A stretch of 64,000 bases of DNA from Lutjanus erythropterus (Eukaryota; Chordata; Actinopteri; Lutjaniformes; Lutjanidae), in contig CM034594.1 in assembly GCA_020091685.1 (NCBI GenBank), forward strand, positions 42,729,250-42,793,249, written 5' to 3'. Below the pieces are notes generated by a model. It was not told where the DNA came from and searched no databases. It worked only from the letters and a program-made list of their open reading frames with translations. This document shows, piece by piece, positions 1-64,000 of this stretch. Numbering within the stretch: the stretch's first letter is position 1; each line of letters starts with the position of its first letter. The position numbers and the translations under genes are program-made.

Positions 1-935
1 CACTTTCTCCGCTGTGTCTCAAATATAAAACCAACCTTGGTACCTCAACCTATCGCCTGTGGACATATCAGAAATTACAGAAGTACTGGTCTGAAATATT
101 ATTTTAGGCCTAACTGTAGCCAGCAAAAGGTTATATAATATTCTTATATTTGCTGCTAGAAAAACATGATGTTTTAATACACTTTGCAATCTTACTTTCA
201 CAATCACTACTTTTCACTGTTATCATATATGTTTGAAATCATGTGCTATCTTAACATTCAATATCTGTTGAAATATATTTTTTATTACCTCCTAACATCA
301 CTGCCAATGTTACTTTCAATGTAACTGCCATTACATCTTTGTCTTTTTTAGCTTACCTTTGTACTTAACTTATTTTACTTCTACTGTTCTTCTATTAAGC
401 ACTGTGTCTTTACTTTACTCCTTATACACAATACTACTGATGTTATTCTTGTTACTGTAATTTTGGAGCAATCTGGTGCAAGAATTTCCCTCAAGATTAA
501 TAAATTCTATCTTATCTGATCTTATCACAGCCTTTCTGTTATCAGTTGCTGTAAAATTTTATTTCAACTGGTCCATTTGTTTGATCCTGGACCTGATTTC
601 TTTTCCATTATTTTTACAAAGAATCTCCTGAACATGAATATTACATTGTGATTTTCCTGCAACATGGACTATTTCCTGTGTATCTGTCTTACAGATGTTT
701 ATTGATCTGAGTTTGTTTGTATTAATATTGCTTATATGTTTTTTTTTTTGTTTGTTTTTATTATTTTTCTTGTGGAAAACAAAAATATCTATATATTTAA
801 TATGTACATATTTATTGGTTTTTTATTTTTATTTTTTTCTCTTTATTAATATCCATGTATCCTCCCACTGTTTTGCCACTGCTTTGGATTCCTTTGTTCT
901 GTTTATATATGATGAGAAAATTCTATTTGAAAAGA
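1..935. other. AT-rich non-coding DNA, nothing recognised
   Basis: The sequence is AT-rich with long T runs (about 738-775 and 825-842). The one longer frame here (695-946) encodes a Phe/Leu-rich peptide that simply reads through T-rich DNA. I see no conserved motif, terminal repeat or RNA fold. Confidence 0.6.
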
Positions 936-1100
936 AATTATTATGATGAGAACAATTCTTGAAATAATGATTTCACATTATTTTGAACTACTAAGCCAGT
1001 ATTTTCAGGTACGTAACTCATTATTTTGAGAAAGTTTTTCGTTATTTTGAGATACTAAGTCAGTTTTGTTAAAAGGTTTCTCATTATTATGACTTACAGG
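936..1100. repeat. Degenerate tandem repeat of a 'cattattttgagatactaagt' type unit
   Basis: A roughly 20-45 bp phrase (TCATTATTTTGAGA, then ACTAAGTCAG) recurs three to four times with substitutions. A related block lies at 47530-47690 in the opposite orientation. I have seen this AT-rich phrase in other fish sequence, but that is recollection and not a database match. Confidence 0.5.
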
Positions 1101-1889
1101 GTCTTTTTTTCATCACACTGGCTGGAATGGACGTCCCTATAAATTAGTATCTATCATCTGTAACTCTGGTTGGAGCCCCAGTGTAAATGTTTGATGCAAC
1201 ATTCTGAAGTTTTGGGAGTCCATAAAGTTTCCCACTTGAAAAAGGCACTGTATTGGAACATAAATGTGTTGTGATGTATTGTAAGAGAGTTCAAAGCTGA
1301 CACACTGAGGACACAAAGAAATAAAAACACACTGACCTGTTGGGATCCGTTGGACAACACCACATGGACAACATGGAAAAGACAAAGTGAGAACAGCCTG
1401 GTCAGAAGACAGTTGGCCAAACAAATCTTCACCACACAGAACACACACTCTCTCTCTCACACACACACACTCTCACAGTAACATAAGAGTGTATTTCACA
1501 AATCATAGGCTAATTAGTAGTCCACTCCAGGTGGTGACAGTTTGACTCTGTGGGGAGCCGGAGCAGCCACTGTGTGTGTGTCAAGTGTCAAAGACCTCCT
1601 TAGCACCTCATCACCTTTGACCTCATGGGGGCTTTCACGCTGTGAATAACATTAACATGGCTTTGTATGAACACACGTAGACACACACACATGTGCACCA
1701 GGGTGGAGCAGGAGGACTGAGACAAGTGTTTGACTTTACAAGTTGTTGTCACTTGTGTTGCCAGTTGTGCTTTGCAGTCAGCTGTCACCCTGCTTACATT
1801 ATATAGATGAGTCACTTCATTTAGTCATTAAGCAAAACAGTATTCACTAAGTTAGCAGTTTAATATTTACATTATTAGATAGAGTAAAC
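1101..1889. other. Non-coding DNA with a short CT/CA tract
   Basis: This stretch holds a mixed CT/CA microsatellite at 1441-1477 and short CA/TG runs near 1571 and 1680. Two overlapping antisense frames (1137-1466) have no recognisable domain. Nothing else is seen. Confidence 0.5.
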
Positions 1890-2556
1890 AGTAAACTGAA
1901 TGCCTTTGGGTTGTGGACAAAACAAGACATTTGAGGACGTTGTCTTGGACTTATTACTGTAATGGTGCAGGATGTGGAGGGAAAAAAAATCTAAATGACA
2001 AAATGTAGACACAAACAAACAAACATAACCTAACCCTTAGCAATAAATCAAATAATAATACATAATAAATAAATTGTGAGGTATTTGGTTGAAAACCGTG
2101 GGATATTTGACTTGGTCCATAATGTCCAGCCCTACATGGTAAGGGGTCTGGTGTTGGTTCAGGTCGTGGTCAGGTCATCGTAACTACCTTTGCTTAATGA
2201 TCAGTCATTTTGACTTCATGTTTTGGAGGAAACTGCTGCAAAAAATGTAAATCAAAAGGTGAAGTTCTTAAATATGAATATTGTCTGGTTTCTTTACTCC
2301 TCACTGACAGTAAAGTATTTTTGAGTTGTGGATAAAACAAGACACTTGAAGACATCATTTTGGGCTTTGGGAAACACTGATCAACATTTTTCAACATTTT
2401 CTGAGATTTTGACCCATTTTTCAACTGACATGATTGTGACGGGATTAATTATTTGATTAATCACTCCTAAGCATTTTTTAAGAAAAAAAAAGTCAAAATT
2501 CTCAGATTTCAGCTTCTTAAAGTTTAATATTTTCTGGTTTCTTTACTAAATTAGGC
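1890..2556 (-). repeat. Fragments of a teleost MITE, minus orientation
   Basis: Three antisense pieces of one family occur here: 1890-1951, 2255-2465 and 2475-2556. They share phrases such as TTGTGGACAAAACAAGACA, TTTGGGAAACACTGATCAACA and TTTTCTGGTTTCTTTACT with the sense copy at 15355-15610. The family resembles the abundant fish elements whose ends contain GATTAATC motifs and 'gctgcaac'. An outer end with 'gagctgcaacaatcaatcg' is visible at about 28661. The copies are old and truncated. Confidence 0.55.
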
Positions 2557-2716
2557 TCTCCCCGACTTATTTTATGTTCAGTCAAACAGCGATTTATTGT
2601 GAAAGTAAATCAATTACAATTTCAAGCAGTTTCAAGAACTTTATCCAAAATCTAGCAGTTTTCAAACCTTGACAACACTACATTTTCAAGGATTTCTAAA
2701 ACCTGTAAGAACCCTG
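2557..2716. repeat. Dispersed repeat fragment, related to 28440-28830
   Basis: The phrase 'atttattgtgaaagt' followed by 'acaatttcaagca' and 'ttttcaaggatttc' is shared with 28745-28825. The segment ends in 'gtaagaaccctgg'. It directly abuts the MITE fragment to its left. Origin unknown; probably an old non-autonomous DNA element. Confidence 0.45.
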
Positions 2717-4440
2717 GAAACCATTTAGTCTCACTGGCTTCATCACAGAACACAAGTTTGATCTGATGAGTTTATAATCATAATTGTCTTAATTAGACTT
2801 TCTTCAGGCTAGATGTGGAATCCCATCAAACGAAGTAAAGACAACTCTGACCCCAGTTTAAAACTCTCCCAGCACAAATTCTGCACTAGTTAAGCCCCAT
2901 TTCTGTGCTTTTATAGGTCCGTTTCAGAGGTGTCAATTATACTAGCTTGCAAAGGCATGGGCTGAAGACATTAGGAAAAAAGAGTTATAGGTCCCAAATG
3001 TGCCAGTGGGCAAAGAAGGAAACATGTCTTCCACTGGGTGAGAGTTTCCCTCCAGAGCAGCCAGACCACCTAGCACTGGGAGCCTGGTGACAAGAGCTTT
3101 GATTATTATGCCTGCACTCCCTGCCAGGGCTAAATTTAAGTGTTCCCATAAAGTCCAGAAGAAATAAGACTTGGGAATGGCCTGGCCTGTGCCTGTGTGA
3201 GAGAGGGGAGAACTCTGACTGAGTGTGTGTGTGTTTAGGGTCTCTTCTGGTCAGCGTTGTCGCACAGTCCAGGGGATAATAATAGGATGTGCTACAACTA
3301 ACTGAGAGTAAAGCCGGACTTCCCACGTCTCCCACTCGCTGGTGGCACTTGTGTTATTCTCTAAACACCCGCCGGTCCCAACCCCCCCTTTCCTTATGCA
3401 ATGCAGCCCTCATGCTCACATCTCTTGCTTCATGTCTCCCATGCAGCCTCCCTCGAGCATAAAGAAAACTGTAAGAAAGAGCAAGACACTTCGGGCAACC
3501 CCACATCTCCCAAGGAAATGTGGATTCCTTGTTTATCTTTGATTAAAAATAACTTTGGGAAGAGGCCGATCAATACTTTCCCTGCGACAAGAGAAATGAG
3601 GGGAAAAAAAAGGAGGTTGCGGAGGAGGAGGAGGAGCGAGTGGAGGGGAAGGAAAAAAGCGTGAGAAATTTGACGACATTTAGAAATGTGTGTCTGTGTG
3701 TGTGACGGGTCGCTCAGAGTCATTCCCATGGCCTCGTACAGTAGCCCCGGCGCTGCTACCAACCGCTCTGATGTTTTAACAGTGACAAAATGGCCGACAC
3801 GCACGCATAATAGGATAGCAGAGGTCCTGGAGGAGACGCTGGGAGCCGTGCATGCTATATAAAGGCCTTCAGAGGACGGGAGCACGGCGAGGTCATTCCT
3901 GCCTGTGCTTTCCTTGGCTCCTACCTCTCCTTTCAAAAGATCTGCTTATGGTTTCTGTCAGAGATGCACGTCCATTTTTCACCCCATTAACAACTATCAT
4001 TACCAGCCCAACTGGAGGCTATAATTGGGCCAGCCATGGAAAAGAGTTGTCAAAACACAATTAAATTCCAAACTATGGTGAGAGAGAACAGAGAGAAAGT
4101 GCTGGATGGCCATAACATCATATTGCCGGCTTTGCTTGCCCAAAAATAGGAAAGAAAAACACGAAAACCATTATTTTACATTGGAAGGTTTCGGAGGGGG
4201 ATTATATAGACGGGTGATCTGAGCTGCCCAAACGATAGGGCTACTGAAAACATAACAAATAATCACTCTCGGTGTCAGAGATGAAGAATGGACACATTAA
4301 AAGCCCTATCCAAGGATCAAAAGCCAAGATCTTGTGAGAGCCTTGATTTAGGAAAACTTCAAATACAGTCACGACCGCAAAGTGGCTACAAAGACAAATG
4401 ATTACAGCAGAATAAAGATATCCGTGATGAATAAACACTT
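2717..4440. promoter_or_regulatory. Repeat-poor block, candidate conserved non-coding region
   Basis: From about 2980 to 4440 the sequence has high complexity, balanced composition and no recognisable repeat apart from a GGA-rich patch near 3615-3640 and short TG runs. It contains many short AT-rich motifs of the homeodomain-site kind, for example 'gctataattgggccagcc' near 4017 and 'cacaattaaattcc' near 4057. Several frames overlap here (3342-3936) but none resembles a known protein. This is how fish enhancer blocks often look; conservation is untested. Confidence 0.3.
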
Positions 4441-4890
4441 ATTCTGTGTGTCAGTATCTAGCATCAGCTGCCGGTAAAAAGGTTCATCAAGGCTTTCATG
4501 TAGGCGCTTGGACTGGGAAAAGAGTAGCACTGATTTAACTTGTGACAAGTTGCTGAAGTTCTGGTAATAGATCTGTAGGCCGCTGGCACTCTACCTAACA
4601 CTTTTTTTAAGCAGCATATTACCATCAAGTACAAGAGGAATAGTAGAAGTACTTTATGCAAGAACACTACTGTTGCTGTTGAGGTAATGCACATACCCAA
4701 AAAACAACAGCAAAACAAAACAATTATGATGGGATAAACATAGCCTGGGAACCAAACGAATGTGCAGGCTCATATTTCATTTGCCTGGCAGTTGCATCTG
4801 GCCACCTGCCTGTTCAGACAGAGTTCCATCCATCCTGGCTCTTTCTGGGCCAATCACAACAGTTTATTTAATATGGGATGGGTTTGATTG
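4441..4890. other. Unique non-coding DNA, nothing recognised
   Basis: No repeat, coding or RNA signal is seen between the repeat-poor block and the first helicase-family copy. A small sequence inside (4800-4890) reads as ordinary unique DNA. Confidence 0.5.
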
Positions 4891-5406
4891 ACCTGACACG
4901 CCAGATGGTTTGTTACACAGGAGCATCTGGGAAGTCGTCCTCAGAAATGGTTTGGAAAAAGGCAGGCACTTTCAAAAAACACTTGGCAGGTGATTGTATG
5001 AACTATCTGTATTGAATAAATACTGTCCAGTCTCCAGTATCTATGCTAGAGTTTTCTCCATGGAAAAGATGTTTGCACTCTTCTCCCGACCAGCTTTGGC
5101 AAGAGTTTGATTTATCAACTGGTTCTGCTGATAGAAACCTGACAAACCGGATTTGTTACACAGAACTGAGGGATTTTTCGTGTGATGTTGTAAATCCACA
5201 TCGCAATCGCAAGGTTTCTCTCCAACGATGTCATATGGTTGATTGATCTGATTGTTTGATGTCAGCTAGTGTTAGACATGACAGACAGATGGTTTGTCCA
5301 ATCACCTGCCAAGTGTTTTTTTTTTTAAAGTGCCTGCCCTTTTCCAAACAATAAGTAAGGACGACTTCCCAGATGGTTCTGTGTAACAAACCATCTGGTG
5401 TGTCAG
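4891..5406 (+). mobile_element. Helicase-derived repeat family, copy 1 (composite, inverted ends)
   Basis: This copy is bounded by the same terminal sequence in opposite orientation: 'acctgacacgccagatggtt' at 4891 and its complement ending at 5406. The ends plus their inner flank (TTGGCAGGTGATTG and its complement) form inverted arms of roughly 100 bp. A third, degraded terminal sequence lies at 5138-5172. Between them, 5053-5139 reads as a RecQ-like helicase segment, FLHGKD, then LLPTSFGKSLIYQL, then a stop. This contains the Walker A box (GKS). The 5' end seen in other copies is absent and replaced by an inverted 3' end, so the copy is a rearranged foldback. Confidence 0.75.
5053..5142 (+). 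pseudogene. RecQ/DExH helicase motif I remnant in copy 1
   Basis: The translated segment contains HGKD, then LLPT-x-FGKS, then LIYQL. RecQ-family helicases have this arrangement at motif I (hydrophobics-PTG-x-GKS-hydrophobic-YQ), where the Lys and Ser bind the nucleotide phosphates. The usual Gly after PT is Ser here. The frame opens just after a TAG at 5047 and closes at a TGA at 5140, so only about 29 residues survive. It cannot be functional. The same segment recurs in copies 3 and 5 with other defects, which argues against chance similarity. Confidence 0.65.
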
Positions 5407-6869
5407 AGTTTGTTCAGTCATCACATCACCTACAGTATATGGAACTTCAGTCATGTCATATCAGGTGACAGTGTATGGAGGGATATCGTAAATCCTTCAG
5501 CCAGGATTATAATTTTCGCATCTGTAAGCGTGCTAGGGTCCACCTGACGTTAATTTAGTCATCAGAGGGGGTATGTATAAGCTCTGCATACCTAAAATTT
5601 GTTGTGCCCACTTGCTGATCCTGTAGATGCTAGTCTACTGCCATGTGGAGAACACAGTTCACAAAATGTAAAATAAATAAATAAACAAATAAAAGATCCA
5701 TTCTCCACTACAGTACGTAAATGGCATGGCTTTTATTAACAAATACTTTTCACAGTCAAAGTGAAGTGCCATTACGTGGATATGGACCAAACTTACAATG
5801 GCTGTGAGCCAACGAGCCATAATCCCAGGGTGTAACATATTTTACAATCTACACAAACCTGTGTCAAGTTTTAATGACATCTTTGAATTATAGAAAGCTG
5901 TTTCTTATAAGTGGTTGGTCCAGTTGATATCCAGTTTTGTACCCTGATATGGCTAATCTACTATGATGATGAATATCGGGAAACTTTTTTTGAAGTGAAT
6001 ATGTAATGCAAAAAAAAACTGAATAAATAACAACTAAAAAACTACTGCAAATGTTTTTTGACTGTGACAAAAAAAAATAAAATATGCATCTTTCAGATTT
6101 TTTCAATCAATGCAACATTTAGCCAAACCATTTCTGCACAACAAATTCTTCAAACAAATTCCTCCTCCCAGTGGTACCACTAATGTCATAAATTATTACT
6201 TTTTAAATCTGATGAAAGGAATCTCAAAATCTGGACCACATGCTCTGGCCACAAGCCTTAGCTAGAACGTTAAGTTAGGTTACAATTAGTGCACGCACGA
6301 TATGTAGCCTGTATGCGTATAGTTCATACTGGCTGTAAAAAGCCATCAGTGCCCGGACCACAGAGTTGCTTTACATAATGTTTTCTTACCCTCAAATACA
6401 GTCATGAATAAATAACATTAATGTGTTATGCTCAATATATTTAGTTATGTGCTGTCATTTATTTTTCTGGTGTACCCAATCCCTTAACCTGCCTCAGTGA
6501 TTGCTGGAGTCGCTGTCAGCAGCTTGTTGCTTTCAATCACAGCTGGAAGTAAGGGCATATAAATACACTGTAGCCAGTTAAATAAGTCATGTTCATTGGG
6601 AAATGTCTGTGATTGTGGCTTCAGCCCTTAATCAAAACACAACATCTTGTGGCTGCATTCAGCCCGCTCTGCGGCCTACTGTCAGTGGAGGAGTTGGTAC
6701 ATCTCCCTCTTATGCACTGATTTTGAGAAACTTAAGATTTACCACGGGTGTTCTTCTATCAAACTCAAATTTATCTGTGGTGCAAACATGTGAACCTAAT
6801 ATTAAGTGAGACCGTGCTAAGAAAGTTTTAAAAGTGTGATCACCAGCAGCAGTAAAATTCCTACTGTAC
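5407..6869. other. AT-rich unique DNA, no gene seen
   Basis: The stretch is mostly AT-rich with poly-A runs near 5690 and 6008. Short frames at 5888-6106 and 6603-6904 encode no recognisable domain. No repeat was matched to another place in the window. Confidence 0.5.
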
Positions 6870-7100
6870 TCTACATCGAAGGCCCAGGACAGTGTCCAAA
6901 CCATACAGTGTTAACGGTGTGTGTGTCGGGTGACATAAAGCAGAGGAGGCTGGGTAGTGGAAGGGAGTTGCAGGCCTCTCTGCCTCTGTAATCTGGCCTG
7001 ATTTATAGAAGCTAGCCCTGCTCTCCCCTTCCACCTCCACACTGACACACTGGGCCTCCTCCGCTGGAGACAGCCTGGCGTCCACACTCACGCGCGCACG
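6870..7100. promoter_or_regulatory. Repeat-poor, GC-richer block, candidate regulatory DNA
   Basis: Sequence complexity and GC content rise relative to the flanks, with phrases such as 'aatctggcctgatttataga' and no repeat match. It stops at a (CA)n tract. The call is inference from composition only. Confidence 0.2.
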
Positions 7101-7128
7101 CTCACACACACACACACACACACACACC
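7101..7128. repeat. (CA)n microsatellite
   Basis: About 13 uninterrupted CA units follow a short CG/CA mix at 7089-7100. Confidence 0.9.
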
Positions 7129-7630
7129 CAGGACACTTAACGCAGAAGCGGCCATGCGCGTAGACACATGAACATACTCCAGCAGGATCGTCTCAGTTGC
7201 ACAGTAGTGCACGCAACCAAACCACATGGGCCCATTGCTTAACCAAATGAACACCAGATACAGAAACAAAAGGCATTTAAGTGTCTGCGTGCCGTCAAAG
7301 TAAAATAGAGAATAAATCTACACCAAGATTTAAACTACATCAATTAGATAATGATCGATTAATGCCCATAGGAAAATCTGTCTGTTATATCAGCAAAACA
7401 ACAACAAAAGAACACAGAAAAAGAACAAAATGAAGTAATATATTTCTGTATATTAATTACAGAGGAGCTTAAAACTCCTCAAAATTCTCAATCACACTGA
7501 TTAAAACTTGGTCATTTAACTTACTGTGTTTAAAAACAGAGTACTGCAACTGAACTTGTCGGATGCATGTTAATATTATTCCCAAAATTCCATACAAGTA
7601 TGAAATAAAAGAGCTACAAGGATGTCACTA
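7129..7630. other. Unique AT-rich DNA, nothing recognised
   Basis: No coding, repeat or RNA signal is seen. Confidence 0.5.
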
Positions 7631-8165
7631 AACCACGGGTTCCCGAACCTCTTCAGCTCAATATCCAAAATAGAAATGTGGTATTTCTATGGGACCCAAA
7701 CTTACAAAAATACATCATGAATTGCTATAACATCTACATGAACAAAATGATGAAGAACACAACAAACCATGAATTTATGTATATATATTTTTTTTTAAAT
7801 TACAAAAGCATATCACAGGAAAAATCTGATCCATTGAGCTGAGTTACTCACACTTCATAACAAACTTGCACTGTCCAAGCTGAATGCTTTTAATTTGAAA
7901 CTGATACAGGAAGTGTTGAGTTTGTATTTGTATTTGTAACAGTGTAAAGCAGTAACTTTAACAGGTCAAACAGGCCCACATTTCCCATCATGCCTTGACT
8001 GAGTAGTTGGTTAAGGTTAGGCCTGGACAATAAAACAATAGTGATATCAATATATATATATATCTGCCTGTCACTAGTTGAGGAAATGCTTTATACATTT
8101 TACTCTGTCAATTGGCAACTGAATTAAAATGAGTCTGTGACCCATTTTGGGACCCGCCGCCACCA
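7631..8165. repeat. Degraded dispersed repeats (two types, nested)
   Basis: The left part ('cacgggttcccgaacctctt' near 7636) and the right part ('cccattttgggacccgcc' near 8140) resemble the two ends of a common fish element, but this is from memory. Within it, 'ggcctggacaataaaacaa' and a TA run at about 8025-8065 look like the end of another family ('ggctgggcaataaaac' type). Both are worn and incomplete. Confidence 0.35.
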
Positions 8166-8773
8166 TAAAAGATGCCACTTAACTGTTTTTAAAAAATACA
8201 CAAGTACAGTGGTGGTCTCAGTCCATCTGAGGGGCAGGGGTGATTAAAAGAAAAGGGCACCAGCTGTAAGTGGTGGTGCACCAGCGTGCTATGTTGCATT
8301 TTGTTGTATGCTGTCCACCAGAATGGCACTTTATTACGAATTGTCCACTGGACGGGCAACTCATTACATTTTGTCCACGTTATCACATTGTCTTGGACAC
8401 TGTGCCACTCTTAAGGACACATTAATGTACTTTATCTACCATGGGGACATCCAACAGGGCACTTTTGTGGCATTTTTTCGAACATGTGGTGATTGCTCCC
8501 TTGTCCTATTTTACTGGTCCCTGTATTGGACCAGTAAAATACTGTATTTTGGCATGTATTTATTGGGTGTGTGTAACTCTGCAGTTGGTCACCAGTATTT
8601 AGAGTGCTTTGATTGGTGGAAAAGCATAATTTAAATTGTTTACACCATGTTGTCAGTGACAAAGGCCAAAACCTCGACAGGACAGAAAACAAATTGAAGC
8701 CACGCAATAACGGATAAAAGACTCAATGGAGACACAATATTCAAACGCATTAGGCTAGCAGACTGCAACACCT

Positions 8774-8775
<2 letters not shown>
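8166..8775. other. Unique DNA with a 14-bp perfect hairpin and short duplicated phrases
   Basis: The phrase 'ttgtccac' recurs at about 30-bp spacing between 8305 and 8380, suggesting a decayed short tandem. A perfect 14-bp inverted repeat is at 8507-8541 (listed separately). The frame at 8308-8634 has no recognised domain. Confidence 0.4.
8507..8541. repeat. Perfect inverted repeat (14-bp stem, 7-nt loop)
   Basis: TATTTTACTGGTCC at 8507-8520 is followed by a 7-nt loop and its exact complement at 8528-8541. No T run or second arm suggests a terminator or microRNA precursor; the stem is short for a miRNA. Confidence 0.85.

Positions 8776-8811
<36 letters not shown>
8776..8811. repeat. (GT)n microsatellite
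   Basis: Eighteen uninterrupted GT units. Confidence 0.95.
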
Positions 8812-8812
<1 letters not shown>

Positions 8813-10089
8813 TACATGTGTGTATACTATGAATCACAGTGTATGGACAGGTGTTTACAGTGAAGCTGGGTTATCTGTCTCCATTACACCACCACGGCTC
8901 AGCCTCCCAGGGCCATTATCTACTCAGACCTGCCTAAACACACACACCCAGAGACAGGAAGCCCCACATGCTAAAGGCAAGACCCTTTACACAAGGCCAT
9001 GGCGTGAGCACATAATGGGCCTTTCTGGGGTCTGGGGGAGCTCTTGACGCAATCCAACACCCAAACAGAGGAGACCCAAAAAAAACAGCATTTCCTTCAG
9101 CCACAGTTTTTCTTTGATCTGCATTAACATCAACACACGTTCACATACAGCTGTTCATCATAACTTTGAACATCCAGACTCACTTAGTTCTTGCTAATAT
9201 TGACTGTTGATGTTGTGGCTAATGTTTTGAAGCGGAGCCACAATCTGACCCAAGGTCAATTTAACATCCTCTTACAGTGGTCAGATGTTGTGATGAAGCA
9301 CAGTGAGCTGGTTCCTTATCAGTTTTTGCAAACAATGTTCTGCTGAAATCCAGTTAATCCTGTGTGACACATGCTCTGAGTAAGATCAGATAGTACACAT
9401 GTGTGCCTATGCTGGATTTGTGATCAAGTACACAAGCATTTACCGTTTGTTTACAGATTAGCCATTAAGCATTAGTCATGTCACCCGTTTTGGACACATG
9501 CTGGGGGTTTCTTCCGGATCACAGCAAAGGAACACCCACCCTCAGATACTTTAACACTTTGAGATATTATCATGTTGTGATCATCAATTGCTTCCAATAG
9601 CTATTTCTTGACAGAAAGCCCGAAATATATGATTCCACACTAAAGCCATTTTTTCCGAGACGGCAAATTCACATGATCATGACAACCAGCGAGTTACTTT
9701 TACACGCATATGACTGCTGAAATAAGTAGAGAATTGTCTTAGTTTGACATTTGGGGTGTTGCAAATGGAATTCTGGTTATTATGCTGTTAAATGCATGCT
9801 AAATTCAACCATGAACATTAGAAAGTGTTTCTGTCCTGTGTGATAGCACTTGTTCAGGGTGGACGGATGTTAGCAGGGAAGCACTTCAGGCTGCTCTTGG
9901 CATTTGAAGACTATTTGGTACCTCACAGTAGATCACACAACTCTCTCTCTGTGATCACAGAGAAACAACAGTTTCTTCAATATCTTCTTTTCACACATCA
10001 CTGGAAGTCTTTCTTAAGAAGCAGAAGACTGGGTAGGCCTGAAATACACACATGTGCCCACATACACATAGTGGGAGAGGTGATGGAGC
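8812..10089. other. Unique non-coding DNA, with a possible conserved patch at 8880-9060
   Basis: The patch at about 8880-9060 is richer in GC and complex ('cagggccattatctactcag'), and could be regulatory. The rest is AT-rich with no repeat match and no gene signal. Confidence 0.4.
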
Positions 10090-10202
10090 TGCCACATATA
10101 TATAATCAGGCACCCCAAACTGTTAGGGGTTTGGTGCCTTGCTCAAGGGCACCTGAACAGCACCCTGCAGCCTCAATTGGTCTGTCTGAGAGGACTGTCT
10201 AA
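10090..10202. repeat. Possible dispersed repeat fragment
   Basis: The phrase 'ttggtgccttgctcaagg' near 10130 is one I associate with many fish genomic sequences. Only this core is convincing, and I cannot place boundaries. A short frame (9825-10202) runs through it without a recognised domain. Confidence 0.3.
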
Positions 10203-11121
10203 CAGCAATATAAAGCTGTGAAAATATTTTAAACATAGCATATTTCTCCAAACTGACGAACATCTACTGAAAGTAATCAATAAGTACCTCATACAACCCT
10301 ACTTCAAATAATCGGATCTATCTTTTAACTGTGACGCCACTCCGAGGTCTCAAAGAAGAAATCTTTTGGCACAAAAATGTCCAAAAGTGCTACTGAATAT
10401 CACCTTCTAATGCTGTCCATGGGCAGTTCCAATCCCAAAATATTCATATCAGCCTTCTAAAAGTCATATTGTTTGAACCCCTGCCTGCGTAAAAGTGTGT
10501 GGGAGTGTAAACATTGTGGTAACCCCCGGCCAGGTACTGTCTGGTCTGGTATATGAGGTGGTACCACCAGTCTCCCACTGTCTTTTAATTATGAGTAGAG
10601 GTGGGGGGAGCCATTTTAATGAAAATCGGCCACATCATAAAAGCAGATTTGACCAGGTTCATCCACAGTTCAGGCTCAAGGACAGTAAACACACAGATAA
10701 TGTGGACCGTACCACTCACAACTGCAAACACACTGGATAAGATTAGATTGGCTGAAACTGCTGTGATTCCACATGGGAAAGTTGATGAGTGTAGCATCAA
10801 CATACTAGGTTACATACAAAGTACAGGGGGTAGATTTAAGGATAACTTCACCACCATGTCTTCAACAAAAAGTGCATGAAGATGTTCACATCTTGATAAA
10901 GCTTTCTGTCTATAACCTTCATTCATCCAGTGAAGTTTTGCTCAGAGCAATTCTCTTTTTTAAATGAAAGCACTGTTACATAGTCTGTTACATTCACACA
11001 TGGAGACTGTACAGTACAACCACAGTCCTGTGGTCTGTTGGCCACTGAGCAGCTCCACTGGAGTGGTTCAAAGGGCACAGCAGCAGAAGGCAACTGTAAA
11101 GAAGGAGGGGCAAGGTTACCT
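10203..11121. other. Unique non-coding DNA, nothing recognised
   Basis: Four overlapping short frames (10495-10879 on both strands) show no domain. No repeat was matched within the window. Confidence 0.45.
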
Positions 11122-11402
11122 TTCGAGGCAGCTGAGAATCACACGAGAATCTGTCTGGAAGGGCAATTTATTATCTAATTATCTGTTTGTGTCCGCACCA
11201 AAAGTGGTGTGGAGGGACTACTGGCAGCTATGGGTGTGGTTATGAATGCGACGATGGCGAGAAACATCCACGGAAGCACTGATCTGATTGGCTGAAGTTA
11301 GTCTGTGTTAGACGAGATAGACAGACGTTTCATTCAATCACCTGTCAAGTCTTGTCAACTTTGCAGGTGGTTCTGTGTAACAAACCATCTGATGTGTCAG
11401 GT
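11122..11402 (+). mobile_element. Helicase-derived repeat family, copy 2 (reading frame fully deleted)
   Basis: The 5' end begins with 'ttcgaggcagctgagaatca' and continues into the family leader ('gtgtccgcaccaaaagtggt', then 'actactggcagctatgggtg'). The leader then joins directly at 'gaagcactgatctgattggc' to the 3' tail, which ends with the terminal sequence 'gtaacaaaccatctgatgtg' then 'tcag'. The helicase start and Walker A segment are missing. Copy 7 (58091-58380) has the same junction, so both belong to one deletion subfamily. Confidence 0.75.
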
Positions 11403-11960
11403 GACCTTAAAGCACCAGTTATATATACATCCTAGGTGTATACAAACGTGCTGAAGACATGAAAGTTGGTATGCTGGTATATTTGACAATTAAAAGTGAA
11501 ATTCCAGCAGTATGAGATGAAGGAAAATTATAAAAAACACTGAAATATACAAAGGATCAGAATAATATGAGCAAATTTAAAAATAGGAAGTGAATTTGCT
11601 CTGGGGTATCCATTTCTCAAACAGCTATTGATAAAGCTAATGTTAAAAAAAAATAGACTTGGATGGCCTAAGACTTTACTAAAACTTTATGTTGGCTTCT
11701 CCTTTCAATCATCACCAGTTTACTGACAGAGTATTCATAATATGCAAGGAACTAAACTATACAGACACAAATAAACGATTTCCCATGTTGGTGAGTGAAA
11801 AGCACCAACAACATGCTGAATGTCGCACAGCAGCGAGTGTATTTATGGCCTTGTGCATAGTACCCGGTTATTGTCAAGAAGATCAAGATGGATGGAAGAG
11901 GGATGGAGAGACATTGGATGGAGAGTGACAGCTAGAGTTCAGCCACTGACTAATTTTAAC
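11403..11960. other. AT-rich unique DNA, nothing recognised
   Basis: Short frames at 11689-12047 have no recognised domain. No repeat match. Confidence 0.5.
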
Positions 11961-12480
11961 ATCCATCCATCCCCATCCATTACCTCTCTGATGGAGGGAG
12001 GGAAGGGAGGCGACCTAATTGGTGGGAAGCTGCCCAGAAGCGCCTGACCTGAAGCAGGATGAGGGCTACAGTGTGTGTGTGAGTGTGTGTGTGTCCAGAG
12101 GGGGTCGGGGGAGAAGGCAGCATCCTGGCAGGACATGAGGGACTCGGTTCCCAGCAGCGCTAGCTCCTCTCCTGCTCGGGCTCCATAAGTCTCTCCCTGC
12201 TGGGTCAGTGCTGCCTTCCTCCGGGGGATTCCCACTTTTTCCCAAGGCTATGCCCAGCTCGCTCTGACTCTCTCTCCTTGCCAAATGACCCAGAGTTCGG
12301 CCACTTGCTTCCCTTATCTGTCCTTTCCCAGGGCTGTGGTACTCTATCCATGTCCCCCGTCTCTGTCTGTCACCCTCTCTGTCATCTGATGCACAGTAGT
12401 CACTGCATCTACAGGATCAGCTTAATGATGGCTTGTCTTACTGGAATTAGCAACAGTGCATGCTGTCTCACAGGCATGTG
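11961..12480. promoter_or_regulatory. GC-richer repeat-poor block, candidate regulatory DNA
   Basis: The block is GC-rich for this window, with phrases such as 'ggcgacctaattggtgggaa' near 12009 and a short TG run at 12071-12094. Overlapping frames on both strands here (11939-12481) do not resemble known proteins. Inference only. Confidence 0.22.
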
Positions 12481-13084
12481 AGACAGTGTAAATGGACAAC
12501 AAAAACAAGCATTTTCATGTATACACACACACTATGGGCTGAGAAAGTAAATCTGGGGGTAATATTGCCTTTTTACTAATCTTGAACCAGATTATTCAAT
12601 TCAAACTACAGCAACATTGGTCTCAATACTGTAATACACTACATATAGTATCAAGTAGTAAGAGGAGGAGGTGTATATTTGGTTGTGTGTGTGAGTTAAC
12701 ATTGCTTGTTTACTATGGTTTGTGTAGCTAAATGCATCATGTGCCAGATGAACTGTGAAAGCTGTCAGATATCTGTGTCTGTCAGTGCAGCGCGTGAGAC
12801 AGACTCAGCTGAAAAATGCTTAAGACATAAGCACACGACAAGATAATAGAAACGGATGTGTGTCCCCTGTCCCACATCGAGGTTTGTCCCCAGGCTTGGC
12901 TACATTACTACATGTAACGGGATCATGTAATGTGGGTGCCAAAAAAAGGTAACTGTATTGCATTACAGCTAGAGATTAAAAAAAGATGTAATCAGAATAC
13001 AGATACATTTAATAAAAATAGGATGATTAGTGGAATTGCAATTTAAAAAAGGACAACATAGTACTATAACAGTACACACAAAGT
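12481..13084. repeat. Unique DNA followed by a degraded repeat fragment (about 12905-13020)
   Basis: The fragment contains 'aggtaactgtattgcattac' and 'gatgtaatcagaatacagat', which resemble the 'gtaaccctcc' family also seen at 15218-15310 and, inverted, at 58895-59040. The part before 12905 is unremarkable. Confidence 0.35.
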
Positions 13085-13591
13085 TGCCAATTCATTATCA
13101 TGGCCTCCGATGTAATTGGACTGAATGGCACTCAAAAAACAAACAAAAAACACACGTGAAAAATTCAAAACAAGTGTCTCTTTTTAAAAAAATTAATGGA
13201 TTCCTCAAGATATGCCACAGACCTTGTTGTGAGCAGCTTCATGTAGGAACTACTTTCTTTCTGCAGTAAAATTTAATGACACTACTTTAGAATCTGCAGG
13301 ATTCTTACATGAAACTGCTCACAACAAGGTCTGTGGATTATCTTGAGCAACTGGGTCATTATTTTTGGAAAGAGACACTAGTTTGGAATTTTTCTAATGT
13401 TTTGCTGGTGCTTTGAGCTCCACAAGCTGAGAGCCATTTAGTCCAATTGAAATGGAGAGAAGACAGACATCTCTATTGCCAATATCTCCAAAACTCTGCC
13501 ACTCACACCAAAACTACCTAAATAGATAAAGAGCACTGCAGGCCAGAGGGAGAATCTGTATTTTTGATTTGGGGGCGAACTGTTCCTTTAA
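13085..13591. mobile_element. Foldback (long inverted repeat) element
   Basis: Two arms face each other: 'ccacagaccttgttgtgagc', 'cttcatgtag' and 'ctgcag' at about 13211-13266, and their complement at about 13294-13341. The arms extend outward to 'attggactgaatggcactc' (left) and 'agagccatttagtccaat' (right). The right arm is longer and ends in 'gaactgttcctttaa' (13577-13591), the outer end I recall for a very common fish element. The centre is only about 25 bp, so the copy is almost a pure palindrome, possibly two copies head to head. Confidence 0.7.
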
Positions 13592-13608
13592 GCAAATTAA
13601 AGCCTTAG

Positions 13609-14192
13609 AGAGTCCTGCACCAACAGGTGACCCACAAAAACATCGTGTAACGGGTAAAAAGTATGTTTATATAATTTCAAGGGTGTGGGCACGGATAAAT
13701 TTTAAATAATTGTGGGCAGGCAGCAGGCAAGAACCATAATATAGCACATACTGTATGTTTTGTCCCCTGGTGAAATCAGAAATCAAAATGATTGTGCAGT
13801 ATTGTTAACATTTATATCTGCTAATACAGTTATATCAAGCCTGATCAGGGAGCTGGATTTTATTGTGAAAGTCCACAACACAACCTTTGACCCAGTAGAG
13901 GGGTAGAGGATACCGAATTCTGGACAATACATCATCAAAGGCCAAGTTGGGCATTTGAGAGGATTTTGGTCTGTTGAAAGACTGAGAATAATGTTGTCAG
14001 TGACTATGCTGCTTGTAAAAAGTTCGTATGTGTGTTTAATAACAGATGCGGGTCGGGTTGTGGGGCTTATATTCACGTTTCCGGGTGGGTGCGGATTTGA
14101 CTTAGCAATAATTGCGGGTAACGGGTCTGTTCTGGCTCTCATCCTTGTGGGTGCAGGTTTGTAAAGCTGGACCCATAAAACTGCAGGACTCT
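13609..14192. mobile_element. Non-autonomous hAT-like DNA element
   Basis: Perfect 11-bp terminal inverted repeats are present: AGAGTCCTGCA at 13609-13619 and TGCAGGACTCT at 14182-14192. The flanks 'gccttaga' and 'gccttaag' agree at 6 of 8 bases at their ends, suggesting an 8-bp target duplication as made by hAT transposases. The interior is rich in 'gcgggt' phrases (14048-14150) and has no transposase. The antisense frame at 13783-14142 reads only this repeat DNA. It lies directly beside the preceding foldback. Confidence 0.65.
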
Positions 14193-14814
14193 GCCTTAAG
14201 CTTGAGAAAAACTTCTAAGTGGGATAAGATTTCTTTTGTCAAATTTTAAATATTAGTAAAAACAGCTTAATTGTGCTGTTGAAATTCAACTGTTACACTG
14301 TGGTACAGGACAGTTGTCATCAATGTACTCTGGACCAGAGTAGATAAATTTAGACTGTGCACCATGGTTCAGTCGAAAAACAGGCTCCATCATGCCAACA
14401 TGATACTTAAGTACAATTTACGCCGCAGAATGAGAAAATAACAGGAAAAAAAAATGGGGACGTGCAGTTGAGAGGTGGCGGGGCTTTCTGATAGTGGCAC
14501 AGTGCTAAGATGGTTAAGTTCCCATGCTAGCTTGTGTTTACCCTGGGCTATTTCTGCACACTCACACATACACACAGTTTGCCCTATCGTACCCCCTCCA
14601 TATAATTTCTCATCCCTCCCCTCCGCTCCTGCCCTCCCTCCTCTCTCATCCCCCTTTTCTTTCCCCTCTGGAGTCCGGGAGGGTTATGTGAACGGCCAGG
14701 GAGGAGGGCTGAGAAAGAGACGAGAGGAGTGTGAAAGAGGAGAGAGATGTTGCGGGGGTCATCACTGAGTCATCATATTCCCTGGTAAGGCTGGCTGCAC
14801 GGTACGTGTGTGTA

Positions 14815-14817
<3 letters not shown>
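14193..14817. other. Unique DNA, CT-rich then GA-rich
   Basis: A pyrimidine-rich patch (14600-14670) is followed by a purine-rich one (14690-14760) just before a long TG tract. Frames here (14390-14913) are composition artefacts. Confidence 0.45.

Positions 14818-14877
<60 letters not shown>
14818..14877. repeat. (TG)n microsatellite, about 30 units
   Basis: About 60 bp of uninterrupted TG follow a short GTAT-interrupted lead-in. Confidence 0.95.
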
Positions 14878-14878
<1 letters not shown>

Positions 14879-15217
14879 CAGTTGCTTTCCTAAACGTGTG
14901 TGCATATGTCTGAGTGGGTGGTGAAGTTTGCACATTCCAGGGAACAAGTGTATTTATGTGTGTGTGTGTTTTTCCATGTCTCTGTGTGTTTTTAGATGTG
15001 TTAATGGTACATCCTGTATATGTCTCACTACACTGGCTAAGTAACACTTTTCTCCAGTTATTATCATGTTACAATTATCTCTCTTTGATTTCTTCTTTCA
15101 AATACAATATCCTACTTCTGTGCATTATGAATACAGTTTATATACAATTTATTATCTGTCTGGATTATGCTCACATACATTTTTTTTTCCAATTGAGAAA
15201 GAATGATGTGTTATACT
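14878..15217. other. AT-rich DNA, nothing recognised
   Basis: T-rich with short TG runs near 14957. The frame at 14914-15240 has no domain. Confidence 0.5.
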
Positions 15218-15350
15218 CAGGGCTGGGAGGGTTACTTTAAAAATGTATTTTGATACTTAATTACTCTTAACTTAATTACTCTCCATCACTTTTGGATTAC
15301 CTCAAAATAAAACATGATGATAGTTTTTAGCCTAATGTAAGGTTTTCAGG
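15218..15350. repeat. Repeat fragment with 'cagggctgggagggttactt' end
   Basis: The start is shared in inverted form with 58900-59040 ('taaagtaaccctccctaccc'). AT-rich interior with 'taattact' phrases. It resembles a fish MITE end; incomplete. Confidence 0.4.
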
Positions 15351-15354
15351 CTTA

Positions 15355-15610
15355 ATCAATCAAGTCAATTCATCAATTTGTTGTTGGTCCATAAATGTCA
15401 GAAAATGCTAAAAATGTTGATCAAAGCTCAAGATGACATCTTCAAATGTCTTGTTTTGTCCACAACTCAAAAATATTCAGTTTACTGTTAGAGAGGAGTA
15501 AAGAAGCTAGAAAATATTCACATTTGAGCAGCTGAATTCAGAGAATTTTGACTTTTTTAAATAAAAAACGACTAAGAAAGATTAATCAATCAATGAATCA
15601 TGTCATAATT
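15355..15610 (+). repeat. Teleost MITE fragment, plus orientation
   Basis: Sense copy of the family at 1890-2556: 'gtccataaatgtcagaaaat', 'cttgttttgtccacaactca', 'ggagtaaagaagctagaaaa' and 'agagaattttgactttttta' match it in reverse. The 5' end is truncated; the 3' end runs into 'gattaatcaatcaatgaatc'. Confidence 0.6.
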
Positions 15611-15693
15611 TTGTCATTTGAAAAATAGGTCCAAACATATGGAACACAGAGATCAGTAATGATTATTTCATTATCAGTTAATTTAACAACCAT

Positions 15694-16522
15694 TGACCTT
15701 TTGGATATAAAATGTCATCTCGTCACCATTTTATCCTATTAAACATTTGTGTGAAATTTTCACATTTTAATCAGCATATTAATACTTGAGTTGTTGCCAG
15801 TAGACAAACTTGTATCAATTCATCCTTGGGTCCATGTGGCCATTTGTACCAAATTTGAAGAAATCCCCTCAAGGCGTTCTTGAGATGTTACGTTCCAAGA
15901 ATGGGACAGACACACAGAAAAAAACAAAATATAATTAAATATATTCTCAAGAAGTAATAATGTAAAATAATAGATCAACTCCAGTTCAGTATTAAACATT
16001 ATGTTGGCAGTGAACAGTTTGAACCAAGCTAAAAATAATTTTTGTTCCGAGCAGGAGCAGCTAGGAGGGGATAATGTGACAGCTTCAGTGTGGGCATGAT
16101 CATCAATGGACCTGCATCTTGTCCGGAGCTAATCTCGAGTGCTACTGAACTGATCAGCCTAATTTTTTTTTGTGCACATCTATGACTGAAAAAAATAAAT
16201 AAAAAAAATAAATGACTTTTATGCCTTCATGTTTTTATGACTGGAGGCATTAGGTTTTCCGGCCATCTCATTCTTGTGAATGTGATCTCTCAAAAACGCC
16301 TCAAGGGAATTTTGTCAACTTCTCACAAGTGTGCACATGGACTCAATGATGAACTGATTAAGATTTTGGTGGTCAAAGGTCAAAGTCACAGTGACCTCAC
16401 TACACACATTTTTGGCCATAAGTCACAAATTCTTACAATAATTATGACAAAATTAAATACAAACATCTAACAGGATATCAGGATAACATGATGACCTTTT
16501 ATATCCAAAAGGTCAAAGGTCA
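15694..16522. mobile_element. Foldback element with about 220-280 bp arms
   Basis: The left arm (15694-15915) starts 'ttgaccttttggatataaaa'. The right arm (about 16240-16522) ends 'tttatatccaaaaggtcaa', its complement, plus an extra 'aggtcaa'. Other matched pairs are 'cctcaaggcgttcttgagat' against 'atctctcaaaaacgcctcaa' and 'catcaccattttat'-like phrases. The left arm lacks about 70 bp present in the right ('gtggtcaaaggtcaaagtca' region). The roughly 320-bp centre is AT-rich without coding capacity. I recall this unit as widespread in teleosts. Confidence 0.7.
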
Positions 16523-17320
16523 ACTTCACTGTGATCATAATGTTCAGCTCTCCATCTCTGTCCTCCTCTATAAAAATATTCTCTATGCAAAGACAGTATG
16601 TTTCTTGCTGGAACTTATTCACTGGAATCACACATGTAGTGAGTCACTACAAACATTATATAAGTCTGGGCAGACATGGATGTAAACTGGTTGGTGGACA
16701 CAAACAACTGTGAGGCAGTCATTCTACTTTTTGACTTCTCTGTTTTATACGACCATTGACAGCTGACTTCTCACTCTTCTTAACTGGCCACTAGGAGCCG
16801 CAAGTGATCAACAACTGCTTCAGCTTGAAATCTTGTTTCAATTAGAGACAACATAAATTGGTGAAAGTTTGCAAATCTCCGCTGGTTGCATCTGGCAGTT
16901 GTGGTGCCATTGCAGTAAGTGCTTCACCAGCTGTTACCTGGTGGAGATCTGCACTCGACTGAGTGACCTCATCTTGTTTGGTTTTCATCAGGTTTCCTAC
17001 CAAACATGTGTGAATGCAAATTACTTGTATCTGAACTTCATTTTAAGACACAAGGTTGACTTCGTCCAAGTGTCTCTGCCGTTCCAAACATCCCTCTTTT
17101 ACTGCCTTTGCTGAAACCCTCTGGCTCCTATCGTCCCCATCACATCCCCGTCCTGTTTCTCAGCCTCTCTTCCTTTCATCTCTTCGCCTTCTCCTACTCT
17201 CCGCCTGCCCAGATATCTGTGTGGCCCGGCTCTGCCTCTCAACAGTAACTCAACCCATAAACAAACTGCCTTACATGCTGTAATCACAAACCCCAAACTG
17301 CCAGACATTAAAAGGGCCAC
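16523..17320. other. Unique DNA, no gene seen
   Basis: The sequence is ordinary unique DNA; the segment near 17100-17220 is pyrimidine-rich. Short frames at 16869-17320 have no recognised domain. Confidence 0.45.
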
Positions 17321-17605
17321 GTTTCATCCCGCTACAAAAAAACAGGGAGAGACGAAGGGGAAAAAAAAAAAAGACAGAGAGAGCTCCAATGGTTGAGCCT
17401 CCTCCTCTGAACAGATGCGGCGTGTAGTATCAGTTTGCTAAAGTGCGACTGGGAGGAGAGATAGATAGCGGTGGAAGAGGAGCATATCTTTGAGGAGTTC
17501 CACATTGCCTTGTGCTGATCAAAGTGCTCTGCAGCCTTTGTGGCTAATTGTGGGGATTATCTGTAAGTGCTTGGAAAAGACCAGCCGCAGTTTTATGGGC
17601 TCGGT
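17321..17605. promoter_or_regulatory. Repeat-poor block, candidate regulatory DNA
   Basis: High-complexity sequence with 'cctttgtggctaattgtggg' near 17535 and a poly-A run at 17361-17371. Inference from composition only. Confidence 0.22.
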
Positions 17606-17606
17606 G

Positions 17607-18395
17607 TCACACACACACACACACACACACGCAGAAACACACACACAGTGTCTCTGCATATGCTACTGCGTCCGGTAATCGCAGAGGAAATGCACAACTG
17701 ACCTCAGATGAATAATTCAAGTTTTTGTGTATTTGTGGAGTGAGACAATGGTAGAAAATAGGACGCAGAGCAGACCGAGGAGTGAAATACTGGTTTGAAA
17801 ATGGGAAGTGATCCAGGAGACATGAAAAATCACGAGACGCGCGCGCACACACACAGACACACACGGAGGCAGACATATCCTGTCATCTTGATCCAGTTTC
17901 AAGGACAGTGGCGAGACTGGAAGGTTTGGAGTGCCAAACGACTTGTCAGTGTCAGTTGTAAAGCTGCCTCCCCTAAAGCCACTTCCCTCTGCTGACACAC
18001 ACACACACATACACACACAGAGACACACACTGTGGTCAGCTGAGCGGATCCTAAGTGAGGTCAGGAGTAGTTTGGAAACACACGCACACAGCTCACAAAG
18101 AGACTTTCTTTCTAGGGTTTATGAGTCTTCTCTATAGTTTGCCTGACCACAAACACACACACGCTGTCTCACACACACACAAGCATACATTTACACATAG
18201 GCAGTCGCACAAAAAAACTCACACAAAGCTGATATAGCGGATATGGTTTTGTGAGGGGGAGAAGGGTGTATGGTCGGCGTCAGGTCCAAGCAATTATCCA
18301 AGTGTCCAAACCTCTTTCAGGCAGCCACGGCGGAGCCAGACAGAGCTCACACACACACACACACACACACAGAGACATACACACACAGACACCAA
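17607..18395. repeat. Cluster of (CA)n microsatellites
   Basis: CA tracts occur at about 17608-17630, 17845-17870, 17994-18030, 18150-18182 and 18345-18390, all with CA on the plus strand, separated by 100-200 bp of unique DNA. Frames here give only Cys-Val or Thr-His runs. Confidence 0.85.
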
Positions 18396-18499
18396 CACAA
18401 CTTTCAACTCCAACCTAGGGATTTGCCCAGGATAATTCCACTTCTATTCACCATGAGAGGTTTTACAAGGTTAGGTCCAAAATCTCTGAGCCACTGCTA

Positions 18500-18990
18500 A
18501 CTACAAGCGGACTACCAGCTGGCCCTTGGCCTCCAGTCTGAGAGCTCAAGTGCTTGATTCTGGCCCCGCCGAACGGCCTTTCGGGCTCGGAGCCCTGAAG
18601 ACCTTTCCAATAAGACGAGCAGGGGAAGACAATGGCGAGCGGCTAATCTTGTCTTTATGCAGCCTTTGTCTATGAGTGGGGGGCACTTGTAGAGGCGGTG
18701 CTCAGGTAAGGCAGCGTGTCAAAGGTTAAGCTGGGAGATTCAGACTTGCGCACACAAGTTAATTAAAGTTTGTCTAAGGGGGTGAGAGTGTGTCTCGAGG
18801 AGGCCGCCAGCATTTGAGGGCTTGCCTGAGAAAGGAATGCTGTCGACTTCAAAGTTGGCCGACAGCCGCCGAGTTGTTTTTAGAAAGCGCTCGTACGGAG
18901 GAGACTGGAGCAGATATCTGAACCATTAATGAACAATTTTCTGCTCCTCTGCATGGTGAGGCGGCACAGGTGGAAGTGTGTATTTTGGTT
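18500..18990. promoter_or_regulatory. Repeat-poor block, candidate conserved non-coding region
   Basis: This block is free of microsatellites and recognised repeats despite dense flanking CA tracts. It holds GC-rich phrases plus TAAT and ATTA motifs, for example 'acaagttaattaaagtttgt' near 18755 and 'ccattaatgaacaattttct' near 18923. CpG is retained more than elsewhere. A developmental enhancer is plausible but untested. Confidence 0.3.
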
Positions 18991-19084
18991 GGATTGGTCA
19001 ATTTTTAGGACACATTTGTCTTTCTAACAACTAGAAAATATGCACATTATGCTAGGTGAGAGAGGTGAAACAAGGACAAACTTT

Positions 19085-19745
19085 AAGGTCCAGCGGTACA
19101 ACTTTTCGACCGAGGCGGTTCCAGGGCTGGTTCGGAGCCAGAGCCTAAATTTGAACCATTTCTTTGTGTTTCAACAGCCAACGAACTGGCTCTCGGCCCT
19201 GAAAACTGGCTCCAGAGTGGCACCAATTCTTTGCTGGGCCAAGAATAAGAACTGCTATGTCAGGGTCGGGGGGGTGGGATTATCATTAGCAACCGAAATT
19301 AAATGTCCGCCATTGTAGCAGAGATTTTGAGCCAGGCTAGAAGAAAGACGTCTTTTTCTTTTTCCAGGCAAAAGACTAACCATGAGATTCCTCATATGAG
19401 GTCATTTTATCCAAATAATGTTGGACGTGTTTTGGAGATGCACGACTAATTAGTAGTAGTTGAAAAGCACTGTAGTTATAAAGTTGCAAAAATAGAGTTT
19501 TGCTTCTTTTCTTCCTTTTGGTTGGCAACGAGTGTTACGGTGCGTTACCGCCACCTACTGTGTCGGAGTGAGAAGTGCTTGAATTCAGTGTTGCTGGGAA
19601 ATCGGAGGTGGGTACAATTTGGTAGTGAGTTGGCTCTCTAGCCTGTGGAAAAGCAAGCCACTTCATAGATAATTCTCAAGTCGAACAAACTTCGAACCGG
19701 CACTAGAACCAGAACAGAACTAGCTCTAGGTTCTTGTGAGCCAAA
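19085..19745. repeat. Probable non-autonomous DNA element, degraded
   Basis: The ends are rich in 'ggttc' and 'gaacc' phrases: 'ggcggttccagggctggttc' near 19113 on the left and 'cgaaccggcactagaaccag' near 19693 on the right. I recall such sequence from fish MITEs. No clear terminal inverted repeat or target duplication was found. Confidence 0.4.
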
Positions 19746-19854
19746 AAGGGGAATATGTCATAGATTTAGAGGGCTCTGATGGCAGAAATTAAATATAATA
19801 TTCATAAGTTTTCATTAGCATACAATGACCTGAAAATAACAAATTGTTGTGGTT

Positions 19855-20117
19855 GCATCGGCGGTCGACCAATTTATTGACTTGACTGATCAATCAGTGC
19901 TCACAGAATGTGCAACAAGTCCAAGTCCACTTGTGACTTGTGTTCCAGATTTATTTAGTTATAATTATTACTTTGATTTAGATGTTCAGTTCATAGTTAT
20001 ATAGCTTCTAATAAAGTCAAAGATTATTTATTGGATGGATAATATTGGCTAATTAATTGGCTTTTCATATTCCAAACTATCGTTAATATATTGGCCTTTA
20101 ATAATTCACTATTATAT
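19855..20117. repeat. Degraded AT-rich repeat interrupted by a SINE
   Basis: 'gcggtcgaccaatttattga' near 19860 and 'atattggctaattaattggc' near 20041 resemble a fish family with 'ggtcgaccgat' ends. The SINE at 20129 is inserted at its right side. Confidence 0.35.
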
Positions 20118-20128
20118 AAAACAATTCT

Positions 20129-20510
20129 GGGGCAGCACAGTGGTGCAGTGGTTAGCACTGCTGCCTCACAGCAAGAAGGTCCTGAGTTTGATCCCCCGGC
20201 TTGCTGAGGCAGGGCCTTTCTGTGTGGAGTTTGCATGTTCTCCCCGTGTCCACATGGGTTCTCTCTGGGTTCTCCGGCTTCCTCCCACAGTCCAGACACA
20301 TGCATGCTAGGTTAATTGGTGACTCTAAATTGCCCATAGGTGTGAATGTGAGTGTGAGTGGTTGTCTGTCTCTATGTGTCAGCCCTGTGATGAACTGGTG
20401 ACTTGTCCAGGGTGAACCCCGCCTCTCACCCAGTGTCAGCTGGGATAGGCTCCAGCAGCCTGCGACCCTTACGGAATAAGTGGTTACAGAAAATGAATGA
20501 ATGAATGAAT
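20129..20510 (+). mobile_element. tRNA-headed SINE with L2-like tail and target duplication
   Basis: The element is flanked by a perfect 11-bp target duplication, AAAACAATTCT, at 20118-20128 and 20511-20521. The head carries RNA polymerase III promoter-like boxes: an A-box-like 'tggtgcagtggttagcactg' and a B-box-like 'ctgagtttgatcc'. The body ('gcatgttctccccgtgtcca', 'ggctccagcagcctgcgacc') is of the type shared with L2-clade LINE tails in teleosts. It ends in an (AATG)n tail. The length is 382 bp and the ends look intact, so it is a fairly recent insertion mobilised in trans by a LINE. Confidence 0.85.
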
Positions 20511-20521
20511 AAAACAATTCT

Positions 20522-21080
20522 ATAAAACAATACAGCTACACCAAACCAGACTCTCTGGAAAGAAAAATCACCATTTCTTCAGGGGTTTTTAAGAAAAGGG
20601 GCATGCATTTTGTAAAATCTAACGCATCAATTTTCTTTTAGGTGCAGGGCAAAAAATAAATGAATGAAAAAAAGTGATGAAAAGATTTATGCAATTTCAC
20701 AGAAGAAGAGCGGTTTATTTTGTCCTCTTCTAAGAAAAAAAAATGAAAATTTTAAGTATTTAATATAAAATGCTGTTTTTGTGTAATTTTTGTTATTTTC
20801 ATTTTTTTAGGAGTCACCAAAATGAAGAAAAAAAGTCTCACAAAACCATTTTTTAAAAATATTTTTCAGGGCGCACTGCATGGGTCAAACAGTCTCAGTA
20901 AAAAATCAAAAATGTAACGATCCTTCAAAAACACACCAATGCACACTGTAAGGTTCGTATAAAATTAAGATGCCTTTATTTTACATGGCAAAAAGACTCA
21001 AAAAGAGTTTTAAAAAATGACCAACGTGTATCGACCAACACAGGTCTTCATCAAGGTCAAACAGTAGTGACCAACAGAAA
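20522..21080. other. AT-rich DNA with a weak repeat fragment at about 20930-21070
   Basis: 'caccaatgcacactgtaagg' and 'aacacaggtcttcatcaagg' recall a fish repeat containing 'ggtcttcatcagg', but boundaries are unclear. The rest is AT-rich. Confidence 0.35.
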
Positions 21081-21890
21081 GACCCAGCATCGCTTCCACT
21101 CTAATGTCTTCATGTCCAATTTCTTTCGTTTTTCTTTTTTTTCTTAAAATTAGTTTTAGTTATATTTTTTATTTCCATTAAAAAGTATCAGTCTACAAAA
21201 AGAAGTTTCTAATAGAATGAGGGATATATTTTTCCCTACAGTATTCACCTGTTCACCGACATTTGATGGCACTTTCAGCCTTCAGCGTCAACACTGTGGG
21301 TTTTACTGAAAAACTAGGTTGGGTCACTTGAAAAGGAATAGCAAAAAAAAAAAAAATCTGAACAAAAGAGTGAATGAAGAAACAGACAGCAGACGTGTAG
21401 AAGAGGAAGAAAATAACCTCGGGAGGAATATAAAAAGAGAGTAGTCTGGAGAAAGGGATGAAGAGGAAGGAAGGAGGAAGAGGAGGAGAGAAGATGAGCA
21501 GACAGTGTCCTTTATGTATTGGCTGAGTGTCTCCCAGGGCTTTTGTAATGCTTTATACAGACCCACTTTCCAAGGTCGCCGTACGGCTGCCTGTCCAGCT
21601 GTTTTCGTATTCAGTTTCGGCCTCGTTTCTCTACCTCCTGTGTGATTTTTTTTGGGTTTTTTTATCTGTGACTGTAGGGCAGATTATTACCAGGGGGCAA
21701 CAGATTACCCACGGAAAAAGACAACAAAAAAGACAAAATAAATGAGAGGCTGCCAAGATTTTAATCCTGATCAGGATGGGGGAGGTAGCAAAGAATTCAT
21801 GCACAATGCACAGCCATACAAGCCTCTCTGAGATCATCTGCAAACTGGAAAAAAATGCTTTTGACACACAGGGCATCCAGTGACTCTGAT
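21081..21890. other. Unique DNA with a poly-A run and purine-rich patch
   Basis: A poly-A run lies at 21343-21355 and a purine-rich stretch at 21358-21500. Frames over it are Ser/Leu-rich artefacts. Confidence 0.45.
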
Positions 21891-22330
21891 CTCTGCTGTG
21901 ATCAGCCATGTCACTCATAGATGTGACAAGAGGTGGTGAGGAGGCAAAGGGCGAGCATGTAGCCTGAACAGACGGCCTCAGCGCCAGGCCAGGGGCCTGA
22001 TCGGCTTCTCCTCCACCCGTAACGCTAACAGCGGGGTTAATGAGGAGTGGTGTAAGCTAAGCAGGAGGTGCTAACAGGAAACCTAACAGGAAAGCCCACA
22101 GGAAAGCTTCTTGGCCGCACAGGAAAGGCCTATGCAACCTGCGTTTCCATATTCTCCTCGCAGAAGCCGTTTATGCTAATACAAGCAACAAAGCTGCCAA
22201 AACACAGCGTTTCCTCTCGTACTGGGGGTTGTAATATATTTGCCAGCCAAGTGAGCCCTATTGTGAGCCCAGAAATGTTGAGTATCACAAAGTTTTATGT
22301 CAGAGATGTAAAGTATGGGTCCCCAGCATT
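21891..22330. promoter_or_regulatory. Repeat-poor block with four spaced 'acaggaaa' motifs
   Basis: ACAGGAAA occurs at 22074-22081, 22086-22093, 22098-22105 and 22119-22126. This is an ETS-type core (GGAA) repeated at 12, 12 and 21 bp. Surrounding sequence is complex and free of known repeats ('ctcctccacccgtaacgcta', 'gtttatgctaatacaagcaa'). The last phrase holds a POU-like 'atgctaat'. A regulatory role is inferred. Confidence 0.3.
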
Positions 22331-23035
22331 ATGAAACTGCTGGATGCTCACTTACATGTGTTGGGCAGTTGCATAATGAGCAAGAATTAGCATAGTCTCC
22401 TATATGGACAATATTTCAGCGAATGCTTGGCTGATTTGGGCGATATTGGATTGGTTTTAGGGGTTACTGGGGATGCTGAATTAATTTTTGGCATTTTCAA
22501 AATTCAAAATGGCTGTTTAAACTGGAAGTAGCCGCAGTCCAACTCTTGGTGGGCCGATTTTGATGAAGTTCCAGTCAATTTAGAAGCTTTAGAACACACT
22601 GAGCCCAAAGGTTCTTCTGTTTAAAATCTGTTCCAGGACTCACATGTTGTCACTGTTAAAATTGACTGCACAAATAACTTATTGACATAACTTAAACTCA
22701 ATCATAAATTGTAAGATGTGAACACAATGAACTAAATGACATTCAAAATGTATTTAAATTTATTTAAAACTCAAAATGGCTGTTTTTACCAAAAGTAACC
22801 ACATTTCAACCACTGGCGGGCTGATTATAATGATGTTTCAGTCAATTTAGAAATTTTAGAGGATGCTGAAAATAGATTTATTGATACCTCAGTTATCAAT
22901 TGTAGGATGTTTATGAACAAAATAATCTAAATGATGTAGAACATGTGTATTTTAATTCACAGCCCAATACACTCTGAGGTGACTCACAACTGGATTACGG
23001 AGTTAAAAATTTTCGCTGTTTCTCCTACTGAAGGG
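22331..23035. repeat. Direct duplication, period about 267 bp
   Basis: Copy 1 (22497-22605) and copy 2 (22765-22875) share 'tcaaaatggctgttt', 'gggc(c/t)gatt', 'gtcaatttagaa' and 'ttttagaggatgctga'-type phrases in order. The copies have diverged. It lies immediately left of helicase-family copy 3. Confidence 0.6.
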
Positions 23036-23500
23036 TAACCTGACAGGCCAGATGATTTCTTACATAGAACCGTTTGGGAAGCTGTCTTTAGAAACTGTTT
23101 GAAAAGCTCTATCTATTGAAAACTGTTTATCACATCTAACACAGCCAAACATCAACTAATCAGATCAAACTCTTGCTGAAGTCAGTCGGGAGAAGAGTGA
23201 AAACATCTTTTCCATGGAGAAAAGCCTCCAGTTCCATTCTTTACTCTTCTTTCAGTGAAGAAATACTCTGAAATAAGTGATGTTATCACAGTATCTATGC
23301 TAATGTCTTCAGGAGCTGCCATTGTTTCTTCATGACAGGTCGTTTCAGCGGGCACTTCTCGCTGTCATCACACCTAAAACCACGCCCGTAGCTGCCAGTA
23401 TATCCTGCTAGGACACTGATTGTCTACACAAACAGATAACATGAAGCCTGGCTAGCTGGATTCTTGCATGATCTCGTGCATCCAGCTGCCTCACGAGATA
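23036..23500 (-). mobile_element. Helicase-derived repeat family, copy 3 (most complete)
   Basis: In the reading-frame orientation (minus) the 5' end is 'tatctcgtgaggcagctgga', forming a small hairpin with a nearby 'cacgagatca'. A leader with 'gcagctacgggcgtggtttt' follows, then a start codon at 23322-23320, the helicase N-terminal segment and motif I, and the 3' tail ending 'ggcctgtcaggtt'. The 3' terminal hairpin is worn. After 'gcaagagtttgat' the sequence jumps to the tail ('ctgattagttgatg'), so everything after Walker A has been deleted. Length about 465 bp. Confidence 0.75.
23168..23322 (-). pseudogene. RecQ-like helicase N-terminus and motif I remnant in copy 3
   Basis: From the ATG at 23322 the peptide starts MAAPEDISIDTVI and continues to about residue 19. 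A frameshift follows, then an in-frame TAA in the restored frame, then FLHGKD, then LLPTDFSKS. The start matches the intact N-terminal stretch in copy 4 (MAPPEEVSVDIAI) and the motif I segment matches copy 1. The Walker A glycines are replaced (D and S), so it is non-functional even apart from the frame defects. Known RecQ proteins carry a Q-containing motif just before motif I; 'SLKEE' then stop occupies that place. Confidence 0.6.
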
Positions 23501-24200
23501 AACTTAAGGCAGCCATGTTGCAGGATGTTTTGACACTCAGTCAAACTCTGGGGGCGTGTTCCAGTGGGAAAGTGACATAAGTACAGACCCTCTATTAAAA
23601 ATAAAAGTACATTGGTAACAGACAGTGAATGGTCATGTGCTGTCAGACTGCTGCTGTCAAATTAGCTGTTTCATCCATTTGGCAGTATTTCAGGACATGT
23701 TTTTTTGTCTAGTGCCAACATTAAGTGCCAATGCACTAACTGAAGGAGAAAATAAAGGCCTTGACAAACTCCAAAAAGGACAAAGACATGCTCATGGTTC
23801 ATTTTATACTGACACACAGGATCATGGTGTGTACAATCCATGTGGTAATAAATTTTGGGCAGCAAAGATGTCTGCTGAGACCCTTGTCTAGATGTAGAAA
23901 TCATATGGATCCTTGTGACTACACAAACATGGAAAATAAAATTTGAGCTTTGAGGTTAGGTTTGTTGGACCTTCATGCAGGAGTTCATGTCCGATCACAG
24001 TCTGGGACTTAATATAGGCTTTGTTTTTAACATTCTCTAATAATGATCACTAAAGTTTAACACCAAAGACTAAAGCAAAGATGTTGAAACAAAAAAACCA
24101 TCTACTTACTTTTCCTGCTCGGTGCCTGTGGGAGATGAACACGTATAGATCTGTCTTTACTGTCAGAATGTCACGTACATGTGTCATGGATAACACAGGA
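23501..24200. other. Unique DNA, no gene seen
   Basis: Frames at 23625-23946 on both strands have no recognised domain. No repeat matched. Confidence 0.45.
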
Positions 24201-24691
24201 ATGACCCAGCAGTGACCCCTCCTACCATCTGCTTTGGCTGGGCTACGCCAGCCACTCAGCTCGCCTGCCTACACGGTTACTGACCCATTCCACATGCCAA
24301 AAACAAGACAGATGCCCCTGATACCCCAACTCCAGCCTTACCCCCCCCAACCTCCCGACAGCATTTCAGCGCCTCTCCCCGTCGTCCACGCCAGACGCCC
24401 TGACCTACTCCATCTTCCTCCCCTTCCACCGCCGCTAGGCTAGCAGTTAGCCTCAGCCTGTGAGGAGACATATGCGATGTGATGACGGCGGGGATATATC
24501 GTTGTGCCACACGCAGGTGGTGTGTACAGGTTGTAAACATGTGCGCACACACAGAAGCTGTGTGGTACGCTGGATATGAAAGATCATGAAACACTTAAGC
24601 TACATTCATAAAAGAACACACACACACACACACACCGAACAGAATGAAAGACCATCAAACAGATAGAGACATAAACCCATGCACGCATGCA

Positions 24692-24727
<36 letters not shown>

Positions 24728-25125
24728 AGGCCGTGGTCCATCCTCTGACCGGTCGGTGACCTGACAGCCCAGCAGCTGCTGGCTGTTTGATGTTTCACTC
24801 TGAGGATCACATTTCATTTCCAGACTCTTCAGCCAATAGGAGGAAGACAGAGAGACAGTGACAGAGGGAGCCTCTTCTTCCTCTTTTTACCCTTCACCAT
24901 AGCGCCACCGACCAGACGATACCAAGCACAGCCCCATAACACATCCGTATCAACCACGGTGTGAATGTACAGCCGCTAAACTTACGTAAAGATACTCAGG
25001 TTGACAACCACACACTTCACATCAAAATCTCGCGGCACGGCACAGCACAGACCGAGAGGCCAGTTTAGAACGTCAAAATGCACCCACACATTAAGAAAGT
25101 CAACTCACAATGGCACATGAGAGGG

Positions 25126-25165
<40 letters not shown>

Positions 25166-25248
25166 CAGATGGAGACAGGCTGGACATTAGACCCTCTGGC
25201 CTGATGACATGAAGTCATCACGCGACAGCAGTGTAGAACACTGCCTTC

Positions 25249-25285
<37 letters not shown>
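24201..25285. repeat. Microsatellite-rich unique DNA
   Basis: Tracts include (CA)n at about 24615-24636 and 24690-24724, (TG)17 at about 25128-25161 and (GA)n at about 25252-25282, with a C run at about 24346-24353. The DNA between is GC-richer unique sequence; frames here are artefacts of the tracts. Confidence 0.75.
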
Positions 25286-25692
25286 CACACACAAACTTGT
25301 TAAATCATCATATCCAAGCATACATGAGTGAATGTCTTATTTTAAGAACCAAAACACACACGCCAAATTAGTACATATGTCACATTTCAGTGCTTTTACA
25401 TATATCCATGTATTCTCAGTGATTTATGATTTATGGGGGTAACTGAACTGCAAATGCATGTTTTAATAATCTTTCCTGTCAAATGGATGGTTCTAAATTC
25501 CCTTTAGGCTTTTCAAGATAAAGAAATGATGGAATGCTTTGTTTCTTTTTAACTATGCACTGCACTTTAACCATTTTTAACCCCTAACCCTCTGGCAAAA
25601 ACATTTTAACAACAGACTAGAGTTTTGCAAAAATACTGCTAGTGTTTTTTGAAGGTACCTAATACTGAATTTCAATAAGTCATCGCCACAAT
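25286..25692. other. AT-rich DNA, nothing recognised
   Basis: No coding, repeat or RNA signal. Confidence 0.5.
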
Positions 25693-25815
25693 CCAGAGGT
25701 GGGACCAAGTCATTACTTTGCAAGTCACAAGTAAGTCAAGTCTTTGCATTCAAGTCCCAAGTTCTACATTTTATGAGTTTCAAGTCCTTAACAAGTCAAA
25801 ATAACCAAAACACAT
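25693..25815. repeat. 'Caagtc'-rich repeat fragment
   Basis: The segment starts 'cagaggtgggaccaagtcat' and repeats 'caagtca' and 'caagtcc' phrases. The same family occurs at 54032-54700. I recognise the type from fish genomes as an end of a non-autonomous DNA element; only one end is present here. Confidence 0.5.
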
Positions 25816-26689
25816 TAGTCACAGCTTATTTCAGTCAATATTTTAACAAGGAGGATTGTGGGTTCAAGACCTGACCATTTTAGTCTGTTATCTGGTGGTG
25901 GTATTAATAATTATTGAGGCAGAGGAACACCAATTCAACATTAATCAACTTTATAATGAACATAATATAAACTGCCTGACCTTTGCCAGTGATCTGACAC
26001 TGTCTGTCTGAACAGCCTCATAGAAGTGATATTTTACAATTTTTCATACTATAAACAAATAAAATTTGTTTAAAAAAATAGTTATTTGGTGTTTTCAAGG
26101 CCATTCTATTGAGTTGAGACAGATTCCATATTCTGTTTGCGTTCAGAGGCTACTGTGACTCCAGCAGAAAATTACAAAGCAAAACTCACTTCATGTGAGA
26201 TTTTGGTTAGATTCTTCAGGAACTTTTGGCCTCCTTTCTTCAGTGAGGGGCGCATTTTGCCCCATACACAGCAAACACAGTAAGACCTTATAAGCCTATT
26301 TAAACGCTGAAATAGTTTTACCTTACGCAGTGCATTATTCTGTGGCTCTACTTTGCAGAGAATCATCCATGATATCATCATAATTCAAGCTGTTGGTCAG
26401 GTCACTCTCAAAACTGCTTTACAGCATTACAGTCCTCACTTCATTTTGAATTCTCCTGGACAGCTGTCTGTCACAACAAAAAGTGTCCATCTGGCAATTA
26501 TTGTATCACTCAGTTTATATAAGTCTACAGCTGTTTTGATCTAAATCAATGGTCCATGGTAATAACAAGGCTATGTCTTTATGAAACTTTGCCATTTCTT
26601 GTAACTGGAAAAAAATTAATCATATTGCAGCCAAAGCAGTTCTTACAGTTTATACAGTAGCATCAGCCACTCAGCCTTGCTGCTGATTT
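25816..26689. other. AT-rich unique DNA, nothing recognised
   Basis: Two short frames (26172-26544) lack domains. Confidence 0.45.
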
Positions 26690-27060
26690 TTCCAAGTGGC
26701 CACTCGCGGCACTGCAGCAAAAACTTCCCCACTAGCCCAAAAACCATTTTTCCCCATAGGCCACCATTTTGAAAGAGACGTCTGTAAAACTGTTGACAGG
26801 ACACCTCGAACTGCAAACAGTTGTAACTCTGTCAATCATGATCTATTGATCAATGGAGTTTTTATATTTGTTAAACTTCCCTTGAGCCAAAAAAGCCATT
26901 TAAAATCTGTCATGTCATCACGATGTAAAGTGGGAACTCGCTGGCTGGGACGAGGAGAAACACTACTGTGCATATTCAGTGGGATGCATATGTAAACGCA
27001 AAAGCTAGAAAACTTTTTCAAGCCAGATGAGCAACTTTCATTGGACCATCTTTGCATTCA
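26690..27060. repeat. Possible old dispersed repeat
   Basis: Phrases such as 'ataggccaccattttgaaag' and 'gttgtaactctgtcaatcat' feel like a fish repeat, but I find no second copy in the window. Low confidence. Confidence 0.25.
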
Positions 27061-27640
27061 CTGTCTAGGTCATTATAGTATATTGATAGCCTGCACCTGC
27101 CTTACAATATTAAAAACGTATAACACCACAATCTGATGGGCTAATCAAGCATCAAGTGGGCTGCAGCTGGCAGGTCAAGTAAGGTGGGCCAAAATTGCCT
27201 GATTACTAGTTTGAGTCTGCTGTTCCTCCACTACAGCACCAGAGCGGTCACAGTCGGATTAAGTAGCAAACTGGAATAATGCAATGGAAAAATCTCACCC
27301 ATGTTTATAGTCAAAACCTTTAAATAACCAAAGACTCTCAGTGGAACGGCAAACAACCACTTCCACTGATAAAAACCACTGTGACACAGGGCCTGAATTG
27401 GTTTAACTATGGTTTCATTTGGTCTGACGCAAAATGTTCACAACACCATACGTAGCACCTTGTGAGAAAACAACACAGCTAATGTAAGAGAAGAGGGCTG
27501 TTGTGTCTTCACTCATGTCCTTGTCTTTGCCTCTGCTGCTCAGAGTGGATCTGGCCTCTTAGTGTGTGGCCACTCAAGAGTGAGAAGACGAAGAGAGACT
27601 GCCCCGGGCTAAAGGGCAGCTTTAGTCAGTTCACTCAGAA
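27061..27640. other. Unique DNA, nothing recognised
   Basis: No coding or repeat signal beyond short runs. Confidence 0.45.
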
Positions 27641-27765
27641 TGAACACACACACTCACACTCACACACACACACATGTGAAGAGGGTCTCAAATAAGCATC
27701 TTTACCAGGAATTCAAGAATAAGGAGGCTTCGGCGCCATGCGTGGCCGCTCACCCTCGACTGACT

Positions 27766-27796
<31 letters not shown>

Positions 27797-28440
27797 TAGA
27801 CGCAATGTACTTGAGAGGCAGTGACAAACATAGAAAATGCGCACACCCTCTTACACACATTCCACAATCACATAACAACAACTTATCGTGACCCTTCTTC
27901 TGCTGAACGCTTGTGTACAGCACAGTGCATTCCTTCCTTCCTGTTAGAAAGTGGGATAATCGCTCTTTGTTTGACGAGAAGGAGCTAACCAGTGGGCCTG
28001 ACATGTAAGCTTATTACCTCCTTTAGCCTTCAGCCAACGCCGCGTACAGTACAGCTTTCTACACTAAAACTGCTCACTGAAGGTGTTGTGACATACTGTG
28101 TCTGGGGTGGAAGGAGGTGTTCTTGGTAATCAAGCAGTGTGCTTATGTAGGGTTCAAGACCAGTTGAAAAGTTAAGGGGGGGGGGGGGGCAGATAGTTAC
28201 AGTGTTAGTTATGGTAATGAGGCTGTGATGAAATACTTTACAAGGTACTTATAAAATTCACTTTCTGCAAAACGCTAAATATCACTTTATATGTTTTAAT
28301 ATGGGATATACATTTATACATTTTTATCTCCCTGTGCTGTGCTCTAAACTGTGCTGCTGTTTTATATCTGTCTAGTGAAAAATACTAAATTATTTTAATT
28401 GTAATTTATTTAGTTATTTGTCTGAAAATGTTTATTTGCG
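27641..28440. repeat. CA tracts, a 14-base G run and unique DNA
   Basis: (CA)n lies at about 27643-27675 and 27766-27793. Fourteen consecutive Gs occur at 28176-28189. The rest is unique sequence without a gene signal. Confidence 0.7.
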
Positions 28441-28834
28441 TGCCTTGAGGGTTCCTACACCTTTTCCTCAGTCAAATTTAAGCATTTTCAAGTTTTTCCA
28501 GCACCTTACAGCTGTGCTAAATGACATATTTATATACATATACCTGCTCAAAATGTTCGAATCAGATGTTATTGTGCATTAAACAACCAAAATTGTTTCA
28601 TGACAATTCTACAGAAGAGAGACAAATTCAAAATGTGTCACCTGTCTGTAAGTATACATGGAGCTGCAACAATCAATCGCATCTTAATCGAATCGATTGT
28701 TAAATCTTTATTCAATTAGTCTCTCTCAGACTTCTTTATTTCTTCATCTAAAAAGCAAACTATTCTGTCAGACAGGAATTTATTGTGAAAGTTATACAAT
28801 TTCAAGCATTTTCAAGGATTTCCAGTATGACTGG
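28441..28834. repeat. Degraded dispersed repeat fragments
   Basis: 28441-28510 ('gagggttcctacaccttttc', 'aagcattttcaagtttttcc') and 28715-28830 ('atttattgtgaaagttatac', 'ttttcaaggatttccag') relate to 2557-2716. At 28661 'ggagctgcaacaatcaatcg' looks like an outer end of the MITE family at 15355. Confidence 0.45.
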
Positions 28835-29396
28835 AGTAGAAGCACTCAGATCCTTAATTAAGTAAAATTAACTACCATGGTTTATATATAAATATATATG
28901 TATATATATATCTATACATAAGACAATTTAGCTTTAGTTAGACAATCATGCTTAGCTCACAGCTGGCTACTGTTAGTTTAAGGAAAGCAGAAGCACTTAA
29001 GCATAAAAAGAGAAACAAATGTTATACAAAAAATGTTGTACACATCAGATTTATTATTATATATTAATTAAAGACTTTTTCAAGTCTCTATTTTTCATTG
29101 TTTTTTTTTTAATATTGTTAGCATTTTAATGTTTGTCAATATGGAGTCAACTTTAGATACTTTGTATAGTATCAGATAATCGTATACTACTGTATCATAT
29201 AAGCATGTCATATGTTTACATGACAAAACAATGACAAAATTAACTAGTTACTACTGTATAAGTGTCAAATAATATTTGCCTCTGAAACAGTGGACTAGTA
29301 ACAAAGAAAATACACAAATAAAATATAGTATAGTACAAGTATGTCTAAATCTAAATATCTACTTGAATGAATGTACTCAGTTACTTTCCACTAGGG
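28835..29396. repeat. Degraded element with 'actcagttactttccact' end
   Basis: The left end 'ggagtagaagcactcagatc' and right end 'tacttgaatgaatgtactca' followed by 'gttactttccact' resemble the two ends of a common fish element related to the one at 45747. A TA-rich tract lies at 28879-28915. The interior is AT-rich and non-coding. Confidence 0.45.
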
Positions 29397-31079
29397 GCCT
29401 AAGCTGTGATTGTCCTGTTCTTTTTATCTCAGAGTGTTGATGAAGTGAAGTCATAAAGGCCTGGGATGAGACATTTTTTTGTACAATCAGAAAAATTCTG
29501 AACTTGCTCATCACACCATCACCTCAATTAGTGCTGTCCAGGTTAAACTTCAGTCTGTCCACATCTTCTTGTGTCTTTGCTTTCACTCTTTATGCAACTG
29601 TGCCACCTCTAGTCTTCACTTTGTGTTCAGTCTGAACATACCTTAAAGCCTCTGTAAACCCAAATCCATGAGTCTTTTAACCATGTAATTTAGTACTCAA
29701 CAGTAAGCATATAAAAAGCATAAAAAATTAGATTTAATCCAAATGAAAAAAAAAAATAGTCTTGTAAGATTTTGTGCACTTTCCTGTATTGGGTTTGAAT
29801 TGGCTGTTTGTGGTCAAGATTTATTACAAAAATTAATTCTGCAAACCAATCATAAAAAAATCCATGTCGTTTGTGGGTGCAACAAAACTTCTCTGCTCCT
29901 GCTGCTGCAGCTGCTCTCTGAGTCCCAGCCAGATCAACAAGGTTACATCACTCCTTTAACACAGACAGTGATTTAACCTGCAGCCCAAATCATCAGTTTA
30001 AGCGTACGCTATAATAAGAACATTTTCCCTGCTTTACTTTGTTGTTAGATGGCCTTTACCGACAGAGAGCTGAAGCCACCGTCTGTGCCCGCTTCACAGC
30101 CATAAAACTCAGAAAAAGTCATTTTCCCTTGCAGGACGCAGGAGTTGCTGACGTACCACTGCTTCAATCTGCAGCAAGTAACATTACTTAATGTGTTAAA
30201 ACACTGAAGTGAAACATTACCACAAACTAACAAACAAGCACAAACACAAACTCCTACATCTTCTGTGTCCTGCAAGGTACAAACACTGTTTCTGTCCATG
30301 GAGTCTGGTGGCTGTAAAGACACAAGAGATGGTGCTTTCAGTTCTCCACTGGAAAACGCTGTCCGACAACAAAGTAAAGCACTAAACATGTTCCAAATAT
30401 AGCTACACTTAAACCCATCATTGATTTTTTTTTAGGTGGTCCTTTGTGTAGATGGATAAAATATGCTTTGCTACAGCAGCCCACAGCAGCTGTTAATCAA
30501 ACTTTATATGCCACACATATAGTCTTGAAAACTGGTCTAAACAGCAGAATGACCTGTTTTGAACAAGGTTTTCTCATAGTTGCTACTTCAAACCAAGAAT
30601 TCTTCAAGAAAAATTCAATGCCAACTTTCAACACTTTTCTGATACTGTGTGCTACAGATGCATTTCATGGCTACTCAAAAAGCAGCACCTTTCAATAGCC
30701 AGCTGTATTCCTGTGGAGAAGCTTTCCAATCAATGTCCTGAAGTTTATTTTGAATATTTGTGAATTCAAGAATTCAAGACGATGGAAAAACCATCTGTCC
30801 CACAGCACCCTTTTGGGTTAGATTCAAAAGCTTTTTAAGCCTTTTGGAGACTTCTGAGAATATTCTGATTAATGATTGTGTGTGTGAGCACAAGCATGTA
30901 CAAGAGGCAATAAAGACAAGTAAGGGTACATGCACACACACACACACATACACACACTATTAACCTAACATGGACATATTGCCTTGATAGACTGTGACCT
31001 GTTCCTTTGGCATGGCTTACCCTTCTCAACACCCCCATAAACATGACAAGGCCTTGGGATCAAAGCTGTCTAGGCCATC
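29397..31079. other. Unique DNA with a short CA tract, no gene seen
   Basis: A (CA)n run is at about 30932-30957. Frames at 29743-30698 and 30045-30389 have no recognised domain. Confidence 0.45.
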
Positions 31080-31310
31080 AGCCCCCTTACATACACACAC
31101 ACAGACCCCACTGCACTCACACACACACAGATGCTGCTTTGACTCAGAGAAGGCTCTGTGTCTTTAACCATCATCAGTCTGATTAGAGCCGCTGCTCGGT
31201 TCAGGAGTGTTTTCACATCACCCGGCCCTTCTTGGCAGAACTCGGCTCCGCTAAGAGGCACTAAAGGCCACAAGCTTTTCACCTGATTGCTGCTAAGGGA
31301 AAACACTTTT
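31080..31310. promoter_or_regulatory. Repeat-poor block, candidate regulatory DNA
   Basis: Complex sequence with 'accatcatcagtctgattag' near 31167 and 'aaagccgc'-type GC patches; no repeat match. Inference only. Confidence 0.2.
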
Positions 31311-31534
31311 GCGAAGATTAGTGTCTTTGTCCCAGTTCTCTGAATCTGGAGCTTCTTTGAAACAGCGAAAGAAACTGTCTCATTTTCACAGCAGAGCTCA
31401 AATTTAAAAGTCCCATGGGCCGGTCAGTTGTGACATTTCCATAATTTGGTGGAAGAACTGGAGGAGGGAGGCTGATTTTTTTTAGTGGCACAACAGAGGC
31501 ACAAACTTGTATCTCAGGTTAAAAACTCAAGCCA
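31311..31534. other. Unique DNA, nothing recognised
   Basis: No signal beyond ordinary sequence. Confidence 0.45.
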
Positions 31535-31682
31535 AGTCAATTTTAATTGTATAGATACAAGTTAACTCAGGGCACTATTCACAAAGAGCAGGTCTAGACT
31601 GTACTATACTCAGACCCAATAGTTCCCATCAGGCATAAGCAGTAGGGCGACAGAGGGGAGGAAAAACATACTTTTAAAGGTG
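31535..31682 (+). repeat. Fragment of a common teleost repeat
   Basis: 'agtcaattttaattgtatag' at the start and 'agtagggcgacagaggggag' then 'gaaaaac' at the end match in order a repeat I recall with 'agtcaattttatttatatag' and 'gcgacagtgggaaggaaaaa'. The middle has decayed. Confidence 0.5.
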
Positions 31683-32049
31683 GGATGAATCATGCTGGAG
31701 AAAGACTGTTGACAACGGCCACAACACTACAGTTCTTTCTCCTCTAAAAGCTCTGGCCCTAAAATTTGCGAATGCGCATTGCCAAAGAAAAAAACAGTAG
31801 CAACTGTGCAATATGGCAGAATCGAGCACGTCTCCAGCCTGAAGTTACTGGTAGCCCCAGTGAGGGAAAGTGATATTTTAACACTATGAAAATGCAAGTG
31901 TTAAGACAATCGGTGCAGACAGAGAGCTGCTGAGAGTTTTGAGGGAGAGAGCCAGGGACAGACGTCTGCAGGAAGAAACACGGGAGTGACAGGGATTTTG
32001 ATCTGATGCTGATTCTTTTACTACGAGGAAAGGACCTCTGACTTTATGT
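31683..32049. other. Unique DNA, nothing recognised
   Basis: A short antisense frame (31884-32087) lacks a domain. Confidence 0.4.
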
Positions 32050-32253
32050 TTCCAACTTTTGGGAATAAAAGGCAGATTTATCTTCATTCCTGCTTCTCCA
32101 CCTGTCTGCAGCAGCGACCCACGGAGGAGTCGCAGTCTTGTTTACCGGCGAGAGGTTTGTTTTTTAGACTTTTGGGATTGAAAAGTACATTTACCCTTCA
32201 CTCCTGCTTCTCAACGTGTCTGAAGCCGTGAGCCACAGGCAAGCCGACCTCGC
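32050..32253. repeat. Tandem duplication, period 113 bp
   Basis: Two copies (32050-32140 and 32163-32253) share 'acttttggga', 'ttcctgcttct' or 'ctcctgcttctc', 'gtctg(c/a)agc' and 'gcca/gaccacgg'-like phrases at a constant offset of 113 bp. The copies are roughly four-fifths identical by eye. Confidence 0.65.
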
Positions 32254-33259
32254 TTGACTGTAAGGTAATAAGTCTCTCTGTCCACGTTGACTGCTGACCG
32301 GAAGAGAAATGTATCTTAAAGTTACTTGATAGATGTACAGAGAGGTGGGGGGAAAGAAGAGAGACAGGAAGACACTTACTAGCTGTTAGCATGTTGCTCA
32401 TTAGTTTATGGCTCCCTGTTTGGGGGGAATAAAGACATTCGAACAAGTAACATGGATAACTACAATTGTTGCCCACATGATCCAGCGATCAAACTCATGC
32501 AAGTAACAAGAGGCAAATATTCACTTTGCTTTTGGTGGGAATGAACACGCTATTACAGTCAGTCTCACTTACCCTATCTCCCCTACTCGTCCCCCTGTCC
32601 TGCACATGAGCAGGGATGTCACCTGTTGTTGATTGGCTGGAATAGTGTAGAGTGGTTCGGTCCGAGCGACTGTGTTTATATCCAATTTACATAGCCAGGT
32701 TGGTGCAGGTTTTTTGTCAGCACACACACAGAACAAGGAGCTGGACAACCGTGAGGAAATATTTGCTTAATTTGATAAAAAAAGTGGACCAGACTCTACG
32801 GTGGATGGCCATCCACTGCGACTGGTTTGAGGTAAAAGAGAAAAAAAAGTAAGAAGTAAGAAAGAAAATATACATTCCAGTGCACGAAATTAATAAATGT
32901 GGATATGACAGCCTAAACTGTCCTAGAAATAGTCATGTAATAGTGAGCTTGTTGATGTGGTGCAGTTTAAAGCAATCATATGAGCCTGCAATATCACAAA
33001 AATGGGTATATTTATCCATTCTCACCACACACTTTCCTATATGTCCTTCATATGCCTGTCATATCTCATTGGCTAGTGCATGATAGTTTCAATAATTCAT
33101 GTTTTCTTTTGCACAGCTCTGGCTATTTAAACATGCAGTAGACATATGTTTCTCAGACCTATTATGGTTAGTTTTACTGATATAATATACTGTAACTTCT
33201 TTTGCCGGTAAAAGGAAAAGAAGAAAAGAACCACATGATTGGTAACGTTTATGCTGACC
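32254..33259. other. Unique DNA, no gene seen
   Basis: No repeat was matched. Frames at 32198-32476 and 32652-33083 have no recognised domain. Confidence 0.45.
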
Positions 33260-33425
33260 CAAATTTGGCCATCCAAGAGGTGTGAAATAAGGGGGGAAAA
33301 AAAGATGCAGATTTGGCACTTAAGCAGCGAGGAAGGCGTACTGGAGAAGACATGCTACCTGAGTGCGACTGTGAAAGCCATTAGCCCACACTGCAGCACT
33401 TCATGGCAAGCCATTCTCAGCTTTG
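33260..33425. promoter_or_regulatory. Short repeat-poor block, candidate regulatory DNA
   Basis: Complex sequence including 'gcagatttggcacttaagca' (NKX-like 'cacttaag'). Ends at a TG run at 33437-33452. Inference only. Confidence 0.2.
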
Positions 33426-34159
33426 CGTGCAAACTCGTGTGTGTGTGTGTGTGTTTGCGAGAGTGTGCATGAGAGTGCTTTTACAGCCCCTGCTTACCAG
33501 TGAACCAGCTCAGCTGTATGGCTGTGTTTGCCATAAGAACGAGAGCGTGAGTCGTGGACATGACCAACATCTGACCTTGAACTTGTGAACTCTTTCCTTT
33601 AAGATCATTTCGAGGAAACAAAGACATTTCTAGGAAGATTTTTTTGAACATGTAAGTATGTAAGTATGAGACTGTATTTCATGAATAGGAAAATCTGTCA
33701 GTTTTGCACCATCACTGCAAAACAGTTTATCTATCAACTGAGTAATTACTAGGGCTGTGTATAGATATTGAATGCCTTTCAGGTATTGACTCAAATTAGC
33801 CAGTAGCCAACAAAATAGTATCAAAACTGCTCCAGTCAAATTATACCTGCATTCAATCCCTTCTGTACCCAGATCAAGAAAAGAAAAACACAGTAAGAAC
33901 CATTTTGTTTGCAGGCAATCACTGCGACAGTGTGATGTAATGGGTCATGTGTCTAGCACACTACCAAAGTACCTACAACCCATAGAGTCTGTGGTGGTGA
34001 AGTCGAGTGTGGTGTATTTGATGGTGATGACTGTTCAGTGTGCCGAGATGCCACATTGCAAAGTATGGCTATACTACACACATGTGGCATCTAATAAAAT
34101 AAATGTATGAAATACATAAGAATTATTTCAGGAATGCTTCCATTCACATGATGAGTATT
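33426..34159. repeat. Unique DNA with a hAT-like end fragment at about 33748-33880
   Basis: 'actagggctgtgtatagata' at 33748 has the 'agggctgtg' start of hAT-like ends such as the one at 40245, but no matching right end was found. The flanks are unremarkable. Confidence 0.35.
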
Positions 34160-34370
34160 GAATGAAGTATCTGATCCTGGTCTTTGGGGCCCACTGCCCT
34201 GTATGTTTTAGATGTTTCTGAACTGAATCAAATGATCAGCTCGTCATTAAGCCTCTGCAGAAGCCTGATAATGACCTGTTCATTGGAATCAGGTGTGTTG
34301 GAGCAGGGAAACATCTAAAACATGCAGGGCAGTGTGAACCCACGGACCAGGACTGGTAAACACTGCTCTA
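34160..34370. mobile_element. Short foldback element
   Basis: The left arm (34172-34216, 'actgccctgtatgttttaga') and right arm (34309-34358, 'ctaaaacatgcagggcagt') are complementary over about 45 bp, including outer 'cctggtc' and 'gaccagg'. The centre holds a second pair around 'gcctctgcagaagcctgat' and 'gaatcaggtgtgttggagca'. I recall this as a common fish MITE. It ends about 30 bp before helicase copy 4. Confidence 0.65.
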
Positions 34371-34401
34371 TTCTATTGGTATCACTTTAAGGATTGTTGC
34401 C

Positions 34402-34653
34402 ATGTGAGGCAGCTGGATCCATCTTGCCAGGCTTCAAGTTACCCGTTTGCATCTGCACCAAGTGGTGTATCAGCGTCCTAGGAGGTACTACTGGCAGCTA
34501 TAGGCGTGGTGTTAGGTGTGGCGCCAGCAAGAAGTGTCCATGGAAGCAACTCATCTCAAACAAACAATGGCGCCTCCTGAAGAGGTTAGTGTAGATATTG
34601 CAATAGCATTACTTATATCAGAATTGGAGAGAATTTCTTCATTGAAAGATTCC
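34402..34653 (+). mobile_element. Helicase-derived repeat family, copy 4 (5' half only)
   Basis: The 5' end 'atgtgaggcagctggatcca' and leader ('tactactggcagctataggc') match copies 2 and 3. The start codon at 34567 and about 29 codons follow. After 'attgaaagat' similarity to the family stops, so the 3' part, including motif I and the terminal hairpin, is missing. Confidence 0.7.
34567..34653 (+). pseudogene. Helicase N-terminal remnant in copy 4, frame intact
   Basis: The reading frame starts MAPPEEVSVDIAIALLISEL and continues ERISSLKD without a stop. This is the cleanest version of the N-terminus seen in copies 3 and 6. In copy 3 the equivalent of SLK lies shortly before FLHGKD and Walker A, so this segment precedes motif I. 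The open frame runs on into unrelated sequence to 34704. It encodes no complete domain. The helicase assignment rests on the linkage seen in copy 3. Confidence 0.55.
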
Positions 34654-36479
34654 ACTCTGATGCACTCCTGTCCCTCTGAATTCGATATCTGTGTCTGTGA
34701 GTGATGCAAAAGACACTTTTAAATCCATATTTGAGTATCTGAACTGAGCAGCATCTGTGCAAATCAGATTGGAATAACATTTCAAACCACCTCCAAAGGT
34801 GGCTTGGTTCGAATTTCATGTGGTTCCAACCAATCTGGACACAATCTGGATTTGAGCTGGCAGTCTGAACAAGGCCTTGGAGATTCTGGCTTGTTGGCTG
34901 ATCTTCTGAGAGTGAGAAGAAAGTAATGTTAAAACTAAAGAACCAAAAGTTGTTTTTAAAAGCTGCTTTAGAGGCTGTTCCACCATGACAAAAGTAATAT
35001 TCTGAGGGAATTGCACAAGGTGATTGATTTTCTGAGGAAATATTTGGCATGACCATTGTAAAATTAAAAATACCTTAACAGTACAAGAAAAAATGAGGCC
35101 AGTACATGTATCAAAACAAAGACAGACAACAGGGGACACATGCACAGTGGACCATACAGTACACACACTCCAAGGCTGTGGACAGGTCCAGCAACACCTC
35201 TGAGACTGTGATCCCACCTCTTCTTCTAGTGCGATGCCACTTGGGTAAAGGGTGAGAAAGGAGGAGGGAGAGATGCTATAGAGCTAAGTGCCTAGGTGTT
35301 AGCTCTCCGCCTGAAGACATAAAGTAGCACTCTGGGATTCTGGGACTCCAACTCCCAAGTGCTTTTGACACAAAATGGACACCTCAGTCTCAGAATGCCA
35401 CTCCATATTTAGAGGGAAAAAGGTCAGCCATCACTGTCTTTTTTCACAGGAAAAAAAAAATCTAGCTTGACATAAAAAGTCTCTACAGTCTATTTCCTTT
35501 CTTCTGTGTATCTTGGTAGGGTTTTTGGAATTATTCTTTTCAGTAATGATGGTTAACAACTGACCATTCACTAAGCACCGCTCTGCTTAGTTACTGTTGC
35601 TATGCCTGTCAAGCTTTCCAATTTGCCACCACACATATGCAGATTACAGTGAAAACGGTGGTAGATTTAACATCGAAATTGGGAGTAATTGTTGTAACAC
35701 AAGGTCTCTGACTTATTAAAGAAGTAAACAAAAGGAGATTCTTATTTCTAGCTGACAATCGTGACTCTCACTAGCAGATTTCATGAGTGTAGCTTTTTGA
35801 GTCAGCTGAGAAGTCTGTCACCAGCTGATGTTTCAGTGTTTCCATCTGACATGATTTAAAACAAGAAACCTGTGAAAGTGTAAATGTAAAGTTGTCTAAC
35901 AGCTGTGTGCATGATATATTGTTAATGCTAAAAGACTGAGGCTAAAGCTAGCTAATGTCTCAGCAAATATTGGTTGGATGGTGGAATAGGGCAGGTATAT
36001 CCATATGAGAGATGACAGAAAAAAACTCATTGAAGTGGGAAAAGGAAGCACAGGGATTAGATTAAGTGCAGTGGACCTTGAGATGGTCACCCAGCCGGAC
36101 CACCATCGCCCCAGGAAGAGAGCCAGGCTAAGAGCGAAGCTAAGCTGTCTTAGACCTAGGGGAGTGAGCCAGAGTGAGATTCATCATCGCCAGCCCACTT
36201 TGACTCTGCATCAGCCCACATCCTCTTTCTGAAATCCCAAAACTTTACTGCTTTCATGCAAGTTTAGCGTTGAGCATGTTCTTCACTAACTCAGCTCCAA
36301 GTGAGGAATTGTCTAACCCTGCCACTGAGCTTAATGTATGATGAACCAGTACATTTTTCTGCTGGTGTTTAGCCTACATACAGAGGAGCTCCCAGCTTTC
36401 CACCTGCAATATGTGTGTTGAAACTCATACATAGTCATACTAAAATGAAGCATGTGGTGGCAACACTGATTAGCATTAA
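34654..36479. other. Unique DNA, no gene seen
   Basis: The frame at 34613-35056 (minus, 147 codons) has no recognised domain. A phrase 'caaaccacctccaaaggtgg' (34784-34803) is a local near-palindrome. The rest is unremarkable. Confidence 0.45.
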
Positions 36480-36645
36480 GGGCCTGTGTCTGGACTCAAT
36501 CTGGTCCCAGTGCTTCCACCTCTTAAGGGAATATTTAATTGCAATCACCTGCTATTTGATTAAAACTATCTGTGGCGTGTGATTAAGATGTGCAATCAAA
36601 TATGATGAATTTCCCTAAAAATTTAGCATTTTCCTGATTCCAACC
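36480..36645. promoter_or_regulatory. Candidate conserved element rich in homeodomain/TCF-like sites
   Basis: Within about 110 bp there are 'aatatttaattgcaatcacc', 'atttgattaaaac', 'gtgtgattaagatg' and 'gcaatcaaat'. These include repeated TTGATTA/TGATTAA cores and an inverted ATTTGATT/AATCAAAT pair. No repeat-family match. An enhancer is plausible; unproven. Confidence 0.35.
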
Positions 36646-36978
36646 TAATAGCTGGTCCCTTTCCTTTTCTCTAAACATCCTCTCATGCCTGAGGAAGACT
36701 GGCCTGCCCTAGCCCACAGCTCAAACTCACCTACAGTTTACTCACTGTCAGTTCATTTGGACCTCTTTGTAACAATACGAGATGCCAGACTCAGATCACA
36801 TATTTTTTCCTGTGATATAGAGGAATTTGGGGAAGTACCTCAAGTACAGTAAACAAGCTGCCATTGCTGTGATGGCATCTCCCTACAGTTTGTTTGCGTT
36901 TGAATGTGGGCTGTCATAAGAAGTGTACAATTTTCTACTTTTACACAAACTTTTTATGTCACTTTACTTTTGCAAAGG
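36646..36978. other. Unique DNA before the THAP-like fragment
   Basis: Nothing specific is seen. The last bases (pyrimidine-rich, then 'tttgcaaag' before ATG) could be an old splice acceptor or leader. Confidence 0.35.
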
Positions 36979-37138
36979 ATGTCTAGGAAGTCCGGAAGAA
37001 CCTGTGCAGTTCTCGGCTGCTCCAACAGTTGTGTCAAACTTCAACTTTGGAAAAAAGCGGAATGCAAAATACGCAAGCCTTTACTTCATGAAGAGTCTGA
37101 GACCATACACTCTACATAGACCTTATCCCCAGATCTGA
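36979..37138 (+). pseudogene. Broken THAP-type zinc-finger fragment
   Basis: From the ATG at 36979 the peptide starts MSRKSGRTCAVLGCSNSC. The C-x4-C pattern near the N-terminus, within 'CAVLGC-N', is typical of THAP (C2CH) DNA-binding domains, which sit at the start of P-element-like transposases and of host THAP proteins. Continuing to residue about 36 (KAECKIRKPLLHE) the frame then ends at a TAG. A +1 shift restores SLRPYTLHR, which resembles the conserved 'HRFP' stretch. One frameshift thus separates the two halves. No downstream transposase is seen; 37289-37504 may hold further remnants. Confidence 0.45.
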
Positions 37139-38039
37139 ATGATCATCTGAATGATGTATATAGTATATTACACAGCATTTCATTACTTAAATGAGGTAGA
37201 GGTGGCCCTTTTGTCTCCATTATCTATTTCTGGCTACGGTTACACCCAACATCTAACAAACATTTAACATCTAACCAAAACTTGAAGAATGTTAATATCG
37301 CCATCCAAAACGGTACCTTCATCAGTTACTGAGGGCCACAGTGTAACTTCATCAACCAATTGTCACTGTCAGCAGGCAACAGCAGACACAGTGTCTAGAT
37401 GGGGACACCAGACCCACGAAAGAACTCATAAGAGAGATCATTTTAAACCAAACCATAAGATAGAGAGACCCTTCAAGTTTTGCAAATTGTGGGTTCCCTT
37501 TTAGACACAACACTGACACAGAATGACAAACACTATGCCACTGAAGTAACTGTGGTACTTTTACATGGTGGAACACACAAAGTCTAAAGTTTGGATGTCG
37601 GTGAACTACATTTTGACAGTTGTTTTAGCTTGACAAGCTAAGTTTCTGAGAGTAGTTAAGATGTAGTTTAATTACTTTTCACTCGAAATATTTGCCAGCA
37701 TAGTGGAAGCTCATTCACATTGACGACCATCCTCTGTACTCTTCTGTGGTCTTTGGATTCATAAACGGAGGATGAGATGAAAGGGACCACACCTTGTACA
37801 TAAATTTGGAGATTCAGATCACATTAGCCATGTTACACACCCTTGATTTCAATTTACATCTGTTGTTGGCAAATGGGACTGATATCAAAGCACTTTTGCT
37901 GACAGAAGAAGAGCATATGTCAATGGTTTCTTGTTTGAGATGCTTGCTCAATAGCTTATCAATTCATCGCAACACTCTTTTGCAGCCACTCATCTTAATG
38001 CTGCATTCTTCCACCCCTCAATCCTGGACTCCTTTTTCC
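37139..38039. other. Unique DNA, possible further transposon remnant at 37289-37504
   Basis: The frame at 37289-37504 (Ser/Thr/His-rich, containing QTHERTHKRD) lies in line with the THAP fragment and could be its decayed continuation. I cannot show this. The rest is unremarkable. Confidence 0.3.
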
Positions 38040-38220
38040 CCCCACAGCGAACGCTGTGGCTGGATCCATTAGCTCACTAGCACTAATGCTGCAGATTAAT
38101 GGAGGATCAGAGTCACAGGGTAAGCGAGGGCCAGGCAACATACACACACCTTATCCCACTAGCACCCACTGAGCCAGTTAGGTCGGCCCTCGTGATAATC
38201 AACAGAGTCTTAGCTTCTCC

Positions 38221-38272
<52 letters not shown>

Positions 38273-38560
38273 CCGACTTCATTGGTGCTGTAAATCTGGC
38301 CAGCAGGCCATGGAGGGCCAGCAGGGAGTTAATGGCTGCCTCATAAAACCCTGAGGAGGAAGGTCAGGACTGCCGCCGAGATGCCTGATGCCATAAATGA
38401 GAAGCATGTGGGGGGGTGCAAGGGGGGTCAGGAGGACAGGGTGCAGTAGGGGTGAAGGTGCTCCCATGCGTATCCAACACTTCCAGCAGGGGAAAGGGTG
38501 ACACTTTGCATTCATGTCTTCTGGGAATGAGCCATGGAACGACTTGACAGCAAGACGCAA
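38040..38560. promoter_or_regulatory. Repeat-poor block around a long (CA)n tract
   Basis: Complex sequence flanks the CA tract at 38223-38270, for example 'gggagttaatggctgcctca' near 38324 and 'ctgatgccataaatgagaag' near 38384. Candidate regulatory DNA by composition only. G-runs occur at about 38410-38427. Confidence 0.25.
38223..38270. repeat. (AC)n microsatellite, 24 units
   Basis: Uninterrupted AC run of about 48 bp. Confidence 0.95.
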
Positions 38561-38850
38561 CAACTGTGGTCATGTATCTGATCTTCATGATCACTGACAA
38601 CTTAATTGGAACTTTGTCAGTCCTTATCAAGTTTTTTAAACTTTAAAATTAAGCAATGACGTATCAATGTTTTACAGAAAGCTGTACATTGCAAAGTCAA
38701 CCACAAACAAGTAATTGTTAAGTTTTGTTCAGACACAGTGGGCAGCTGTGGCTCAGTGAAGTGGGGACATCCATTAATCAGAAAATCAGCGATTCAATCC
38801 CTTGCTCCCTCAAGTCCGCATGTCAAAGTATTCTTGGGCACAATACTGAT
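38561..38850. other. Unique DNA, nothing recognised
   Basis: No coding or repeat signal. Confidence 0.45.
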
Positions 38851-39013
38851 AACTTGACAAGCCAGATGGTTTGTTACACAGAACCATCTGGTAAGCTGTC
38901 TTGAGAAACTGTTTGGAAAAGGGCAAGCACTTCAGTCAGTCACATCAAATTCTGGCTAAAGCCGTTCAGGAGAAGAGAACATCTTTTCCACAGAGAAAAG
39001 CCTTCAGTACCAT
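38851..39013 (-). mobile_element. Helicase-derived repeat family, copy 5 (3' half, best terminal hairpin)
   Basis: The 3' end is the cleanest in the window: CCAGATGGTT, a 10-nt loop, then AACCATCTGG at 38863-38892, a perfect 10-bp stem. Inward comes the tail 'aaactgtttggaaaagggca', then a worn motif I segment. On the minus strand this reads KAFLCGKD, then a one-base defect, then LNGFSQN in place of PTGFGKS. The Walker A Lys is lost. The 5' half is missing. Confidence 0.75.
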
Positions 39014-39769
39014 TCTTCACCAATTCTTAAAAATGATATCATATCAAGTTTGATGTTATGGACGTCATTCTTTGTTGATTTTGCAACTAGCGCATGTGCA
39101 GTACCAATGAGACTGTGGAGCTGGTGGCTGAAATACTGGAAAACTGGGCGGTGCTTATTTACGGCTTTTCCTTGATTCATGTTCAAAGCTCAAAGGTTCA
39201 CTTCCTAACTTTCAGAACTTTCAACCACCTCTCACTGCCTTCGTTCAGCAAATGACTCAGATAACAACACTGCTATCTAGTGGTTGGGGGTTTAACCAAC
39301 AAAAAATCAACCGCTGCAATGAATCTTTACTATGCTTACTTTTACTTTACGTATCATGATAGAGTGTTTTTGAGAATCCATAGTGTATCAATATTTTCTT
39401 ACACCTGTCAAATGGAAGGAGAACGTACCCCTTGTCTTAATGATGGTCTTTGGCATCAGAGGTGAATGTCCTCCTTGATGTCCACTTCGTTTTCTGATGA
39501 TGAGGTGATGAAACGTGGTTGAAAGCACGCCAGTTAAACACTTTGGCGAGTCAAACTGTGTTTGGTCTCGATATAAGGTAATAGCTCAGCTTTCGAGGAG
39601 GCCTCCAACTGGCACCGTAAAGCTGTGTAACTTTACTGAGCTCCATGTGGCCCCAGGGACTCCCGTCTTATCAGCTGAAGGCCCTCGCTGCCTTAACACC
39701 AGCCTCTGTCATACACAGCTCTTCAGTTCAAAGACAACACTGCATGGGAGATCAAAGCATGGCCAATCT
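39014..39769. other. Unique DNA, no gene seen
   Basis: Frames at 39280-39832 have no recognised domain and no repeat was matched. Confidence 0.4.
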
Positions 39770-40236
39770 GGTATGCGCGCACACACACACACAAACACAC
39801 ACGCTCACCGCACTAACACACAGTGCACATGATAACGCGTCCATAATCTCAGCCGCACACTCACAAACACACATCCAAACACACCGGCTCCGACCGCACA
39901 TGCCCCTGGCATTGATCAAAGGGAGGAATGTGATAGATAGAGGGGAGATAAGGGAGAGAGAGACAGAGCGAGACAGGCAGAGAGAGAAAGAGAGAGAGGG
40001 AGAAGGTGGCTGTCTCACTTCAGTAATCAGGCTGCTGTGTGTGGCAATAACCGAAGATAAGACGGGGACACAGTTCCAGTTTTTATATGTCTAACGGCAT
40101 TCCATGCAGCGCTGGAACAGTGTCTCTACATTCAAGTACACTAAACACATGCACAAACTAATTGAGAAACTAACTAAGTTGGGACCTTTTAGAATTTTTC
40201 AAAATGGGGCCAAATCATGACCATTTTTCCAAACAA
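39770..40236. repeat. CA-rich then GA-rich low-complexity DNA
   Basis: A CG/CA mix and CA runs (39777-39885) are followed by a purine-rich GAGA stretch (39940-40005). The frames here are composition artefacts. Confidence 0.6.
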
Positions 40237-40244
40237 CTTGAAAG

Positions 40245-40830
40245 TAGGGCTGTGATGATACCTGCATCACCACAGCACTGCAGTCATGATGCCTATCACA
40301 GGGTTGAGCTCATTTCCATCATCACTGCATCTTTTATTTTGAAGGGTCAATCTCATGTTGAGATTAATGACATTATGAATCATTGATGTCACACACAAGC
40401 CAGGAATACAGCCTCTGATTGGTCAACAGACTCAACCCAAGGCATGAAAAAAATGGGAAAAAAAGGATAAATAACTACAGACAATATGCAGTGTTGGATT
40501 TAAAAAAGATGCTGTAGTTCAAGGTTGGACTACAAAAGGGATAGGATCATACTGGATGTTGTGAAGGTGCAATGCTAGTGTTAGCATTAGCTTTACCAGC
40601 AGTTTGGAAATAACAGACAAGACTTTTTTTTGTGTGGAGAAACTGCAGTGTTTACTAATTCACACACTGTAACCTGAACTGTACATTTACTGCCACACTG
40701 ACAACTTACTGCTAAGTTTAAGTTACTACTATACTACTATGAGTAGCAAGATATCACAAAAAACTGCCATCCCACTGGAATATGTTCCTTTGTCACTGAG
40801 AAAGAAAAAATCTGTACCGTCACAGCCCTA
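40245..40830. mobile_element. Non-autonomous hAT element with target duplication
   Basis: Terminal inverted repeats TAGGGCTGTGATGATAC (40245-40261) and GTACCGTCACAGCCCTA (40814-40830) agree at 15 of 17 positions. The flanks are CTTGAAAG (40237-40244) and CTTGAAAA (40831-40838), a 7-of-8 match, consistent with the 8-bp duplication produced by hAT transposases. The 586-bp interior has no transposase and no long frame. Its good ends suggest a younger insertion than most of the MITEs here. Confidence 0.8.
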
Positions 40831-40838
40831 CTTGAAAA

Positions 40839-41332
40839 GCCTAGTAAAGGTTAGTTTATCTTGATGATGTGATGGTTCTGTCAATTCCTCCAAATTTGAT
40901 GACAGCACATAGTTTTCACTGCCTTTAAAAATGACTCATGCTAGCTTTTTCTGATCTGAGGCCATAGCCATTTCTCATTGCACGAACTGTGGGAACTGTA
41001 GGAAGTATTGTTCTGATAAATAAATTGCATTTCCTGTAGCTATTTCACAATAAAAGCTTGCCACTAGTTTGCCAGCAGACAGCTTTTAATGTGAAGCAGC
41101 AGTAGTGGGAAAGGTTTGGTTTGCATAAGCAGTAACTTTGCACAGCTATTAAATCTCCAATACGTATGTATATTTTCTACTTTCCCCATCTGTGTGGTTT
41201 CATCATCTGTTAATGCCCACGAGGACCATTTTTGTGCAAAATTTAAGGCACAGATACAAACATGAGCAAGACAGTATATGCAGACACCCAGTGAAGTACA
41301 CACAAATCCAAGTTTGCATCCACTGTTGACTA
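40839..41332. other. Unique DNA, nothing recognised
   Basis: One antisense frame (41064-41366) lacks a domain. Confidence 0.45.
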
Positions 41333-42187
41333 GAGCCCCTTTTCCATACACATGAGCTGCACACATGGTTGAGTCACATGGCTTGACTTGGCGTGTCAGC
41401 CCAGCATGGCAGGATTTGCATCTCTGTCACAACAGGGTTACCTGCCTGAAGGTGTGTCTTTTAACTGATAACACCCTTGTCCTAAGTCCTAAAAGTGGCT
41501 GTAAAATGCTGGATTAACACATTTCATTACCTGTAAAAAAAAGTCCCCTGTTATTGCAGTGGTCACACGTGCAAATTTGCATCTTTGCTTCGCATGGAGT
41601 TCAACTTTGGTGAACTTTGGCAAAATTGCAGTCACAACCACTTGGAAAAATCTGTGTCGACTGACTCAGCAGGCGATTCTCACTCTCCTCCATTAGTGTG
41701 TGTGCGACCTAGCTCTATTTTGTCATTTAAAAGCTTTAAAAAGTTTTCATCAGCAGTGACTTAACATGATTCCAGCTTAAAGTGAATGTAAAACAAAGTA
41801 AGAAGTAAAATAAAGCAAAAGAGTGTCAGGAAAGAAACTAAACTTCAAACCACAGAGATTCAGTTAGAAGCTACAAAAATACTGAGCGCTCCGCGCAGAC
41901 ACATTTAAAAACATATTTCTCTCCGCCCCCCCTGCACAGACATGAGTTGAGTCTCGCAACACATGCAACACATGTTTGAGGGGGTTCGTCACGGGTTGAT
42001 CGTGGTTGTTGAGACATCACTGCCGCCTGCTTGGAGATGGGCCTGGCACACTTTGGGCCTACTCCATAGATGCTCCATGTCGTGTGTGACTCGGCACAAC
42101 CCGGGGTGCTAAACCTAATGGAAACGCAAACTGGCGTGATATAGTTTGACTCAGCATGGCCAAAAGTGACAATGGAAAATCCCTAAA
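41333..42187. mobile_element. Probable foldback/MITE of about 855 bp
   Basis: The left end 'agagccccttttccatacac' and right end 'gacaatggaaaatccctaaa' are inverted relatives. Just inside, 'gcttgacttggcgtgtcagc' on the left pairs in type with 'agtttgactcagcatggcca' on the right. I recall fish elements with this 'ttttccat...atggaaa' end style and 'taatggaaacgcaaa', which is present here at 42117. The interior is non-coding. A separate right-end fragment lies at 43848-43915. Confidence 0.5.
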
Positions 42188-43190
42188 GCAGGATCAGGCA
42201 GCTACCAGTGGTTGCTGCCACCACTTCTATTGTTTTCAACATTAACTAGAGGGCGCGGCTTACCATGTCACCATAGCAACCACAGAATCAACACCAAGGG
42301 AAACAATACAGGGGCTGATTTGACTTGTATCTGAGTTTATCAATCAATTTATCAATGAAGAGAAAAAGACATGGCGTAACATCAGCTTCAAAGTCTCATT
42401 ATCTGGCCCGGAACAATAAACAGGGGTTATGTTACTAGTTAGCAAAACTTGCTATATTAATCATGTCCTATAGCAATAAACCGTTTCATCTATTTTCAGC
42501 TAAATCCTGCTCTATTTAGCTTTGAGATGAGATTATACTAGACAGATAGTAGACAGCAGCAGCCTGTAGTGTGCAGGCTGATAGTAAAGGAGGTACCTTA
42601 GAAGGGCAACGGCCACATTGCACCCTGCTGCCACCAATTCAAAACAGAATGCAGATGTTGCAACACAGCAGCCACTTACTGTCTGACAGCATCATTATCC
42701 CCTGCTGTGAGGCTGCAGTGGATGTGATCATGCCTGGCTATATTTGACAGTATCTGTTCTCCCACCCTTTAAGCTAAAGACAACAGTACATATACAGTTG
42801 TATAATGAAGGGAAGCCAGCCTGAAGTGTGTAAACCTAATGCCGCTTTGCACTACATTTGTTCACTCCACAGACAGGTCACAGAGGTAGCTGAACCATGG
42901 GAAATCATATCAGGATCAGTGGTGATGGAAACTCAAAATAACATCTGTGGTTAAGGTGAATAAGGCGACTGTGGGATGCCGTAGGCCCTGATTACATAGT
43001 GGTCTTGTACATCAAGTAACTGACAGACCGTGTATTTTCTTACAGCTTTGGGGTTTCATTTCAGAAAATGTGAACACTGTGGCCACATGAAAAAAACAAT
43101 GTTTTCAAGGTTAAGCCCAAAATTCTGAGAAAAAAAACATTCAAAGATAGAGAGTAAAGTGATAAAACAACACTCCAATTATTCTGGCAT
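42188..43190. other. Unique DNA, no gene seen
   Basis: No repeat match or coding signal was found. Confidence 0.45.
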
Positions 43191-43194
43191 TTTA

Positions 43195-43330
43195 AGTCAG
43201 AAGCCTGACTTTATTCTCAGAATTTAGACTTTGATCTGACAATACTGACTTTATTGTCAGAAATATGAAATTACAAGTAACATTTGTGAATTTCTTTATT
43301 CTGGGAATTGAAATTATTGGTGCATTAAGC
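43195..43330. repeat. Degenerate tandem repeat ('ctgactttattctcagaat')
   Basis: The phrase 'tgactttatt(c/g)tcagaa' recurs about four times at roughly 20-45 bp spacing (43200-43320), with related 'aaaattctgagaaaaaaa' upstream at 43119. Confidence 0.55.
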
Positions 43331-43847
43331 AGGTTGGTGTTTATTTTGTTTGTTTGAAGAGCCCATTTCTCTTCTGATTTCCTGCAGACAATTGACACTA
43401 AATTTTTAGAACAGCATGTGATAATCTTTTACAGGCCTGGTGCCTCCACCAGTACCCCCCCAAAAAATATTTTTTTAAATTTTAAACTGGAAACAAATGC
43501 AGTGCTTCCCATACCATTGTCTTGTGGGATGACCTGAATTGTCAGACAAGTTTCTCTCCTTCTTGGGGAACACACACTTACAGATCAGAGCAGATGGCCA
43601 GATAGGTGAAGTACATAACCTAAACTGAACTTGACGACCACTCATTATGTTACTGTAAGTCCGCTCATCCCGTTTGTTTCTGTTGTTGTTAGTGGTGCAG
43701 AAGTAATCAGCAGGAACTTTCTCGACATGACTCTGAAATAGCTGAAAGAAAATATAAAACGGTAAAATAATGCAGATACATGAAAATACAAACAGTGACA
43801 CAGGAGAGAAACTACATTTCAAATAATAAAGAATTTGTGGTAAAGTG
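43331..43847. other. AT-rich DNA, nothing recognised
   Basis: The frame at 43475-43822 (minus) has no recognised domain. Confidence 0.45.
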
Positions 43848-43915
43848 GTAATGGAAATGCAAATCAGCGCTTCCCGTTTTTACTCAGCACGGCAAAACCA
43901 CCGGTAGAAAAGCCC
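43848..43915. repeat. Solo end of the 41333-42187 element family
   Basis: 'aatggaaatgcaaatcagcg', 'actcagcacggcaaaaccac' and 'gtagaaaagcccc' match in order the right end at 42115-42187. Confidence 0.55.
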
Positions 43916-44331
43916 CATTACAGGATATTTACCCTCGGCAACAGACACGCTGCAAGCAGTGTCAAACACACAGCATTCCTGGAATTGAAGCCCATGCTGC
44001 GTAGAAACGTGTTGCAGCATATTGTGTTTTATTTGTGACATTAAAAATATCACTCATCTCACAGGCTTCTTAATGAGAAGACGACACGCTTTGTACCGTG
44101 TCTTCCTTTTTTACAATGACTCCTTTTTGTTTCCAGCAGCATAGATGCATGAGTTTGACGTCATTTTAAAAATCATAAATCTGCATCGATAAAAGAAATT
44201 AATCACCTTGAAGGCATACACTTGGATCAGAGAATTTGGAATTGGTTTTCGATTAGAATGGGTTCTCAGTGTCTATAATTAATGAGGTCAGTGCATAGAA
44301 TCAGCTGTGTTTGGTGTCTGTGAGTATAAAT
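43916..44331. other. Unique DNA, nothing recognised
   Basis: No signal beyond ordinary sequence. Confidence 0.45.
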
Positions 44332-44640
44332 AACCTGACATGCCAGATGGTTTGTTACACAGACTCATCTAGTACATCGTCCTGAGAAACTGTTCTTTGC
44401 TCTTATTTCAACTCTCCAGTTTTGATATAAGTCATGCTATCACAGTATCTATGCTAACCTCTTCAGAAGCCACCATGGTTTGTTTGAGACAAGTCACTTC
44501 CATGGATACTTCTCACTGATGTCACACCTAAAACCACGCCTGTAGCTGCAAGTAGTCCCGTCTAGAATGCTGACTGGCTGCACCACTTTTGGTGCGGACA
44601 CAAACTGATAACTTGAATGATTCACTCATAATCTTGTAAA
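44332..44640 (-). mobile_element. Helicase-derived repeat family, copy 6
   Basis: The 3' terminal sequence 'taacctgacatgccagatgg' starts at 44332 (minus orientation end), with a worn hairpin ('gactcatctagt'). The leader 'ggtgcggacacaaactgata' and 'aaaaccacgcctgtagctgc' match copies 2, 3 and 7 in reverse. A start codon at 44476-44474 gives MVASEEVSIDTVIA, then TGA. The sequence then joins the 3' tail directly after 'actggagagttga', a third deletion form that lacks motif I. Confidence 0.75.
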
Positions 44641-45224
44641 ATGTCCGTGAACACACCTTCACTGTTGGCTTTAAACTTGTTCTGATAATGTTTTTTCATT
44701 CTCGATACCGATTCCAACTACGTTTCCATATGCAAAGTTCAGGTATCAGAATCCCAGCATACAAGCTGCTGATGGGAAGTAGCAGGATCTGATTTTAAGA
44801 TTAATAAATTACATTGTACCAGATCTGTGCATTGACTCATGAAATTGCCAATATGATGCCAGCATTTTAGGTTGTATTGGAGGCATTGTCTGATGCTGGT
44901 ATGGTTATTACACTGAAAAACTCTAGTTGGCTTATAAAACAAAGGTATGGGTGCTTTCATGTGCTTCAGTTGCCTCCTGAGTGTGGACGAGCCACTTGAC
45001 TAAAAATATTATTGAGTCCAGCAGTCTGATCCAATGAATTAGCTGCATTTTCCTCCCTCAGCGCTTTATGATGACTTCTGTAAGATTACCATCATCTTCC
45101 AACTGTGTCCCTTGAAAATACAAGAACACACATTCACATTCTCACAAACACAGCACACTTAAGTGTCCTTATGCGTCCTCATTTTCTCCAACTCAGCTCA
45201 CACAAACACAGCACTGCTCCTTCT
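44641..45224. other. Unique DNA, nothing recognised
   Basis: An antisense frame at 44739-44960 lacks a domain. Confidence 0.4.
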
Positions 45225-45440
45225 ATATTCCCTGTCCGTGGGAGCCTGAACTAATGTCCCATCTGCCCCGGCTCCTGGTACACAGACTGCTTTCATTCCT
45301 AACGAGGGCCTGATGAATTTTCTTAAAGGCGGTGATGGGCCAAATTGGAGCTGATATGTCCCATCCGGCAGGCTGGATGGGGCCATAGGACGGAGCCTTG
45401 TCCTACCGCCATGTGACAGCCAAACCAGGCCAAAGTGAAA
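45225..45440. promoter_or_regulatory. Repeat-poor block, candidate regulatory DNA
   Basis: Complex, GC-richer sequence such as 'ggcctgatgaattttcttaa' near 45307 and 'gtgatgggccaaattggagc' near 45332. The antisense frame at 45198-45386 has no known domain, but an exon cannot be fully excluded. Confidence 0.25.
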
Positions 45441-45739
45441 GAACCTATTAGCACTAACTGGTCAGTTTACTGTGTATTAGCGTTGCTTATTCCATTACCA
45501 AGCACGTGTGTGTGTGTGTGTTCTTGTGTGTGCGGTTGGAACAAGCGGGGTGGGGGTGGGGGGGGCTTGAGGATGATATAACCCCTGAGGAGACAACTTT
45601 TTTTCTGGATACTAAAATCTGTGAGAGACAGTTGTGGTTGTTGCCACTAAGAGACAATAGATGTACTGTTCTTTTAAAATGTGTGTGTGTGTCTGTGTGT
45701 GTCTCTGATAGGTTCCCAGAAATGTTTGTATGTGTGATA
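45441..45739. other. Unique DNA with short TG and G runs
   Basis: TG runs lie at about 45505-45522 and 45680-45704, and a G-rich patch at 45546-45567. No gene signal. Confidence 0.45.
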
Positions 45740-45746
45740 GGTAATT

Positions 45747-46326
45747 AACAGAGGTGGCAAAAGTACACACATTCTTTACTCAAGCAGAAGTATAGATACT
45801 TGTGTTAAAAAAACCCAAAAAAGACTAAAAGTACTAAGTAACAATTCAACTTCTTTACTCAAGTAAAAGTGAAAAGTACAGGCTCTGAAATGTCCTAGTA
45901 CTAGTTTATGTCATTTGTCTTGTCCGTCTTCTTTGTATTGCTACATGTTTTATATTGTTTTTGTCTCGTTACATCTTTAACAGGTTTTTGGTTACATATT
46001 TCACATGGTTTTTTATTTTATTTTGTATTTAATGTTTTTCGTCCTATTATGTCTTTTTCAGCTTGTTGCATCTTTTCCATTATCATCTCATGTCTTTTCA
46101 TTTTTTTTGTCTTTAACATCTGTTGTCTGAATAATTCGTCTAAAATGTATTAAAACTAAATTAACGAACCTGTTTTGAAAACATAAGGACTAGAAAGTAC
46201 AGATATTTGTCTTAAAATATAGGGAGTGTTAGGGAGAAAAACAAATACTCAAGTAAAGTACAAATATCTGTAAACTCTACTTAAGTACAGTAATGAAGTA
46301 CTTGTACTTAATTACTTCCCACCTCT
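45747..46326 (+). mobile_element. Non-autonomous element with internal minisatellite, copy A
   Basis: The ends are 'acagaggtggcaaaagtaca' and 'aattacttcccacctct', inverted over AGAGGTGG/CCACCTCT. Flanking 7-bp direct repeats GGTAATT are at 45740-45746 and 46327-46333. Both shoulders contain 'ctcaagtaaa(a)gt' phrases. The middle (about 45910-46130) is a degenerate tandem of a roughly 20-bp 'ttttgtctcgttacat' unit. The matching copy B at 51069-51901 is in the opposite orientation. No transposase frame. Confidence 0.7.
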
Positions 46327-46333
46327 GGTAATT

Positions 46334-46484
46334 CAGTGCATAAATGAAGAGTTTGTCTAAAATCTCTGGACGTTAGGTCAGGGTGCATGAGCAGGGAGGT
46401 GTGTGACATGTGACTGTGTGTGTGTGTGACAGTGTAAGGTGAGGGAAAGAGGGCATCAGATGAGCTCTCTGGGTGGGTTGTTCT

Positions 46485-46485
<1 letters not shown>
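46334..46485. other. Short unique spacer
   Basis: Contains a short TG run at about 46415-46430 only. Confidence 0.4.
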
Positions 46486-46529
<44 letters not shown>

Positions 46530-46764
46530 GCCCAGTTTGGAGAGGGGTAAGAGAGGGGGGCATGACGCGTCAAGCTGGAGCCATGACTCGGTTGTGTGTG
46601 TGTGCGTATGTGTGTGTGTGTGTGTTGCGTGAGTTTGAGGGGGTTGATCCCATTGTGTGTGTCAACAAGCCGTCCCATTCAGCGCCTGTGTGGCTAAACT
46701 CTGCTAATGAGCGTTGCCTCTGGCTGGGCCTAGCTAGCACACCACTCATCACAGCTAAACCCTT

Positions 46765-46832
<68 letters not shown>
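46486..46832. repeat. Three long CA/TG tracts, one inverted
   Basis: (AC)21 at 46486-46528, (TG)n with one GCGTA interruption at about 46593-46626, and (AC)33 at 46767-46832. The middle tract is complementary to the two outside it. Confidence 0.9.
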
Positions 46833-46834
<2 letters not shown>

Positions 46835-47529
46835 CAACCCTGATGATGGTGGGGGATGGGGGGGGTGGAGGGTTGTGTGTGTGTGTGGGGGGGGCTTGGT
46901 AAAGACGGCAGGGAGGTAGGGGAGTGTGTGAACGACAGAGCGAAAAACAGAGAGAAAAGGAAAGAGTGAGTCAGGATGCGACCTCATCAAAGATGACAAA
47001 TTGCAGCTACAGTAAATGTGACTATTTTCATGGCAAAACATTCAAAAACAAAAGAACTTCTGGAGTTTCCGCTGGAATGCTGCTCAGGTCAGAGCGGGAA
47101 ATCCACAGAGACAAAAAGTCCTACTTGATAACACGTACTGCTACAAAATACTACAAAACGTGTGTTGTGAGTGAACACGCTTGCAATTAATGAACATCAA
47201 CATGAGCATCATTCACTCCTGAGAAAGATAACGCTGCTCATATTGTCATCTGATTTAAAAAAAAAGGTGTGACTGCAGCAGCAAGAGAGAGAGAGAGTGT
47301 GTGAATGTGGACAGAAGTGTCGATGTGATATAGAACTTTCTTTGATCATTGTTTCTCTATAATCCTGTGGTTTATCAGTGAAGTGTATGAATTACACTGC
47401 AGGCTGGAGTCTGTTAACAGGGAGAAACACACATAGATCCACTTTATGCACTCATCCTCAAACATCTGTAGCTATGGAAACACATTTCTGCCAATACAAT
47501 GCAAGAAAAGATCTTGTAGATCATTTATA
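46833..47529. other. Unique DNA, G-rich at its left
   Basis: G runs occur at about 46858-46895, then ordinary sequence. Frames at 46924-47190 and 47378-47596 lack domains. Confidence 0.45.
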
Positions 47530-47690
47530 TTTAAAACTTTGTCAAAATAATGTCTTGGAATCTCAAAATAATGAGTTAGTATTCCAAAAATATTGACCAT
47601 ACATAATTAACTATACTAACCTAAGTCATTATTTTAAGTAAGTTTCCCATCATTCTGAGGGACTATCTCAATATTTTAAGATAGGGTAGA
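47530..47690. repeat. Degenerate 'caaaataatg' tandem repeat
   Basis: 'gtcaaaataatgtcttggaa', 'ctcaaaataatgagttagta' and 'aagtcattattttaagtaag' are forms of the unit seen at 936-1100. Confidence 0.45.
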
Positions 47691-50477
47691 CCAGGGGTAA
47701 TTGCAACATTTTTAAAATAATTTTCCTTCATAACTCTCTGATTACTTGAAATATACTAGTCATGTTTTGATATGAGAAACATATATGTGCATTAGTACAA
47801 GACTGTAATATCAAATGTCATGCAAGAATAGTGTTATCATTTGTAACATTGTTACCAATTGTTACAGTGGTTGGGGGCAGTTGACACGCTGACAACCCAA
47901 TGTATCTCAAATAAAAGTAAACCACAAAGTCATCATTAAACTGCTGTAGCATCTAATAATGCTACTTAAGTTTTTTTTGTTCATAGTTCAAATTCTTCTA
48001 GATGTCAGGCATCGTCAAACAAATAAAATAACAAATAAAATAAATACAAAAACATGAATATTCTACACCATTTAGTATAACATCATTACGTTGACTCTAG
48101 TGTCCCTGATCGGAAATTCTATTTCAATTTAAATGTTACAAAAATGGAACAAATGAACATGAACATGATTTTAATCTCTGTGACATGAACATTGAGTGAG
48201 CTCTTTTGAAGTGTGAATTTGCACAACATTGTTAACTGAATTATTATCATGTCAGCAATACTGTATCATATCCATCAGATCAGACATGAAAGAGACTGTT
48301 GGGAACACACCACGTATTACACGCATCATTCTGCAACTTCCTTGTCACAACGCCAAATTTGCAAAGTGTGAAATGTGTGTGACACTTAAAAGTGTGAACT
48401 TACAGAGGAAGGATGTGGTTTGATAGTCAAAGAGCAGCTCTTGTGATGTAATCTAACACTATTGCCAGAAATGGATAACCGACGACTCTGCAAAACGCCA
48501 AAATTATGATTAATTACAAGGTTTTGGCACGTTCACTTCCACTTTTAGGTAATTTACTACTGTACTGTCAACATCTAATGCTGCAGATGGGAACTATGAC
48601 TGTTACTGTTGAGGTTAGGGAAAGACTGAGCTATTTTTACATCACAGTTTGTGTATTTTATGTACATTAAATTTAGACTACTTGGTTTCAGTTGCATTTA
48701 AAGTTTGATTTGAATACAATATAAATGTATACATTGCTACATTAAATGATCTCTTTCATTCTCACATAGAAAAAGGCATTTACACAATTTTAACACCACA
48801 ATTAGTATGTGTATGTGGGTTTTTAAAACATGGGTAAACCTGCTAAAAAAAGGTGACTGACCCTTTTTCCATTGCCCATAGACCTGTTTGACTTTCTGTT
48901 TTTTTTCTGATGTCCGCGGACACTCAGCTCATGTATGTACAGGTGAGCAGAGACAAAGTGTCTCTGTACTTTTGAAGTTTACAAATTAATCTCTGTGGTC
49001 TGAGGTTTTGTTTCTTTCCTGTGTCTCTGTTCATTCTTTCAGATGTATGTCTTTTTACTGTCTCATCTTCACTTCCAGTTGCAGAGCAATCATGTAAAAT
49101 TACTGCTGATGACAATGTAACATATTCTGATTTTGCTGCTTCATAATAAAAGCTTTTAGATAACAAAATAACTTTTATCATGTAGAAGTTATAGGAAGGA
49201 AAATGTGTATATGTTGTTTAGCCGCTTGATTAAATTTTAGCACTTCATCATTACGCACACACCTTTGAGCTGGTTCAAAGTCGTCTCCAGTACTGACAAC
49301 ACGTGTAAGAAAAAAGAGCAAAAGAGGTGAAAAGCATTCACTGCCTCTGTCAAAAAGAGGTGAAAATAGTGTGTCCACCCGGGTGTCATATTTATATCAC
49401 TGCCAATTGGAGCTGGAGCTGATAAATACCCATGACTACTGCAGACTTATTTGACTCGCACCCACTCCCACTGCAGAAAAAAGCCAGATGTTAGTGGGTG
49501 TTAGTGGGCTTTTTTGTCCAGTGTAAAAGGAGCTGTAGAAACCTGGTTACACTGGAGCTGCAGGTTCAGGTGATAATTCTCTGTAGGTTATTCACACAAG
49601 CAGTGATGTGAGGTCCAGGCAGGCAGTGCTTCACCAAAGATATAAAAAATGCTGAGAGTATAATTTCATTTATTCTATCTTTAATTTTCATTATGTATAA
49701 TCTGTCTCATGATTACACATGCTCTAGTAAATCTAGTCAGGATCGTTGTTTTTTGACTACTTTTGAGGCAGAGGCAATCTGAGGTTTTTGGAGATTTCCA
49801 CATGCAAAGTGGGTCGTCCCACTGTACTCAATGAGCAACGCTGAGGCACTGACTGACTGTGTCTCAGCCGTGTCCAGTCTCTGGCTTTTCCCATCACGTG
49901 ACATCCACTCTGTGCTCTGGACAGTATCCTTCCCCACCTGGCGAGCAGTGCACTTGTTACAGACTGTGCATATGACTATCAGCTGTGTGTTGCCATGAGT
50001 GAGCTAACTGGTTAGCTTATTAAATGTCATGTAACGATGGCTACCAAGTTTTAAAGACCAGCAGCCAGTATTAAAAGGACACACTGATGCCAAGTGAGTG
50101 TTATCTACAGTTTGGCAGACTTATTTGATAGCACATACAGCTAAATGGCAGTCAGCATGGATATTTCTTACTTTAAAAGATTTTTTTTTAATTGTCTTAT
50201 GAAGAAAAACAGAGCTGTGATTGCTAATGGGAAACCAATAGGTAGGCATAGTGATTTGTCTATACATGTGTATTGTCATTTATCAACTTTAAGATTGAAT
50301 AACAAAGTATAGTTAGCTATAGCAGTGCATTTGTGTGGATACCTGTTTTACCAGTTTTACCCAGTCAAACTGATGTAACAGCATTCTGTGTTGAGATGAG
50401 ACGCCTGATCAGTTAGAAACACCAACACCAAAACAAACTGGTTAACTGAAAGCCACCAAATGCTACTGGCATCCACA
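47691..50477. other. AT-rich unique DNA, no gene seen
   Basis: The left part (47690-47900: 'accaggggtaattgcaacat', 'gggggcagttgacacgct') may be a worn repeat I half recognise. Frames at 48924-49937 have no domain. Nothing else was found in this longest unannotated stretch. Confidence 0.4.
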
Positions 50478-50516
50478 AAGAAGAAGAAGAAGAAGAAGAA
50501 GAAGAAGAAGAAGAAG
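50478..50516. repeat. (AAG)13 microsatellite
   Basis: Thirteen perfect AAG units. Frames through it give poly-Lys or poly-Phe and are not genes. Confidence 0.95.
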
Positions 50517-50790
50517 GAGAAGAACAACAGCACTTTGTGGTACTTTAAAGGTGCATTCAAGTGGTGTCAGAATCATAGGAGAGATGACTTCCTGACTAGG
50601 AAAATTCTGGTCCACCCCACAAGGTGGCGAAAATTTTGGTGCATGACTTGCTAAGTTGTCATATATGAAGAAACATGGTGGACAAATCTAAATTTTTGGT
50701 TAATAAAATAATAAGTCAGGTGAAGCAGTACTGGTTTTAGGGAATGTACAAATGCAGCAACAAATCAAACCAAAATCACTTTGTAATGTA
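50517..50790. other. Unique DNA, nothing recognised
   Basis: No signal beyond ordinary sequence. Confidence 0.4.
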
Positions 50791-52130
50791 AAGCTCCAAC
50801 TGTTTCAGCAGTCTCAGCCAACCCATCACCCAGATGCTACAACAACAAGCCAACACTACCCGATCCTTTGTAGCATTTATTTTGTTTCCACATTATAACC
50901 GAAAAGCTCATAAACACACCAGAAGAATGACTTTCAAACTCGGGAAATTGGACCATCCGAAGAGCATGTGAATGCAGCATAACTGCATTTTATATTTTCA
51001 CAAGTAAAGCTAAATCAAAGAACCCAGAGAACCGAGCTTCAAACTGTTTCAGCAGCCTTAGTAACATGCAGAGAAGGGAAGTAACTAAGTACAAATATTT
51101 TGTTACTGTACTTAAGTAGGTGTTTTAGTACTTTACTTGATTATTTATTTTCAGATGACTTTTTTTTACTTTTACTCCCTACTGTACTCCCTATTGTACT
51201 TTCTACTCTTTACGTTTTCAAAACAGGCTCGTTAATTTAGTTTTAAGGCATTTGAGGGGAATTATTGATTACTTTTAGTTGGCATCATTGCGCACATAGA
51301 AAAGCCGGTTACTTGTGTACCCATCAATGCATATCATACACAACAGCTGCAATGAGATGAAAACTATGTAAAAGACGTAACAAGGAGGAAACAGTTTACA
51401 ATGAAAAATGGCATAAAAAACAAACACAAACAAACAAGACAAAAACAGCATAAGATGAAAAAGATATAACAAGATGTAAACTACATAATAAGATGGAAAC
51501 AATGTAACAAGACATAAACAAAAACAATGTAATGAGACAAAAACAACATAAAAGACAAAACAAGACAAAAAAGACATCACAAAACGAAAACAATGCAACA
51601 AGACAAAAACAACGAAACGAGACATAAGAAGACGAAAAGATGGAACAAGACAAAAATGGCGTAAAAGATGTGACAAGACAAAAAAAGAAAAAGGTGAGGT
51701 TGTTAGTTTTTCACAGAAACAGGCAGTAAAAATGTCCCTCAGAGGACAACTTTTTACTTTTACTCTTGGAGTACATTTCAGAGCCTGTACTTTTTCACTT
51801 TTACTCAACTTAAAAAATTTTATCTGTATTTCTACTTTTTTTTCACAAGTATCAGTACTTCTACTTGAGTAACTGATATGTGTATTTTTACCATCTCTGG
51901 CAACAAGAATCTTCACTGAGATGCGAGTCTCAGCCAACCCACCACTACAACAACAATCCAACGCTACCTGACTCTTTGTATAGCGTCCACGTTGTTTCCA
52001 CATTACAACTTAAAAGCTCATAAACACACCAGGAGAACGGCTTCCAAGCTTGGGAAATGGGACCATCCGATGAGCATGTGAATGCAGCACAACTGCGTTA
52101 TACAATGCCATAGGTTAGAACCCAGAGAAT
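50791..52130. repeat. Tandem duplication (about 246-bp unit) split by an inserted element
   Basis: Unit 1 starts 'aagctccaactgtttcagca' at 50791. Unit 2 starts 'agcttcaaactgtttcagca' at 51037, is interrupted at about 51068, and resumes at about 51902. The halves match in order: 'gtctcagccaaccca', 'tgtttccacatta', 'aaaagctcataaacacacca', 'accatccga(a/t)gagcatgtg', 'aacccagaga'. The interrupting 833 bp is copy B of the element at 45747. So the duplication came first and the insertion second. Confidence 0.7.
51069..51901 (-). mobile_element. Non-autonomous element with internal minisatellite, copy B
   Basis: The ends 'agaagggaagtaactaagta' and 'tgtatttttaccatctctgg' and the shoulders ('tgtacttaagtag', 'ttttcaaaacaggctcgtta', 'tttcagagcctgtacttttt') match copy A in reverse. 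The internal tandem (about 51370-51690) has a roughly 19-bp 'aacaagacaaaaacaatgt' type unit and is longer than in copy A. The longest frame in the window (51275-52003, minus) reads through this tandem and is not a gene. The target duplication is unclear. Confidence 0.7.
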
Positions 52131-52559
52131 CCTTCACTACATCAGTGTGAAAACAAGATGGACTGATGTAAAGAGCGATAGCAACAGAAAGAAAACAAAA
52201 GGACAGAGTCCAGGGAGGCTGGTCATATGAGCCAGTGGGCAGAAGGAGGGAAGATGGGAGCTGGGGGTGAGAAAAGGAGGGCATGTCACCCTCCATCAGC
52301 ACAACGAGCTCTCTCTCCTTTTTTCTGTTCAACACTTTTTTTTTTCCACCACCAGCAAGCTATTTCCAACCCACAGCATGTGTGTGCGCGCGCCTGTGTG
52401 TTTGAGTGAGTGTGTGCTGGAGGTGAGGTTTGGGGCTGAGGCCATTAAAGCTCTGTTAAAACACTTCTGATGCTGTTGGCTGATGCTGAAGCAAAAGGAG
52501 AGTGAAAAAAAAGAGAGGAAGTGAGACAGTGAGGGAGGGAGCGCACACTCAGCGGCTAT
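52131..52559. other. Unique DNA, nothing recognised
   Basis: A short TG/CG run at 52380-52420. Frames at 52018-52607 lack domains. Confidence 0.4.
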
Positions 52560-53220
52560 CTGGGCCCGCCCAGCAGTCCGCTGGCAGCCTGTCAATACTA
52601 TGAGCACAGAGGTGCGAGATGAGTCAACAACCTAATTCTAACATCAAACTTTCATGGGCAGCAGAGGGGAAGAGCAGGATGGGGAGATGTGGGGAGAGAT
52701 GTTTGCTGTTAACGCTTTCTCCATCACCTGACCTTCACTCCTCCAAACCTTTTAAAAACCCTTTAAAAACCGACCCCTTTTACACACCCGCACACATCCA
52801 GTGCCGCCGTACACGCCCGGGAACACACGCGGGGTTGCACTTTTAAAGTTCTGACCTGCGGCTGAATTACATTTGGAGCGTTTTAGCAAGATATAATAGT
52901 GACCCTCTCACTCTGTCTCGCTGCCCCCCACACTCTGCAGAAGCTCTCTCGCCTAGACGGGGGAGAGTGCCAGCGGCTTTATTTATTAAATATGGCCTGA
53001 GAGAAGAGGCAACATGGGCGAGCTGAGAAACCGTTTTAAGAGACTGGCTTTTAATGGCTTTCTGACACGCTGGGAGGGTAGCGGTTCTGTGGTGGCTTGG
53101 AGGGGACACCTCTTGAGTGCCGAACGGTGTTTGTCTAAGCTTGTTGTCCCACAGTGTGAGTGTATGGGAATGTGCCGTGGTTGTGAGGAGGATTGGGACG
53201 ATAAGATCATACAGTGAAGA
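52560..53220. promoter_or_regulatory. Repeat-poor block, candidate conserved non-coding region
   Basis: A high-complexity, GC-richer block. Notable phrases are 'tttatttattaaatatggcc' near 52979 and 'agactggcttttaatggctt' near 53041. The antisense frame of 159 codons (52867-53346) does not resemble a known protein and overlaps a second open frame, as happens in GC-rich non-coding DNA. Confidence 0.3.
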
Positions 53221-54031
53221 GGACGTGCCACAGTAACACTCAATACTATTATCAAAAAGAGAGCGTAACACTTGAATCACACTTGTTTGACCAGAGGTGG
53301 TGATAACTACACTAGGGATTTGATGATTATGCAATACCTCGCACATAAGTTTTTAAAGTCGGTGTAAAGCAGCAATAAATGTGTGTTCTGAGGTTGTTAC
53401 ACCACAGTAAGGTGTTATTAACCACCCAACCAAATTTGAGTGATCAAAAAATATCTCTCAAAATCATGGAAAACATAACCAGTTTGCTCTGAAATGCTGT
53501 GTGCGTGTCCACTCTGCTGTCTCAGTGTCTTAAACCATTATGACCTAAAAACCACCTGAAACATGGACGCTCCATCTAGCAGCTTTATTGGACATGTCCA
53601 GACATGTTTGAGCCACCAGAGCCAGAGGACGGTGACAGGATGGTATTTTTTTCCCTTCCATGTCAAGTTGTTGGAACTGAAGTGAGCTGAAGTGAACTGC
53701 TGGGCTGATCTGGTCCGAAAGAATTGCTGAAGGTACGTTTGTAACCGACCGCTGGGGAAGCTGCGGGTGGGGATGCGGTGTAATTCATGAGTCCGTTCGT
53801 GGTGTCTACATAGTGATTGGGGGACCATGGCTCTGCTGCATCACCGAGCCATGTTTCAGGTCCACCCCAAAAATCCCAAACAACAATTTAATGGTTTAAC
53901 TCACACAATTCAGCTCTACATAGTTCTTTTCACTTGTTTTCAGAAACTATTTTCTTACATGTATTAAGCGTTTAGAAGAAAAAACACATTACAATTTCCT
54001 TTACAAAGACTTTAAAGAAATACCCAAGCTG
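53221..54031. other. Unique DNA, no gene seen
   Basis: The antisense frame at 53538-53828 (96 codons) has no recognised domain. No repeat matched. Confidence 0.4.
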
Positions 54032-54710
54032 GGACCATGTCAATTGTTTTCTCAGTCACAAAAAAGTCTCAAGTCCTGATTCAAGACCAGCAAGTCCCAA
54101 GTCATAAAGTTTCAAGTCCTACACAAGTCATAATGCAAATGTGAGTTTCCAGTCTCATTGATTTACAAAGTTACTTAGCTGTTAAGCTAATGTTAGCTAT
54201 GCATTAGCTTGCTAAGTATGTCAATATTAGCTTTAACTTAGTGTTCTCTGTGCAACTCCAAATGTCGAACGAAGTTTGACGTTGTTGTCTCCATTTGTAA
54301 TTTTCAATCCACATGTGTTTCATACCACGATTCATTTTTTGTTGATCACCACATAGTTTTTATGTGTGAACAAAATTATCTTTGGCGAAATTTTTTCCAA
54401 CTGGAGCTCAGTAATCTAACATTAGTTCTTCATGGTTCTCTCGTACAAACATGCTTGTTTGGATTGGTTAAAAGTGGACCTGGGAATCAAGTGTTGACTT
54501 GCTGATAATGAATAGTGTTCATGTTAGTTGATTCAGGAAATGAAGGGAAATTAATTGATTTATGGATTCACCCTTTTTTCTTTAAATAACAGACTTTGTA
54601 ATCTTTGAACTCAAAGGGAAGTATAAAATACTGTATTTTCAAGTCACTGAGTCAATGGTGTTTAAGTCCAAGTGACTGTTTTTTGTCATGTCAACTCTAA
54701 ACTCTTGACA
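54032..54710. repeat. 'Caagtc' family element, both ends present but worn
   Basis: The left part (54032-54150) repeats 'caagtcc' phrases; the right part (54630-54700) has 'ttcaagtcactgagtcaatg' and 'aagtccaagtgac'. The same family is at 25693-25815. The interior is AT-rich and non-coding. Confidence 0.5.
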
Positions 54711-54765
54711 TATGACTTCTCTCATTATTACCAACATGGAGGAACTGTGAATAGAGCAATGTGTA

Positions 54766-54902
54766 CACACACCTAAGGGCAACTTAAAGTCACCAATGAA
54801 CATGCATGTGTTTGGACCGTAGGAAGAAGCTGGAGCACCCGGAGAAAACCCATGCAGACACAGGAAAAACATGCCAACTCTGCATAGAAAGGCCCTGGCC
54901 CG
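54766..54902 (-). repeat. SINE/L2-tail fragment, minus orientation
   Basis: In reverse this matches the body of the SINE at 20129-20510 in order: 'ggccagggcctttct', 'gcatgtttttcctgtgtc', 'catgggttttctccgg', 'cattggtgact', 'gcccttaggtgtg'. It lacks the pol III boxes and tail. It is clearly older than the intact copy. Confidence 0.7.
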
Positions 54903-56261
54903 ATGTCAGAGATAAAGGTAGTAAACAGCGATGGCATCTCTCAGAGACATAGAGGCAGGCTTGTCTGCATCATGTCAGTGGTCAGATCCCGGACTGACTG
55001 CAGTGATCTAGGCTGGGAAAGTAAATATTTTCAGTGAATACCCTCTGAAACGCCCCTGCTGTACCAGCATCACCTGTGGCAAAAAATAAAAGAGTTCTTC
55101 TGGGAAGCTCCACTGTGCATTTATGAAAAAATCTAAAAATGTGTTTTTGGAGAATAATCCCACATTCCCTGGATTGAAAAGATTTAAATAATTATAATGA
55201 GAAATTATAATATCATAGCATTCAAGTCTTATATCTAATTCATCTTTCTGTCAATGCTACATTCCCCTTTTTTCCTCCTTTGGATCTGTTGTCTTGTCAC
55301 CGCTGATCTCTACTCTGAAAGATGAAACTGCATAAAAAATACAATAACTTAAATAACCAATGAGGTACATTAATCACACACCACACAGACTATACGTACA
55401 TGCCGAATGGTGATAATACAAAGAAAAGGAGCTGAGGTTAAGTAGGGAATTCAATTATTTATGACCACATAAAAATATCTTCGAGCCCCATTTCATTGTT
55501 GCTGGTCTAAAGCCGGGTTACATTGAGTCAGTGTCAGTCAGTGCCAGGCAGGCTCATCCACTATTTATATGATGGAGGTTCTTGAACACAGCTAGTGAAT
55601 GTCTCTTATTATAGTTATGATCATCTCACACATCTCAACATTGTAAAGCGGAACGAGATTCTACAAAAAAAACAACAAAAAAACCCCAAAAAAAACAAGG
55701 ATATAAAACCTGAAGGAGCTTACATTAGGAATTACATAATTGATCTGGACTTAGCCTGGGTTGTACCAACAAGGATTAATTATTAAACCAGATTAGATCA
55801 TGGTTCAACCCAATTACATTATGTTGCACCACACCTATAAACTACCCTAAAATTATGAAAGAATAAATTCAAACCTCTCTTTAAACCTTGGTTTAGTCTT
55901 TGCTCTAAACTAAAATCAAAATTATTTCTGTTGAACCAAATCAAATTCCATTTTAAGATGTCATTTCTGTACTAATTTTAAACTGACAGTTGAGGGAGTT
56001 TTTTTTTAAACTTTTAAAATTGCTGCCTTTTTGAGATGGATTGAGCAAAATCATCAAATTCCTTGGAGAAAGTTAAGGGACTGACTCATCCCAACTGATT
56101 TTCACAATGTGCCTCAGTTTAAACAGAGTTAAAACGTTAAAACAGTTTGCCTGTTGCTGCCAGCCAGTCTCTATTGTCTTACTGTCCTGTTGTCTGTTTT
56201 TTGATTTCATTATTTGTCTATATTGCTCCTTGAATTGGGCCACTAAGTTTTTCTCATAATC
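54903..56261. other. AT-rich unique DNA, no gene seen
   Basis: A-rich runs lie at about 55662-55700. Short frames lack domains. No repeat matched. Confidence 0.45.
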
Positions 56262-56665
56262 TAACATTCTGTTAACATTTTAGCTAGCTAGTAAACAATG
56301 TAACATTTTGTTGGCTAGCTGGCAAGCAATGTAACATTTGATTAACTTTTTAGCTAGCTAGCCAACGATGTAGTGTTTTGTTATCTTTTTAGCTGGCCAG
56401 CAACTTTTGAGCTAGCTAACTAGCAAACAATGGGATGTTTCATGAACTTTTTAATTAGCTAGCAAACAATTTAACTTTTTGTTAGTTAGCTAGCAAGCAA
56501 TGTAACATTTGGTCAGCTTTTTAGATAGCTAGCAAACAATGTAATGTTTTGTTAACCTTTTATCAAGACAGTGAACAATGTAATATTTTGTTAACTTTTT
56601 AGTTAGTTAGCAAACAATCAAATGTTTTGTTAGCTAGCTAGCAGGCAATGTAATGATTTGTTATG
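56262..56665. repeat. Degenerate minisatellite, about 30-40 bp unit
   Basis: About ten units of the type 'gctagctagcaaacaatgta' followed by 'acattttgttaacttttta' are arrayed head to tail. The invariant 'caa(t)g' core falls at about 56298, 56328, 56368, 56430, 56469, 56499, 56539, 56578, 56615 and 56647, so the period alternates between about 30 and 40 bp. The GCTAGCTAGC motif is palindromic. Confidence 0.8.
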
Positions 56666-58090
56666 GAATAATATTTTTTTCTCCCCTTTTTATACTTACT
56701 GGATCCCAACAGCACAAAAATGTATTAATTTGTTGAATTTATTTTTACATCAACAAACTTGGATATACTAAAATGAGGTTTTTAATTTTGATTTAATCTG
56801 ATTGATTTAATTTTAAATCTGGATTTACTTATTTTAAACCTAGTTTTGCTGAACTCAGATTAGAACTACTCTTAGATTAAATTAATCTTTGTTGATGTGA
56901 GCCAGTGTTAGTGGCCTAATAATATAATGATGGCCTACATGCTGTTTTACATGATGCTCATTTTAGGAACAAAAAATATATCTTTGCAAGGAGAAACAAT
57001 CAAAGACATTCTTGGGCAATAAAAATGTCAAGTGAACATAAACTGATTATCCGCTACTGGTCACTTCAGTACACAAATGTCCAGATATCCAGCAGGCCTC
57101 TGAAAACTATTGTATTTCTTTAAACATATTCCACAGTGATGTATTAAGTTGAGTCATGCTTAACTTTGATTTATGGAAGTTGAGGCCCACAGTCAAGCAC
57201 AGACAACTCAGCCACCACAACACTGTCAAATCCGTCACGTTGCCAAGTGGAGGAACACACCCTGGTTGGTAAATCACATTCTCTGTGGTTGCAAATGTGC
57301 GGGAAAAAGCTGACAGCTAACTCCATCTTGAATCTCCACTCTTCTTTGAAGGGCCAACTGTAAAACATCTCATCAGGGCCCAGTGGTCGGGATTTCAGGC
57401 AAACGAGGACGACAGCAAAGCAAACAAACAAGGTTGGAGGGTTTCTCCAAATGTTCTTTGATGGCTGCGTGATGGGCAGGGTGGGAGACCAAAACGGAGG
57501 GAGGGAGGATTGAGGAAGACAGGGAGGGACAGCATGGGAGGAAAGACTGGGAGTGTTGACAGAGGAGAGGGATGGTTTGGAAAGTGTGAGGTAGAAATAT
57601 GAAGAGATGAAAGGATTGAGAGAGGACACAGATTAAATAGTAAATAGCAGAGGAGGTGTCAGGGCTAGGTTTGACCAGTGAGGATTTTGGGGGCCAACAC
57701 AGACTATTTTTGGACAGAGGCAGCTGACAGCTGACATTTTCTGCAGGCATCCAGTATATAAATTTGGCCATTTTATTGCCAAAAATTACAGGACACACAC
57801 AAAATTTTTTACAATATTTATCTGACAGATGAAAAGTAGTACTTGGTCTGATATTACCAGTAGCTGGTGGCTAATGTTAGCTGAAGTTGGCAAACTTTCA
57901 ACCAGGATGTCTTTAAAACAACTGACTTCAGAGAATAAAGGGAAACTCACAGGCGTCACTGCTCAGCACCAGCGATTTACTAAGTTTGTCTCACTTCACG
58001 ATCATTTTGGGTGTCGCTGTGGTTTTGCAGTTAAGATGCTAACCATGAACTGTAATATTGTCATTTTGAATCCGGTCAGGGGTCTTTGTT
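56666..58090. other. Unique DNA, no gene seen
   Basis: AT-rich to about 57170, then more complex. Two overlapping antisense frames (57171-57798) are Pro/Ser/Leu-rich and reflect a GGGAGG-rich patch at 57495-57560. No domain is seen. Confidence 0.4.
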
Positions 58091-58380
58091 AACCTGACAC
58101 GCCAGATGCTTTGCTTCACAGAACCACCTGCGAGTTGTCCTTGACAGAAACTGTTTGGAAAAGGGCAGGCACTTTCAAAAAAACATTTGGCACATGATTG
58201 ATTGAACCATCCGTCTAACACGGGCTAACTTCAACCAATCTGATCAATGCTTCCGCTGACGCTTCTCGCTGTTGTGACACCTAAAACTACACCCGCAACT
58301 GCCAATAGTTGGATAACTAAGTCTGGCAGGATGGATTCTCACATGATTTTGTGATCTCACAAATCCAGCCGCTGTGCAAA
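58091..58380 (-). mobile_element. Helicase-derived repeat family, copy 7 (reading frame fully deleted)
   Basis: The 3' terminal sequence 'aacctgacacgccagatgct' starts at 58091. The tail 'aaactgtttggaaaagggca' follows, then 'cgggctaacttcaaccaatc' and 'tgatcaatgcttccgctga', the same leader-to-tail junction as copy 2. The leader 'acacctaaaactacacccgc' and the 5' hairpin region ('cacaaatccagccgctg') complete the element. At about 290 bp with both ends, it and copy 2 look like a distinct short subfamily. Confidence 0.75.
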
Positions 58381-59129
58381 GTAAGGTCTTTGCTGCATTT
58401 ACTCAGTTCTGGTTATGTCTACTGTTTATAACTAGAGGAGCATACCGAGAGCAGATACATCTGCTAAGACCAAATGTTTTATGTCGAAGTGTTAACGAAA
58501 GTGAAAATTAATTTGTGTATCCACCCCGTGATTCTGATCCACTCCAAAGACAGACAAACAAGCTAAGAAACAGACAAAAGTGACAGAAAACATAACCTCC
58601 TTGGTGGAGGTAATAATGGCTTAAAATGCTGTAAAAATTCTGCACTTTTGTAATTCAATATTTCTGTAGAGTCTCCAAAGTCGGTAGCTGAACAGAAATC
58701 CAGTTATAGCCAGCTAACCTGTCAATAGCACCAGTACAACTGCTACTACTATTTACTGCTTCTTATGGCAGTTTATTTAAAGTGTGAATAGCACACTTAA
58801 AGTACCTTTAAATGTCTGTAGTTACAACTATTAATCTAAATGTGCATTTGTGCAAAACAAAAGAAGAAATAGCTAACAACTAACAGACATTATAATAGGC
58901 TAAACAAGTACACCATCTGGTATTGAGGTAATGCAAAAGTAATCAAGTTACATTCCTTTAAAACCGTGATACTTTGGTTACTGATTACTGATTGATTGAT
59001 TATTGTATTGGAATACATTTTTAAAGTAACCCTCCCTACCCAAAAGTTAAGATCCACTGGTACCAACCACATCATGCCACCTTGTGTGATTTGACAATAA
59101 CTGATAAGATGACATAATCAAGTACTCCC
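58381..59129. repeat. Unique DNA with an inverted 'gtaaccctcc' repeat fragment (58895-59040)
   Basis: The fragment ends 'ttttaaagtaaccctcccta', the complement of 15224-15245. The rest is unremarkable. Confidence 0.4.
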
Positions 59130-59560
59130 ACCTAAATGATAAAATAGGATTAAAATAATCTACTATCAGTTATAAAAGTGATTTATATGAGCATGCTATG
59201 ATTTGCCACATCTTTGCTTAAGGACTGGTTAAAGTTATGCAGCTAAAACTACTTCCTATATGTGAGTAAAGGATGCAGTGATTGTAGGAGGAGATGGTAG
59301 GAGATGAGATGCTGATGTCAAGGCTCAACATTTTGCACACCCAACCACTGTAGCTCTTCTAAATCAAAGCTTAATGCAAATTATGGTTTAAAAATGTGTA
59401 TTTTATCTAGCATTTAGAGAACTCTGAGCAACTTTAAGAAATAAAATGGCTGCTAACTACAACTGTGAAAAAATGTAAGATTTTGTCACCTCCATCAGAT
59501 GGAGTAATTTTTTCTCATTCTGTCACCCTGTTCATAATCAATTCTAAATGATGTAATAGC
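59130..59560 (+). repeat. Left part of a dispersed element (TIR-like segment A plus internal segment B)
   Basis: Segment A (about 59130-59270) is matched in inverted orientation at 61290-61430. Segment B (about 59345-59530, 'cttctaaatcaaagc', 'tttagagaactctgag') is matched in direct orientation at 61020-61160. The simplest reading is two truncated copies of one element with A as its terminal inverted repeat. Confidence 0.5.
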
Positions 59561-61019
59561 ATCTGAGGCAATGGAACAAGCTAATAGCAGAAATCCTTTG
59601 CAACAGTGCAGTGTGTTAGCTAAAGGTGCTACTGAAAGCATCAACTACAGGCTTCATGACCTAAACAAATGAATACGATCTAGGATAAGAAATCAGTCAC
59701 TTCCTCTTCTTCTAGGCTCTGCTGCCCTCAAGCATCACATCCATCATATCATGAGTGGACGTCACTGGCTTTTCCTCATTTTTATTCTTATAATATCTGT
59801 GCTAACCTGTCGCCCCATCAAGTGGTGTGGCAGTTAGGACATCAATACATGTCGAAGGGTAAACAAAAAGGAGGTTGGCGAAGGAGGAAAACGTAACATG
59901 GAGCTGGAGAGTGGCCCATATTCATCAACAGAAGTGAGCACAGTGTTCCACTGACGTTGCCATTTGTCGACTCATTGGCCTAAAATGCTGAGTGACCCTA
60001 ATGCAGGGTCATATTTTCTAGGCCCTGCTGTCCTCTTGGGTCAACGCTACACTGTCCTGGGGAGAGGCCAGCGCTTGCATGAATAAGTAAAGACCGTTGG
60101 GGGACCAAAGTCCGTTGGCTGACGTTTCCACCCCACTGAATTTTAACACATTAGGAAGCCCTACTGCCAGTAATGAGCCAAAGACAGAGGGATGGGGATG
60201 GGAGGGAGGTGGGCCGTTGAGGGGTGAGAGTGTGCGCTCACATCCTCAGAGCAGAACTCCCTGAGCACACTAGACTGTGTCACTCTCAACCTGTTATTGT
60301 TGTGCAAATGTTACTCACATCTCATGTGAAAAAGATGGCACTCCAGATTGGTAAGCTTTTACTTAAAGTGCACTGGTATGCTTTATAACGACAGCACAGG
60401 CCCGCAGGAACAGACAAACCTTAATTACAGTGTAATGACTAGACAAGAATTAAAAATTCCACACATGCCTCTCTGCATGTTCATAATCATTTCCTAACAG
60501 AAAAAATCAGCTTAAAAATTTCTTTTTTTGTGTGAAAATTTACTTTTTAAGGATTTATACATATGAAATATATGTAATTTATTCAATTTTTTTTTTTCAA
60601 ATTTTTCAAAGCTTTTATTTTTTTAATTTCTTAACTTGCTCTGTGCCAGAAAACACCCTTGTCCCAGACAAGAATTCACAACTTCAGTGCTGAAATCCAT
60701 CACAATCTAAAACTAACAATATCTACTGGTAACATAGGTGTAAAATTATGCTATTACAATCAACTTTGTTTAAAAATCAATATTTTATGAAAATGTTGGC
60801 CTGTAAAAGTTATATTCCAGATGTCCACCAACTCAGATTTTTACAAAAACATGATTTAATCAGGCATGAAAAGGGTTAGCTATACCCTAAGGACCCCTGT
60901 CTCACTTCCTGGTTTAAAAAAAGGCAGGAATACTGCTCAAGCACCGGTAACCTTTCTATTTTTAGAAAAATTCATTAAATAATATAGCTATCAGACTGTC
61001 TCAACCATAACATGCCAAA
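59561..61019. other. Unique DNA between two related repeat halves
   Basis: Part of it (about 59990-60170, 'ggtcatattttctaggccct') is repeat-poor and complex and could be regulatory. 60500-60630 is very AT-rich. No gene signal. Confidence 0.4.
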
Positions 61020-61430
61020 TGTGTAGCCCTTCGAAATCAAAGCAAAATAAGTCGTATGGTATAAAATTGTATTTTGATTGGCATTAAGAGAACTCTGAGA
61101 CACTTATAAATTTTTTTTAAATAAATTAAATTTTCTCAATCAGCGACCTTGTGTGTCCATTCAAGTGATGACAGTCCTTTTTCATAAGTAAAGGTGTAAG
61201 TAGACATAGTGTGACCATATGATACTGCTGCAAATTATTTTATGGAGGAGGTCAGGTGTATGGTTGGGTATTTTTATCATGACTAGAATCTCTTACTAAC
61301 CTATATGAGGTAGTTTTAGTTGCATAAATTCAACCAATCCTTGACCAAAGAGGTGGCAAATCAGAAAATGCTCATATGACTTGCTTTTATTATTGATATT
61401 AGATGATTTTAACCCTATTTATCATGTAGT
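61020..61430 (+). repeat. Right part of the same dispersed element (B plus inverted A)
   Basis: B at 61020-61160 ('cttcgaaatcaaagc', 'aagagaactctgaga') is followed by inverted A at 61290-61430 ('atatgaggtagttttagttg', 'gatttgccac'-type phrases reversed). The match between the two A arms extends at least to 'ggattaaaataatcta' on the left and 'gatgattttaaccct' on the right. Confidence 0.5.
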
Positions 61431-61741
61431 CCTGTCAATTATTATCACAAATCAGAAAAAGCTTGTAAGGGTCATTTTGGAAGCCAGTGAAAAAATATTT
61501 ATATTGTCACTTTGGTGTAAGACTTGTTGGATTATTCATCGTGTTCATATCTAATTACAGAAAGTCACTGTCAGCTTTGACAGGCATTGGGCCAGGGAAC
61601 TTTATGGACAGTGAAGCTGTAATTAAAAAAGAGGTTTCAGGTCGTTTCAATTCACTGGGTGTTTTCAGAGGATTCATCAGGCTCTGACCAAGGGAGTTCA
61701 TACTGTAGCCAAGGTTGTGTGTGTTGTTCTTCAGAGAAAGA

Positions 61742-61742
<1 letters not shown>
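61431..61742. other. Unique DNA, nothing recognised
   Basis: Frames here are short and end in the TG tract. Confidence 0.45.

Positions 61743-61819
<77 letters not shown>
61743..61819. repeat. (TG)38 microsatellite
   Basis: 77 bp of uninterrupted TG, the longest simple repeat in the window. Four frames pass through it and give Cys-Val or Thr-His runs. Confidence 0.97.
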
Positions 61820-61824
<5 letters not shown>

Positions 61825-62429
61825 CCTCATCTCAGCCCCAGTGCCCCTGTGCCCTGGCCTCTCTTCCTCCCCCACTGTGTGCGAGTTTATTCACAGGAAA
61901 TGCAGGGGAGCCTTACGGGTGGCTGGGCTGATGCGAAGCGACGTGGCGTCTCCAGCGAGCCGGGAACTTAGCATGTCAGGCAGGTCAGCACGGGGCAAGC
62001 AGACAGTCGATAAAATATTCAATACAGCACTCCCAGTTCATGGATCTAATACCTCAGAAAAGGCCCCCCTCCAAAATCCAAAGGAGAAAAAAAATCATCA
62101 TCTCTCCAACCTCTTCTCTTCACAGTGGCCGGCTGGGTGGGTTTATCAAACTCAAGGTGCAAAAGCCTCTTGTCAATGAAGATTTAACTGAGTCTGGTGG
62201 CGAAGCAGGAGTGGAATCATCTTTGCAGGGTGACTTATGGATTTCCAACCCCTCCCTTCCCTCATGTCAGGGAGAGAAAGCTAGCCTTATCCAGAGTTTA
62301 AGTTCAAAAGTGCTTCACGACCTTTTCCAGCCTAGGTGCTGGGAACCCTAACACAGTAGCCACATCTTTTTGTCCATCTTTTGTTTCTTTTCTTTCTTGA
62401 TTGCACATTTCTTTTGCTTCTGTTTCCTG
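61820..62429. other. Unique DNA, no gene seen
   Basis: Moderately GC-rich with overlapping short frames (61659-62351); none shows a known domain. Confidence 0.4.
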
Positions 62430-63500
62430 AGCCCTGCATCTTCCCAGAGCCCCGGGGGCGAGAGGAAAACATACGGCAGAGTTTGACAGTGCGGCGAGTG
62501 AGAGTCTGGAAGGGCTGGCCCTGGAATGTCTTGTGTCAGTTTAGCGCAATGGGCGCTAATCCCAATTAGCATCACTCAGCTGCACTGAGGGCGCATCACA
62601 TCGACTCAGCCTCTGCTTAGACAGGCGCCCTCCGTGGACCGGGCGTATACAGTGAAACACCAGCTGCTATCGGCCTGTTTTGCTGATTAACCCAGACACT
62701 AAGATGTCGTTGCTGTGTCTTTTGACTCCCGAGCCGCCGCCGCCTCCTCCCTTTGTTGTCTTCGGGTAGCTTCCGTCTACTTACATTTTTAACAAGCGTC
62801 TCCTCTGTCTCCATCTCTTTTATTGTGTCGTCTGAGTGCGTGGTATTTTATTACTTACACTGCATAGATTGGTTGAGTACACTGGATCAGTGTTACCCAC
62901 TCAAACGGTTTTCCTTTCTCCCCCTGAATAATTAATGGAAATGGATGGTTAAGGACAAAGGCAGTGAAGACTCCATTAAGGGGCGAGATGTTGAGAGGTG
63001 CTGACTTCATCATTGGAGTTGTTAGCGCCAGGGGTAGTGATCCGATTCAGACAATATTCCACGACAGACATGGACCCAGGAACCACCGGCTTCTGCACTA
63101 AAGCGTGGTCGCTAAACAAGCACTGTGCATTTCTGAGGATGGCACTGAAAGCAAACGCTGTTCAAGCCTCATATTGTTGTAACAGTTGTCATGCAGGGCA
63201 GAGATTCTTGGCATATACGCTTTCACTGGACACCTGCATGGGTTTTGAGCACACTAAAAACAAAGTGTTTGGACTAACAAGGTAATGTGGGCTAAGGGGG
63301 TGGGGTGAGAATGCAGCTTTTATGGAGTACAATTGGGAGCTAACCTAAGTGATAAAAATAGCTGGATCTGGCTGTAAGGGGTTTTGTTTTTGCTTTTCCA
63401 AAGGCACGTCATAATACATCCCAGAGTTTCAGGGCCCTGCAGCTTTCAGATACCTATAAATAAATGCTTTCCTGAGCTTTACTTCTCTCTCTTTCACTCG
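62430..63500. promoter_or_regulatory. Repeat-poor block, candidate conserved non-coding region
   Basis: GC-richer and complex, with retained CpGs. Phrases include 'atgggcgctaatcccaatta' (62550-62569), which contains 'taatccc', a PITX/OTX-type site, followed by 'ttag'. Another complex patch is at about 63365-63475. Frames here (62348-62814, 62998-63285) have no known domain. Confidence 0.3.
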
Positions 63501-64000
63501 CAGACACACACTCATGCAGGGGCTGGAGCCGAGTAAATAGCCCCCTTCTGATGAAAAACATTCCAACACTACCAACACCGTGAAAGGGGAGTGAATGGTG
63601 GATGGGATGGCGGCGGTGGGGCTTTTAAAATGGACTCAACCGCCTGTTTTCCCCAAGCACTATTTTCACTGCCACCATTTTCACAGAGAGAGAAGCCCTC
63701 AGCTCTCTCTAAGGGTTTCCTGTGCTTAGTTGCAGACAGAGATGAGCTAAGTCTCTTCTTGAGCACTGCGTGTTCCAGACTGGGAGGAGGAATTAAATTT
63801 AACCCCCTCCCACCCCTCGTTTTTTTTTTTTTGTTTGTCTTGTTTGTTTTGTTGTTGTTTTTTTTGTTTTTTTTTGTGCTGGATGGTACTGCCAAAGAGC
63901 GGTCTTCTCCAAGGACATGATGACTTGATGACACATAACCAAAGTACCAACCTGTCTGACACAAGCAAAAGTTGTAGTGATCTAAGCTCAAGTAACGAAT
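63501..64000. repeat. Unique DNA with a T/GTTT-rich tract
   Basis: A T-rich tract with G interruptions runs from about 63821 to 63877. Overlapping frames on both strands through it are low-complexity artefacts. The remaining sequence shows no gene. Confidence 0.5.

Follow-up and report, generated by a model that had tools for sequence, protein, structure and literature searches.

A MITE-like transposon family with a RecQ-like helicase stub in the genome of Lutjanus erythropterus

Seven related repeats lie in a 64-kb stretch of DNA from Lutjanus erythropterus (CM034594.1), the whole of which is referred to here as the window (Table 1). BLASTN within the window revealed related DNA at all seven sites, and profiles built from the window copies and run against the window recognised an E5 terminus seven times (E = 1.6e-50 to 3.8e-17) and an E3 terminus five times (E = 1.9e-76 to 1.7e-26). 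These searches bear out a preliminary description of the sequence as far as the seven copies are concerned, with corrected limits; the ends that it had ascribed to all of them are indeed shared, but copy 4 has no E5 end, copy 5 has no E3 end, and copy 6 has lost the outer part of E3. Of four weaker E5 matches in the window (E = 0.00026 to 0.35), one lies nested within copy 1 and another, at 20593, is probably due to chance. The nested mini-element adjoins the 3' side of the helicase remnant of copy 1 and has no convincing target-site duplication (0 to 5 of 9 bases matching), nor was a duplication recognised around copy 2 (3 of 9). No Rfam family matched the window at gathering thresholds.

Table 1. 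Positions of the seven copies, their coding remnants and their target-site duplications in the window
Feature	Position	Strand	Remarks
Copy 1	4889..5410	.	Fold-back; E5 end on + (4889-5011), inverted E5 end (5410-5242)
Copy 1, RecQ remnant	5050..5139	+	SFLHGKDVCTLLPTSFGKSLIYQLVLLIET (motif I)
Degraded nested tips-only mini-element, ~83 bp (L060)	5135..5217	+	E5 tip (match 5136-5166) and E3 tip
Copy 2	11116..11404 (289 bp)	+	Both tips
Copy 3	23036..23501 (466 bp)	-	Both tips; strand as in the helicase remnant
Copy 3, target-site duplication outside E5	23027..23035	.	ACTGAAGGG; 7/9 match with 23502-23510
Copy 3, target-site duplication outside E3	23502..23510	.	ACTTAAGGC
Copy 3, N-terminal remnant	23266..23322	-	MAAPEDISIDTVITSLISE
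Copy 3, motif-I remnant	23163..23267	-	Other frame, one stop: SISSLKEE*RMELEAFLHGKDVFTLLPTDFSKSLI
Copy 4	34397..~34647	+	E3 tip kept, E5 end missing
Copy 4, N-terminal remnant	34567..34647	+	MAPPEEVSVDIAIALLISELERISSLK
Copy 5	38850..~39020	-	E5 tip, subterminal hairpin intact; E3 end missing
Copy 5, decayed motif-I remnant	38969..39016	-	RMVLKAFLCGKDVLFS
Copy 6	44331..~44620	-	E5 tip kept; outermost E3 lost
Copy 6, N-terminal remnant	44411..44476	-	MVASEEVSIDTVIA*LISKLES
Copy 7	58090..58384 (295 bp)	-	Both tips
Copy 7, target-site duplication, E5 side	58081..58089	.	GGTCTTTGT; 8/9 match with 58385-58393
Copy 7, target-site duplication, E3 side	58385..58393	.	GGTCTTTGC

The element starts with TAACCTGACACGCC and ends with GCCTCACAAGGTAA, and its terminal inverted repeats are very short and imperfect (TAACC/TTACC). 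In the 938-Mb genome, with up to three mismatches allowed, the E5-tip pattern gave 1,515 matches and the E3-tip pattern 1,557, versus none for either reversed control; the family is therefore not a product of chance. Viral and prokaryote contigs gave no match to the E5 pattern. Of three window tips that were folded, two form a strong hairpin immediately inside the E5 end. The ends measure about 35 and 45 bp, with E5 able to form the hairpin, and the tips-only unit, nested inside longer copies, hints that such ends may suffice for movement.

Target sites were analysed in 21 copies with both tips, taken from 52 candidate end pairs. Twenty of them are 289 to 649 bp long; the remaining pair (L081, 1,493 bp), with only one of nine duplication bases matching, is probably two elements and was rejected as a longer copy. 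A first estimate of 8 bp for the duplication was replaced by 9 bp after counts per position, since 11 to 15 of the 21 copies match at each of bases 1 to 9 and only 3 to 7 at bases 10 to 14. At least 7 of 9 bases match in 10 of the 21 copies; the other 11 fall below this value, which counts against the duplication. Overall, however, 114 of 189 flank bases match, whereas 10,000 re-pairings averaged 51.5 matches, peaked at 83 and in no case reached the observed value. Eight of the 21 copies lay outside the pairs used to choose the register, and four of these eight had at least 7 of 9 bases matching. Like MITEs, the copies are short, non-coding and numerous and have ends and target-site duplications in common. 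The family is a MITE-like DNA transposon and non-autonomous, the latter as had been proposed before the 9-bp duplications, the defined ends and the copy lengths of 289 to 649 bp were determined.

A coding remnant of about 60 residues runs inward from the GGTAA end as far as helicase motif I (LLPTGFGKSLIYQLA). Its start lies some 197 bp in from the E3 end, where a start codon of its own immediately follows the leader of the element, and it breaks off at motif I or shortly past it. Copies 3, 4 and 6 do have the common N-terminus described for them, and copies 1, 3 and 5 the motif-I segment, which is decayed in copy 5; between copies 1 and 3 the motif-I remnant is 90% identical over 60 bp. Copy 3, said to link the two parts, does hold both, though the frames differ and a stop is present. 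Copies 2 and 7, when inspected, contained no visible helicase sequence. The majority peptide of 51 copies matched NCBIfam recQ_fam with E = 4.4e-7 and Pfam DEAD with E = 1.4e-5 (25.3 bits; cut-off, 26), and 20 of its 26 PDB matches were named RecQ, Q1, Q4, Q5 or Bloom (RecQ, E = 9.4e-5). The unedited peptide of copy 1 still matched DEAD (E = 0.0015) and recQ_fam (E = 0.003). Judged from these peptide matches, the remnant is a RecQ-type helicase up to motif I, as the preliminary description had read it. A chance resemblance of a segment that is not a helicase would agree with the copy-1 peptide alone reaching only E = 0.09 at best in the PDB and with the copy-3 peptide alone, which had no PDB match and in Pfam a single weak, unrelated match and no helicase. 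However, the copy-1 peptide and the 51-copy majority match RecQ families specifically, and shuffled window peptides do not (none of eight matched any Pfam family, none of two matched NCBIfam), so that the comparison with shuffled sequence, which the preliminary description had named as a possible refutation, does not refute the helicase reading; at the level of peptide comparison, chance is refuted and deserves practically no credence.

The three codon positions of the stub diverge alike (0.116, 0.087 and 0.109), and the reading frame is uninterrupted in only 5 of 51 stub copies. This even divergence and the broken frames suggest that the stub is cargo without function. On the other hand, the stub diverges less (0.104; 854 of 8,196 bases) than the leader (0.163), which counts against pure decay; the copies were picked on the stub, which may explain the lower value, and constraint on the stub would be a less likely cause. 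Over 55 loci, three classes of deletion junction were found, with 25, 12 and 17 members and one locus in none of them, and one class sits at a short repeat. That the copies have few junction classes in common supports internal deletion. The derivation by internal deletion from a larger element, as suggested previously, is thus plausible in its first half; the larger parent was not found.

No copy that was read or matched by a profile contained helicase sequence beyond QLAPLV. Stub matches to the RecQ profile all ended by position 59 of 470 in genome searches with recQ_fam at E 0.001 and E 10 (47 of 115 candidates scored). A genome search with the stub peptide, in which 150 of 2,633 candidates were scored, yielded open frames of at most 166 aa. 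Longer copies with helicase sequence beyond motif I, on which the preliminary description had made its proposal depend, are therefore absent as far as these searches reach, and the search for longer genomic relatives that it had suggested turned up none holding more of the helicase, nor any with a nuclease or transposase. The RecQ zinc domain (PF16124) matched the genome once, in the host RECQ gene on C12. Among the 100 exact matches listed per end, six convergent pairs spanned 328 to 523 bp and one 25.4 kb, with none between. Weak profile matches were inspected in 4 plus 10 stretches. By reading, three of them (L086, L089 and L099) are stub copies; the others were helicases of DDX type, apart from a Dicer-like one on C15, and no RecQ remnant downstream of motif I was recognised among them. 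The frame of L086 continues beyond QLAELV, where its sequence is unlike RecQ. Two further parent candidates (L022 and L028) resemble DDX-type host genes. In viral contigs, none of 26 pattern matches was confirmed as a stub relative.

A transposase linked to the family was likewise not found in the genome searches. The transposase of MULEs, another group with duplications of about 9 bp, had no genome match (PF10551; control, matches in 3 of 14 genomes). The DUF6589 profile, a guess for the Academ transposase, was silent in the genome and in its control alike; in a literature search DUF6589 was not found together with transposase. The hAT transposase gave 150 scored matches in the same genome. 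Since neither helicase sequence past QLAPLV nor a linked transposase was detected, the autonomous parent has either been lost or escaped notice.

Each of the seven repeats is a short and defective derivative of what was probably an old cut-and-paste element, and keeps at most the first ~60 codons of its helicase. We consider it most probable (roughly 0.7) that the MITE-like family arose by internal deletions from a helicase-bearing AcademH parent that was lost or decayed. The parent would have belonged to AcademH, the helicase-bearing lineage of the Academ superfamily, and have moved by cut and paste, and its transposase would have acted in trans on both ends. Internal deletions would have taken away the remaining coding part, a few deletion founders would then have multiplied, and the parent would since have gone from this genome or decayed past recognition. 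AcademH is said, in a 2020 title by Kojima, to occur in animals and fungi. A literature search for AcademH found no title on fish and did not find Academ-H and fish together, and Academ was not named in the fish mobile-element literature examined. A RecQ helicase is on record for Academ transposons (PMC3627910), and duplications are 9 or 10 bp in AcademH and 3 or 4 bp in AcademX (PMC10045372). The RecQ helicase and 9-bp duplications of the family fit these descriptions, which makes AcademH a candidate assignment, and the type of element is probably already known. RecQ helicases are also on record in KolobokH and a red-alga Kolobok; given Academ and KolobokH, a RecQ-type source, which had been supposed to be unusual, is therefore no novelty.

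We tentatively give some weight to an undescribed lineage of DNA transposons with a RecQ helicase. Its helicase would be a gene of its own that starts roughly 200 bp in from one end, and the ends alone would suffice for movement. A MITE of another superfamily could also have captured a piece of a host RECQ gene, in the manner of Pack-MULEs, rather than inheriting it. Non-autonomous elements are well known to capture gene fragments, no parent with this helicase turned up in the genome searches, and host exons come closer around motif I alone (C19, 13 of 19 residues; C17, 10 of 14). Capture is nevertheless unlikely, because the top-scoring host exon (C22) is identical at only 15 of 37 residues, the remnant has its own start codon directly behind the element leader, and the MULE transposase is without a genome match.

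To our knowledge, the combination of a subterminal hairpin, TAACC/TTACC termini and a separate helicase frame start occurs in no named superfamily, and this, together with the unseen transposase, would favour a new, non-Academ superfamily of DNA transposons that carry a helicase and make 9-bp duplications. We regard it as quite unlikely: AcademH is already on record with a helicase and 9- to 10-bp duplications, and a new group is therefore not required. An origin from a KolobokH-, Helitron- or piggyBac-type element or as a hAT MITE is highly improbable. KolobokH and a red-alga Kolobok share the RecQ helicase, Helitrons a helicase and a terminal hairpin, and hAT transposases abound in this genome. 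Helitrons, however, have a Pif1-type helicase and make no target-site duplication, versus RecQ and 9 bp here, and hAT elements have duplications of at most 8 bp and no helicase. Kolobok and piggyBac duplicate TTAA (4 bp, versus 9 bp in this family), and KolobokH is reported from fungi only.

RecQ-bearing DNA transposons as such were already known; the analysis supplies the exact ends, the 9-bp footprint and the coding tag of a large mobile family. Without these, its stubs might be mistaken for repeated "RecQ-like" gene fragments. If the assignment to AcademH is true, a helicase-bearing cut-and-paste transposon has left many derivatives with internal deletions (over 1,500 end matches) in a genome whose searches revealed no autonomous parent.

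Compared with Helitrons and other Rep/Pif1-helicase elements, the family shares a helicase and, with Helitrons, a hairpin near the end, but it has target-site duplications and RecQ instead of Pif1. KolobokH is likewise a DNA transposon with a RecQ helicase, but reported only from fungi and with 4-bp TTAA duplications, whereas the family, from a fish genome, has 9 bp outside TAACC...GGTAA. With MITEs it has in common the sub-kilobase size, the high copy number, the kept ends with a deleted interior and, presumably, mobilisation in trans; it differs in its very short, imperfect TAACC/TTACC repeats and its recognisable coding stub. From AcademH it differs in having only a helicase stub and no visible transposase; it resembles AcademH in the RecQ-type (superfamily 2) helicase, kept here up to motif I, and in its 9-bp duplications, which fall within the 9 or 10 bp of that lineage.

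BLASTN against the window of the seven places at which the preliminary description had put a dispersed repeat (copies 1 to 7, beginning at 4891, 11122, 23036, 34402, 38851, 44332 and 58091), together with profiles of its two ends (E5 and E3) made from the window copies, confirmed a single family in both orientations, with seven E5 and five E3 termini. Both ends are kept in copies 2, 3 and 7, one end or part of one is missing from copies 4, 5 and 6, and copy 1 is a fold-back whose two E5 ends face each other. The common N-terminus claimed for copies 3, 4 and 6 and the segment FLHGKD...LLPT.F.KS claimed for copies 1, 3 and 5 were indeed present, the segment being decayed in copy 5. Copy 3 holds both parts, as had been proposed, but in different frames and with a stop within the second; thus, no window copy encodes an intact stretch of both. 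Other repeats in the window are listed in the table.

The family is real, large and old. When the 937.6-Mb assembly (444 contigs) was searched, copy 3 as the DNA query gave 3,199 first-look candidates (best 40 scored), and the helicase stub, the family's decayed helicase start, gave 2,633 as the protein query (best 150 scored). With up to 3 mismatches, the end patterns matched 1,515 (E5) and 1,557 (E3) times in the whole genome, and the reversed control patterns had 0 matches for either end.

Fifty-two E5/E3 end pairs were taken from fetched loci and the window, with L035, L059 and L060 left out because they repeated other loci or window copy 1. Both tips were kept in 21 copies, spanning 289 to 649 bp in 20 of them and 1,493 bp in the remaining one (L081). 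With TAACC...GGTAA as the register, these 21 copies had 114 matches among 189 flanking base pairs; when the flanks were re-paired at random 10,000 times, the mean was 51.5 and the maximum 83. Each of bases 1 to 9 outside the ends matched in 11 to 15 of the 21, outward bases 10 to 14 in 3 to 7, and the four positions just inside the ends in 9, 6, 5 and 3. At least 7 of the 9 bases matched in 10 of the 21 copies; the register had been picked from 14 pairs, 13 of which belong to this set, and at least 7 of 9 matched in 4 of the 8 copies outside the register-choosing set. The other 11 two-tip copies, window copy 2 (3/9) included, have no clear duplication. These statistics demonstrate a transposon with 9-bp target-site duplications, which rule out a Helitron or a TTAA element. 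When three E5 tips and two E3 tips were folded as single-stranded DNA and compared with shuffles, a strong CCAGATGGTT...AACCATCTGG hairpin formed in the E5 tips of copies 1 and 5 (z about -4) but not in that of the decayed copy 7 (z 0.34); the two E3 tips folded less well (z -1.35 and -2.29).

The majority peptide of the stub from 51 fetched copies, MAAPEEVSVDTVIASVISELESISSLKEEQRTTLKAFLHGKDVFTLLPTGFGKSLIYQLA, starts behind a leader of ~197 bp next to the E3 end, with an in-frame ATG upstream. The earlier call of a RecQ-type domain was right: this peptide matched NCBIfam recQ_fam (E 4.4e-7), RecQ (E 8e-6) and, slightly below the cut-off, Pfam DEAD (1.4e-5), and 20 of its 26 PDB hits were named RecQ, Q1, Q4, Q5 or Bloom (of the rest, 3 had no name beyond ATP-dependent DNA helicase and 3 were other helicases). 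The unedited copy-1 peptide matched more weakly (recQ_fam, 0.003; DEAD, 0.0015), with 19 of 23 PDB hits RecQ-named (best E 0.09), 3 ATP-dependent DNA helicases and 1 ABC transporter. Eight shuffles of two window peptides matched no Pfam family, and the copy-3 peptide by itself had no helicase hit in PDB or Pfam. Substitutions in the 51 copies were much alike at the three codon positions (0.116, 0.087 and 0.109; 0.097, 0.075 and 0.074 with CpG sites removed), the frame was uninterrupted in 5 copies, and copies differed from the majority sequence by a median of 15.5%. Thus, the family is old and the stub is dead cargo. The stub diverges less than the leader (0.104 versus 0.163); the simplest explanation would be a sampling effect, since copies were selected for resembling the stub or the junction of the stub.

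The longer relative suggested in the preliminary description did not turn up: no copy with more helicase than the stub was found by profile, stub and paired-end searches, but only the best candidates were scored, and a decayed parent could therefore have been missed. Run at E up to 10, the recQ_fam profile gave 50 matches (from the best 47 of 115 candidates), those inspected being host RECQ-like exons, DDX-type or Dicer-like helicases, and stubs, whose matches stop by position 59 of 470. No open frame longer than 166 aa was found among the best 150 of the 2,633 stub candidates. The 100 exact E5 tips and 100 exact E3 tips listed formed six convergent pairs of 328 to 523 bp; a single pair 25.4 kb apart looks unrelated. 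Recent capture of the stub from a host gene is unlikely, because the best-scoring host exon is identical at 15 of 37 residues, although around motif I alone other host exons reach 13/19 and 10/14.

At 55 loci, the helicase ended straight after KSLI (class 1, 25 loci), at QLAPLV followed by E5 interior (class 2, 12 loci) or at QLAPLV followed by GTAGTAACC-like sequence (class 3, 17 loci), with one locus outside these classes; the class sizes mirror the queries, not the genome, 27 loci having come from the copy-3 DNA or RecQ profile search and 28 from a QLAPLV-requiring pattern. By eye, the class-1 joint lies at the short repeat TTGAT and the class-2 joint at GT only, so both classes could be internal deletions of the class-3 form, an inferred order. 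A unit of ~83 bp that combines an E5 tip with an E3 tip could be aligned after the stub in 12 of the 17 class-3 loci and in window copy 1, its far end being decayed in some loci. The flanks of the unit show no convincing duplication (0 to 5 of 9 bases matching). This unit may be a nested insertion or may be a by-product of aborted transposition.

Table. Duplications, nested units and other repeats
Feature	Window position or loci	Details
Copy 3, 9-bp duplication		flanks ACTGAAGGG / ACTTAAGGC
Copy 7, 9-bp duplication		flanks GGTCTTTGT / GGTCTTTGC
~83-bp two-tip unit	5135-5217; L063-L066, L068, L071, L074, L076-L078, L081, L082	directly after helicase stub, inside longer copies
Fold-back	13158-13394	237 bp, 75% match to own reverse complement; unrelated to stub family; perhaps another MITE
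Second fold-back	34175-34352	~72% self-complementary; next to copy 4
Inverted dispersed repeat pairs (four)	20210-20344 / 54768-54897; 46130-46327 / 51069-51266; 59132-59269 / 61293-61429; 2267-2547 / 15393-15635	72-82% identical
Direct repeat pair	50810-50992 / 51926-52102	81% identical
Tandem array	56258-56653	39- and 70-bp units, TAGCTAGC-rich

The Academ superfamily is defined by the Academ transposase, and MULEs are known for duplications of ~9 bp. MULE transposase had 0 matches in the genome, and hAT, the positive control, had 150 scored matches. The RecQ-type helicase and the 9-bp duplication point to AcademH, the helicase-bearing Academ lineage; judged by helicase type and duplication length, the family looks like an AcademH-derived MITE (confidence in this reading, about 0.7), and we consider its membership likely. 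What is gained is exact ends, a 9-bp footprint and a testable assignment. The earlier hint of novelty, that a RecQ source would be unusual, was not borne out: published accounts name a RecQ helicase in Academ (PMC3627910) and, from fungi only, in KolobokH, as well as in one red-alga Kolobok, Kolobok duplications being TTAA (PMC9587614). AcademH, KolobokH and Helitron are named as sources of helicase domains in fungi (PMC10799480), and duplications are given as 9 or 10 bp in AcademH and 3 or 4 bp in AcademX (PMC10045372). As described there, the RecQ-type helicase of Academ and the 9- to 10-bp duplication of AcademH are both matched by the family.
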